This document shows, piece after piece, positions 1-64,000 of a stretch of DNA of 64,000 nucleotides. The stretch is taken from positions 6,058,727 to 6,122,726 of the forward strand of contig CM073327.1 of NCBI GenBank assembly GCA_037043015.1, given 5' to 3'. Each line of letters starts with the position of its first letter. Positions within the stretch are counted from its first letter, which is position 1. Source of the stretch: Bryum argenteum. Taxonomy: Eukaryota; Streptophyta; Bryopsida; Bryales; Bryaceae. Below the pieces are notes generated by a model. It made no database searches and was not told the DNA's origin. It saw only the letters and a program-made list of their open reading frames with translations. Made by a program: the position numbers and the translations under genes.

Positions 1-2240
1 AATTGATATATCAAAAAAGTTGCGCAGTGCGCTACCGTCACCCAAACGGCGCGACTAACCACTCATATAAGCCAAAACGCGTGTTTTGAACGCCGCCTTC
101 CACTCGCCACCTTCTTTCACACGTATCCGACGAAACGCAGAGATTACATCAACCTTGAGATATATTTGGGTCAGCAAAGAATGGATCTTAACGCCTCATC
201 AATGCGCTGGAATCGGATAGTCGCCCTTCCGATCGATCTCGTTCAATCGCCGATAGTCAACACGTAATCGCAATCCTCCGCCAGGTTTCTTCATCACAAA
301 TATGACCGAGCCGCTGCAGTGAATTACTTACGCGAATAAATCCATTATCCAACAACTCCGTAAGGGTCTTGCGAAAACTAATAATTGATCCTCGACATCC
401 GATACAACGGCGTACGGCGGGGATGTCATCATTAGTCTTCCTTCAATAAGATTGATCTCGTGATCAACTCCTTTCCTATGCAAAAAGAACGACTTTCAGA
501 TCTTGTCGATTAAAAGCGCCAATAATTGGCGTGAGCCAGTCGAGCATGTTGTGCGGGTCCCCTATACACCTTTCTTGTCAGAGCGCTCCTGATGTCAACC
601 AAGTTCTGGCACTAAAACCTCTACTCTGCTTCACCGCTTCTCGCAGTTTGAATCACTCATGACGATCTCTCAGATTGGCTCCAACGTAATCGGGCCGAGT
701 CTTCACAATCATCTTGAAAGGTTTTGAACGCAAACCTCTTCTTTAGCAAGGCCGAACACTCAGATCATGCCGCCCCATCCAACCTTTTCCCAAGATTATA
801 TCATCTATCCGTCCCGGAATAACATAGGCAACAATCTTCTCCTCATACCATCAATATCGCCATAAAATTTGCAATTTGGCAAATCATAGGCCGCTTTTTC
901 ATTGTCGTAATTTCGCTCCAAAGATCTAGGTTGAATAGATGACGATCCAACCCTCTCCGTCGAACAAATTGCTGCATACGCTTCAAAAGCATTGGCATCC
1001 GTAATCACACAAAGACGAGTAGATATAATTGAGTTTATTAAAACATCAACATACATACCACCCATGTCTAAGTTGTCTCCTGATTTCTTCAACTTTGACA
1101 ACCCGCTCCACGCCTCCGATCGAGTCTTATGCCGGAAGTCGCTGCGTTTTCCGACTCTACATCGTAGTCACTACTCTCCATCTCTTTGACCTCCTCTATC
1201 TTGACATTGCTTCTTCTTTCTCATCATCACGCGCACTATCGAAGTTTTATCCGCGCTCTTCTTTCTTCTTCTTCTCATTGCCTTCACTCTTGCTTTTGAT
1301 GAATAAATCGTTTGACGGTGGCCGCTTCAAACACAAAAACAAATGGTCCTCTTGGCGACACCGTTGTTGTTCCTCCAAAGTCGACGCGTCTCGAAGCTTG
1401 CTTATTTGGACCAGAGGCATCCAATCCATCTCATCTCCATCCGCCATACGCGATTTGATGTCGCGATCGGAGTCGCACGACGACTTTCCGATATCGCAAA
1501 GAATCGCTTTGAGAGTCGACCACCAACAAAGCTTGACAAACATATCATAATCGATGTCGCTATAGGTCCAATCATCGCGTTGCATCTCTCGAAAGTTGAG
1601 AGACCGCGAAGATATCTTATCTTCACCATATCCGGAACCATGGTAAGTTGACTCTCACCAAGCTCCTTCTCAAACTTGGGCAAGAATGTTGCGAATGACT
1701 CCCTACCCGCTTCATTGCTTGAAGCCGATTCAATGCTCATTTCTTTGATTCGGTCGATGTAAACGTCAAGATGTTGAATAAAAGTCGCCGCATTGCAACC
1801 ACGTTGATTTTGGTAGAAAGATACTACCATCATCCGCGCCTTCGCGTCCATCCTCGAAAAACAAGTATGCGGCTGATCTTGAGGTGTACCAAGATACCCC
1901 ATCAATTCAAGCTTGTTATCCGCTTCGACCTTCCATATCGGGTAGCCCTTGCGACTCCCCGTCAACTTTGAAATATCCGCAATCGCTTGCGCAATGCGAC
2001 GGCAGCCTCCTCCATATTGTTGTCTTTGATCGATTGCGGCATCATCTCATGCGAAGACGGACCTCCTAAACTCGTGAATTGTCCACCCACGAGCCCACTG
2101 CGATCAAGGGGCAACCAATCGCTGATAGCCAACTTCTCACTACGGTAAGCTTGAAGTGTGTGCAACCTCACGATCTCCGCTGATAGTCTTCCGCCGTAAT
2201 TTCTCCTTGCGCTGCTGCTGCTGCAAGATCTCATCATCGA
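1..2240 (-). mobile_element. Decayed Ty3/Gypsy LTR retrotransposon fragment (gag, protease, reverse transcriptase), fungal-like chromovirus type
   Basis: Read on the minus strand, three retrotransposon modules appear in the order gag, protease, reverse transcriptase. A gag-like stretch lies at about 1,400-1,965. A retropepsin end at about 760-830 reads YVIPGRIDDIILGKGWMGRH. The reverse transcriptase start at about 200-330 has FVMKKPGGGLRLRVDYRRLN, followed at about 60-165 by VDVISAFRRIRVKEGGEWK and YEWLVAPFG. Gag-PR-RT order and the VDYRRLN block are diagnostic of Ty3/Gypsy. The VISAF...EGGEWK wording resembles fungal-type chromoviruses more than usual plant Gypsy elements, which read closer to DLRSGYHQIR. 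Stops and frameshifts break all modules. The reverse transcriptase runs off the left edge, and no LTR or primer site could be fixed with confidence. Confidence 0.8.
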
Positions 2241-2993
2241 TCATCCTGGGCGTTCTCCATCTCAAAAAGCAACACCTCTCAATCAACTCTTCAGCTTCGC
2301 AAAGCCTTCAAATGCGTCCCCGCTTCGTGGCTATCTTCAATCACTACCACGAGGGTGGATAAGTTCCTCAATCTAATCAATGTCCTACTTTTGTCGTTTG
2401 AAAAACAAGGGAGGATGAAGCTCTTGAAAAAATCAAGATAAGTCTTGGATTATGTAAGAGTCTAGTCACAAAAACAAGCAAAAACTACAAAAGAAATATA
2501 TTGATCCAAGACTTAGGTTTACAATGAATAAGAGTCCCTTATATACTAATCTCTTGGCTCAATTGCCGAGGCTATACTTTAGCTCTACTGCCAAGGCTAT
2601 ACTTTAGCTCTACTGCCGAAGTTCTATTTATAAAATTAATAGCGAGTGAACATCCGAGCTTATCAACGAGGCCTTGGCCCATGACACTTGTGGCCTCTCT
2701 CCCTTTTATCATATAATATGTGATTTTAGTCAATCATAGCAATTTTCAATTACTAATAATAGAAATTACATTTTATATTGATTTTCAGAGTTTTACTCTC
2801 TTTAATTAATTTTGAAAAAAATCTTACTCATTTTAGGAAATTTAACCATATAGATCTAATTTAGGGTTTAAGGTCTTTATACTATCTTTGGAGCGCTACT
2901 TCATAAGGGTTACCAAATCCATATTTTATAACACATCTAAGTTTTTCTTCAAACCCCTCGGGCCTTTAGGGGTTAAAAAACCACCAATGAAGT

Positions 2994-3071
<78 letters not shown>

Positions 3072-3430
3072 CGAAATTGTGCTACAAACTTGTGGTCTCT
3101 TGAAAAGACAAATGAATGAAGTTGTGCAACCATATACGCATATATCAAATGTACAAATCAAGCTAGAAAATCAAATCAGAAAAGTAAAAGGCGAAGTTGT
3201 GCTTTAAACTAAAGCACTATGAAAGTCCAATGGCTAAACCTCGGCACGCAGTAGTCGGTACAAGACTCTTCAATCAGACTGGCGACTTAGGGTTCTTCAA
3301 TCACAATCGAGAAACCATCTCGATTCATGGTGGAGGAGAGCATGATAGTGCCATCGATGCAATGATCTCCTCGTGCTGAGCAAAACGATCATAAATTTGA
3401 CGAAAGAGGTGGAGGTTTAGGGTTTATTGC
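2241..3430. other. Intergenic spacer with short tandem repeat and poly-T tract
   Basis: No gene is visible. At about 2,565-2,630 a unit of roughly 27 bp ending in tactttagctctactgcc is repeated imperfectly. This stretch may include the 5' LTR or leader of the adjacent minus-strand retrotransposon, but no LTR pair is visible because the other end lies outside the window. The right part should hold the promoter and 5' UTR of the ALG9 gene starting at 3,432. Confidence 0.5.
2996..3066. repeat. 71-bp poly(T) tract
   Basis: An uninterrupted run of about 71 T residues lies 365 bp upstream of the ALG9 start codon. It may be the poly(A) tail of a minus-strand retroposed copy or a simple replication-slippage tract. 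No retroposed body could be identified beside it. The exact length is unreliable in any sequencing technology. Confidence 0.85.
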
Positions 3431-3431
3431 A

Positions 3432-6400
3432 ATGGCGACCTCGGAGCCGAATTTGCGGCAGCGGAGGAGCACAGCAACAGAGAAAGGGAAAGGGAAAGCC
3501 TTCATCGATGATGAGACGGTGGAGAATAGGACTGATAAGAAGAAGAGCAGTGGTGACGACACTAATTTGCTGGAAGAGAAGAGCACAGGGATCGGTTGGA
3601 AAGGAGCTTTCTGTTTCCTCATGGTAGCGCGCTATTACAGTGCTCTTTACAATAACATTCACGATTGCGATGAGGTGTTTAATTACTGGGAGCCGCTGCA
3701 CTATCTTCTTTACAAATCCGGGTTCCAGACTTGGGAGTACAGGTATCGTTCAACTCTTTTCAATTGGATGACCGATTGTATCATTTTGAAGCTTTCTTGA
3801 TCCTGCGATCAATTTCAGTTTTGAGATTTTGCTATTGTTTTTCTCGCACTTCGAAGCTTTCATCACTTCTTAATTTTTCGATGAGTTCCAGATTTTGAAA
3901 TTGTGCTATTTTGTTTCTTGCGTTTTGAAGCTCTCATCGCTTCTTTAGTCTTCGATCGGTTTCAGTTTGAAATTGATCTATTGATTTTTCCCGCCAATTG
4001 ACACATTTCCTTTTGTGAAGCTCGGTTGAACTGCGCAATTTTAGTATTAATCTGAAGCGACGTAGTTTAGTGCTCATATGGATTGTGTATTTTGTGCAGT
4101 TCGGAATTCGCTCTCAGGTCATATCTGTATCTGTTGCTACACGCAGTCGTCGGTGGACCTTTGCTGTTGCTGTCTAGTCTTGGAATCACCAAGGTTAGTT
4201 CTCAAATGCGCATTTTAGTTCCGTTCTTGGGATCTCTACCTGTTTCTTTTCAGCAAATAGTCGATAAAGAGTATCGTTTACTTGTGAAGATAACAATTCT
4301 CTTGTATGATGGACGCCCATTGTAGGTGCAAGTGTTCTACTCGGTCAGACTTGCCTTGGGACTACTCTCAGCTTCTACTGAGGCGACTTTAGTAGATGCT
4401 GCTAACAAACGATTCGGACCTCGGGTTGGAATGTATACTCTGATGCTTCTTTGTGTCAGCAGCGGCTGCTTCAACGCAAGTACCAGTATGTACGTTTACT
4501 GCTCTGTTTTTTGGTATAGTCCTGATGATTCACTTACAAGAGAATGGAAGGTTTGTTGTAGATTTGATGGGTGACATTGTAATTTGCAGGTTTCCTGCCA
4601 AGCACCTTTTCGATGTACGCAATCACTCTGGCATCAGCACTGGTTCTGTTGGGAGACATGCATAAATCAGTGGTGGCTGTTGCCGCAGCTGGTGTGCTTG
4701 TAGGTTGGCCCTTTGCAGCTCTGGCTGCAGCTCCATTGGTGATGTACTCGTTACTGAGTGGAAGCTTTCTTTCTGTTTTCCTGGCCGGCTTGGTCACGAC
4801 GCTGTGCACAATGGTAAGTTCTCGCTCCTCTTTTATGTTGGCTGGCTATCTTGAATGAAGAGCAGATTTCTGATGTCAATGTTTGGCAACAGGTGTTATC
4901 AGTATTGGCAGACCGCTATTTCTATGGACGCTGGACGTCATCAGTTGTCAACTTGGTGTTCTACAACGTACTTAGTGGAGAAGGAAGCACTTTATACGGA
5001 ACGGAGGGTCCCTTGTTCTACCTGTGGAATGCATTCAACAATTTTAATTTCTCGGTTCCACTTGCTCTTGTGTCTCCTACTCTCCTCTACATTGGTAAAC
5101 GAGACTATTACAGTCTTCCCCGTAAACCAGACCGTGAGTATCAAAGGCTTCTCGTTGCAGTTTGGCCCCTTTTCTTATGGCTGGGGTTCATGTCTCTGCA
5201 AGCGCACAAGGAAGAAAGGTCAGTGCACGAAGCCACTTTCTTTGTTAGAATGAGCAGCACTGAATCCGTCCTATCAATTACCATCTCTTTTCGTTGCATT
5301 ATCGAAGAGAATGTGCAGTGCATAGTACCAGTTCTGGATTCCTTGTGATTTTTGTAAAGACTTAGTGCCGGTTTCATGTAAATTGAAAGCTACAGTTTAT
5401 CTTGCTCTTCGCGTTTAATACTTGCATGCAAGCACAATTGACTTTCGTTGTAGTGAGATGATACTTTTTGACGACCCGTCTTGCAGGTTTCTGTACCCAG
5501 TGTACCCGCTTATATGCTTAGCTGCTGCAGCTACAGTTGAGAGGCTTCACGATTATCTTCCCGAGTTTTTCGAGTATAATAAGTACCTGTGTTGGATCAT
5601 CTGGGTCAGTTTGACTGTCACCCTCTTAATTCATTTAATTTAACCTACGTAGGCTGAGATTAGTCTACTCGAGGATGACCTCGACCTGTGGTTCATGATC
5701 TCATTAGTAGCTACTTCATCTTGCGATATGTGATGCTTCGTTTCAGGCACACACTTGCTTCAGATGTGAGATAGTCGCATGTTTATGTCTTCTTTCTGCT
5801 TGGGAGCCTTTTTTTTACCATGTTCTGGTGGCTGGGCAGGCTGTGAAGAAAGCTCGACCATTGTTACTTGGGGGTATTCTAGCGCTTTCATATTGCAGGA
5901 CTTTATCGTTGTTCCATGGCTATTCGGCACCCATGCAAGCTTATCTTCATCTTCCAGTTAATGCAACCACAGGTATGGAACTTAACCTTTGTCCATGGCT
6001 CTTATTATCATGCTCAATATCTTAGAGGGGGCTATATTGGAATGCAGAAGCAACGGTTTGTGTTGGCAGCGAATGGCACCGTTACCCTTCTTCTTTTTTC
6101 CTGCCCTCTTCGCACTATCGTGTGGCCTGGCTCGATGATGGTTTCACTGGCCTTCTTCCGCGACCATTTGATCCTTCCCTCGGAGGAACGACAGCCGCCC
6201 CGCCACATTTCAATAGCAAGAACAAGGCCTCACCAGATCAATTCGTAAGCTCTCATCTTCCAACACCTTTGCACGCATGTACTTGGACCCAGTCTTGCCT
6301 GCTACATGGAGCCAGTACTTTTATTACATGATGTTATCGTGTAGACACACAATTGCGTGCCAAGCCCACATTGTCTGACTCCAAATCTTTTCAACAGTTG

Positions 6401-6743
6401 ACGGATGAAGGCAAATGTGACTTTCTAGTCGAACTTGTTCTTGACCGGGATGATAGAACATACAGAAGCAAGGACGAAAAATCTTGGAAGGTATCATCAC
6501 TACTTTTCTACCTAACAATTCGCAACTAATGTGCATTATTGCTCATGACTCTTTAATTAATGTTCTCTGACGCATTACCATGGTAATTAAATTGTGCAGC
6601 TTGTGTATGAGAAAATTTTTCTGGACAAAGAGTTGTCTCCTGCCAAAACTCGCGCTTTCTTTCTTCCATGGATTTGGGAGAAGAGAAACATATTTGGAAG
6701 ATACAGACTGGTCCAACGCATCCCCAAAAGCGCCACTGCATAG
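3432..6743 (+). CDS. ALG9: ALG9-type alpha-1,2-mannosyltransferase of the N-glycan precursor pathway, complete, 10 exons
   Basis: Exons: 3432-3742, 4100-4193, 4326-4479, 4590-4813, 4893-5218, 5487-5604, 5840-5972, 6048-6244, 6398-6490 and 6600-6743. All junctions are GT-AG, and the total of 1,794 nt gives 597 aa in one open frame, close to my recollection of about 570 aa for the Arabidopsis protein. The GT22 signature HDCDEVFNYWEPLHYLL sits at residues 77-93, in the first luminal loop by family knowledge. Later diagnostic segments are YGTEGPLFYLWNAFNNFNF, FLYPVYPL and VGSEWHRYPSSFFLP. Several hydrophobic helices fit an ER multipass enzyme. ALG9 adds mannoses from dolichol-phosphate-mannose to the growing lipid-linked oligosaccharide in the ER lumen. 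The charged N-terminal 50 residues are lineage-variable. The gene appears intact. Confidence 0.95.
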
Positions 6744-9180
6744 CCGACTCCTAAATTCTGTTATGTGCAAGTCATTGCCAATCTTAAAGTGCATCATTAA
6801 GAAATCTATCACCTCATTTTGAAAGCTTAGTCATATGCTAGCTTGAGAGATTTTGGAGTTCCAAATGTACTACCGGTAGTTAGTTAGTCACTTGGAGGGG
6901 CCTCAGATAAAGATGAGGAGGCCAGGGCACACAGGGGCCTTCTTGTGCTTTAGTAGTAGCTAGCTTGGGGCCTCTGTCTCTGTGGTTTGAGAGGCTCAGG
7001 AATCCTTTGGTAATTCTGTTTTACTTGTTCTTTAGATGTGGGGCATCCATGCAAGCAATGCAGTAAAGCATGACTTGCCGTACTAGCGTTTGTCATTAGA
7101 AAGTGATGCAGGGTCCTACAATCATGTCCATGATGAGGGGTGTGTAGTTCTGCATGCTCTGTTGGATGTGCTCATCTTGCTTTGTAGCTGTATGGCAAAT
7201 CGTAAGATACAGTAGACTTGGGTTCTCTATCTATTTTTGTCTCTGGGGATGGCAACTCGTCTGACCTGACTTGAGAGCCATTCTATGTGTGACAAAGATG
7301 AGCTTCAAAATGTTAAGTTTTTGATGCAGGTACAATATCGGGGCTATCTAGTACGGTTGATGCTCTATCTGTTCATCAATCTAAGTATTGTCATTCTTCA
7401 CCAACTGTGGGCCTTAAGAAAATGTCAACCATCTGTGGGCATTGAGAGACCTTCGTCCAAAATCTAAAATTGTGTAAGGATTTATCATTGGGTTGATTCA
7501 ATTAGTAAGAAGTGCAATCTAATTTTCCTTGACATTGTGCTTGTCCCAACATGTATGATAGTTGTGCACAAAGACTACATCATCAAATCCACTGGGTGGA
7601 AACAAGTATAAGTGAGATTAGTCATACTTTTGAAAATAAATAAGAATTAGGTATTTTATCAAATCAACTGGATAGAAACAAGTATAAGTGAGAATAGTCA
7701 TACTTTTGAAAATAAATAAGAATTAGGTATCTTTGTAATTATATATTGGCTCTTCCCACCTTGCAATGCAACCATTCACTTGCTATCATTATCTATTTAC
7801 AATTTGCGTATATGATGTGTACGTTTAATATTAGAACAACAAACATGATGTGCATGGAATTGGGTACCACGTCGGTGAATGTTACTCATCAAAGATGTGA
7901 CCTAAGTCCAAACCAGTTGGTGGGGGTGACGTAAAATACACGTCTCTCTCTGGAAGATATTTCTATATAGAAGCACTTTCACAAAAGCAAGAATTGACCA
8001 AATAATGCAAATCTAAAGTGTCGAGGTGTATTTACGATTGCAAAAAATTCCAAAGATAAATGATCAACCCCTACAAGCAAACGATGTACAACTCAACACA
8101 CAACATTCAACTCTACCCAAGTTGAATCGGAAACAATTACGCCGTTGTTGACACGTCAACGACCAATATCTTTCCAAAAAAGTAATGATTACACACTAAA
8201 CAAAACCTCTTGATTGAAAAATGAACAGTTACATAGTGAAGTGTCACAGTCACACAAATAAATAGAATAAGAATAAGTTGGAATTCTATTTGAATAAAGT
8301 TTGTGAGTGTGACCTTAGATGTAAATAGTTTTGACCTTGGATATAAATCTAACCTTTCCAATCTTTAAAACCACTTAATGTATTTAAAGAAGTAGCATAC
8401 TTGGCCTCATGATAAGAATGTCTCATTCAACTTAACCTATATATGTACTTTAGTAAATGGTTATGATGATATGATGTAAAGAGAATGTCATGTCAATAAT
8501 GATAACTTAGGAGAGTTAATGACTTCTTTCCACTCTCATATTATTAAAAATTTGGAAATAAAAGAAACAAAAGAGGAAATTGAATAACGTGCAATGAGTA
8601 CTAAGTTGCATTGCTCTATGAGACAAGCCATAAATACTAAGTTGTATAACACATATAAACAAATGTGTATACATATATACACAAATATATACAAATATAG
8701 ATTTGTCTTTCAATATTATAATGAGCTTTCGTGAGCAAGGTAATGTTTGCCCCTTATTTGTAAATGTTTGAGTCTTCAACCTTGAAGGAATGTCTTATAG
8801 TGTACAATGGCGTTATACACCCTATACTTGTAAGAAACTCTCCAAAAATTGCCTTAGGGGATGTAAAGTAACGTCTCATTGTTTTAATGACAAAATGCCA
8901 CTAGCACATAGAAATCTAGTTGGGGGAATATACAAAATTTTGACATCGCTTAGGAAGAATTTGATTTGTTGTCTCTGAGATAGAAAGTAGTTCTAGTCAC
9001 AAAAATTTGGAACTCATAAAACCACAAAGATCGAATCTTCTAATGTGAAGCAGAGAATACATGCAAGGCAATCTAAAGTCAACATCCATTACCTTCATGC
9101 AAGATTGAAGATCAAACTTCATTGTCACCTATAGTCTTATATAAAAAAAGAACATGTGAATTCCATAACTGAGAAGTTAC
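6744..9180. other. ALG9 3' UTR and AT-rich spacer without genes
   Basis: The first 500 bp are GC-richer and probably hold the 3' UTR of ALG9. The rest is AT-rich with only short random reading frames. One tandem duplication (7,582-7,733) is listed separately. Confidence 0.6.
7582..7733. repeat. Tandem duplication, two copies of 76 bp
   Basis: Two copies start at 7,582 and 7,658, each running from atcaaatc to attaggtat, with only a few mismatches. They share the core acaagtataagtgaga. No coding capacity is seen. Confidence 0.85.
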
Positions 9181-9189
9181 TTGGGTTGG

Positions 9190-11260
9190 TTGCCTTCTAT
9201 ATGATCAATATATATGACATAAGAACTACAAATCTCATGTATATAAAAATTGATAAAACTTTAATGAACATATGCATTCAAAAGGTATGAACCTAGTCCA
9301 AACGAGCTGGCTCGTTGTAGTCAAAAGCACCACTTTTGAGAAGATACTTCCGTGTCGACAACAATGAATCACCTCATAAAAGTAAGAACATATTGCTCAA
9401 AAAAATTGAAACCTCACTTAGTATTACATGGTGACCGTACAAATATAAGAGGTTCCATACATATTTGAGCCAACACCATTGGCCACGACTGGACAAAAAC
9501 ACACTCTAAACTTGATCCACAACACTTTGAAAGTTTTAATCCTACCGAAGAGAATAATGAACCATTATACCATAACTGACAAGTCCACAACCAATACATT
9601 CTCAATAACTTGTTGATTGTCAAGAAAAACATTCACATTCAAACAAATATTAAGTAAAATCTCATCAATAAAGAGTTGCCATCATAGTGATTATGACCTT
9701 GATACAAAGGTATCCTTCCTGTAACTTTTCCAATCCTTATTGTGAATGATTGAGTGGCAATAATGTCTATATAGTTCATTCAAGAAATAGTCCATGACAT
9801 GATGTGAAGAGAATCTTATTTGGTAGCAATTACAACTGAGGGCACAAAAAGAACTTCATAGCAGTCAAATATGAGATTCACATTTGAAAGAAAAAAGGAA
9901 AAGAGAGAAATGCAAGTTCCCTGTAAGAAACATGATGTGACGAAAAAGTATGTTCTTTGAAATCAAGCAAGCACATAATAGCTAGTGAATTTGTGATGTG
10001 AAGAATTGACTTTCCACCACTGAACTTTAAGATTCTTTTTTTGGATTTGTTACAACGAATAGTTGCACAAAGAATAATTGACTTCCTACCACACATATAA
10101 TGAAACCAAATACTTATTTTTCTTCTTCTGTTGTTGTTGCGCCTCTATTTTCTATTATTATGATAAAGCGCTCTTCATTTCTAAACCTACCAAACCAAGC
10201 ACAACTTGCAAAGGTAACTCAGTATTTTCAAGAATCTATTCTTTAACCAAAAGTTACCCCATCCATCCTTGATCAATGAGACCTCTACTACCATTCAACT
10301 TACAATTCCTTATTTATCATAATATTCACATTCCTTCCATTCCCTTCATTGTTATAGAATATTTAGAATCCCTTTACTAATATGATAAATCTACATTCTC
10401 TTCTGTACATCAATAAATATTATATTAGTAAAATTGCCATTTTGTAGTGTTGAACCCAAATATTTGAAGGTATGACAATTTGTGCAACTTATACAATTTT
10501 ATACTATGGCTTGTAAAAAAGCCATTTCTAGACTTGGTCTTGAATGCACTAAAATATATCAATGCTCTCCAAATAATCCTAATGTTTCTACACCTCAACC
10601 AACACTCTATAGTAGTTTTTATGTGAGCACTCTATGGAAAGTCCTTTCTTCCTGCTTCTACCTTTTACGAAATGACAATTGCGTACTTCCTACATGTGAG
10701 AAGTAGATGGTGTACGAGAGGGACGCGATAAGTATAGAGTAGTTCAATTCAAATATTTACGCTTTTCCGAACCATGATGTATAGATTGGCCCCTAAAGAT
10801 CCTTCATGCAAAAACTCTCTCAACTCAAAAATGGCCTTCTTCTACTTTACGACCATAGGCATTGAGTCTAAGCATTATTTAGGATATCCAACCCATATCC
10901 AAACATAACTATTTCATCATGACTCTGTTTTAGACGAAGTTACTTGGGTTGGGTCCCAAATTAAGTCTTATTTGTGTGATATAAATTGCAGATCCATGCA
11001 ATGAAGTATGTCCTATGACATGCATTCTAGTAAAGGCAACTTTGTTTTTGAGATTACAAACATGTTTTACCATTGCAAGCTAATTATGTGAAATCATAAA
11101 TTATATTTTATAAATTGGTTTTACATAATCATTATTTTAAGATGGAAAATTTGAAGTTGCAAGAATTTGATCCAAATAACTTTGGTATTGGATTTGCAAT
11201 GATGTTTCTACAATGAAAAATGTGAAAAATGGATGATTTCCAAAGAGCTAGATCTCCTTC
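9190..11260. repeat. Dispersed AT-rich repeat, copy A
   Basis: Two blocks recur elsewhere in the window. Block 9,190-9,880 matches 22,880-23,640; landmark: tatgcattcaaaaggt. Block 9,890-11,250 matches 19,760-21,120 and 59,230-60,600 in the same orientation; landmarks: gaattgactttccaccact, and gacaatttgtgcaactta near 10,470. Copies differ by many substitutions and small indels, so the family is old. No transposase or reverse transcriptase is encoded in any copy here, so it is either non-autonomous or a fragment of a larger unknown element. Confidence 0.75.
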
Positions 11261-12479
11261 ACTCACCGTTAGATTTTTGGGGTGGATCCTAGTAATCATA
11301 GTATAGTTTTAGTGGTAGAAATCTTAACCTAAGCAAATATGTATTGAAGATAGGGCCTGGATTTGAATGCAAAGGGTCTATTTTTGAACTATGTTTTCTT
11401 TGTGAAGTTTGGGGCAGTTTTCACCACTGCAAGGCTACAACTTGAGCCAAGGTACTTTTTTGATGAGTTTTTTTTTGGTCCAAAAGTGTTTTTGAGATGT
11501 AGCCATGAAGAACATTTCTAGATCGTGATTTTTTATTGCAATTTTTATTGTTGGTAGTACGTTCACTTCAAAGGAAAAATGATGGGATATTGTGTCCTAT
11601 TTTGCAAAATCTATGAGGTTCCATGACTCAAGTTTTGGTGCACATGACCTACAACAAGTCTACAACAAGTTTGTACGGCTGGATCTAAATTGCTTGCTTT
11701 CTCTCTCATCTATCACACTTATCTTGAAAATGAGTTTTTGGCTACAAATACCCCAAGAACAATTAGGGTTAAAAACATATTGGTGAGCCTTGCAATATGC
11801 GGAGGTACTTAAAAACTCAAAGCTTTGTGATATATTTGAAATACACTACAACAACTTGTGCATCTTTGTAGTAAAAAGGAGTTTAAGAGGCCCTTCATTT
11901 GACTTCTCAATTTACTAGTTGGAATATGCTTTGTTGATATTTTGAGTATGTATATGTTAAATTGGAGATGGTTGAGGTAATCATGGGTGACCCTCAATTT
12001 TGTCTTGCTCATAGTAAACTTTTTGCAAGTGAGAGTTCTAAGTTGAAATTGCCCATTTTCATAGCAATGCTCAAATAGATCAGTTAACATTTTTCCTTGC
12101 ACTCACCTACGAAAGGAACTTTGTCGTTTTGTGTTAGATGCATTAGATTACACTTTCTAAATTGTGCATGAATCATGATTTTTCAAACTACTTGTATTCA
12201 GTTTTGCAAAAGCATTCTAAATTTAGTTGAAACTACCCTTCAAAAATCAACACTATCAAACTCCAAATAGGTGTATCTTATGATTTGCCTACTTTCACCG
12301 TATACGAGACCTTATATGTAACACCATCATGAAGACAAATAGAGTTTCTACATCATACAATCTTATACTTATAAATTGGAAATTTGAAAATACATAAAAA
12401 TTAAATCTCTTAACTTTAGGAATCAAGTGTGACTTATGAAAAATATCATAAGAGAGAGCTATAACTACAAATTTTTAAA

Positions 12480-13110
12480 GTCTAGAGTAAAAGTGCACTT
12501 TCATTCACTGAGTCTTGACCAAAGGTTTTTATTCCATTGGGCTTATGTGCTCTGGGAAAAAAGGAGAAAAAGAGAACTTTCCACATTTTGATAAGATCTC
12601 GGTTTGTGGAATCTTTACACATGGAATCTTTTGTAGAATGCAGTAAAGTGGGTTTTGGTGCGGTGTTGTTTTTTGTGTTTTGTCATTATTTTGTTGACAA
12701 TAAATTTTTACTACAACTTTAACCCCTAAACGTCTCAAGCTATTTTCTTGAAGTAAAAATGCTATCATCAAACATAATGCAATGGAAAATTCACCACCTA
12801 CAATGTTGTCCAACCTCATCTCAAAAACACTATTTTACAAAAAAGATTCAGCAGAAAATTTCTTGACTCAAATGATATCCTTCCAAATGTGAAACTTGCC
12901 AAAATGTTTACAGAGGAAAAAGGGTCCACATCTACACCTCTTGCACTCAAATTCTTGCCTTACCTTCCAGACACATTCGGTAGGGTCAAGGTTATTACCA
13001 CTTAAACTAGACTTTGTTTGGAACCCATCCTAAAAACAAATTTGAAATCAAACAATGGATGAAGGAGACATAGCTCCTCAGAAATCATCCACTTTTTCAC
13101 TTTTGCACTG
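12480..13110. repeat. Dispersed repeat, second family, copy 1
   Basis: This stretch matches 17,158-17,790 in the same orientation over about 600 bp. Landmarks are cattcactgagtcttgacc near the start and aactagactttgtttg near 13,003. Part of it (about 12,930-13,100) also matches about 61,170-61,330. Open frames inside are short and not conserved between copies. Confidence 0.75.
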
Positions 13111-13534
13111 TCTCCAATGAACGGTGTTCTATTATACAATATTTTAAGTACTCCGCCGGTCCCCAGAGTCAATTTAAGTTACTGAATCTAGCAACTTCTT
13201 TAAACATCAGACAATGCGGTGGTGGTGGGAATATTGACTTAAATTGGGTTTTAATTCCTATTTTTCATCAGAAATAAGTGTGGGTCGGTGAAACTACCAA
13301 AGCTACTGGTCAAAGTCAGCATGATGGAGGTTGAGTTCAAAGGTGACATTTTTGAGTCAAGACACTACAGTAGTAGAATGGGGATCACTGTAAATTAGTA
13401 CTACGAGCGTTTCTCGGGGGCAAGGGTGGGGGAGGGGTAAAGAGCCCCATAAACTTCTAATGTACAGGTTAAAAATGTCAAGGAGAAAGCTCCATGAGTA
13501 GTCAAGGGCCGCAAGCCCTACTTTTGCATTCAAA

Positions 13535-14455
13535 ATAATCAGAAATGGCCCTCCTCAGGTCCAAATCAAAAATTCTAGATATTCTGGAGAAAAAACCGCA
13601 TCGGCTCATGCCCGTCATACTCTTGAGGTCCAAATCCAAATTTCTATAGATTATACAGAATAAATCCCATCTGCTGATGCGCCTGATGGTCCTGAGGTCC
13701 AAATCAAAAATTCTAGAGATTCTGAAAAATAAATGCCATCCGCTAATGCCTCTGGTGGTCCTGAGGTCCAAATCAAAAAATCTAGATATTCTGGAGAAAA
13801 AATCACATCGGATGATGCCCTGATGATTCTGAGGGCCAAATCATAAATCCTAGAGATTCAGGAGAGAAACATCCCCTCCGATGATGCCGTGATGGTCATG
13901 AGGGCCAAATCATAAATTCTAGAGATTCAGGAGAAAACATCCCATCGGACGATGCTCTGATGGTTCTGATGGCCAAATCATAAATTCTAGAGATTCAAGG
14001 AGAGAAAATCCCATCGGAAGAAGCCCCGATGATCCTAAGGTCCAAATCAAAATCTTTAGAGATTCTAGAGAAAACATCACATCCGATGATGTTGTGATGG
14101 TCATGATGGCCAAATCATAAATTCCAGAGATTCAAGAGAAAGAATCCCATCAGCTCATGCCCCTGATGGTCCTGAGGTCCAAATAAAAAAATTTAGAGAT
14201 CCTAAAAAACTAAATCCCATCGGCCGATGCCCCAGATGGTCATGAGGTCCAATTCAAAAATTCTAGACATTCTAAAAAGAAAATCCCATCAGCTGATGCT
14301 TCTGATGATCTTGAGGTCCGAATCAAAAATTCTAGAGATTCTAAAAAAAATATATATCGGCTGATGCCTCTAATGGTCTTGAGGTCCGAATCAAAAATTC
14401 TAGAGATTCTGAAGAAAAAATCATGAGGTCCAAATCAAAAATTCTATGAGAAACT
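13535..14455 (-). repeat. 69-bp minisatellite, about 13 degenerate units
   Basis: Units begin with gaggtccaaatcaaaaattc or a close variant at about 13,556, 13,625, 13,696, 13,765, 13,833, 13,901, 13,970, 14,037, 14,107, 14,175, 14,244, 14,314 and 14,382. The period of about 69 bp equals 23 codons. Consequently several minus-strand frames stay open for two to four units, reading variants of LEFLIWTSGPSGASADGIYF. Units differ by indels that shift the frame, and more than one frame is open, so a protein is unlikely. Confidence 0.85.
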
Positions 14456-14659
14456 CTAGTAGCACTCTTTTACATTTGCCCAGTAGAATGGTGGTTTGAG
14501 GGGAACACGATTTGTACAAGTGGAGAGGTGAGTATACGGTCGTGAGAAGAGTATACGGCCTACCCGGTGTGAAACACTTTGGGATACCTTTGAGGCATGT
14601 ACTATTAAAGAAGGAGGTGTGCCAATGAGGTGAAGACATGTGTTTGTCTGCCAATTAAT

Positions 14660-14790
14660 GCGGGTAGAAAATTTTTTGCTACCACGGACAAAGACAGAGC
14701 TTCTATAGGTGCTTGTAGGGTTTGAACTCCTGCCTATTCTCACAAGCGATACTTAGCATGCGAATCACCTGACGTGACCATCTAACTTTG
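14660..14790 (-). mobile_element. Possible tRNA-derived SINE head
   Basis: On the minus strand an A-box-like segment (TGGTCACGTCAGG) is followed about 45 bp later by a perfect B-box core (GAGTTCAAACC). The region between resembles a decayed tRNA with a long variable arm. The acceptor stem does not pair, so it is not a functional tRNA. Pol III-type boxes in a repeat-rich spacer suggest a SINE. No second copy or poly(A) end was verified. Confidence 0.35.
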
Positions 14791-16705
14791 CCTAAAAAGG
14801 TTGCCTAAAACGGTTGATGCTCGTGTCTCCCTCTGATGTGAGGGTTTGTTAACACTCATGATGGATGGGACTACATGTCACATGTTGTGACGTTGTCATA
14901 TGTAAACATGGGAGAGGGGCTAGTATACGAGAGGGGGCTACTACACAAGGGGGACCACTACAAGGTTGAGTATACTCCCCTAACTGTTTTGTATAATGCT
15001 AGAGTATACTTAACTTTGTTTTGTAGTAGTGAGATAAATGAACATAATCAATAAAGTTGTTGAAAAGCATGGTAATAAATGCGTATAGTAGGTGGCTCAA
15101 AACCCACATGGCACAACAAATCACTCGTTATACTTATCCAAGTAAGAGGTACACTATAGCTTCCAACTTCAAATTTCAAGATAATCATGGTGTACATTTT
15201 AGGTGATGTGGTTATGAGCATAACCATGAAATCCCTTCCAAAATTCTTAACTAATCCAATGTATATTAAAATTAGTGATTCCAATTGGTTCAATATCCAA
15301 CATACTTTGCACATTTCCCAAAATTGATTATGTTGACAACTCCCCATTAAGCTTTTGAATTCAAAATTTGAGCAAGTTACCAGTATGAATATTTATTTGA
15401 TGACATAAGGAACTATTACTATTATGGATTCAATATCTTTATTGTCTAACGAGTGAGTGAGCTAGGATGTTGAGATTTATCAATTTTAATGTAATTAATT
15501 CCTCAAGTTGGAATTTGCCCTACTTTTGACTTTAGGTTGGCTCCCACTATTCCTATCTTGAGTGTATGAAGTTAGAGATCATAGAGTCTTTTTGCAGGTT
15601 ATAGAATCTTCCCATGTCTTTCCAATAAGAACATTCGAGCTTCAAGATTCTTCATATTTTAGGAGATTCCTACCCTTGAAGTTTGGAAGTGCTTTGCTCA
15701 AATATGCTCAAAAAGTGTGGTATATGCTCATGTATTGTCAAAATCTACCCAAAACAACAAAATCCCATTGCAAAAACTCCAAAAATCATTATAAATTGGA
15801 ATTCAACTTCTTCTCAATTTCTAGTTTCCTACATGTAAAGAGGTACTTCAGGGCATGATCTCGTTGTTTGGATCTTCTAACCAAAAAATTTCACGTGCCC
15901 TTACTTTGGTCAAATACCAGACTTTGTATTTGAATTTCAACAAACATCTATGTGAAACATCAAACATTTATTTAGGTTATAAAGGTTCAATGAGAATAAA
16001 AATTGTTCAAATATATTCCCACCTTATTTTGGAACAAGATTTTGAAGAGCCACAACTCCCAATTACTTTTCAAGATGATTATTTAGGCTCTCAAAACATT
16101 ACTTTTCCATTCTAGAACAATATATTTTGTTGATAAAGCATAGCATTCATCAACTTTAATTGATAAAGCATAGCATCATGGCATTTGTGTACCTATGAGT
16201 GAAAAAGCCTTCAGCTGAAATAATTGCGAAAACATCACAGTATTGAAATATAGTGATATTTGAATATTGGGTTGCCAAACGCTGTTAGTCAAAAGATAAA
16301 GTTAGGACCTACAAAATTCAAAAATTGAAAGAAAGCACAAAAGGGACAAACTAACAACTGAATAAGTCTCCAATGGACTTATTTGACTTCATTTTTTGCC
16401 CAACCGTAAGGATTTGAAAAGTAGTAAGGGCTCTTTGAAGGCACTTTCGAAAGGTGTGGTCAAAAATGCTATGCTTTATCAACAATATTTGTTCCATTTG
16501 CTCTATTTTTCAACTTACTTTCCCCATTCACAAAAATGGCTTACATTGTTACCTTCGCTACGGAAGTATTGTGCCAAAAATTGATGCACCTTCCCTTCGA
16601 TACAAAACAAATATTCAATAAATTTCCATACTTGTATAATAAAAAATAGGCATAAAAAAAATGGTCAGTTTTAGAGCACTTTACCAAGCCCTCCAATCAT
16701 GATTG
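14791..16705. other. AT-rich spacer, nothing recognised
   Basis: Only short random open frames are present, up to about 98 codons (15,562-15,858), with no recognisable domain. A short direct repeat of about 28 bp containing tgataaagcatagcat occurs near 16,131-16,173. Confidence 0.5.
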
Positions 16706-16708
16706 CTA

Positions 16709-17109
16709 CACTAAAAATTATATTTAGTGTTGGATGGCAATTGGTGTAGTTACTACCATCATACTCCAACACTATTAGTCAACTTGTGGACAATTAGTGC
16801 ATTGGGGGGCCACCCTTTCTTAATGGCAACCTCCCTTTTATAGTCAACTTGTAAACAATTAGTGTATTGGGGGGCCACTATATCTTAATGGTAGCCTCCC
16901 TTTTAGCCACCAAAGTTGCAAGTTGGCTAACACCAAATCAAAATCTAACACTAAATGTCAACTTCTTCACTTTTCAATGCTTTAATTCTTACTATTGTTC
17001 ACGATTGGTGTTGGAATTGACAATTAGAGTTGCTACAATTCTACCCTTGTTGACAATTGGTGTTGTTGTTCGTGTTTAGTGTTGCCAACACTAAATATAA
17101 TTTTTAGTG
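16709..17109. mobile_element. 401-bp MITE with 25-bp perfect terminal inverted repeats
   Basis: The left end begins CACTAAAAATTATATTTAGT and continues to 25 bp. The right end (17,085-17,109) is its exact reverse complement. Both ends are flanked by TA (16,707-16,708 and 17,110-17,111), which could be a TA target duplication. The CACTA start recalls En/Spm elements, but those make 3-bp duplications and the flanking third bases differ, so a Tc1/mariner-like origin is equally possible. Inside, a unit of about 79 bp containing attggggggccac is tandemly duplicated at about 16,777-16,915. No protein is encoded. Confidence 0.8.
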
Positions 17110-17157
17110 TAGTGGCCTTGAGCTGAATATTCAAACAATATTTTAAATCTTGTTTTG

Positions 17158-17790
17158 TGGTCTAGAGTAAAACTGCACTTTCATTCAGTGAGTCTTGACC
17201 AAAGGTCTTATTCCTTTGGGTTTTTGTGCTTTGAGAAAGAAAGAGAAAAAGAGTACACTCCACATTCAACATGCCCTTTTTGTATATGATCTAGGTTTGT
17301 GGAATCTTTACACACGGAATCTTTTGTAAAATGCTGTAAAGTGGGTTTTGGTGGGGTGTTGTTTTACATGTTTTGCCATTACTTTGCTGACAACAAATTT
17401 TTACTACAACTTTAACCCCTAAATGTCTCAAAGTGTTTTCTTGAAGTTAAAATGCTATCATCAATCGAAATGCAATGGAAAATTCACCAACTACAATGTT
17501 GTCCAACCTCATCTCAAAAACACTATTTTACAAAAAATATCTAGCAAAAATATTTCTTGACTCAAATGATTTCTTTCAAGGGTGAAACAACGAAAATGTT
17601 CACATAGGCAAAAGGGTCCTCTTGCACTCAAATTCTTGCATTACCTTCAAAACACGTTTGGTTGGGTCAAGGTTATTACCACTTAAACTAGACTCTGTTT
17701 GAAACCCATCCTAAAAACAATTTGAAATCAAACGATAGATGAAGGAGACATAGCTCCTCAAATCATCCACTTTTTCACTTTTTTCAACGT
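17158..17790. repeat. Dispersed repeat, second family, copy 2
   Basis: This is collinear with 12,480-13,110 and begins tctagagtaaaactgcactt. Indels separate the copies, including a missing block near 17,610. It starts about 50 bp right of the MITE, so the MITE sits beside rather than inside this repeat. Confidence 0.75.
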
Positions 17791-18389
17791 AACGTCATTG
17801 GAAATCCAATACCATAAGTATTTGGATCAAAAATCTTCTAACTAAATAGTTGTTAGATTTCATCTTAAGATCATGATCATGTAAAGAACATTCATGAAAA
17901 ACTATTCTTGATTTTGCATAATATTTGCAATGGTAAAAGGCGCCCAATGTCTCAAAACCCGCGCAAAGCACAAAACATTCTATCTATACCAAACAGGAAT
18001 CTAAAGCAATAATACCTTTTTTTACCTATGATTGACAAGTCTGCTACCAATTTTTCAAAGTTAAAGAGTTGATGAAGGGACTAAAAAGAACTTGTTGGTT
18101 GCCAAAATAAGATAGTTACCTAATTCTAAGGTCACATTCAAACAAATAGTAATTCAAAAGAAAAAAAAATCAATTACCATTTTTGATTTTTGAAAGGTGG
18201 TAGGGAGAAAATAGATCCTTCATCTAACCTTTCCAATCCTTGAAAGCACTCATTGTAAAGAAATGAGTAGTATTCATGACAAGATGATAAAAATGATCTA
18301 TTGTAACTCTCAAAAATTGAGAGTCCAAAATTTCTATGACCACTTTAACTATCCTTCCACTTAATTCCAAACGCATGATAATTGCTTTC

Positions 18390-18647
18390 ATTGTTTGGAA
18401 AATTTGAAATTTGAGCCATTTTGGAGCACTCTCCCTTATATTTCACTGATGAAAAGTTTGGGACATGATGTGCAGCATCTTATGTGGCACCAAGCCCAGT
18501 AATGACCAGAGAGTATAAACAAAGAAAATCTTGGTAGTCAAAATATTTTTAGGATTCAATAGAAACATAATATGTTATGTTTAAAAATAAAAAATAAAAG
18601 ATATGAAATAATAAAAAATTAAAAAAATAAAAAATAAAAATAAAAAA

Positions 18648-18710
<63 letters not shown>

Positions 18711-21120
18711 GGAGTTTATTCTCAATTTGCGACAATTCCATTGATTCTACTTATCGTTAATTCCTTAGTCATTGACTTCTTCAGTGTCAAGAGACACATG
18801 CCAACCTTCACATTCCCATGTCTACCATAGAAATTCACATTTGCTTTCCTACTGATCACTAGTTCATTACAGTATCAATGGTAACATGACTACCTTGTTG
18901 CCGTGATGAACTTGAATGTTAGGGGTATCACAGTTTGTGCAACTTGTACATCGTACACTAAGGCTCGTATAAAGCCATGTCCGGACTTGGTCTACTATGT
19001 GTCAAAGGTGGATTTTCAACGTTGAGTAAAATGGTTCAATGTCTCCGCAATTGAGACAACACTCCACTCCAAGATGTCATAAAGACATGGCATTCATCTA
19101 GTGTGACGTGTTTGATTTTGGACTTGATTTCCCTCATCAAAATTTGGGGCACTTTTCACCACTAAAAGGTTGTTATTTGCGCCAAGATTTTAAGAAATGA
19201 AATAAATTAATTTTCTTTTATTTGTATGAGAGTGTTTTGAGATGAAATTAAATAACTAGATAGTTTGAGATGTTTTGTTTGGAGTAGGTTTGTTAATAGC
19301 ACTTTCATCTAAAAATAAAAATGTCAACAACTTTTTGTTAGTCTTCCAATAAATACATCGTAATTATGCAATCTATGAAGCCTCATGTTGTATCTACAAG
19401 GCTTTCAAATAAAAAGTGGTAAGTTTACACAAGTTTTTCTACTTCCAAATCCTTAGTTCATATAAAACCTTACATAAAACCTCATAAAGCTTAAACCACT
19501 TGCACTCATTTTGGCTATGAGTGCAAGTGAAAATATGCTAGAAATTCATAATTAAGAATTTTTTCACATAGAAGAAAAAAAATCCAAAATAAGTCAATAT
19601 AAGACTACAAATTTATAGTAATGAAAGGCATGTTTGGACTAGTAGATTGTGAATATACTCTTCATTTGACCTTTCTTATAGTAGGAACCACTTATTCTAT
19701 AAAATCATTAGTATGATAATGAGACTTTCCCATACAGCTCCATCAATATAATTGACTCTATGACTCAATTAAAGTACAAGATATGATGTGACGAAAGAGC
19801 ATCTTGTTTGAAATCAAGCAAGCACAATAATGGCCAGCGTTGGGAAGAATTGACTTTCCACCACTCAAAATATAATATTCTTTTTTGGATATAGTGCGAC
19901 CAATAGTTGTAACATGGAAAATTGACTTCGTACCATACAAATAATGAAACTAGAGTTTGGTTGTAAGCTTGTTTTCTAGATTGGATAAACAGAAGTATGC
20001 AAAATTTATCCAATGGTTTAGCTTTGAATTTCTTTTTTTTCTCATATCTCCCTTTTCTCCTATTATCCTGATAAAGCCCTCTTCAATTTTGATAAGAAGC
20101 ACTTCCTTTAACCAAAAGTAACCCCATTCATCCTTGATCAATATAACCTCTACTTCCATTCAACTTCCAATTCCTCATAAATCATTAAATTCACATTTCT
20201 TCCATTCCCTTTGATTTCATAGAATATTTACAACCCCTTTTTTGACATGGAAAATCTACATTTTCTTCGGTACATCAGTAAAGTGTATATAAGTAAAATT
20301 GCCATTTTGTAGTGTTAAAGTCAAATATTCAAAGGTATGACAATTTGTGCAACTTACACAATTGTACACTATGGCTTACAAAAAATCCATGTCAAGATTT
20401 GATCTTGAATGCAGTAATTTATATCAATGCTTCCTAAATAATCCTAATGTTTCTAGACCTGGGCCAACACTATATAGTAGTTTTTATGTGAGCACTCTTT
20501 GAAAAGTGCTACCTTCTTACTTCTATCCTAAATTACGAAATGACAATTGTGTCCTTCTTACATGCCAAAGTAGTTGGTGTATAAGAAGGATGCGGTAAGT
20601 ATAGAGTATTTTAATTCAAATGATTACGCTTTTGCCAAAACAAGATCTATAGACTAGCCCCTAAACATCCTTGATGCAAAATTTCACAAATTTCAAGAAA
20701 GACCTTCTTCTACTCAAAACTGGTGAGTCTAACTAAAGCTTTTTTTTAGGATATTCAATAGATATCCAACCATTACTACATCATCAAGACTTCGTTTTTG
20801 ACGAAGTCACTTGGGTTGAGTCCCAAAATAAGTCTTATTGTCTAGTATAGATTAGAGACCCCATACAATGACAATATGACATATGTACTAATGGTAAACA
20901 TCTTAGTGAAGGCAACTTTGTTTTTGGTATTCCATACATTGGGCCAGTTTTACCATTGCAAGCTAAATATGTGAAATAATAAATGGTTTTTCATAGATTT
21001 CCTTTACATTATCTTCATCTTAAGCTGAAAACTTTGTAATCAGAAGATTTTTGATCCAAATAACTTTGGTCTTGGATTTGTGATGATGTTTCTATAATAA
21101 AAATTGTGAAAAATGGATAA
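18390..21120. repeat. Dispersed repeat, copy B, uninterrupted
   Basis: The left part (18,390-19,100) matches 29,570-30,180, for example ggcaccaagccca and cttggtagtcaaaatattt. The right part (19,660-21,120) matches 59,140-60,600, for example gaattgactttccaccactc. Copy B therefore shows, in one piece, the sequence that is split in two around the 28.2-kb insertion at 30,277-58,471. No coding capacity is visible. A TA microsatellite sits inside it. Confidence 0.75.
18651..18708. repeat. TA microsatellite, about 29 units
   Basis: A perfect (TA)n run is preceded by an A-rich stretch of aaaataaaaat type. Confidence 0.95.
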
Positions 21121-24100
21121 TTCTGAGCAGCTAGATGAGTTTTTAGAAAATGCATTCTATAGTTCATCATGCACTACTTTTGTGCAAATCTTAACAATTA
21201 TCATAAGAAGATGAATTATCATCTAAATCCTTCAATTATGTTTCAACAATGCCCAATCCTTTAAGGGTAATACAACATTCTATTTTTTTGTTTAGGTTAT
21301 CATGTCATGCAATAGGGCAATGGTAAGCTTGGGGTATCACTTTTTGGACACACTAAGTAGGTTATTTTTATTGAAAGCCTCCAAAGTTTGTCTAATTTGT
21401 CCATTTTTATTAAGTAAAAAGACCCTAAAATGGAAAATAAAATATCATGCACCTCAATGAAATAAAAGTATATATGCCTGTAGAGTTTCTCTTAGATTTT
21501 TTATTTTTTTTTGGATCCATTCATAGATGAGGGAAAAAATGCTGAGTTTTGGGATTTGCAGGCATTATAGTGCACAATGAATTAGTTTTTTAAATTAAAT
21601 AAAGTATTGTGTATTCTGTACAAGAAGATGTAGGTCATATTCAAAAATTATATTAAAATAAAAATGGTTGATATTCCATTTGCGTGATTCTATGGATTTT
21701 AGGTTAGTGAGACATAACTTACTTTTTCAACTAAAAAATCAAATAAAATTACTTCAATCTTTTTTATTTTATTTTTAGTTTCTAAATTTTTACTTGATAC
21801 ATTATAAGTATAGACAACTAAAACCACATCTAATGAAGTCTTACTGTATTACAATTTATAAATGGATGTGTTTGACACACGAGTATAGAGTGCAATTGTT
21901 CATGAGACAACCTTTTTGGGTACGCCAAGAATACCATCACCCAATAACCATTGCTAATCATCTCTTTGTAGAATCATAGTAGAACACTTCCCATAACTCA
22001 AATCCTCACACTCATAAATAATGTCACATTTCTTCTAATCTTCTGAACCCCCTTATATATTCTTATAAAAATTACTACAAAATAGTAGCATCTATTAGTT
22101 TATACTACCTTCAAAGTTGATACAAAACCTTGTTTGGGCATTGTTTGGAAAATGTAGTCTACTTTGTGCAAAAAGGGACTTGATGATTGTTACCCCAAAA
22201 AATTTGCCCATAATTTTCTCCATGTATTCAACTAAATTGAGTATTTGTATGCAAAATCATAAAGACCCATGACGTTTTTTCAATCTTCATGCAACTTGTT
22301 TTCCACCTAGTAGTTATAGACTCAATTCTACTTTTATAAGCTTTGATTTTCTTGATTTATTCTTGCATGTAAGGTCTTGGTTTTATAACCCAAAATATTT
22401 AATTTGTAATCATCACATAAAAAGATATCTTTGTTCAAATGAATAGCTCTTTTTGAAATATTATAGGTTGTTTGATATTCTCATATAGAATAAATACCAA
22501 ACCCATGTGGAGTTGACTAAAATAAATTGCCCATTTGACCCACCCTTTACCAAATACCAAATCCATGTGGGGTTGATTTGAATTATATGCCCGTTTGACC
22601 TACCTTTGATAACTTACATGCCTATAGGATACAACAATACTCGTGTAGGAATACTGACCTCTAAACCATAAATCCTATCCAATAAGTAGTTGTCAGTGTG
22701 ATGTAACCAAATGAAACTCTTTGATTAACTAGCATACAATTGAAGCAACTTACATATGAACAAGTATAAGCATAAGGATAAGCATAGTCTTGAAAGAAAG
22801 ATAAAGCACTATAGTTACCCAAATTTGGCCCGTTTCAGCCTCAATACAACCATTCACATACCTTAGTCTATATACAATCTCAATTGTATATGATCAATAT
22901 ACATGGCATTAGAACTACAAGTCTCTTGTATTTAAAAACTGATAAAAATTTAATCAACATATGCATTCAAAAGGTGTGAACCTAGTTCAAAATAGTCGGC
23001 TAGTTGTAGTCAAAAGCACCACTCTCTAGAAGATACTTCCGTATCCACAACAATGATTCATGTCGTCAAAGTAAAAACACATCGCTAAAAAATAATGGAA
23101 ACCTTTAGTGTTACATGGTGACTTTACAAATACAACGGATTCTATACATATTCGAGCCAACTTCTTTGGCCGGAGCTATACAATACCACACTCTAAACAC
23201 ACTACACTTAAAAGTTTCAATCCTACGAAGTAGAATGAATAAATATTATACCATAATTGACAATTCTATGACTCAAAAAAATTCAAGTGACTTCATATTG
23301 AATCAAACTTGTTGATTATAAAAAAAACATTTACCTACTCTCAAGTTACACTCACACAAATAATAAGTCAAAAATCAAATAATAAGGAGTTGCCATTATG
23401 GTGATTATGACCCTGGATACAAAGGGATCCTTCCTCTTAACTTTTCCTATCCTTATTGTGAATAATTAAGTTGCTTCCATGGCCTCGCAAGAAGAATGTC
23501 TCATTCAATTATATTTATATAGTTCATTCAAGAAACAGTACACAACATGATTTGAAGAGAATCTTATTTGGTAGCAATGACAAGTAAGGAAACTACAACA
23601 ACTTCTTAGCAACCAAGAGTATAAACTTTTCATTATTTTGCAATAATAAGTATGAAGTACCTATTCCTAACCATGGCCTTTAATTCATTACAAAGGAACC
23701 TAGTGTGGAATAATATCATGTGTTTGACTAGTGTTCATATTACCTTAATTAGCCACAAGCCTCTTGCTTGTTCTTTGATCCCTAGAGATTCTTGGTGCAA
23801 AATTCCCTAAATTACAAATTTCTTGCACTTGTCTAGCTCAACAAAGCTCAATCTAATGATTACCTAGAAGATTAAACCGTATGATCTTAAAGCTAACTTG
23901 ATCTCACACACATATCAAATTTGAATCGTTAATTCTTCTTCATCGGGAGATTACATTAGTCAAAGTTGGTTGAGTTTTGTTCCAGCAAAAAACCCAAAAA
24001 GCCATTTCAGCTTTCTTGAACCTTTTGGGGTTAAGAATCCCTTCATACACCAAGTGAGGATTAACTTTTCAGATGAGACCTTTATTCTAAATTAGTTCAA

Positions 24101-24200
24101 TCACAACTCCCCAAAAAGTTCTATTTTCTTGTGTTTCCTATCTCTCATTCTCTCCCCATGTTAATATGAATTCTCGCCTTCTATCCCCTAACACATTCAA
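21121..24200. other. AT-rich spacer with dispersed repeat and a short tandem duplication
   Basis: No gene is seen. Block 22,880-23,640 is a second copy of 9,190-9,880. At about 22,494-22,607 a unit of roughly 65 bp containing taccaaa-ccatgtgg-gttga occurs twice in tandem. Confidence 0.6.
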
Positions 24201-24309
24201 ATGATTGGCCATGATGCATGTACCTCATTCGCTTTCAAACTACAGTCACAATTCCAGTCCACCAACTGTTGTTACAGAAAGTGATCGTAGAATCTAGATT
24301 TGATAGATT

Positions 24310-26135
24310 TCAGAGGCGGCCACCCCGTCCCAGAGCCAGGACACGATTACCTGCCGAGCAAAGCAACGGGAAAGAAGGATTCGTTTGGAGCAGGCCGGCG
24401 ATGGCGATCGGTGCGTGCGACAGGCCTCTCCGGACACGCCTTTCTATGTGCATGAGTGAGTGGAAGCTCAATTCAGCTGTGTCCCTTTGACACGGCCGCA
24501 ATGCACGGGCCAGGCGGGTCCATCCCTACCTGGTGGGCAGGGCGCCGTGATGGAGCCTGTCGGTGTGCACGCTTCCTGCATTTCCGCGCTGGACTCCACC
24601 CTCACGCTCCATGCAACTGCGTATTAATCTCGCCGCTCCTCCCTGGCAAACTCCACACTTCCAGAAGAGACTCCAACGCTTCCTCCTCCTCCTTCCAGGT
24701 ACGCACGGATCGTGCCTCATCACAATTTTGTGAGCTTACTTTGTGCTATCATCATTTGTTCATGTTGCTAGTCTTGATTTTGCTTCTTTTCATCTGAAAG
24801 ATTCGCGTTTTTGTAACCGTGACATCATCTGATTATGGTTTCAAGTTGATTCAGGTTATCTTGGAATAGTTTCGATTTAGGCCTTCCGAGCGTGAGCCTT
24901 TACATCTTGATATTGTGATCTGGCTTTGGTTCTGTAGCTTTGAGTTATTAGACGTCCTTAGGATTAACAACCATTGTAGACAAGAGGAAAAGTTCACGTT
25001 CTGTTTGAGTACGATCTTTGAGATAGTTTCAACTCAGGCTTTCGATCGTAAGCGATTTCATCTTACTAGTTTGTGTGGTTGTAGCTTTGATAGATTCTGT
25101 ACTTCTGTAGCTCAACGTCCTTGGAGCAATGAACATTGAGATATGAAGAGTAAGAGTTTTAGTTCATTTTTGAGCACGATTAGTTTCCGTGGCGCTCACT
25201 TGTTAACTTTCTTATGTTTGCCTCCTAATTTTACTTTCTTGATTGCTGCTTGATTGAGTTATTCTGGATTCGAGTCATTATTTAGTGCTGTAGCTTCAAG
25301 TTTTCATACACTCCTAAAATCAATGAACATCAAGGCAAGAGCAGGAGTCCAGGTTCTCTCTTAGCACGTTCCCCCTTCCAGGTACAGATCGTCGCTCATC
25401 ATCAAACTATCTGTGTTGCTCTTCTAGTGCTCGCTCGAGTAATTCCATAATTCTATTTCTTGCCTCTCCAGTTGTTAGACTTTGCTTCTTGCTTTTGTAA
25501 CTTTCAGTTCATTTGATCGTAAAATTTTGTAGCTTCGTGTTGTTGTAAATAGTCTCAGAATCTCTGAAACTGAAAAAAAAGTAGATGTTCAGGTTCATTT
25601 TGAGCTTGATCCTCCTTCCAGATACGGATCGCACAATACAACGCTCATCAAACAATCTTTCATGTTTCTCGAATGCACTGGCTTGTGTACTTTTTTGATT
25701 CTTGCATTCCCGATCGTTAGTCTTTGCTTCTTGTTTGTGTAGTGCTGGTTTTTATACAACATGTATTTATGTAGCTTCGAGCCGGTAGACACTCCCAGGT
25801 TCAATAAGCCAGTAGGAGATCAGGATCATTTTGAGCACGGATAGGAGTTTGTTCGTTTCTGAATGTGGATGTACCTCCGATTCTAGCAGTTGCTGGTTGC
25901 TTGTGTCGTTTGCTTGTGTAGAGCCAGCTCTTCAATATTTTGATGCTCTAGATTCTTTATGTGCATAAATTATGGTAGCATTCTGGCATGATACTTGCTG
26001 TGCGTGCCGTGTCTGTGCCTTGTCCAACCATAAGAGCAGGAGAAACGCATGGCGGTCAGCGGCTCCTGACGTAGTATCTCTTTCAACGATTAAATCTTCG
26101 TCCCTGACGAGGTCTACTGTGAAGTGTTGGTGAGA
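24310..26135 (+). other. Long leader region upstream of the MATE coding start, with internal degenerate duplications
   Basis: Base composition becomes gene-like at about 24,310. The motif ccttccag followed by a gtacggatcg-like string and a ctcatca string recurs at about 24,693, 25,375 and 25,616. Segments of the type tagcttcgagt...tagac...tc..gg.tcaat recur at about 24,938, 25,083, 25,290 and 25,770, each followed by tttgagcacgat or similar. The ccttccag|gta arrangement looks like splice acceptors of duplicated leader exons, so the region may be a multi-exon 5' UTR and promoter. No long coding frame is convincing. Confidence 0.5.
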
Positions 26136-29100
26136 ATGACACAAAGTGCAAAACCTGTTGCGCCTCTGAGCACTATCGGCGAGTGTGAGAAACCTGTTGT
26201 GACTAAGACGGTGTACCCCTTGAGTGGGCTTTTCGCGAATTTACGGTGAAAATCAAAGCCCTGTTGATGGAAGCGATTTCTCAAGTATGCTGCTGTGCTG
26301 CTTTCTGACCTGCAAATCTCTGTTGAATATTTTTGATGCAGAGATGCGTTCAAGGTGGATGAACTCGGTAAGGAGATCGCTACAATTGCACTACCAGCAC
26401 TCATGGCTTTGGCTTCCGACCCTTTTTCCATGTTGGTAGACACTGCATTCATCGGACACTTGGGTACGATTCTGGCTCAAGTGGCTTCATAACTTCTCAA
26501 TCGAGGTCTTGGTCTGTATATCATTTAGCAACCTGATACTCACCAAGCTCAGGTTATGAAAGATTATCATCAGGTGGTATAATTAAGCATCTGATTTTTC
26601 GTTCATATGCAAAATCTAACTGTAGGATTGTATGGTCATGTATTTCCTCCGCACAAACTTGGTTAAAGCTCTGTCAAATGCTATCACTTGAAATATTAGT
26701 TTAAGAAAATCAGCAATGAATTTTGACATTCGGGTTGCATACCTTCTTTCTGAGTTCCTAGCACGGTACTAGCTTCAATGTCCTGCAAGGGTGCTATGTG
26801 ATTCCAGGTCCGGTAGAGCTTGGAGCAGTCGGTGTTTCCATTTCAATCATCAATCTGGTATCGAAGATGTTCAACCTGCCGTTGCTGAACATCACGACCT
26901 CATTCGTTGCTGAGGATGCTTCTAACAACGATGAAGTACTGAAGTCTGCCCCTTCCATCGAGAAAGGGTTTCTTTCACCGGAAGGTTGGCATATGCCGAA
27001 CTTTCTTTGCATAACTTAAGTCATACATCGAACTCAGGTGTGATCTCAGCTCTCATAATTATACTTGTGTCGGTCTTTTGCAGCTTTTAACGAAATTGAG
27101 GAGGATGATATTGAATCTGGAGAATCTGTGGAACTGAATGAAATTCCTCAAAAGCCGAGTCTCCCTTCGGTCTCATCTGCACTAGTTCTCGGGACGGCTC
27201 TCGGTGTGGCAGAAGCTGTGATTCTTATGTACTGCCCAGGGCCGATTCTGACAGCAATGGGTGTCAATGCGGTGGGCCTATGTCACTCTATTTGAGCATT
27301 TCCTCAGCTCATTGTAAAAATTTTGATTCTTTTTTCTTGAACTGATTGGAAAAAGGTCTAAATTGCAGTCGTCGCCAATGCGTCTACCAGCTGCTCAGTT
27401 TCTGAGGTGGAGGGCTGTCGGTGCCCCAGCCGTGGTGGTTGCACTGGCCATCCAAGGTGTATTTCGAGGTTTCAAGGACACTAGAACACCTCTCTATGCC
27501 ACAGGTAAGTCGTTGTTTCAGCTGGTATTAGACATTCATTATATTGATAATAACTTGATGACATCATCTCTGTTTCCACTTACGATCTTGCCGATTGCAG
27601 TGGCAGGAAATATTGTCAACATTATTTTGGACCCCATTCTGATTTTCAACTTGAAGCTTGGTGTGACGGGGGCAGCTGTTTCAAACATCATCTCACAGTA
27701 CGTGGTTTACATATGGTTCAAGTATTTCTAGCTCAAATGATACGGAGAATTCTAAATAATGTGATGTTTCAATGTGGAAGGTACGTGATTTTGGTGTGGC
27801 TACTACGGGTTTTGGCACTCAAAGTTACCATAATGCCTCCTCGTATGGCGGATTTGAGCCTGGGTCGTTTCTTGAAATCAGGTTCGAATGACACAAAGTT
27901 TACCTTTTACTACGTACTGCTTGTACTTTCATGAAACATTCTCAAGCTTATTCTCATGGTGCAGGTGGTTATCTGTTGGCAAGGACCATTGCAATCCTCT
28001 TCGTGATGACGTTGGCAACATCTATGGCTGCGAGACAAGGCATTGTTCAAATGGCTGCTCATCAGATCTGCCTACAAGTTTGGCTAGCGGCGTCCTTGCT
28101 TTCTGATTCAATTGCTTTGGCTGGGCAGGTCCGTGAGTTTACCCTCCTCTTGTTCATGAATTTTTTTCAAAACTAAGCTAATGATAGAAGTTATGGATAT
28201 AATCCATGTTGAATGAAAATCATGTTGCCTATTTTGAAGCTTTGTTTGGCATTGGGTTGATTACAGGCAATAATTGCTACTGCATTTGCTCAGCTAGACC
28301 AAAAGCGTGTCAAGGAGGCCGCTTTCCGCATCCTTCAGGTAATTTTCATAGTCACCATCCTGATCCAACCACACGTTGTTGACGTCCTAGACAAGTTGTA
28401 CTAATAAGATTGATTCATGGCAATGCAGATCGGAGCTGCATTTGGGTTATTCGTAGCCGTTCTTCTGGGAGCAACCATGCCTAGCTTCTCTAGGATTTTC
28501 ACATCAGATGCTAACGTTTTGAGCGTCATCATGGGCCTCATTCCAGTACGCCACACCACTCCTTTCTTTCTTCTTTCTCGTAAACTATTTTGAAAGGAAT
28601 TGTTTTTACAGGCCTGAGTTGTTTCCTAAGGAATCTATGGTTGTTCAATTATGCAGGTAGTTGCTTTCACTCAACCGATCAACTCGTTAGCATTCGTCTT
28701 TGATGGTCTCCACTACGGAGCCTCCGACTTTGCCTACGCTGCTTACTCAATGGTGAGTGCTTAGTCTTTCTCATGCATCTTTCTCATGCATCTTCTAAAT
28801 GAGCTTCTTCTTTTTGATTCTGATCGAAGATTCTTTACTTGCAGATACTCGCTGCTATTCCTTCCGTTGCAGTTCTTCTTGTGTTACCTCATTTTTGGGG
28901 CCTTCCAGCAGTGTGGGCAGGCTTAACTTTTGTTATGAGCCTGCGCTTGGGTGTTGGAATAGCAAGGTACGGCTCTCTTCACCATGCAAGTTCTATGAAA
29001 CTTTGGTGGTTCTATGAAACTCTTTTGTAAGTTTAGAGAGCACTTTGTAGGTAAGTTGAACTTTTTGAGTCTTATCATTTGGTTGTTTTTGTTGATAGGA

Positions 29101-29174
29101 TTGGTACAGCGACGGGGCCATGGGCTATTTTGATGAAAGATAACGTCGAAAAGGATGTGTTCGTCATTGAGTGA
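26136..29174 (+). CDS. DTX/MATE-family multidrug and toxic compound extrusion carrier (AtDTX42/43/45-like clade), 13 coding exons
   Basis: Exons: 26136-26245, 26342-26463, 26808-26984, 27084-27271, 27369-27504, 27601-27697, 27781-27881, 27965-28128, 28267-28338, 28429-28545, 28657-28752, 28845-28966 and 29099-29174. All are GT-AG, and 1,578 nt give 525 aa without a stop. Diagnostic segments are ALPALMALASDPFSMLVDTA in helix 1, VSKMFNLPLLNITTSFVAE, GAPAVVVALAIQGVFRGFKD, LDPILIF and QPINSLAFVFDGLHYGASDF. An acidic loop (residues about 138-160) precedes helix 3, as in the citrate-transporting AtMATE/FRD3 group. MATE carriers export organic substrates in exchange for protons or sodium. Citrate is a possible substrate, but the clade also contains plastid members. 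The start was chosen because exon 1 splices in phase; a longer transit peptide is not evident. Confidence 0.92.
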
Positions 29175-30266
29175 ACACAAACAACAAGCATCCTTACAAT
29201 TGATAGATTATATAGATTATGTTATCTGAGATTTATATTTCATGTTTCTAGAACATAGTTAAGTTGGACGACGTCACCTTCTAAGCTCTGAAGGTTCTAT
29301 CCTCTTGCTTTGAGGGTTGTACCCGGGTTATTATAATGTATATAGGGTATAAGATATCCTACTTCCTCATTCATCCATTGATCTGAGGTTCTTCATGTGA
29401 ACAATTGGATTTGGTGTTGAGTGCAAAGTCATCTAGTTAAAAAAATTAATATTTTACTCATAGTATTCACTATAAGAATTCAACACCCATTTGCTACATT
29501 TGTGTTTTCATATGAGCCATGAAAGCATAAGACATCAATTATAATAAGTATGACAATGGCCTTCAGTGTTGGAAAATTTGAGCCATATTTTAGTACTCTC
29601 CCTCATATTTCACTCAATAAAAAAAGGTTGGAGGATAATGTGCAGGATCTTATTTGGCACCAAGCCTAACAATGACGAGGGAGTAAAAACAAAAAATATC
29701 TTGGTAGTCAAAATATTTTCAGAATTCAATTCAAAGATACTATGCTTTGTAAAAAAGGAAAATTTCAAAAATAAAAATAAAAATAAAAAATTCAGGAGTT
29801 CATTATCAATATGCTACAATTCCATTGACTCCATCCATCCATAGTCATTGACTTCTTCACGAACTGTCAAGAGAACTCAGTTTACATGCTAGACCTTCAC
29901 ATTTTCATGTTTGCCACAAAAATTTACATTTGCTTTGAGTTCATTACAAGTATTGTAACATGATTGCCTTGTTGCCGTGATGAACTTGGATGTTCGGGGT
30001 ATCACGGTTTGTGCAACTTGCACATCCGTTAGTACACTACGGCTCCTAAAAAGCCATGTCCGGACTTGGTTAAGTATCGTTAAGTATGGTGAATTTTCAA
30101 TGGTGGATTTTCAATGTGGAGTAAAATTGTTCAATGTCTCTGCAGTTGAGACAACACTCCATCGCAATGTTTACGTGAACATGCGAAAGTGTTACAGCCG
30201 TAAATCCATCATGATCTACATGATTTGAGCTCGGATCCATTGAAGTAGCACGGCCATGACATTGAA
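29175..30266. repeat. MATE 3' flank followed by the left half of a split dispersed repeat
   Basis: The first 300 bp are probably the 3' UTR. From about 29,570 to 30,180 the sequence matches copy B at 18,400-19,090, including agccatgtccggacttggt. The match fades in the last 90 bp before the target duplication of the 28.2-kb element. The right half of the same repeat resumes beyond 58,481. Confidence 0.7.
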
Positions 30267-30276
30267 GCTTTAATCC
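30267..30276 (+). repeat. Target-site duplication, left copy (10 bp)
   Basis: GCTTTAATCC directly abuts the left end of the 28.2-kb element. The identical 10 bp in the same orientation abut the right end at 58,472-58,481. A length of 10 bp is within the 8-11 bp range produced by MULE transposases. Confidence 0.85.
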
Positions 30277-30289
30277 GGGGAAACCACCG

Positions 30290-30330
30290 GTGTGAGCGTT
30301 GAGCGGTGAGCGGTGAGCGGTGAGCGGTAA
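30290..30330 (+). repeat. Left terminal inverted repeat core (41 bp)
   Basis: GTGTGAGCGTTGAGCGG is followed by three TGAGCGG heptamers and TAA. It is the exact reverse complement of 58,418-58,458, and both lie exactly 13 bp inside the element end. Confidence 0.9.
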
Positions 30331-30339
30331 AGTTTGAGC

Positions 30340-31309
30340 GGTAAGAAATAAAAATTTTCAAAGTTAATGGCCCTATTACCATGGAATGGGTGAGTCTGAA
30401 ATTTCAAGATTGTTTTTTTTAGGCATAAAAGTACCCAAAACCGTGGATATTGGTCCTAAATCCAAATATTTGATTGGTATTGGGGTCATACAATATTTCA
30501 TAAATTATCCACATTTACAAGTTTAAATAAACGTTAATTTAATTATGGGCTAGCATCATCATGTATTATCAATACAATTCAAATCATATACAAAATCTAT
30601 ACCCCCACTTGTGGCTTGCCTATAGATAATCAATAAGTTTATTTTGACGATCTTAATACTTGCAGATTAATTAGGGCTGACATCATCAATTTCCTATTAC
30701 ACTTGTCACAATTATATGTAAATGCTTCGGATTATATAATCTAAAATTTATAACTAGAGGTCGTCTTTCGGTCTCTCCTTGTAAGGTGTACAGAAAGACA
30801 TTCACGTGGCATTGTAGTGGTCCGAGTTCGATTCTCCTCGGTCTCGTTTGAGCGTTGCAGTGCGTCCTAAAACAGCTATCCTGAGCTATACAAATACTAG
30901 ACTATAGCCCCATCCGACATTGGCAAGATTCAATCACTCCAATGGAAAAAAAAGAAAAGAAAAAGAAAACAACAACCTTTTAAAACTTTCAGTCTGCATT
31001 GAGTTCAGAACTTAAACATTTAGATATACCTATGCATTGAAATTAGAGTTGAAGAAGTTACATCAAAATTAGGGCTGACGTCACCATTAAATACAAGTAT
31101 GGCTTTATATTGAATTGTAACAAGATACTCAGAGTAATATTTGAAGCACTTTGTGTAGGTTAATCTATAAACGATAATCACGAGAAATAAAAATATAAAA
31201 CCATATATATTAAAAAACGCATATAGATAGTATATAAGTAATAGATCATGGTAAACTACGAATGTATGGCGCTACCATATCCAGTACCAATACGAAAACA
31301 AATCACACA
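30340..31309. other. Left subterminal region of the element, non-coding, with a possible SINE-like B box
   Basis: AT-rich, no gene. At about 30,760-30,850 a tRNA-like segment carries a Pol III B-box core (GAGTTCGATTC) and an upstream GTGGCATTGTAGTGG, but no paired acceptor stem. This suggests a decayed SINE, with low confidence. Confidence 0.4.
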
Positions 31310-33952
31310 CTAGGCTGAAGGTGTGGAACCATTAAAGTGCTGATCACACTGTTCAGCCTCGAAGTCAATAAACTTAAGCACACTATTGCTATAACGTCGA
31401 CGCGGAGTGTCAGACAAAATGGGAGATGGAGCTTGAACAAACTCTTGAGCAAGACGCTCAGCGTACGATGGTAGAGTGAATTTTGATGGAGGGCTATTGT
31501 AGAGATGAGCGTTGCGAGTCAATTGCTCTTTCAGACCTGCGATCCTAAAAGTACAAAGAAAGTCAATATTACCGACTTCTGAGTATGTATTTTTAAATAT
31601 AGAAATAATATAAAAGATGGTATTACGCACCAATGAACTTTCGTGGCTTCTTTACGACCGGTTCGTCAGAGTCATAATCAGCGGGAGGGATTGATTCTCC
31701 ACTCTCTTCATCACCTGGAGGACCATTCTTGTAATCCGCTAGAAGACCATCAAAGATCTCTTCGTCTGGCTCCATAGCAATGAGGTGTCGGTTGGAGCGC
31801 GCGCAAGCAATCACAGATGCACCTACAAAATCAGATACTTACGTTAGAAATGCAAAAAGTATAAACAAATTCCAATAAAGAGTTCACAAAAACATTACCT
31901 GTACTTGCGCTCCAGTCGAAGACTATACCCCCCTCGTCGGTGAGACAATCGACAAAACATTGAATGAAGGAGGGGTCCTTCTCTCGTGAGCCTCGCCAAG
32001 GCGTACCGTCCGGACGGTAACGCAAGGTTTCTTTCACTGCAAAGTTAGAGAGGGAGTCTTCTTCATCAGGTACGATTGCCACACCTACATATTCGTGTGC
32101 CACTTCCCGAGTTTCGAACTTCGGAAAAAAGTCTTTACGAACATAGATTTTGATATGGAAGCAATGAGTCTGCAAAAAACAAGTACAGACAGATTAATAT
32201 AGATGCATAGAAGGCAATAACCATGAATTGTGAAATTGGAAACCAGAATCTAATTCGTACCTCTATCGGTTTGGGTACGGTAGAGGCCATAGGCAGCGGA
32301 TTATATCCCCACCAGTCTCGAACAAGACGAAAACTATAAGTATGCGACTCAGAATCGAGAGCACGCTCGATTTTACGACACTTTGGATGCATCACAAGAA
32401 TGGCTCCAACGTCTGTCAAATGATATGCCGCAAATACAAAGAGGCTCTCAAAGTAGGTTTTGTCTCGCCGGTTCCAGGATGGAATTTCTGTTGGAGACAC
32501 ACCCGGTACGGGCAAGTTCTCGGGAGCATCTGCAAAAATGAGATCAATTCCCGGATGCTTGGGCTGATACTCCATCGCCGAACACGGATACTTACGGTCC
32601 TTGCCAATCTGAGATACAAGTGAAAAATTAGTTAGTCGCTAATAGATTCATTAGTACAAAATGTAATTAGAGATATTATAATTGACAAATGTGTGAAATA
32701 ATACCTTCTTGATGTGCTCAACGATATCAAAGATTTGCGAATCCCAATTTCCTGTCTTCGATGAGTGATGGACCAAATCTCCAATGTTTCCCTTCTCGAG
32801 GTACATTGGTAGAGTCACCGATATTTTAGACGAGGAGCTGCTACCAATATGAGTGGGTTTTGGAAGAGGGCGTCTGGCGAATACCGGTTGACTGCGGCGA
32901 CGTGGTGACTGTTGGGAGTGTTCAACAGTGAATGATTGAGGCGGAGACTCAACATTCGTAAGTCCACCCGTAGAAAGTTGAGTCAGTCTTGCACCGCGAC
33001 GAATGGCATTGTTTGTCGCTCCCTCTGACGCCTGAGTCAAGTCAGCATCTTCGGGCCCTGCAACGTTTTCTGGAGGAGGAGCAATATCTTCGGAATCCTC
33101 GTCAAGTTGAACAACATGCTGTGCAATAGCGTTGCGGCGCTTCCTGTTTCCACGAGACTTGAGCACTGCAGCTGCTGATGAAGAAGAAGAAATTGGTTCA
33201 GACGCGACTGGTAGAATAGATAGGTCGTCATCGTCATCGTCGTCAATCTCCATCGGTTCGCCGCCAGCTGGGTTTGAAGGGAGATTTCGAAGAAGATGCT
33301 TCTCCTCCTTGTGCACGTAGTTGTCGTCGCACTCGAGGAACCATCTACCGGTTGACAAATGAGAGTTTGGAAACCGCTCTTGTTGGGCTGAGGAGAAATA
33401 GCTGCGGGGATCATTTGTGACTGAGACGTCCTCGAACTCCATTGGAATGGAGAACGAAGCTAATGCTCCCTTGGCAACGAGCTCTTGTTTTAAGTACCTT
33501 CAAAAAAAAAAAAAAATTGAATTGTGAAAATTGAACAAATTGTATCGATTTTATTAATATAGAATACGAAATCAGAAACTTACCGGAATAAAAGCCGTTT
33601 AATTGTAACTTTGCCTCCGGTAATCTTTTGAAGATCTGAGCCTTTGCTGAATCTTGGGCTTGCATTCGGACCAAGATAGTTGTTGAATGCCTTGTCCCAT
33701 AAGAGCAATCTCCACTTCTCCACATACGATGTTGGCTTTAGAACAACACTAGACCACTCGATGTTGAGGTTTTCGTTGTCGATCAGGTTTTGCAATTCAC
33801 TTTCAAGTGATTGCTCAAGCTGTGAAAAACGGAAACATGTCAACTATCAAAATAGCAAATAAACACTAACTTTGAAATCATGTATCGAAAAACAATTAAT
33901 TACGGGTGAGTGCATGGTTGAGTGGACCAAAGGCGGCATAGGCTCCCTCCAT
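31310..33952 (-). CDS. Beta-class (permuted) DNA N4/N6-methyltransferase-like protein, about 705 aa
   Basis: Minus-strand exons in transcript order: a likely first exon from ATG 33,952 to about 33,905 (donor uncertain), then 33819-33584, 33497-32705, 32608-32261, 32169-31899, 31822-31631 and 31536-31310 (stop). Junctions from the second exon on are GT-AG and phase-consistent. The N-terminal half is low complexity, with an acidic run of seven aspartates and serine runs. The C-terminal half has the order expected for beta-class amino-methyltransferases: motif IV-like DLIFADAPE at about 32,519-32,545, a helix-rich middle, then DEGGIVFDWSASTG (motif X/I) and ACARSNRHLIAMEPD (motif II region). The catalytic tetrapeptide is DAPE instead of DPPY/W, and motif I is DWSASTG instead of DPFxGSG, so activity is uncertain. 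Membership in the Rossmann methyltransferase fold is likely; the substrate is inferred. Confidence 0.75.
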
Positions 33953-34345
33953 AGAACTCACTAATTTACTGCCATAGTATTAAAAGCCATTGTGAGTTGT
34001 CAGGGCACTCACAGCCGTTGATGAGATCGGGCAAGCTGGACGGTCGAGATGCCCGTACGGGGTGTCAGATCGCGCCGCCGGAGGGGGTATGTGGGCCGTG
34101 GGATTGACCCCAACGGGCCAGATCATCGGAGGGGGGGAGCGCCCGAGGCCGTCGATGGGTTTGCAGGCAATCTCGCGGCAGGGAGACTTCGTCTCTCCCG
34201 CCACCTCCTAGCCGCTTCTTCTCCTCGCCGGAGCTCTTCCGTTGCTCATGATTGTGTATTTTTGGCATGTGTGCTGGACTGTAGTCAAGTGCTTGGATAC
34301 GCTCACGTGGGTATGCGCGACTAGGGTTACTCGAGTGTTTTCAGA

Positions 34346-35880
34346 ACAATGTCGACTACGAGAGAGAGGCCAAAGAGCGATTGTTGGAGGAGCCGGATTG
34401 TAAACCCGTGAGGAAGAAGGTGAAGGTCGAAGGAGGATCATCAGGAGCGTGGGTTGATCCGTTGTATGCTTTGCGACCCCTCGATTACATGGGATAGAGA
34501 AAGCACGCTGAAGCGCGACTACTTTGAAAAGAATTTCGGTTTGTGCAACGAGGGCTTTGCACCGAAGCGGCTTCGATTTGGCGTGCACTTGGACGAGGCA
34601 GACGTAGAGAGCTTATTTGGGCCGAAAGTTAACGCCAATGGGTACCATTATTCGATGTCTCAAACACGTCGCTGCGGAGAGAGTTGAGAAGTGTTGGATG
34701 ATCACCCACCAAATGCACTTTTGTTGTTCCAAACTCAAGGTTGATCAACGTTGCCGAAGCAAAGGGTCACGCGTACGAGACTGTGAAGGGAAAGAAAACA
34801 AACTGGTGCCTCCACGCTGAGTGGACCTGTCGTGAGCAGCTGCGCAGGCACAACTTGGAGAAAGACGCGGCCCAGAAGGAGAAGAAGGCTGGTTCTGCCG
34901 AGAAAAAGCCTGGGGAGAGCGTCACAATTACTGACGGAGGGGAGGGAGGTCCATCGCCCATTGCCTTGCCGATCAGTAGTGGGGTTGGGGGGTTCGAGCA
35001 CAAGGTAGATTACCCCAGGATGACGATTGGGGAGTGGCAAGAGTATCTCTCACTCTTAGAAAGAGAGGCGCCCTCGTTGGAGGCATTGGTGAAGGTTTGT
35101 GCAGAGAGAAGGGACGCTGCGAAGTTGGAGCTCGTCAAGGTGTCGACCCAATCTGAGTATGGGCGGTCTCTTCTTGTTGCTGCAGAGGCTCGACTTCGAT
35201 CGTTGGAGTCCGAGGTCGAAGCAGCTGATGTGAGATTGGCGGCGGTGAAGTCTGCAGCCGCCGAGAACCCTAGTGCTCCAGAGTCGGCAACTGCCCTTGC
35301 AGTGGCTGAGGAAGGGGTTGGAGAGGCGCAGCGCAAGGCTGCTGCTCAGGCAGGGGTGATTGATCAGATGCGAACTCTCTTTGGATCAGGAGAGTCCGGA
35401 TTTGAAGAAGCAAACTCGAAATTTAAGCTTGCTGAAGAAGCTTACACGAGCACATCCTCGAAGCAGGACTTGTGGAGATGCCACAGACTTGTCCTCCTTG
35501 GTCAACTGAAAGCTATGAAAGCAGGTTTAGGGCGCCCAGCTTGCTTTCCAACACCATTACCGTATGTGTATTTTGATTGTGATCAATCTGCTGTAGATTC
35601 AGTAGTGGTTGCAGTATCTGCTTGCCCGTTTTGTGCTAGAGGATTTGATCCCTCTTGGGATTGCAAATTTGCCAGCTGCCGACATGCCTATCATTCCTGG
35701 TGTGCATATTCTCACTTTTCTAGCTCCACAAAGTGTGTGTTGAAGGATTGCAATCAGGAGATGCACGAAGACTGGTGGGCATTGGCAGGGATCAAAAAAC
35801 CCTGTGGAGACAAGGGCAAAGGTGAATTGCAAGGCTTCTGGGAGACATGCGAGAATGCAAGCAACCCCAATCCAGGTTTG
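34346..35880 (+). pseudogene. Broken coiled-coil protein gene with N-terminal Cys finger and C-terminal RING-like zinc finger
   Basis: Three reading-frame pieces on the plus strand join into one protein only if breaks are bridged. A basic piece begins after a possible acceptor at 34,345. It shifts frame at about 34,452 into RCMLCDPSITWDRESTLKRD, meets a stop at about 34,685, and shifts again at about 34,740 into a long open frame to about 35,880. The long frame (about 380 aa) starts LINVAEAKGHAYETVKG, has a charged coiled coil at about 35,030-35,470, and ends in a Cys/His cluster at about 35,620-35,760 (CPFC, CKFASCRHAYHSWC, KCVLKDC). That spacing resembles a RING or related treble-clef finger. 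A frame at 37,094-37,304 with RKSWPVESKRR and PKRKRVRK could be a basic last exon. Breaks could be real decay or uncorrected indels. Confidence 0.6.
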
Positions 35881-35929
35881 TATCGAATTTTTTGGTTGCT
35901 CGAATTTTTTGGTTGCTGTTGGTTTGAAT

Positions 35930-36890
35930 GAATGAGGTAGCTGCTGCTGGATTGAATGAATGAGGTAGCTGCTGCAGGTTCGAATCGAGTTTCTGCTTGT
36001 TAAGGTAGCTGCTACTGCTGGTTTAGTCTCTTTAGGGTTCAGGGTTTAACAATGTGTTTGGATTCAGGCTTTAACAAGCTTTAGGGTTCAGGGTTTAGCA
36101 ATGCCTTACAGTTCATGGTTTAACATGGCTTCAGGGTTCAGGGTTTAAGAGTAGTACTAGTGGGAAATACACAAGGTATTGGTACTAGATGTTCACTAGT
36201 AGTTCAGTGGGACTCAAATTAAGACTGAATCTTCACAAGGTGTCACTAGATGTTTGTAGGAACAACCAAGGCCTCACTAGGTGTCACTGGATTTGAGAAA
36301 GGTGTCCACATAGGTTTCCCATGGATGTTGGTTTTTCATGAGGTGTCACTAGATGTCTGCAGCAGTCATAGAATCCTCACTAGTTCTCACTAGATTTCAC
36401 ATGGATACTAGATTTTCATAAGGTGCCATTGGAATTTCATGAGGTGTCACTAGTTGTCCGCAGCAGTCATAGAATCTTCACTAGTTCTCACTGGATTTTC
36501 ACATGGATATTGGATTTGCATAAGGTGCCACTGGAATTTCATAAGGCGTCACTAGATGTCTGCAGCAATCCATATAACTTTAGAAGTTCTCACTTCATGT
36601 TTGCAGTTGTCCATACAGGTTCAGAAGTTGTCACTAGATGTTTGCAGGTGTCCATTTAGCTTCATAAGTTTTGTCCAGATGTTTGCAGGTGTCCATATAG
36701 TTTCATAGATTCTCTCTAGATGTTTGCAGGTGTCCACATAGCTTGAAGCTGCCAGTAGAGGTTTGGAGGTGTCCATATAGCTTCATAATCTGCCACTAGA
36801 TGTTTGTAGTCATCCATAGGTGTCAATACTTGTTTGCAAAAGTCAATACTTGTTTGCAAAAGTCATTGGGTGTCACTAGGTAGTTATCAG
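35930..36890. repeat. Degenerate tandem repeats downstream of the RING-like gene
   Basis: About 35,930-36,000 holds repeats of gaatgaatgaggtagctgctg. About 36,030-36,150 holds repeats of ttcagggttta type. From about 36,180 to 36,880 the strings tcactagatgtttgcaggtg and tccatatagcttcataagtt recur every 50-60 bp with many changes. No gene is seen. Confidence 0.7.
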
Positions 36891-37729
36891 TTTCAATTTT
36901 TTGGAGATGCCATTGTACAATCCGTGAGCAATTACTAACAGCTCCTTTGGAATCAATTGGAAGCAAATGGTAGTATTGTATGTCACTTTCAATGCTAACG
37001 GTTTCTCTAACTCCAATTGTGATTTTCTTGTATTGAAAGTCACGACTTCTAGGTCATATTCGACGGTGGGGATATGTCCACGTTCCAACACAGCTTAGTC
37101 CATCGATTGGAAGTCTTCGTACCGCCTTGACGCTCACCTTGGAATCAAAGGATGGTCTTCAAAGGGTGCTCAAGATTCTAGGAAGGAAGTCCTGGCCAGT
37201 GGAGAGCAAACGGCGTTTAGAGTCTCCAAATCAAGCGTCCCCAAAGCGTAAGAGGGTGCGTAAGACTGGATCGGAATTTGATAAGGTTCATGCGGGTTCA
37301 CCCTGATTTTGCATGAAAATGCTTCAAAAGAGCATATTGACATGTTGGTCTGAAAATGACGTTATTCAGGTTGCGGCAAAAAGAAAAAAAAAAATGGGAG
37401 CTGCAAAAAAGACTCCCATGGATGCTCATGAGGGACGATGGCCGGTGCGCAAGTTAGTGGACGACTTGCCTCGAGGCAGTGAAGATGATGATGTAATTAG
37501 TAACAGTGTATCAGAGATGACGACTCGGAAGAAGGAGGGGACGTCGATCTGAGATCTTGAAGGGGTGAAGATTCCCCTACACCCAAGAAAACGCAAAAAC
37601 GGGGTAAGTTGAAGAAGGACATGAAGGGGAAGGCTCCGGTGCAAAAGCGAACAAGCATGTCTAGGGTGACACGATCGGGGTCCAAAGAAGAAGCCCAAAT
37701 CTAAGTAGATTCCGCTTTAGTGAACCTTT

Positions 37730-38540
37730 GAAACATTATACCCCTTTTGTCCATACTGTTTTGGACTTGAGCACTTATATATCCCTTTTGTCTATACTTT
37801 GTTACTCAACTACATTGCGAACTTAAATCTTCGCTTGGTTGTAGAGTTGGATTGTTTTGCTCATAATCGAGTTGCAACCGAGGCTTCTTATCGGAAGTTT
37901 TACGAGGCTTATCGTATTGTACATACAGATTGCTATTGAGAAATGAAACTTTGTATACACATTTGCTCTTGTGAAATGAAACTTGGAAGCTTTCGGTTTT
38001 GTAAATGCTTGTGTTTCACGTTACACCCAAATAGATTCTGTATTGGCAAGCTAATCTTGTGAAATGAAACTTGGAAGCTTTCGTTTTGTAAATGCTTATG
38101 TTTCACGTTACACCCAAAGATTCTGTATTGACAAGCTAATTTTGTATACGGAGAGAAGGTAGAAATCAATCCTTCTTAAAGTAAGACATACTCAATTAAC
38201 CCTTAAAGGTCATTTCCTAGATTGACGCACAAGGGTTAAAAGAAGAATAGAGCCAAGTATAAATCCTTTCAATAGTCAAGACATAATGATATATCAAAAT
38301 AAGGGTAAATCCTTTTCAAAAGTCAAGACATAATAAGTAAAAACTTAAGTATAAATCCTTTTTAAAAGTCAAGACATAGTGATGTAATAAAATAAGTGAG
38401 AACTTAAGTATAAATCCATTTCAAAAGTCAAGACATAATGATGTAATAAAATAAGTGAAAACTCAAGTATAAATCCTTCCAAAAGTAAGACATAATGACA
38501 TAAAAAAGAAGAGAAAATTCAAGTATCAATCCTTTCAAGA
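37730..38540. repeat. Two tandem repeat tracts: 88-bp duplication and 59-bp array
   Basis: Copies of an 88-bp unit start at 37,968 and 38,056 (cttgtgaaatgaaacttgga). From about 38,254 to 38,530 a unit of about 59 bp (aagtataaatcctttcaaaa, then gtcaagacataatgatg) is repeated about five to six times. Non-coding. Confidence 0.85.
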
Positions 38541-39008
38541 CATAAATCGCTCATCCAAATGGTGATTTGAAATGTGAAATTCAACTCCAAAATAGTTTTG
38601 GCTAACCCTCAACAATGTATCAACTTCTATGTCAATTTTTTTGGTGCCTTGCCCAATCGCCCCTTGTGTACTTTGTGTCTTTGCAAAAAGGGGTCTTCAT
38701 CATTGTTACTCCATTCCATGTAAATAACTAAGTTGCAAACGCTCATACTAAATTTTAGTGACTCATTTCTCTTTCAAATTGGCTTCATGCAGACTTTTTT
38801 CTAAAAGGAGTACAAATGGTAGTTGTAATACAAAACTTAACATAGTGACTCTAAGTGAAGAGCTAAGTGACTCTAAGTGAAGTGAAGTTCTAAGTATCCA
38901 TTTTGAATCTATATTGGAGGGTCCCGCACGAGGCGAGACCCAAAAAAATGGTGCCCTGCCATAACAAAAGTCTTAGGCAGGGCATGATGGAGATAACTGC
39001 AAATACAG

Positions 39009-42000
39009 TTACACAACATACTCCATAATTGCTTCCTCAACACTGGAAGGTAACTTGTATACAGGCTCATTTCCTGTAACACGGTGGTCAGCAATGACCA
39101 TTGGAAATTTGGTAGCTCTTATGTTAATCACATGCAAGTGAGCCTTTTGGGATTTTTTCAGCCATATGTAAGTATCAACCCCAGTCCCATACTTCTGATA
39201 GTAACGGCCCTGAATCACTGAATCTCCGGGTTCAAAATGCTCGCCCCATGGGCATGCAAATGCCTTCCTGCATGTATACATCTTCTTTGTACAAAGCAGA
39301 AGATAGAAATCAACGCCTTCTTCGTTATCGGTCCAAAGAGAGACAAAAGTTGTCCCCAAGCTCGATGTCGAAGCAAAATATGCTCCATTTAATCCAAATT
39401 CATCCCAATCATCTTCTTTAAACTCGGCACTTACAATAGCCCGAACATATCCTGGTAAACTAACTATTAGAACCTCTACCTCCCAGTCCCCAGCCCAAGC
39501 CCTGTTCTCACAATCCCCCCAATTACATTGAATGCAAGAAGCACAGAAGCATGCCAATTGCCGCTTCAACAACTTGTTGACATCCATGGAACCTACTGAC
39601 CGAACACAGTGCAAATCCCTGCAGCCAACTATGGGGTCACACTCATACTCAGTCTCCCTGTCAACATCACCAACTCGGACATGCCAAAAGGTTCGTCTTA
39701 CCGGCCTTCTATCACCATATGACGTCTTTGGCCTTTCACTGAGCTTGGATCGCAAGAACTCTACGACAGTCTCAGCGTCCTGCAGACGAGGTCCATTCAC
39801 ATCGAGTTGTGTAGTTCGAATGTATCTCTTCATTACAGCTCCTGCCCCGTCATGGGGGCCTTTTCCGTGACTGAGATCCAAAAAGCTCCACATGCAATTA
39901 CAACCCTCGCAATTTCAGGTATCGACCGACAAAATACCATGGAATTCGGCTTTTAAATTGGCCAACACGACCATCGGACCATCCGGTGGTTTTAGGAGTA
40001 AAACCGCCATCCACCAAACTATCCCAATGCAACATCAAACAATGTTGAACAAAGTAGCTATCATGTTTCTTATCATCGCTAATATAGAAATGATACTCCA
40101 TTATGTTCCTTGTACTTTCATCATTAGGGTCGGTGTGTAGGATTCTCACCCAAGTTATATGCACTAGGATCGTGATCGGTAGTCGTGCCAATGCATTGAT
40201 TGGACTTCGTTTTGAACCTTGAAAGAATAGTTCTCGGCAAAATCAAGTACGAGACAATAGTATTGGTGGAAAGTTGGCAAGACAGGTTACAATTGTTCAT
40301 CTTCCCATTTTGCAACAAACGTATGTCGTACAAAAGCTTGCAATTTCGATTTTCAGATAACTTACCACCTCAAAGAAGAAGTGTCTTTGTATACCGAGTC
40401 AATTTCTTCTTTTTTCTACTCCTTTCTCGAGTTGTGATCGTCTCCATTGCATACCGCTTCCATTTGACTTTGCAAAACCGGAGCTCCCATCTTCTTCAAT
40501 GGGGCACACAGGAGGAAATCTACACCACAACTATCACAATTTCCAAAAATACAATCCCTTGCGTGCCATTGGCTTTGGTCGCTTTTTGGGGCACAAAATG
40601 GAATCGGCCATGGCCGTCACTCCCGAAAAACGAAGACCCTTCAAAGACAAAGAATTACCATCCTCCTTCACAGACTCACACACCTCACACTCGCAATCAC
40701 ATACATTCTTAGAATGCAACCCAGATTTTGCTCGCATGTAATTAAATCCCACCCTAAGCTCTTCCATCTCTACGTGATAAATGCAACAACACACATTTCT
40801 ATCTTTCGGTTTTTTTACAAAATATGGTGAAAGGAATCAAAGATTCGCTTACCCACAATTACCTCAGGATGTGCAGCTTGAAAACGCAGGTAAAACTCCA
40901 TCTGCATACAACTAACACTGCAGAAGTCATAGTGACTCCCTAGAAGTACCTACCTACTTACTACTACTCCATCTACATACAACTAAAGTTGCTGAAGTCA
41001 TATGGACTCCCTAGAAGTACCTACGTACTTACTACTACTCCACCTACTTCAACAAGGTCAATGCCACCTCTAATAGTCATTCTTTGTAACACCACATGTC
41101 ACTCATAATTACACGGGACTCACATGAAACTCCTATGTAGCTCTAGCGTACTCCATTTTGAAACATACAAGTACATTTTTTTACATTCCACTTGCATATA
41201 TGTTCACCAAATTCCAATCTAGTACACTAGTGTTCAAGCAAACTCCATTCTAGTGCATATTAGTTCAATCCATTTCCTTCTACTACATATAAGTACAAAC
41301 ACTTCCTACTCTAGTATATATAGGTTCACCCATACCGTATTGACTATCAATTCAACTCCTATAAAGACCATAGGGTTCTCTTGGAGTTCCATGAGATATG
41401 ATCATTCACACATATACCCCATTTGAAGCCATCGTAACATATGAAATCTCCTTGCTATTAAATTTTGACCCTAATTATCACTATAAAGACTACAACCGCC
41501 CTTGTTCTCTAAACAACAATCATGTCTAAACCCTAAAGACAACAATGGAGAAAATTAGCAAGCATAGTGAAGGATCGGAAGAATTCATGCCTGTGATTCC
41601 AACAGTATTGAGTGTGATGTGATTCGTAAACACCGGTGCAATCCATCACGCACAACCTCCTTGCGATTTGGATGGGCCTCGTTTACGCATTCCACCATGC
41701 AATGACGATGTTGCGCACAAAAGATCGCTGTAGCATCACTCCTCCGTTTTCGAACAGAGTGTCCACGATCTCCGCCATTGCTTGTCATTGTAGCCCGCCG
41801 TTGTACGACCTTGATCACGTTACGGTGATGAACCTTCAAAGACGGGCATGCACGCCTTGCGAACCACTCGCCCCGAACTCACAACGGCCGAGGAGGATTG
41901 CATGCTTTGCTACCAATTGTGCATTAGTCTTTGCGCTCTTCACCTCCGACAAGGACTGAGCTAAACCATTCACAATCGCATCATGGGTTTTTGCCTGCTC

Positions 42001-42384
42001 TGACAACCTTCTTGAAATCGGCAAGGAAACTTTGGTAACATGACTAGACCACACCGCCGCCGCAAGATGACTTCCTTGTGGTGCCTCATGCGGAGTTTTC
42101 GCCAAAGTAGACGTCACACAATTCAAAATCAACGCTGCATCGCGGCGCACCTCTCGCCGATTTAGCACCTCACGCGACACACCGCATCGCTCTTCAACTC
42201 TACGCTCGTTTTCAGCGTACAACAATTCCTCTGCTTGCAACTGAGCGTTTGCCTCTTGCCTGCGACGCCTACACTGACGTTGCCGCTCTTTATCACTTTC
42301 TCTAATTGCTGCCAGTCTTGCTCTCTCAGCAGGACCAGGGCGTATAATACCAGACCGCCTTGCTACCGCTCTTCCATTCCCCAT
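39009..42384 (-). pseudogene. Broken RNase H-like (DDE-type) transposase-related gene
   Basis: Minus-strand pieces line up in order as one protein of a family I recall from mosses and other eukaryotes as uncharacterised transposon proteins. The N-terminal coiled-coil piece is 42,384-41,836 (MGNGRAVARRSG start, RREVRRDAALILNCVTSTLA). The next piece is about 41,830-41,585 (VVQRRATMTSNGG, RKRRSDATAIF). After a 650-bp intron or insertion comes about 40,925-40,540 (FYLRFQAAHPE, CCCIYHVEMEELR). The core is about 40,330-39,900, with VLDFAENYSFKVQNEVQSMHW and then YHFYISDDKKHDSYFVQHCL and WSDG. An open 294-aa tail at 39,893-39,009 carries LDLSHGKGPHDGAGAVMKR. Breaks include an extra base at about 39,905, a lost base at about 40,175, stops near 40,290 and 40,430, and shifts near 40,830 and 41,840. 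The first two acidic positions (DFAENY, WSDG) remain. It could be a second core gene of the element or an older nested insertion. Confidence 0.7.
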
Positions 42385-42589
42385 CAAAAACAGACTCACA
42401 CACCTCACACTGCCACACGGACACCCTAAACCCTTCCACACCAAGAACAACACCAACACAGACCTACAGCAACAAAAACGACAAGATGACGAAGTCCTTC
42501 CAGCAATCAAGGCAGTAAGAGAGGAAAAAAACATGAACCCCAGTGACAGCAAGCGAACAAGCGAGTCTAAATCGTACACCGTCCCTATT

Positions 42590-43080
42590 TGAGTCTCTAC
42601 CTACCAAAACCTTAACTAATCAAGCTCCCAATTTCAAATGCAACGCAGACAGGACGAAATGCAACGCTACCGCCACCATAAATCGAACCGATCATGCACC
42701 CTAAACCTCCGAATGCAACGCAGACGCATTTAAATGCAACGCAAAAAAAGAGCTATGCAATCGGAAGCCGTGCTCTAAACCAACAATTGAAACGCGACAA
42801 ACACCAAAGAATTGAACCACCCTAAAATCCTTGCAAAACACCAAAGAATTGAACGCGACAAACACCAAGAATTGAACGCGCCCTAAACTAGCAAATCAAC
42901 GCGACAAACACCAAAGAATTGAACGCGACAAACACCAAAGAATAGAACGCAAAGCACACACAAGCGTGAGGGGTGATTGATCAAATTAAGATCAAGGCGG
43001 TGAGCTGCAGAACGAACCCTACGTTCGTCCGGCCCAAGACATCCATCCACGAGGCTTCCGTCATATCACTCATCTACTCC
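42590..43080. repeat. Short minisatellite upstream of the RNase H-like pseudogene
   Basis: Around 42,780-42,960 the string aattgaacgcgacaaacacc followed by aaag recurs about five times with spacing of 24-60 bp. No gene is seen. Confidence 0.7.
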
Positions 43081-43531
43081 CTTAAACCGCAGATGTCTTG
43101 AATGATGAGATCTCATAGATCCGAGCACTCATTGCTCTTGACACGTGGCCCACCATGAGAGGAAGCAAAATTTTGGTATTCAAAAAAAAAAAAAAAAAAT
43201 ACATGTTTATGGACCTTTTATGGACTTTTCTATTTATCACCAATTTAAACCCTTCAAAAGTCCATAACTCCCACTTAAAAAACACTATCGTCTAACAAGA
43301 TATCAATTTTTGACATTTCAAAGTACACTACATCAATAGGTGAGTCACTAAGATAACAATGAGATAATTTTCTTCATTTAAATGGCACATATACAATTGT
43401 ATATGGAGCTGTACAAAGTCCATAGTGATAATTTCAAAGTCCATAGCTCTTTAATTTGAGAAGATACCTTGTATATGATTACATAATTTCCTTTGTACTC
43501 AAGTTAAGAATCTATGTTCAAATTTATAGCC
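43081..43531. other. Spacer between the RNase H-like pseudogene and the ParB-like gene
   Basis: AT-rich with a poly(A) run at about 43,180; probably the 3' UTR of the ParB-like gene. Nothing else is recognised. Confidence 0.5.
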
Positions 43532-45307
43532 CTAGAAGAGGAATAGGTTATCTACAATGAGCCTTGCAATCAAAATGTCATCCTGAAATCAGCCCTGTGA
43601 CCAAAAAATTGGTCCAGTCAACCATGCAAACACCCTTACCTGTGCCCAAAAAGAAGCGCGATGCAGGAAGGCCATCAAAGTTTTATCCTTCATTGGACGT
43701 TCTTCTGGAAAGCGAAAAGAACGTCGAACTTCGTCTGATGAGTTCCACCATTGGAGCCACTTACCTTTGAAATCGCAGTGAACATTGGTAGTGGCTACCA
43801 TTTGTAAGCGATCGATTGTCATATCGGGTTTCAAATTTTTGCTGTAATGAGAATAAATCTGCACATCAAAATCATAAGTAAGAATCAGGTATAAAACATG
43901 AATATGCATCGTATAAAACATGAAAATAGTGTTTCTTTTACCTCATTCGCAAAAACTTTCCCGAGTTTGTTGTTGGCGACAGCGATCATCTTGTCGAAGT
44001 TTTTGCCACGTATGGCCTTAATTTCTGCTTTGATCGCATTATCCATGGCACTCCATACCCCAGGTCCTGTTTGTTTCTCCTTCGGGACGGTGGCGTAGTA
44101 ATTAGTTTCAGCGTCATCAGATGCCTTCGCTAATCTTCTCTGTATCCAATATATAAAATTTTAGTAAGATGTAAAGAAACAAATACAGAAATTCACATTT
44201 AAAAAACATTCTAGTCAACTTACCGCATATAAGAATTTTACGAAAACGTCAACTGTTACAGGATACCAAGTATCTTTTTTTGCCTTAGCGTTCTTGCAGA
44301 TTCTATAATCCTCTGGCGATATCAGATCCTTGAAATCCTCTAGTTTTAATTTTCCGAACTGCCTCATTCGCTGCAATTTTGCACACAAACCATCTTCGAC
44401 ATGGTCATGTTCAGTAGACCTGCAAAGCGAGATCAGACATGAGAATACTTGAACATAATTTAAAAAGAAAGTAAGCGAATCGAAAAAATCAGAAAAGTAC
44501 TCACCAATTTATGTCGTTCATAGCGTCGAGCAAGAGATTGCTCTCTCCTCGTGCATCAAGACCGATACAATCCACAGAGATGTACCACGAAGCATCGAGC
44601 TTATGGTACCTCTCTATGTGGTGCATCCAAGCCGTCACACGGTGGTTGCCTTCGTAAACGTAGAAGTACTTGTCACTGAGGTCTTGTAGATCTGGGTCAG
44701 CTTGCAGCGTCTTCTCAAACTCCTGATTGGCTGATTTCCAGAGAGGATTCGCCCAGACAGCATCTTCGGCATCAACCAATTTTTCTCGACCTTTGCGATC
44801 AAATGGTGACACGTACATCACGCGATCCCCTTCCCGGTATCCTTTGTTGAATTCATTTTCCAGTTTCCGGACGTCTTGTTCTGAAATCGGGCGAACCTTC
44901 GGATAGCAAACGAGACGGCATAGTGGAATCAACATACGAGATTTCTTAACAGGTTTGTAGCGTAACCTGTTGATGATTGCAATCGAATCACTCTTGTGGA
45001 GCATTCGCATCTCGTTTGCACTCCAGTCGGGGTCCTTGTTTTGCAGATGCAAAGGCATATGGACAATTCCAATGTTGACACTCCCAGGCAAAGGAGTATC
45101 TTCATCTTCTGAAAGCGCATCTGCACGATCATGATGACGCTGAGTTTGAGAAGGACTTTCTTCGGGGACTCCGGTGCAAATGATATCAACATTTGCGACA
45201 CTATCCTGTAATTGTTCGTCTCCATCGTTCGAAGGAGTTGGTGAAGAAGATAGAAGTTGTTGGCTCCCTTGGTCGTCTTCATCGCTGCGAACTTGAGCTA
45301 ATGTCAT
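43532..45307 (-). CDS. ParB/sulfiredoxin-fold domain protein, 488 aa, five exons
   Basis: Exons in transcript order: 45307-44505, 44419-44224, 44139-43942, 43858-43640 and 43582-43532 (stop). All are GT-AG and in phase, totalling 1,467 nt. A possible splice acceptor directly precedes the ATG (gctag|ATG), so an untranslated leader exon is likely. The first 80 residues are acidic and serine-rich. The ParB/Srx-like segment starts near KVRPISEQDVRKLENEFNKG and carries the fold's GNHR box at residues 220-223 within VYEGNHRVTAWMHHI, the position that binds nucleotide in ParB (CTP) and sulfiredoxin (ATP). The C-terminal half contains ATVPKEKQTGPGVWSAMDNA and a Trp-rich stretch (GKWLQWWNSS) I do not recognise. 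Domain assignment rests on GNHR plus the preceding pattern. A host role is unlikely given its place inside the transposon. Confidence 0.72.
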
Positions 45308-45438
45308 CTAGCAATCCAGAAACCAGATTCAACACACCAAAGACTGGATAAGAATGTGTCAAAAAAACAATGTGGTAAAAATTGATAAAAAACATCGGCT
45401 TTTAATTATGTGTATGATAATTTCATCCGACAATACAT

Positions 45439-48400
45439 TCAAAATGACTGCAACTTTCTAGCAAGTCGCGGAGAACGTCTTGGTTTAAGTCTAGCTAATG
45501 CTTTCTCATTGTTTCGTCTAGCTTTAGCCTCATTCTTTTTGAGTTGCATGTTAACCGCTTGTGCAATCCGATCAACGTCATCACGCATAATGTGACGAAC
45601 AGGTGATGCAAGGGGTGGTGTTTCCGGAATCGAAGTAAATGGTATGTTTAATCGACGGGACTCCACGTAAGCTAACACATTCTCTCTCAATGTGGAAAGG
45701 TCACTATCTGCATCGGAATCCTCTTCTCTTTCAATTTTTGTTCGCACTGTTGGAACCTGCAAAATCACACAAAATCAATGTTAAGTCATATATCAAACGC
45801 CAGGGAAAAATGAATGAAGCAAATATTTAAAACTAATATTTAGCAATACCTTTCACACTCAAAAATATTCATTCACAACTAAAATAGCAAAATAATTAAA
45901 AATTGGTCGACCAGCAACCAGCATCCGGCCTCATCCCACACTAAGTGCATTCCTAAAACGACTTCAACGGCGAGCCATCAGGCTTCCATTCGAGCACATA
46001 AAAAAACCAGCCTCAGGCTTCCGTGCAAGCAAAAGTACAGCATAATGAAAACCAGCCTCAGGCCCGCCATGGGTATATGAGCAGCCTTCATCAGCACAGG
46101 AGGATGGGCCTCAACGGTGCTGGAGTGGCAATCCCCGAATCCCAACACAAGTTGCAGCGAACGAAAAGCATAAAGTGCACCACAGCAAGCTAAAAAATGC
46201 AAATTCGAGCATCTCCCTTCAGACCTTCGTCCACGAATGTCTGACAGCATCTGGGCCAAACCCACACCAAGTGCACCCCCGGAACAAACCCATAGTGCAA
46301 GCCAGCCATCAGGCTTCATTTCAAGGTGAAGTTTAGCATACAAAAACCAGCCTCAGGCTTCAATTCAAGCAGGAGTACTGCATACAAAAACCAGCCTCAG
46401 GCCCGCCACAAGGATGTGAGAAGCCTTCATCGGCACACGAGGATCAGGAGTACAGCATAATAAAAACCAGCCTCAGGCCCGCCACGAGCATGTGAGCAGC
46501 CTTCATCGGCACAGGAGGATGGGCCTCAACGGGGCTGGAGTGGCAATCCCCAAATCCCAACACAAGTTGCAGCAAGTGAAAAGCATAAAGTGCACAACAG
46601 CAAGCAAAAAAAACGCAAATTCGAGCAACTCCCTTCAGACCTTCGTCCACGAATGTCTGACAGATTTTGGTCCAAACCCACACCAAGTGCACCCCCAGAA
46701 CAAACCCATAGTGCAAGCCAGCCATCAGGCTTCATTTAAAGGTGAAGTTTAGCATACAAAAACCAGCCTCAGGCTTCAATTCAAGCAGGTGTACTGCATA
46801 CAAAAACCAGCCTCAGGCCCGCCACAAGGATGTGAGAAGCCTTCATCGGCTAGGAGTACAGCATAATAAAAACCAGCCTCAGGCCCGTCACGGGTATGTG
46901 AGCAGCCTTCATCGGCTCAGGAGGATGGGCCTTAGCGGTGCTCGAGTGGCAATCCCCGAATCCCAACATAAGTTGCAGCGAACGAAAAGCATAAAGTGCA
47001 CCACAGCAAGCTAAAAAATGCAAATTCGAGCATCTCCCTTCAGACCTTCGTCCACGAATGTCTGACAGCATCTGGGCCAAACCCACACCAAGTGCACCCC
47101 CAGAACATACCCATAGTGCAAGCCAGCCATCAGGCTTCATTTCAAGGTGGAGCTTAGCATACAAAAACCAGACTCAAGCTTCAATTCAAGCAGGAGTACT
47201 GCATACAAAAACCAGCCTCAGGCCCGCCTCAAGGATGTGAGAAGCCTTCATCGGCACACGAGGATCAGGAGTACAACATTATAAAAACCAGCCTCAGGCC
47301 CGCCACGAGTATGTGAGCAGCCATCATCGGCACAGGAGGATGGGCCTCAACGGGGCTGAAGTGGCAATCCCCGAATCCCAACACAAGTTGCAGCGAACGA
47401 AAAGCATAAAGTGCACCACAGCAAGCTAAAAAATGCAAATTCGAGCAACTCCCTTCAAACCTTCGTCCACGAATGTCTGAGAGCATCTGGGCCAAACCCA
47501 CACCAAGTGCACTCCAAAACCAATCCATAGTGCAAGACAGCGATCCCGCTTCAATTCGAGGTGGAGTTCAGCATACAAAAACCAGCCTCAAGATTCCATT
47601 CGAGCATGAGAACAGGATAGATAAAACAGCCTCAGAACCGCCACGGGTATGTGAGCAGCCTTCATCGGCATATACGTGCAGGATTACAGCATAATAACCC
47701 AAGCCTGAGGCCCGCCACGAGGATGTGAGAAGCCTTCATCGGCACAGGAGGATCAGGAGTACAGCATTATAAAAACCAGCCTCAGGCCCGCCACGAGTAT
47801 GTGAGCAGCCTTCATCGGCACAGGAGGATGGGCCTCAACGGTGCTGGAGTGGCAATCCCCGAATCCCAACACAAGTTGCAGCGAACGAAAAGCATAAAGT
47901 GCACAACAGCAAGCAAAAACATGCAAATCCGAGCAACTCCCTTCAGACCTTCGTCCACGAATGTCTGACAGCATCTGGTCCAAACCCACACCAAGTGCAC
48001 CCCCGGAACAAACCCATAGTGCAAGCCAGCCATCAGGCTTCATTTCAAGGTGAAGTTTAGCTTACAAAAACCAGCCTCAGGCTTCAATTCAAGCAGGAGT
48101 ACTGCATACAAAAACCAGCCTCAGGCCCACCACAAGGATGTGAGAAGCCTTCATCGGTACACGAGGATCAGGAGTACAGCATAATAAAAACCAGCCTCAG
48201 GCCCGCCACGGGTATGTGAGCAGCCTTCATCGGCATATACGTGCAGGATTACAGCATAATAACCCAAGCCTCAGGCCCGCCACGAGGATGTGAGAAGCCT
48301 TCATCGGCACAGGAGGAGCAGGAGTACAGCATTATAAAAACCAGCCTCAGGCCCGCCACGAGTATGTGAGCAGCCTTCATCGGCACAGGAGGATGGGCCT

Positions 48401-51400
48401 CAACGGTGCTGGAGTGGCAATCCCCGAATCCCAGCACAAGTTGCAGCGAACGAAAAGCATAAAGTGCACCACAGCAAGCTAAAAAATGCAAATTCGAGCA
48501 ACTCCCTTCAGACCTTCGTCCACGAATGTCTGACAGCATCTCGGCCAAACCCACACCATGTGCACCCCCAGAACAAACCCATAGTGCAAGCCAGCCATCA
48601 GGCTTCATTTCAAGGTGGAGTTTAGCATACAAAAACCAGCCTCAGGCTTCAATTCAAGCAGGAGTACTGCATCCAAAAACCAGCCTCAGGCCCGCCACAA
48701 GGATGTGAGAAGCCTTCATCGGCACACGAGGATCAGGAGTACAGCATAATAAAAACAAGCCTCAGGCCCGCCACGAGCATGTGAGCAGCCTTCATCGGCA
48801 CAGGAGGATGGGCCTCAACGGGGCTGAAGTGGCAATCCCCGAATCCCAACACAAGTTGCAGCGAACGAAAAGCATAAAGTGCACCACAGCAAGCTAAAAA
48901 ATGCAAATTCGAGCAACTCCCTTCAGACCTTCGTCCACGAATGTCTGAGAGCATCTGGGCCAAACCCACACCAAGTGCACTCCAAAACCAATCCATAGTG
49001 CAAGACAGCGATCCCGCTTCAATTCGAGGTGGAGTTCAAAGATACAAAAACCAAATTCAAGATTCCATTCGAGCATGAGAACAGGATAGATAAAACAGCC
49101 TCAGAACCGCCACGGGTATGTGAGCAGCCTTCATCGGCATATACGTGCAGGATTACAGCATAATAACCCAAGCCTGAGGCCCGCCACGAGGATGTGAGAA
49201 GCCTTCATCGGCACAGGAGGATCAGGAGTACAGCATTATAAAAACCAGCCTCAGGCCCGCCACGAGTATGTGAGCAGCCTTCATCGGCACAGGAGGATGG
49301 GCCTCAACGGTGCTGGAGTGGCAATCCCCGAATCCCAACACAAGTTGCAGCGAACGAAAAGCATAAAGTGCACAACAGCAAGCAAAAACATGCAAATCCG
49401 AGCAACTCCCTTCAGACCTTCGTCCACGAATGTCTGACAGCATCTGGTCCAAACCCACACCAAGTGCACCCCCGGAACAAACCCATAGTGCAAGCCAGCC
49501 ATCAGGCTTCATTTCAAGGTGAAGTTTAGCTTACAAAAACCAGCCTCAGGCTTCAATTCAAGCAGGAGTATCGCATACAAAACCAAACTCGGGCCCACCA
49601 CAAGGATGTGAGAAGCCTTCATCGGTACACGAGGATCGTGAGTACAAAGATAATAAAAACCGACCTCGGGCCCGCCACGGGTATGTGAGCGACCTTCATC
49701 GGCATATACGTGCGGGATTACAAAGATAATAACCCAAGCCTCAGGCCCGCCACGAGGATGTGAGAAGCCTTCATCGGCACAGGAGGAGCAGGAGTACAGC
49801 ATTATAAAAACCAGCCTCAGGCCCGCCACGAGTATGTGAGCAGCCTTCATCGGCACAGGAGGATGGGCCTCAACGCGGTCTTTGGGTGGCAATCCCCGAA
49901 TCCCAAAGACAAGTTGCGTGACGAAAAGCATAAAGTGCACCACAAAGAAGCTAAAAATGCAAATTCGAGCAACTCCCTTCAGACCTTCGTCCACGAATGT
50001 CTGACAGCATCTCGGCCAAACCCACACCATGTGCACCCCCAGAACAAACCCATAGTGCAAGCCAGCCATCAGGCTTCATTTCAAGGTGGAGTTTAGCATA
50101 CAAAAACCAGCCTCAGGCTTCAATTCAAGCAGGAGTACTGCATCCAAAAACCAGCCTCAGGCCCGCCACAAGGATGTGAGAAGCCTTCATCGGCACACGA
50201 GGATCAGGAGTACAGCATAATAAAAACAAGCCTCAGGCCCGCCACGAGCATGTGAGCAGCCTTCATCGGCACAGGAGGATGGGCCTCAACGGGGCTGGAG
50301 TGGCAATCCCCGAATCCCAACACAAGTTGCAGCGATCGAAAAGCATAAAGTGCACAACAGCAAGCAAAAACATGCAAATCCGAGCAACTCCCTTCAGACC
50401 TTCGTCCACGAATGTCTGACAGCATCTGGTCCAAACCCACACCAAGTGCACCCCCGGAACAAACCCATAGTGCAAGCCAGCCATCAGGCTTCATTTCAAG
50501 GTGAAGTTTAGCTTACAAAAACCAGCCTCAGGCTTCATTTCAAGGTGAAGTTTAGCTTACAAAAACCAGCCTCAGGCTTCAATTCAAGCAGGAGTACTGC
50601 ATACAAAAACCAGCCTCAGGCCCACCACAAGGATGTGAGAAGCCTTCATCGGCACACGAGAATCAGGAGTACAGCATAATAAAAACCAGCCTCAGGCCCG
50701 CCACGAGGATTTGAGAAGCCTTCATCGGCACAGGAGGAGCAGGAGTTCAGCATTATAAAAACCAGCCTCGGACCCGGATGTGATCAGCCTTCATCAGCAC
50801 AGGAGGATGGGCCAGGGCGACCGAAGAGGGAGCTGGAGTGGCACTCCCCGAATCCCAGCACAAGTTCGAGTGAACGAAGAGCATAAAGTGCACAACAGCA
50901 AGTCCAAAAATGCAAATTCGAGCGCCTCCCTTCTGACCTTCGTCCACGAAGGTCTGAGAGCATCTGGGCCAAACCCACACCAAATGCACTCCCAAAACGA
51001 AACCAAAGTGCAAGCCAGCCATCAGGGTTCAATTCGTGGTGGAGTTCAGCATACATAAACCAGCCTCAAGATTCCAGTCGACCATGAGAACAGCATAAAT
51101 ATTACAGCCTCAGAACCGCCACGTACATGTGAGCAGCCTTCATCGGCATATACGTGCAGGAGTACAGCATAAAAACCCAAGCCTCAGGCCCGCCACAAGG
51201 ATGTGAGCAGCCTTCACCGGCTTTGGAGGAGCAGGAGTACAGCATTATAAAAACCAGCCTCAGACCCGGATGTGAGCAGCCTTCATCGGCACAGGAGCAT
51301 GGAACAGAGCGACCGAAGAGGGATCTGGAGTGGCACTACCCGAATCGCAGCACAAGATCCAGCGGATGAAATGGATAAAAAGCATACTAGCAAGTCAAAA

Positions 51401-53638
51401 ACTGGCATATGCAGACACCTCCGAATTGTGCACTTCCCGAAATTTCATCACGATCAACAACACTTCTTATTGGTTGAACAAGGTCTACTGCCCAATCGAT
51501 CTGGTGCAAGAAGCAAGAGTTAGGGTTTACATTCAATCTGTTGTAGGAATTGGGTTTGGTCAGTACATACCAGGAATTTCTTGGAGTACCACACCTCCAA
51601 CTCTGCCCTGCTTTTCATTGCTTCACCAGGAGCATGCGACTTGTAGAATTCCTTGTAAAATTCGTCGAAAAGACTCGATTCTGAAGACTGGGAACTCACA
51701 TTGTCCAAAGCTTCTTCGACGTGCTCACTGCCTCCTTCCACTGCCACCTCTATCTGCACAAGCTCCGCCATATTGTCTTCTTCCTGCAACATCTTGACAG
51801 CAATGGTGTGCAACTTCTTCAAAAACCTCCCTACAAGGACTTGACAGTGTCAAATGTACTCCTCTCATCTTTCCAGGACGTTCTTTTGCTCCTACTAAAA
51901 ATAATTGCCTTTCGAGTTCATCGGCGGATCCTGTTTTGGCCTATTCAAAAATAGCACAAACGTTTATTGTAATCGAATCTCCAAATTAAAGACGGAGACT
52001 TTAATTTGAAAAAAAAAGCGGCGACCCCTTGCGAAATGAAGGGCCGCCAGAGAAGGGGCAGCGCGCTGCTAGGTCGGCGTTCGGCGCTGCGAGGAGGCAG
52101 GTCGGCGTCGGTGCCGCTCAGGTCGGCGTCGGTGCCGCTCAGGTCGGCGTCGGTCCGCTTAGGACCGGCTGTTACCCGGTCCGCCGGGCCCAGCCCCGGC
52201 TGCTACCCGGTTCGCCGGGCCAGCTAGCTGGTACGCGGTTCGCCGGGCCAGCGTTGCTGGTACCCGGTTCGCCGGGCCAGCGTTGCTGGTACCCGGTTCA
52301 CCGCGCCAGCCTTGCTGGTACCCGGTTCGCCGGGCCAGCCTTGCTGGTACCCGGTTCGCCGGGTCAGCCTTGCTGGTACCCGGTTCGCCGGGCCTTGCCG
52401 GTCCCATTCCTATCCTTACCCGGCAAGACCGTCCTAGCAGCTATACCAGGCCGTTGCATGGACCATTCTGCGTGCCGGTTCTCAACTGTGTTGTAGCAAT
52501 TCATGTGCTTGTGACCTCGGGTCTCGGCGTTTGACTAGGATAATTTCATCAACAATAAATATGTTCTCCTTACAAAGTCACGGGAATCGTTATGAATATG
52601 ATTTATATTCACGAAAATTGAACAAACATATATTAAATAGTTGTGTAAATTTTTCTTTCTCAAATACTATTAAATCGTAATCTTCATTTGCGTTTTGTAA
52701 AAACATATCTCATCTCTAGAGGTGAATACTAAAATATGCCCATACTCTTTCATGCCACTCTGGAATTATGACAGGTCATTTACCTGCTCACTAATGATTG
52801 CCTATTTTAACATACACATGCGAATCAAGTCACACTTGATAATACTATACCATGATACAATCATGGCTCTATATATGTCATGGAAATCTATATCGTCAAA
52901 CTTTGAAACTACATACCGAAGAATGTACTCTCGTTGATTGTATACTTAATCAATCCTAAATCCTCCCAATAAACCAGGAAGTAAGGTTTTTCATGTACCT
53001 CCTCTAACTCTTCTGCACTTGTCTCAAATCCATCGGCTACATCATTCTCTGTCTTCTGATCTGTGATGCCTTCTGCGCTCTCGGCCATATCATTGACTCT
53101 TTTCTCCTCAAACATTAGAGCTTCTTCTCCAGATTCATTGACTTCCTCTTCCGATTCTTTGCGAGCCTGAGGACAATCCATGCTGGTGTTAATATAAAAA
53201 CGAATTCAATAATTTTTAGTCACTTTGTAATATCAACATAACTGTAATACATTACATAATTACCTCATTTGTAGAATCTTCACCTCCATCGTCCTCTCCA
53301 TCCACGCATTCAGTCTGGCTAGATGTCCTGAACTGCCTTCTTCGCCCTTCCTCCTCCTCGTCTTCAGCTTCCTCTGTCCCGAAACTCTCCGGCACACTAT
53401 CGAGGTTGAGCGATCGCATTTTCACAGTCCGCCTGAACGGCGGTAGCACATCATCGTCAATCAGTATGTCATACGCGTCTGGCTCCTGATCATCGCCGCT
53501 ACAGCTTCTTCCATCGCGCTTCCGCAAAGCACTCCGCCTCTGTGCTTTGGAATTAGTAAACTTCGTACCTCCTCTCCGCTTCTTCTTTCTCTGCCCTATC
53601 TCCTTTCCTCTCTCACTACCGCTAGCAGATTCGTCCAT
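45439..53638 (-). CDS. Acidic protein of unknown function, 389 aa, four exons, with a 5.8-kb satellite-bearing intron
   Basis: Exons in transcript order: 53638-53264, 53166-52946, 51826-51571 and 45756-45439 (stop). Phases 0, 2 and 0 and the sum of 1,170 nt fit one frame, which supports joining exons across the repeat array. The N-terminus is Lys/Arg-rich (RKKKRRGGTKFTNSK), a likely nuclear signal, followed by long acidic runs (EEAEDEEEEGRRR). The middle has VHEKPYFLVYWEDLGLIK; exon 3 has DEFYKEFYKSHAPGEAMKSR; the end is basic (RLKPRRSPRLARKLQSF). No domain is recognised. It ends 131 bp upstream of the ParB-like ATG on the same strand. Its start faces the transposase gene across about 1.1 kb. 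The acceptor of exon 3 is weak, so its edge is less sure. Confidence 0.6.
45905..51360. repeat. 5.4-kb satellite array, unit about 415 bp with 1.47-kb higher-order repeats, inside an intron
   Basis: The landmark aggaggatgggcc starts at 46,098, 46,513, 46,919, 47,334, 47,822, 48,387, 48,802, 49,291, 49,857, 50,273 and 50,801, giving spacings of about 415, 406, 415, 488, 565, 415, 489, 566, 416 and 528. The 488/565/415 pattern repeats, so 47,334-48,801 and 48,802-50,272 are two copies of a 1,468-1,471-bp higher-order repeat. Units also contain a shorter sub-repeat of about 70 bp (aaaaaccagcctcaggc ... gagaagccttcatcggcac). Long minus-strand frames such as those reading GWLALWVCSGGALGVGL are by-products of the repeat. 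Confidence 0.9.
52075..52405. repeat. GC-rich minisatellites (21 bp and about 30 bp)
   Basis: Three copies of a 21-bp unit (gtcggcgtcggtgccgctca) at about 52,085-52,160 are followed by about eight copies of a roughly 30-bp unit (tacccggttcgccgggccag) at 52,167-52,405. The unit holds the imperfect palindrome CCCGGTTCGCCGGG. It lies in the second intron of the acidic-protein gene and contrasts sharply with the AT-rich surroundings. Confidence 0.9.
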
Positions 53639-54782
53639 ACTGCTTTCACTAAGATAACTTATCGCACGTACAACGTAACGAATCCAAGTCTTGCCACTGC
53701 AAATGAAGAGGTCGAACTATGACTTTGAACTCCACTATATAGGTTCCCTGCGCGACTGAGAAACCCTAATCTGTCACCGTGTATTCCCTAAGACACCGCT
53801 ATGACCGTGTCTCACAATTCAAAATAAGTAAACTTATAATGTCAGCTAATATCTACCTGAATCTCTGACAGTGACGGCCGCCGTCACTTTACATCTAACA
53901 CAAACTTCTTTTTTCGACGGCTCTTAAATTTTTAATCCTAACTACTTAATGGCATTTTGTCCGTCCAGATAATGTAGTTATTATTGGTTCTGCGCATTTA
54001 AATCATCATGCTCACAATTCGGAGTATCCGATATCTGTATGTCTTATTATAATAATTACGTCTAATAAGTATTCTTTACCTATGCCAACACCCTACACCA
54101 AATTCTCGTATTTGAACATTCGAAATGCACCTTAGTCTCTCTCTCTCTTCGCACTTGTTGATGTTGTTTTCTCGCGTATGTCTATCATGGCATCCTCTAC
54201 TCTCTTACTTGCCGCTGCAGACGTCATTGCGATCAGATCTGAAGACTTAAGTCCTCCCATTTGCATTCCTCCGGGAGTGGGTGGAGTGGCTGAAGTCACT
54301 CCGTCTTGGCTAGCAATTCGATTCGGGTTTGATGAGTCCTCTCTTTGGTTAGAGAAACATGTCATGGATCCAAACACCAATCTTGTCCTATACTCCGTGC
54401 TTGTCGAACCAGTCGACCTAGACAGTAATTGTAGAATGTATAAGCTCGGCCCGGACAAGATCGCTTTGTTCGGCATGACAGAAGTCTGTCATGAACGCCT
54501 CCACCGTCCTCCTCACTCCTCGTAGTTCTTCTACCATCTCCACTTTGTTGTTCCGATTCTTAGTCGTGTCAAGGTCGAACCCGACTCAAGTCCGAATCGA
54601 TATTTCGATTCATCCGAAGATGAAAGAAAAGTGTCCGAAAGCGGTCTCGCCGATCGTCATCGAATCTGCCTCCCCCTTCCTCTGATTCTGAACACAATCT
54701 CAGAACCAACCGCTACTCTATTCCAGCATCCAATGTCGTAAAACCCAAAAACATTCTTTCCTCGCTCCGTAGACTAGGTAGC
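53639..54782. promoter_or_regulatory. Divergent intergenic region between the acidic-protein gene and the transposase gene
   Basis: About 1.1 kb separates the two divergent start codons, so promoters for both probably lie here. Short frames such as 54,178-54,525 (+) show no recognisable domain and could be leader exons of the transposase gene. Confidence 0.45.
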
Positions 54783-57700
54783 ATGTCTCGCAACAAAACT
54801 ATACTCAAAAAAATCGATTTCCATTCCATTCGTACTTATAACGTCTCTTTCCTGCCTCCCACTTTCAATGGTGATGTCTTGTACATTCTTCCTCCTGTTC
54901 TACCAACTACTGCTGTCAAGGTAGCAAAGTCTATGGAAGGGATGGACAAAAGATACGATGGTCATGTGTGGACCAGGACAATGACTACTAACATCAGTAA
55001 CAACCTCGGATTGTCTTTCCGCTACTCTAACTGTGTAGGTCATCTTCAATGCCACAATGGGAACTGCGGCTTCTTACTACGTCCCGACCGCAGAGCAAAG
55101 GTGAATGAGGTGGAGTTCGAGGGCTTTACCAAGGACCCCTTCTCGGTCGGCCAAGCACCTCCTCCTTCTTCAACACTGCTCTGTAAGATCTGCAAAGAAC
55201 CTCCCGTTTGTGTTGCTGTTTGCCATTCTAAAATCTTTTACGTGTTCGGAGAGGAGAGTCAAGAGCGAGTGTGTGTGCATATCGGTACCCACGAACATCC
55301 TGTCAAAGTCGGGGACTACAGATGTGCACGTAAAATCATTGATGAGCTAATAGAGGAGCATGTAGAACGTAACCCACAAGCAACCACGTCCAAAATAGTC
55401 ATGGAGGCTAGCAAGGACTTACTTGGAAACTTACTTCTCCGTGAAGAAGGTGACCCTATAACCTCCAAGCTCACCCTGCAGGAACTAGAACCTATCTTCG
55501 ATCAGTGTAAAGAGCTGAACTCTCCCAGCGTGAGGAATCGTATTACCACTTTTAAGCACTTGCGCAGATACGGTGTTCTTGATGGGATCACCAAGCTTCG
55601 AGGCCTCAGCAACTGGGCTTACATCCAACGTAACCAATTCCCGGGCCAAGGACATGAAAGTGACAAAGTGTTCATTTTCAAGATGTCCGAGGTCGGTCCC
55701 GGAAGCGGTGTTGACCTTGTTCGTCGTATGCAGCCTACAGGCGACCTGTCCCACGCGTGGATGATGTTCGACCATGTCAAGCGTGTCAAGAACTGGACCA
55801 CCATGGCATGCCACGTGTATGACTCTAAAATCTGCCGAATTCTAACTATTGCATGCTGTGATTTCCAGTCTGAAGATGGAGAAGCTCAAATCGTCTTCTG
55901 GAAGAACCTAAACCACGTCATGGGCAGAAACGGAGTGGAGGCGCCGCAGTTTCAAGGGTTCATGGCCGACAGTGCGCAGGCCAACTGGAATGCTGTGCGG
56001 ATCATTTACGGCTCCGGTGACCCTAAAGTCCCTATGGAAGGCCGCGAGCGGACTTGCTACTTCCATTGGACGCAATCCCTAGAGAAACACACCAAGCAAT
56101 ACATCGTGCACGAGCTGCAGGATCAACATCGACATCTTTGTAAGCAATACAAAGATGCACGCACCATGGCTGAGGCGGAGACAAGATACTGGGCGATCCG
56201 AGCGTGGTGGGCGTCGGCGCAGGCCACCTCCGAAGTTGGATTATGTCACCTGGAACACTGGCTTGCATTCTGGCACTTCCGATACAGGCAATGGGGTGGC
56301 TTCATGGAACTAGTGAGTCCGCAACCTCTGTAGCAATTATGTACCGTCCTTTTATGTCAAGTAAATCCGTAACTTTTATTTACTTTTTTATCATAGATTT
56401 TTTCTTTTTTACGATTGCATTTATAACATCTAAAAATATTTGAAATTTTAAAAATTCTATTTTTAGACCAGACCTTCGGTGACGAAAGTCTAACCTGCTC
56501 TGGATATTGAGATCAATTTTTCTCTTATTAAGTCAAATGTCTTTACACCTTGCAGGAAAATAAATATTCCGCAGAGGAGCTCGCGGAGATGCCTTCATGT
56601 AACCTTGCAGAATCTATCCATAACAAATGGTTGCAAGCGTCCGGCAACAAGGGTGGGGACTTGTACGTTGCTGCTGTCGATGATTACGTTCGCGCTTTCC
56701 TCCAAGTGGTGGGTTACCACGACTTCAACGGAGGTGGCAAGGGTGGTAGTGGACCAACATCCGAAGAACTATTACTCCGTGTTGCTCATAAAGCTCGACG
56801 AACCGGCGATCCATCTAGCCTCACAAGGGCAGTTTCTGACTTTCCAGGAGCTGAAAAGTTTTGTACCCGAGACGCCCACCTTGAGGGGGCTGAGGTGTTC
56901 GGTTCCAAGAAACGTAAGGCTGATGTTCCAATTGGAGCTGATGATGAAACGCACAGACCTGACACCGTGAGCTACTCACGTCCCCGAATTGGGAGAAGGG
57001 TTACCCGAGCCCTTGCTGAAAATCTGAGTACTATCCATGAAGAGGATGAACTTGACGAGCCACCGGCATTACCATTTACTTTTGCTACACCTAGTATTGT
57101 ACGTGTGACCGCGGTTCAGGAGACTAAAGTAGACGAGAGGTTGTGGCACATTGCCCGTTTGAGGGAGAATTCCTCCAAGGCTTGTTGGGGTATCATGCGA
57201 AAGAGTAAGAAAAGATGTGACTCACGAATTATTCAGAAGGGGAAGGCCACCGCAGCTCCAACATACACCGGAGTATGGCAACGCCCTCAAGAGGGGCCAA
57301 GAAAAATTGATCAGTTCTTTTTTTGTGCGGATGATATTGACAGGTGTGTGAAGGGTCATCGTCGCAAGTGGATTGATCCATTCTCTCTAAGCGAGGATAG
57401 ACCCCCTATTCCTTCGATATGGCCTGTTAAGATAGGAACTAACCTTACACGTGATGAAATGGAGGCGTTAGAGAATGCGGGCTTCCGACTACCCCAAAAA
57501 GAACAGCTTCCTACGCAACGCACTTTCAATAATGCTGCCCCACCAAGAGACTTGTCCCATATTCCAGTTCCGGAGAAGCCGGACGTGTTCCCTAGGTCAA
57601 GAAGATCGAAGAACATGAAACGCATTCCAGCAATGACTTCAAAGCACATGAAGATTATTGAGTCTGCCACCTCAATGCAGGCCAAAATTCTGAAGGTGAC

Positions 57701-57995
57701 CATGATCCCGCAGCCTGGTTTTGGATGTATCGTAGACTTGGAGTCGGATTCGGATGCAGTTTATAGACTTTCAATTAGTAAATTCCCGGATTGCTCATGC
57801 CCAGTGTTCAAGAAGACAATTTCTTCGCTAGGGCGGAGAGATCCATACCGACCGTGCAAGCACCTATACTTCATCACGGTATTGGTTTGCAAATTTGATC
57901 CGGATGCGGACCTCTTCATCCACGCGGCCACTCTTAGTTTCAACGAGGTGAAGAAGATTCTGGAGGGAGGAATCCTAGACCATGCTACAGATTAG
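54783..57995 (+). CDS. MULE-type transposase with DDE core and SWIM zinc finger, 989 aa, two exons
   Basis: Exons 54783-56312 and 56556-57995 join GT-AG in phase 0 and give 989 aa with no stop. An N-terminal Cys-rich segment (CVGHLQCHNGNCGF, LLCKICKEPP) is probably the DNA-binding finger. The catalytic core has first-Asp region WMMFDHVKRVKNW (Asp at about 330), second Asp at about 396 in GFMADSAQANWNAVR, and the CYFHW motif (His at about 428), followed by the charged helix expected to hold the Glu. A SWIM finger C-S-C...C-K-H lies at residues 923, 925, 944 and 946. MULE transposases bind the inverted repeats and cut and rejoin the element, leaving 8-11 bp duplications, which matches the 10 bp seen. 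The gene is 476 bp from the right end and the frame is intact, so the element may be recent or active. Confidence 0.9.
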
Positions 57996-58417
57996 AATGC
58001 CTTATATCTCTTCATCTACATACGCTATATGTTAGTCTTATGATTGTGTTCTTCACACTTTATGTGAGATTTTTTCTCAACTTATTAAATATAATTATAC
58101 GAGTATCTACATGTAGAGCAAGCCTTGCCAATTTTGTCTAACTTGGAGTACTAATCACTTAGTAATATTACCTTAGAAACCACTTTACATTTACGAATTG
58201 TGATGTACTCTCGAGTTTTGTAGCTCAAGTCTAACCAAATTCAAGGAACTTAAGCCTTACTTTCCACGGGTTTGGGTCACAAAATCCACGGTTATAAGTC
58301 AAGAATATTCGAATATTCCCGGGAATATTCCAAAATCATTCGCAAATTTTTTCAAAAACCCTATTTTTAGAAATATTTTTACTAAAAATAAAAACTCCCC
58401 CCTAAAAATTCAGAATC

Positions 58418-58458
58418 TTACCGCTCACCGCTCACCGCTCACCGCTCAACGCTCACAC
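58418..58458 (-). repeat. Right terminal inverted repeat core (41 bp)
   Basis: Exact reverse complement of 30,290-30,330, ending 13 bp inside the right element end. Read inward it is GTGTGAGCGTTGAGCGG followed by TGAGCGG heptamers. Confidence 0.9.
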
Positions 58459-58471
58459 GGTAGCAACGTCC

Positions 58472-58481
58472 GCTTTAATCC
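58472..58481 (+). repeat. Target-site duplication, right copy (10 bp)
   Basis: GCTTTAATCC, identical to 30,267-30,276 and immediately outside the right terminus. Confidence 0.85.
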
Positions 58482-60620
58482 TTGACCCCTAAATGTAGTG
58501 TATCGATGTTAGAATTTAACATTGAAGATAACGGAGCTAAAATTTAGAGGACGTGTGTTATGGGCGGAATTCGATGGGTTGAATGACTTGAATCTCAAAT
58601 CAAGTTTAGTACCTAGCATAAAAAAATTCAAATCCATCCAGTATGGTATGAGTTTATGGCATGCACTTTTGTGAAGGCAACTTTATTTTGAGGGTTCTGA
58701 AACATGGTGCATGTTTTATCATTGCAAGTCCATTCATTGAATGTGGATGATCACTTTTGCATGAATTTCTTTCAAATAAGTATGATACCAAGATGAACTT
58801 CAAAACTTAGTTTCAAATTAGAAGTTTTTTTATCTGAATAATTTGAACTTGGTTGAGATCCAAATAATTGAGTTTCATTACCAGGAGACTTTGGATAAAG
58901 GTAAGGCTATTCAAACTTTAAAAGACTCTCAAAAATGTTGTATTTTGACATTTGGATGTAATAAGGTTCATCTTCGCAAATAAAATCTTATGAACGAAGA
59001 GTTTCTATAAACATAGGAAGCTCAAGAATAAATTCTTAACAAGCTCATGTGTGGAAACCCGTATATAAGGATATTAATATTAGATTAGCAAGGGGAATAC
59101 AATGAATATCGAATTGATCGAAGGTACTAATACAGTTCATATTTGACCTTTCCGATCCTTGAAACCACTTCTTGCATAAAATCAATAGTATGATAGTAAG
59201 AATGTTTCATTTAGCTCTATCAATATATTTCACTCAATGACTCAAGAAATGTGCACGACATGATGTCACAAAAGAGCACGATGTGACAAAAGAGCATCTT
59301 GTAATTCTTGTTTGAAATCAAGCTAGCACAAAAATGGCCAGTGATGATGGGAAGAATTGACTTTCCACCACTCAAATTCAAAGTTCCTTTTTGCATCTAT
59401 TACAACCAAGAAAGAATGTCTAGCTACCACACAAACAATGAAACTAGTATTTTGTTCTTGGCTTGTTTTCTAAATTGCATAACAGAATGGTCCAGATGTT
59501 CTCCAATGATTTAGCTCTGGTTTTCTTTTTTTGTGGTTTCCCCTCTATTTTCTATCATTATGATAAGGCCCTCTTCATTTTCAAATGACCAAACTGAGCG
59601 CAACTCACAAAGGTTCCTCAAGAATCTAATCCTTCAACCGTAAGTAACCCCATCCATCCTTGTCCGATCAATGAGACCTCTACTACCATTCAACTTCCAA
59701 TTCCTTATAATTTTATCATTAAATTTGCATTCCTTCAATTCCCTTCATTGTCCTAGGATATTTACGATCTCTTATTAACATGAAATTTTTTACATTCGCT
59801 TTTGTGCATCAATAGACTATACTAGTATGATTGCCATTTTGTAGTGTTGAACTCAAATGTTCAAAGGTACGACAATTTGTGCAACTTATAAAATTGTACT
59901 CTACAGCTTGTAAAGAAGCCATGTCTAAACTTGGTCTTGAATGCACTAAAGTATATCAATGCTCTCCAAAAAATTCCAATGTCTCTACCCCTCAACCAAC
60001 ACTTTATTGTAGTTTTTATGGGAGCAGTCTGTAGAAAGTGCTATTTTCTTACTTCTACCTTTTATGAAATGGCAATTGCGTCCTTTCTACATGTCAAAGT
60101 AGATGGTGTAGAAGAAGGATGACGTAAGTATAGAATACTTTAATCCAAATGATTGAGCTTTTGTGAAAACAAGATTTATAGACTAGCCCCTAAAGATCCT
60201 TGATGCATAATTTCTCAAACTATAAAAACGACCTTCTAAATCACGACCAAAGGCATTGAGTCTCAGCATTATGTAGGATATCCAATCAATATCCAACCAT
60301 AAGTACTTCATCTCGACTCTGTTTTGACGAAGTCAATTGGGTTGGGTCCCAAATGAAGTCTTATTTGTGTGGTATATATTGCACACCCATACATTGAAGT
60401 ATGTACTAATGGCATGCATTTTGGTGGAGGCACTTTGTTTTTGGGATTCCAATCACTGGGCATGTTTTACGCTTGCAACCTAATTATGTAAAATTATAAA
60501 TTTCTTTTATATAATCATTATCTTAAAATGGAAAATCTGTATACAGAAGATTTTTGATCCTTATAACTTTGGTACTGGATTTGCAATTATGCATTATATT
60601 TGAAGAACTAAATATTCACT
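58482..60620. repeat. Right half of the split dispersed repeat (copy C)
   Basis: From about 59,140 to 60,600 the sequence matches copies B (19,660-21,120) and A (9,890-11,250), including gaattgactttccaccactc at about 59,354 and gacaatttgtgcaactta at about 59,871. Together with 29,570-30,266 it rebuilds a repeat of about 2.8 kb, close to the 2.7 kb of uninterrupted copy B. No coding capacity is seen. Confidence 0.75.
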
Positions 60621-61738
60621 TGTATTTCCATCTGGCGTTCAAACTCAACCTTTGTTTCTTGGATTGACATTCAAATCAAATACAATTTATTAAGAGAAAT
60701 CTTAGCTCAATCTTAAATGTGATGGTAATAAGGCCTGCTCTATTTTAGAGTAAGAGGTTTAACCCCAAAATGTCTCAGGGTATATTTAGCCAAAAACTCA
60801 TGTATCTTGAAAGTTTCATAGGTAAAGATGAAGATAAGTTATTTAGATCTTAATTGTACAAACTTATAGTAGACTTAATCTAGGTAACAAGGAATAAAAT
60901 CTGAATCATGAAGCCTCATATATTGCAAAATCATAACGTATTAGCCCTCAAACCAGACCACAAAATTTCATCATTTTCACTTTGAAGTGGAAATGTTTCT
61001 GGTCAGCAAAGTTACTACAATGAAAAAACCTCCATCTAGAAATTTGTTCATATTCATCTCACTAACATCCTTATACCCAAAAAATCCATCATAGAAAATC
61101 CTTAACCCAAATAATAGTCTTGGAGTATTGAAAATTGCCAAAACTTCTAAGAAGGAAAAATAGTCCAAAACTACACCCCTTGCACTCAAATTCTTGCCCT
61201 ACCTTCACAACACCTTTGATTGGGTCAAGGTTTCTACCCCCAAAACTACACTCTAATTGAAATCCCTCCCCAAAAATGAAGTTGAAGTACAAGAGTGGAT
61301 GAAGGAGATATATCTCTTCAGAAATCATCCATCTTTTCATTGCAGAGTCATCATATATACCAAAAAAATTCAGATCATAAATCTTCCAACTATAAAGTAA
61401 TTGAATTTTATCTAAAGATTGCATTGATGCCAAAAAATTCATGAAGAAGTATTTACTTTTGGAAATTTCCAATTTACTCTCAATTGATAGTTTACCAAAA
61501 GGACAGTAGGTCATACACCGACCTTTAGGCATGCTTGATATTTGTTTTCTTCCACCTGGAAGTACATATATAGAGAGAATTTGAACCTCTATTTACAACA
61601 ATCCTCTACAAGATACTGATGTGGCTAGGGCTATTTACCTCTACTTATAAACATTTGCAAAGAAATGTTTCCACCTTTAGAATTGCGGTCAAGGGCAAGA
61701 ATGTCAAGATAGAACCAATGAAGATTAAAGTGCTACTT
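60621..61738. other. Spacer with a fragment of the second dispersed repeat family
   Basis: About 61,170-61,330 matches 12,930-13,100 and 17,610-17,780 (ccttgcactcaaattcttgc). The right 200 bp probably hold the 3' UTR of the minus-strand kinase gene. Confidence 0.5.
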
Positions 61739-63959
61739 TCAAGATGAAGTATAAGTCGGAGTGCTGGGGCCTGATTCCAACACAAACATTTCTGATTCTG
61801 TGTCCTCCTGTAAAATAGACACAATTTGTGCCATGCTCGGCCGCTTCTCCGCCACATGTGAAGTGCATTGAAGGCACATGTTGAGGAACCGTTGCACGGC
61901 CTTTACTTCCTCATCTCTAACATCTAGTGTTGGATCAACCAAATCCATTAACATATCTTGCTCATATAGTCTCCACGCCTGCACATTAGCATATTAATCA
62001 TTTCTCATTGGTGCTCATTTACTGAGATACACATACCTATGAGTATATATGGTGAAGAAATGAATAACATTGGAAATATTGAGTCTAGAGGAACAATCAC
62101 ATTTTTTATTGTTCTAAGTGAGCATGGAGATTGTTTGATATAAAGGTTGCTCTTAAAAGATAAATTCTTGTTCAAGGAATGTATTCCAAAGTTAAAAGTT
62201 ACAACATCCTTCTATTATTCTTGTATCAAATGTTCCTAGACTAGACTCTAGTACTTCTATCATTCTCGTCTCAAATGTTCATAGACTAGACTCTAGTTAC
62301 CTATGTCAACTTGATACTATCAACGAGTCCAAATTGTGTAAGTGTCGACTTGATACTATCAACGAAACCGATTAGTGTAAGGGTTGGTTTTAAGAGCTTT
62401 TAAATAGACCAAGGGAGTCTACCTTTGTAACAAAGCAAAAGTTGACATGTAACTACAAAGGCAAGAGATAAGAATTTCTTCTCAAATTCGCCCATTACAC
62501 TTCGTAAGTAAATCCTTTGCGTAATGAGATTGTTGGCCTTGCTAAAATTGGTCAATCCTCGCATGGCTTCTATAGATTACAAGACACTAGGAGAAATGTT
62601 GGTAGAAGTATAGTACCCATTTGGTAAGAGAAAATACTTGATCCTCGGGTGCAATCGATTGAATGCAGGGTCTCCTACTTACAATCTCCAAGCACAAAAC
62701 TCCAAAGCTGTAAACATCCACTTTTTCGCTCAACTCTCCATACCAATAAATTTCCGGTGCCAGGTATCCGCTGCAACCATTACAACCAACCACATGCTAC
62801 AGCTCTTCTTCCTATCCACGGATGTTCATGCTCATGCGGATTTAAACACAAAGTAATCTGAATATATAAGAAGCTAACAGTATTTTAGAGTTCATTGCAG
62901 ATGCTCACAAGGTGCCAACAGGATCCGAAATGCAGCTCCCTTCATTCGGAAATGGACGAGCCAGGCGGAAATCAGAAATCTTGGCCTCGAGATCACTCGT
63001 CAACAAGACATTTGTAGCTTGGATATCTCGGTGGATGACTCTTGGATCCACCATTGCATGTAAATAATGCAACCCATGAGCAATCCCCAAGCAAATCTTG
63101 TGCCTTGCAGTCCACCCAGCCAGCCGACTCCTCATTTCCTCCTTTTTTGATCCTATTTTGAAACTCAAAACAAATGTGACATTTTCTTAGCTTTCTCGTG
63201 ATGAGCGAGTACAAAATTTACGAGGAGCTGCCAGTTCATGAGTGAGCAAATGTACCTAATAGAGCTTGATAGACATTGTAATCATGCACAAACTCGTAAA
63301 CCAGAAGCCTGTGAGATCCGCGACGACAATATCCTTTCAGTTTCACCAGGTTTCTGTGATTCATGTTCGAGGTCATGACCACCTCATTCAAGAACAACTC
63401 ATCGACATTGGAGCCCTGATTTTCTATTTGCTTGATCGCAACCACTTCTCCACTTGGCAGCAATCCCTGCAGCATTAGTTCCTCGATCAGCTCTCATGCG
63501 CCACTTAATTTGGACTCATCCAGCAACTTGAACATCTGATATGAACATTCTTGAAAATGCGGACATCGTACGAATAACTGGTCAAATTCGGACCACAAAT
63601 ATCCATACTCTCCTAAAACCAGACTCAGGGCTGGTACCGATCTCATGTTCAACTCAAAATGAGGTGGTGGTGTGTACAGACTTCCGCACCTTGTAAAGTA
63701 CTCCAAGCCACTGCTCCTCCAATCTCATGTCTTTGTGAAAGTCGCGTGTGGCAACGCGTAGCTCATCATAGCTGAATTTAGTGAATTTCACACTGAGGTC
63801 TTCAATTTCGCCACCAGAACGGACAATAGATATCGAAGTCCTCCCAGTATGCTTTTGAGGTTGCTGTTTTGCTCCTGCAACTTCAGATGGCATACTGTTG
63901 AACTTCCAGGCGGACAGGACTTCTCCAGATGAACGGCTTCTCACTATCTCTGATGGCGC
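61739..63959 (-). CDS. Receptor-like kinase (RLK/Pelle), C-terminal kinase part, with degenerate catalytic motifs; N-terminus outside the window
   Basis: Minus-strand exons: 63959-63690, 63466-63256, 63152-62909, 62770-62617 and 61978-61739 (stop). All junctions are GT-AG and in phase, giving 373 codons in the window. Recognisable parts are [16 protein letters not shown] before the kinase, VAIKQIENQ with the ATP-binding Lys, [71 protein letters not shown] and [12 protein letters not shown]. The family normally has a G-E-G-G-F-G loop, HRDIK and DFG. Here the loop reads [11 protein letters not shown], the Lys after HRDI is Gln, and DFG is DFR. The frame is intact, so this looks like a pseudokinase or a gene in early decay rather than a shattered pseudogene. 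Ectodomain and membrane segment lie beyond the right edge. Plant RLKs sense ligands at the plasma membrane. Confidence 0.82.
61979..62616 (-). other. Last intron of the receptor-like kinase gene (638 bp)
   Basis: The intron runs from donor GT just below 62,617 to acceptor AG just above 61,978. It contains two imperfect direct repeats: one with tcatagactagactctag (about 62,235 and 62,280), and one with acttgatactatcaac (about 62,309 and 62,348). It is much longer than the other introns of this gene (103-222 bp). Confidence 0.7.
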
Positions 63960-64000
63960 CTGAAAGTAAGCAATGAACTTGCTGTGCGTATCACAATGTC

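Follow-up and report, generated by a model that had tools for sequence, protein, structure and literature searches.

A complete large Mutator-like insertion in the moss Bryum argenteum carrying a ParB/DNA-methyltransferase-like gene under purifying selection

Mutator-like elements (MULEs) are expected to generate target site duplications of 8-11 bp, have published terminal inverted repeats (TIRs) of 14-500 bp and encode a DDE transposase with a zinc-binding N-terminus and a SWIM-like finger. The VANDAL elements of Arabidopsis are MULEs as well and, to our knowledge, lack TIRs, and ISCth4, which we take to be an IS256-family transposase, belongs as far as we know to a prokaryotic insertion sequence without accessory genes. 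VANC anti-silencing proteins have been described for the VANDAL transposons (PMC10398659). A review states that no Pack-MULE studied by Jiang et al. 2004 exceeds 7 kb, and for arthropod MULEs lengths of 1.4-10.0 kb are given. In another transposase superfamily, the 21.5-kb element Sola1-1_Ec32 of the brown alga Ectocarpus encodes a 1104-residue protein with ParB and N4C/N6A methyltransferase domains, and for algae it has been suggested that such ParB-methyltransferase proteins form a novel class of accessory proteins encoded by transposons (PMC12477816).

The window, which is the whole 64,000-nucleotide stretch of Bryum argenteum DNA analysed here, holds one complete insertion of the Mutator superfamily that is a member of a large transposon family (Table 1). 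A preliminary description had reported a perfect 10-bp direct repeat, which lies within the range expected for MULEs, and a 41-bp perfect inverted repeat exactly 13 bp inside both ends, and both were recovered, the latter at 30290-30330 and 58418-58458 with 100% complementarity and within the published range of TIR lengths. The ends themselves were also called perfect, which does not hold, since the inverted repeat does not extend over the outer 13 bp, which read GGGGAAACCACCG at the A end and GGACGTTGCTACC at the B end. Both ends follow the same plan of an outer 13 bp and then a shared heptad array, detected as a period of 7 at 30292-30328 in the A end.

Table 1. Features of the 28.2-kb insertion (positions in the window)
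Feature	Position	Strand	Remarks
Target site duplication, left copy	30267-30276		GCTTTAATCC, identical to right copy
A end	30277-30330	+	GGGGAAACCACCG, then 41-bp inverted repeat with about five GTGAGCG heptads
ParB/DNA-methyltransferase-like gene, 10 exons	31310-45307	-	Splice model by reading; all introns GT-AG
Exons 1-5	45307-44505, 44419-44224, 44139-43942, 43858-43640, 33819-33584	-	
Exons 6-10	33497-32705, 32608-32261, 32169-31899, 31822-31631, 31536-31310	-	
ParB/Srx-like stretch, residues 123-268	44505-44941	-	YVYEGNHRVTAW, motif by reading
Class-beta DNA-methyltransferase-like domain, residues 832-1054, exons 7-9	31631-32608	-	
Nested transposon, 9,732 bp	33904-43635		Ends GGGTGNNTGCATGGTTGASTGGACCAA; separate from the MULE proper
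Small basic ORF (RRSPRLAR), hardly constrained	45439-45774	-	dN/dS 0.34-0.94, 11 elements
Satellite array, unit about 415 bp	46034-51404		Matches in only E22 and E25 of 17 other elements
ORF shared between copies, weakly constrained	51520-51849	-	dN/dS 0.36-0.68, 10 elements
GC-rich 29-bp tandem repeat	52168-52394		Repeat scan
Small accessory gene, first exon, 125 codons	53264-53638	-	Basic then acidic; dN/dS 0.11-0.27
Transposase, N-terminal part	54178-54700	+	Frame-disrupted here, with a stop and shifts of frame when compared with E18
Transposase exon 2, open part to donor	54624-56312	+	Exon start further upstream
Transposase exon 3, to stop	56556-57995	+	NLAESIHN and SWIM-like CxC..CxH finger
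B end	58418-58471	-	GGACGTTGCTACC, then the same 41-bp repeat in minus-strand reading
Target site duplication, right copy	58472-58481		GCTTTAATCC, identical to left copy

Across the 258.8-Mb genome, the 17-bp core of the ends occurs 178 times in forward and 194 times in reverse orientation, whereas the reversed pattern used as a control is absent in both, and therefore the inverted repeat is not due to chance. The genome has 94 exact 44-bp ends of type A and 86 of type B, which form 44 neighbouring pairs within 35 kb, 35 of them convergent (32 A-B and three A-A). When label and strand were shuffled 2000 times, convergent A-B pairs averaged 5.6 and never exceeded 15. Other paired ends thus exist genome-wide, as the preliminary description had anticipated, and 26 of the 32 exact A-B pairs span 10.8-18.8 kb, less than the 20-40 kb spacing it suggested. 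For closer comparison, 26 convergent pairs of 7-29 kb were picked by eye from the first 100 places of the 17-bp core, all on contig C1 and with wider pairs left out, and 17 of these together with the window copy make up the 18 elements examined. Each combines an A end with a B end. With both ends read, a duplication is present in 17 of the 18, identical over 10 bp in 13, of 11 bp in E8 and matching at 9 of 10 bases in three. The single exception, E4, has no target duplication and may be a composite of unrelated ends or a decayed copy. An origin of the 28.2-kb unit itself as a chance composite of two unrelated family ends, to which the E4 pair might lend some colour, is very improbable and largely refuted by the exact 10-bp duplication, the presence of a single end of each type and an interior gene order equal to that of other copies, and it was rejected for the window copy, in agreement with the earlier judgement that chance assembly is unlikely.

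A DDE transposase with a Mutator/IS256-type RNase H core is encoded next to the B end. Exon 2 contains a GCM/WRKY-type zinc-binding region and the RNase H-like core with D383 (codon 55770) and D449 (codon 55968), and the E of NLAESIHN in exon 3 (codon 56610) is likely the catalytic E, a role that we presume from IS256/MULE transposases. A SWIM-like finger is suggested by a cysteine-histidine pattern found by reading, with a weak match to PF04434 (E 0.55). The transposase had been called intact earlier; its catalytic core and its last exon are indeed open, but the N-terminal part is disrupted. Alignment A1, built from the window sequence and 41 sequences among 120 listed relatives of 267 found, gave no Pfam MULE-domain match at E 0.1 in its 42 members and one match to PF00872 (0.034). 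The best structural match of the core was ISCth4, and a sequence search of the alignment against solved structures returned two matches at chance level. Relative to the window copy, transposase dN/dS is 0.11-0.37 in 12 of 13 elements, the outlier being E25 (0.76, with 75 frame-changing indels), which is a decayed or misaligned copy. In all dN/dS comparisons bases that the window copy lacks were removed, gapped codons were left out, stops were excluded from the calculation but counted, and dS above about 1.4 was taken as saturated. A giant-virus origin was rejected, as a viral-contig scan with the transposase alignment yielded 132 pattern hits and none was confirmed.

The insertion had been presented as a complete 28.2-kb MULE with a gene-rich interior. 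It is one complete insertion, but 28.2 kb is not the length of the transposon proper, because this figure counts 9.7 kb of nested element and about 5.4 kb of satellite array, and about 13 kb is left when both are subtracted. The element is thus enlarged by a transposon nested in an intron and by satellite DNA. At 28 kb here and mostly 11-19 kb elsewhere, the family is longer than the Pack-MULEs and arthropod MULEs cited above; the asymmetric outer ends, the ParB/methyltransferase-like gene and the ADD ORF described below set the family further apart. The nested transposon lies in intron 4 of the ParB/methyltransferase-like gene between 4-bp duplications TTAC (33900-33903 and 43636-43639), and three of the longer ORFs of the interior, including the RING-like one, belong to it (34702-35931, 39009-39914 and 41836-42600). 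Its assignment to Sola is only a lead, given by the 4-bp duplication and a presumed motif resemblance. Among the smaller MULE features, the exon of the small accessory gene is stop-free in 12 of 14 other elements compared and free of both stops and frame-changing indels in 10 of them; partial matches in E21 for this gene and in E1 for the small basic ORF were omitted. No non-coding RNA family reached the gathering threshold in the window.

What does enrich the interior is the ParB/DNA-methyltransferase-like gene, unrecognised earlier, whose 1160 codons are free of stops despite the transposon in intron 4 and which runs opposite to the transposase. Relatives of its product occur in the moss Ceratodon purpureus (P0121-P0123), and a literature search found a ParB-methyltransferase protein for no MULE and no moss. 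The ParB-like region carries a GNHRVTA motif and has as its sole match a PHROG ParB-like partition protein (E 0.026), with nothing significant in Pfam or NCBIfam. The class-beta methyltransferase domain is matched by phrog_3008 DNA methyltransferase (E 3.1e-5), as in six of six members of its alignment A3, and by PF01555 below the Pfam cut-off (E 0.0058), the profile matches covering the motif-I side only. A sequence search of the accessory-protein alignment against solved structures found none, and the predicted structure of a Ceratodon relative has a pLDDT of 28. In the window copy FADAPEN stands at the motif-IV position instead of DPPY and FDWSASTG at the motif-I position. Among 17 copies, the window included, 10 have DAPE in place of DPPY and four have DVPE; two more show HAPE or DAPK, and the last has a gap. 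All three Ceratodon relatives have DAPE. Since the catalytic D/S-P-P-Y/W motif is absent, no active methyltransferase is claimed. An active N4C or N6A DNA methyltransferase that marks the element encoding it, the role suggested for the algal proteins, would fit the conserved motif-I region and the same domain pairing and opposite-strand arrangement in the Ectocarpus element; the prevalence of DAPE/DVPE, extending to Ceratodon, and a motif I of SASTG or close to it make such an enzyme rather unlikely.

The copies of this gene are under purifying selection, with dN/dS of 0.12-0.26 between the window and 16 other copies. Matches to the gene occur in 17 of the 18 elements, window included, and its exon 1 has at least 40 genomic matches (40 scored of 495 candidates). 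It is open in two copies, the window and E23, and in 15 of the 16 other copies a comparison with the window shows stops or indels that change the frame. A passive capture of host gene pieces as in Pack-MULEs is an improbable source of the genes inside: such capture is frequent in Mutator elements according to a review, and the ADD and RING domains are host-like, but the large gene is complete with its 10 exons, open in two copies, selected and present in nearly all elements compared, and the RING-like ORF is part of the nested transposon.

In four of the 17 other copies (E5, E8, E22 and E24) the transposase is absent and an ATRX-type ADD ORF is in its place. Examined for the GATA-like and PHD-like zinc fingers that define an ADD domain, the E5 ORF matches ATRX ADD over residues 21-134 (phmmer E 9.6e-16) and Pfam ADD_ATRX below cut-off (7.7e-4). 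The family looks mosaic, with divergent versions of the ParB/methyltransferase-like gene on one transposase chassis. Large size and apparently exchangeable cassettes would also suit a Starship-like cargo element whose accessory genes benefit the host and not the element. This too seems most doubtful, as none of the genes is evidently of use to the host, those domains that could be recognised resemble chromatin- or DNA-binding ones, and nearly all other copies of the ParB/methyltransferase-like gene are damaged.

Taken jointly and with its mechanism, the probable explanation is a complete copy of a large MULE with a non-methylating, element-selected ParB/methyltransferase-like protein and cassettes exchanged between copies. 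The transposase would bind the heptad arrays, pair one A with one B end and produce 10-bp duplications upon insertion, and ADD-type copies would be mobilised in trans. The ParB/methyltransferase-like protein may bind the DNA of its own element without the usual methylation, its DPPY being replaced by DAPE/DVPE, and might either shield the element from silencing or help transposition, being selected as an element component, and recombination between copies would exchange the cassettes. A broader reading, which can be offered only tentatively, is a modular platform with obligate A-B ends, one transposase chassis and exchanged, self-encoded chromatin cassettes, comprising an inactivated ParB-methyltransferase that binds DNA specifically for its element and a histone reader of the ADD type. 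If it were true, a moss MULE would carry and swap its own anti-silencing machinery.

By description, the accessory protein is near-equal in size to that of Sola1-1_Ec32, pairs the same domains and is likewise encoded opposite to the transposase. It differs in that the transposase superfamily and the host are others, and the moss copies have lost DPPY and look mosaic. VANDAL elements with VANC, again by description, are alike in having a second, element-specific protein acting against silencing. An open, selected gene without the catalytic motif in moss MULEs suggests that one and the same partner is taken up by unrelated transposon superfamilies, and in this partner DNA binding rather than methylation may be selected. 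Mosses are transformable by gene targeting, and therefore this idea is testable. The locus also illustrates how nested insertions and satellite DNA can account for the size of a 'giant' transposon, and how a coding sequence can stay open although 9.7 kb were inserted into one of its introns.

The Mutator-superfamily (MULE) transposon at 30267..58481 is a real, complete insertion that belongs to a genome-wide family. Both features claimed in the preliminary description, GCTTTAATCC as a 10-bp duplication and a perfect inverted repeat of 41 bp, were located where it had placed them, each repeat lying exactly 13 bp inward of its duplication, but the ends themselves are not perfect, because the outermost 13 bp are unlike between the left (A) and the right (B) end. 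Next to this outer sequence, both ends carry GTGTGAGCG followed by GTGAGCG heptads. For MULEs, duplications of 8-11 bp and TIRs of 14-500 bp are described in PMC6446971.

Searches of the 258.8-Mb genome (25 contigs) with the core motif of the ends gave 178 forward and 194 reverse matches, as against 0 and 0 with the reversed control, and the exact 44-bp A and B ends occur 94 and 86 times, respectively (controls 0). Neighbouring ends at most 35 kb apart form 35 convergent pairs (32 A-B and three A-A) versus nine non-convergent ones. The search for further paired ends, set beforehand as a test, yielded 32 convergent A-B pairs, compared with a mean of 5.6 and a maximum of 15 in 2000 shuffles of labels and strands. 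In 26 of these 32 the span is 10.8-18.8 kb, and the window copy ranks fifth in length. The density of exact ends, computed for six contigs, includes 1.11 per Mb on C1, 1.19 on C6 and 0.16 on C8 versus 0.70 genome-wide. When 17 further elements were fetched, one A and one B end were present in all 18 including the window copy, with one or two altered bases in a few, and an identical 10-bp duplication flanks 13 of the 18. The duplication is 11 bp in E8 and matches at nine of ten bases in E1, E19 and E25, and comparison of both ends revealed none in E4 (one of 18). The E4 ends are 24.9 kb apart, and about 9.5 kb intervene between the outermost 0.1 kb at the A end and the remainder.

Features of the studied stretch, in window positions
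Feature	Position	Strand	Size	Details
277-nt repeat	10421-10697, 20286-20562, 59818-60094		277 nt	both flanks
Tandem repeat array	13552-14422			69-bp unit, beyond element
A end	30277..30330	+		outer sequence GGGGAAACCACCG
ParB/methyltransferase-like gene	45307 to 31310	minus		ten exons, all GT-AG
Nested transposon	33904-43635		9,732 bp	~30-bp inverted ends, TTAC 4-bp duplication
Satellite	46.0-51.4 kb			415-bp unit
Second accessory exon	53264-53638
B end	58418..58471	-		outer sequence GGACGTTGCTACC

The proposal of a complete 28.2-kb MULE holds for the insertion, but its length derives partly from nesting, since about 13 kb are left after subtraction of the nested transposon and the satellite. 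Twelve of the 17 other elements match the window over 30277-33880 and then, within 7-86 bp, from 43636 onward; the divergent E2, E4, E7 and E10 show no match across this junction and a spacing too small for 9.7 kb, and E21 is without the junction region. Ends of the nested transposon occur 17 times in the genome and make up seven full pairs, each spanning about 9.7 kb, and the 4-bp duplication is exact in all seven copies read, the window included. Its RING-like ORF, whose Pfam match is weak, has ten copies with 92-100% identity, counting the window itself, and the nested ORFs tested gave no match to a Pfam transposase. The 4-bp duplication and a motif resemblance point to Sola as a possible class for it. 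Outside the element, flanking ORFs resemble, by reading, an ALG9-type mannosyltransferase and a receptor kinase, and the 277-nt repeats, with 78-86% identity to the first copy, are probably fragments of another repeat family.

The family looks mosaic. Relative to the window copy, 12 of 13 elements have a transposase dS of 0.20-0.25, whereas dS values for the accessory gene extend from 0.22 to about 2, and nucleotide identity in E10 is 83% over the first 0.7 kb (A end), 66-67% in the central part and 87% along the final 5.1 kb. Comparison with the window copy gave no transposase match in E5, E8, E22 and E24, where an ADD-like ORF, cut by a stop in E24, occupies its place; for that of E5, the one tested, phmmer gave a match to the ADD domain of ATRX at E 9.6e-16. 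Since dS of these ORFs versus E5 is only 0.05-0.06, with dN/dS of 0.39-0.76, constraint on them is not established. Despite such low dS, identity between E22 and E5 across the accessory gene is only 88%. The unequal dS, the E10 pattern and the ADD-for-transposase copies are read as an apparent exchange of cassettes among family copies through recombination. The transposase frame has 267 relatives in proteins from genomes and metagenomes, at most 77% identical among the 120 listed, all of which lack a precomputed Pfam domain.

In the window copy, the accessory gene comprises 1160 codons without a stop; its introns are 76-96 bp except intron 4, which the nested transposon inside it extends to 9,820 bp. 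Residues 832-1054 match DNA methyltransferase families from phages (phrog_3008, E 3.1e-5; all six members tested match), with PF01555 below cut-off (0.0058), and all these matches cover the motif-I side only. Motif IV precedes motif I, which is the class beta order. At the DPPY position, 17 copies including the window read DAPE (10), DVPE (4), HAPE (E8), DAPK (E25) or a gap (E10), and DAPE also occurs in three relatives from the moss Ceratodon purpureus, which share 50-53% identity across 74-75% of the query region. The host is itself probably a moss. Resemblance to ParB/Srx proteins is seen in a GNHRVTA stretch, whose sole library match is weak (E 0.026). Versus the window copy, dN/dS is 0.12-0.26 in the 16 elements with a gene match; for E2, E4, E7 and E10 the comparison covered 624-992 of the 1161 codons, and these four carry 22-46 frame-changing indels. 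E21 alone among the 17 gave no match. The gene has neither stops nor frame changes in E23, and no stop in E5 and E8, with two and three frame-changing indels, respectively. The second accessory exon is under constraint as well (dN/dS 0.11-0.27, 14 elements), with 12 of the 14 free of stops and ten free of both stops and frame-changing indels.

According to PMC12477816, a 21.5-kb Ectocarpus Sola1 element encodes its transposase on one strand and a 1104-residue protein with ParB and methyltransferase parts on the other, similar proteins occur in green and red algal transposons, and giant elements also contain nested insertions. VANDALs encode VANC anti-silencing proteins (PMC10398659), and according to PMC6431247 one study had no Pack-MULE above 7 kb. 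Among the papers listed, few of them subscription papers, titles and abstract openings mention no MULE with a ParB/methyltransferase-like gene, and none in a moss. The interest of this family lies in a selected, catalytically altered ParB/methyltransferase-like gene, the role of whose protein we infer, together with the apparent exchange of cassettes.
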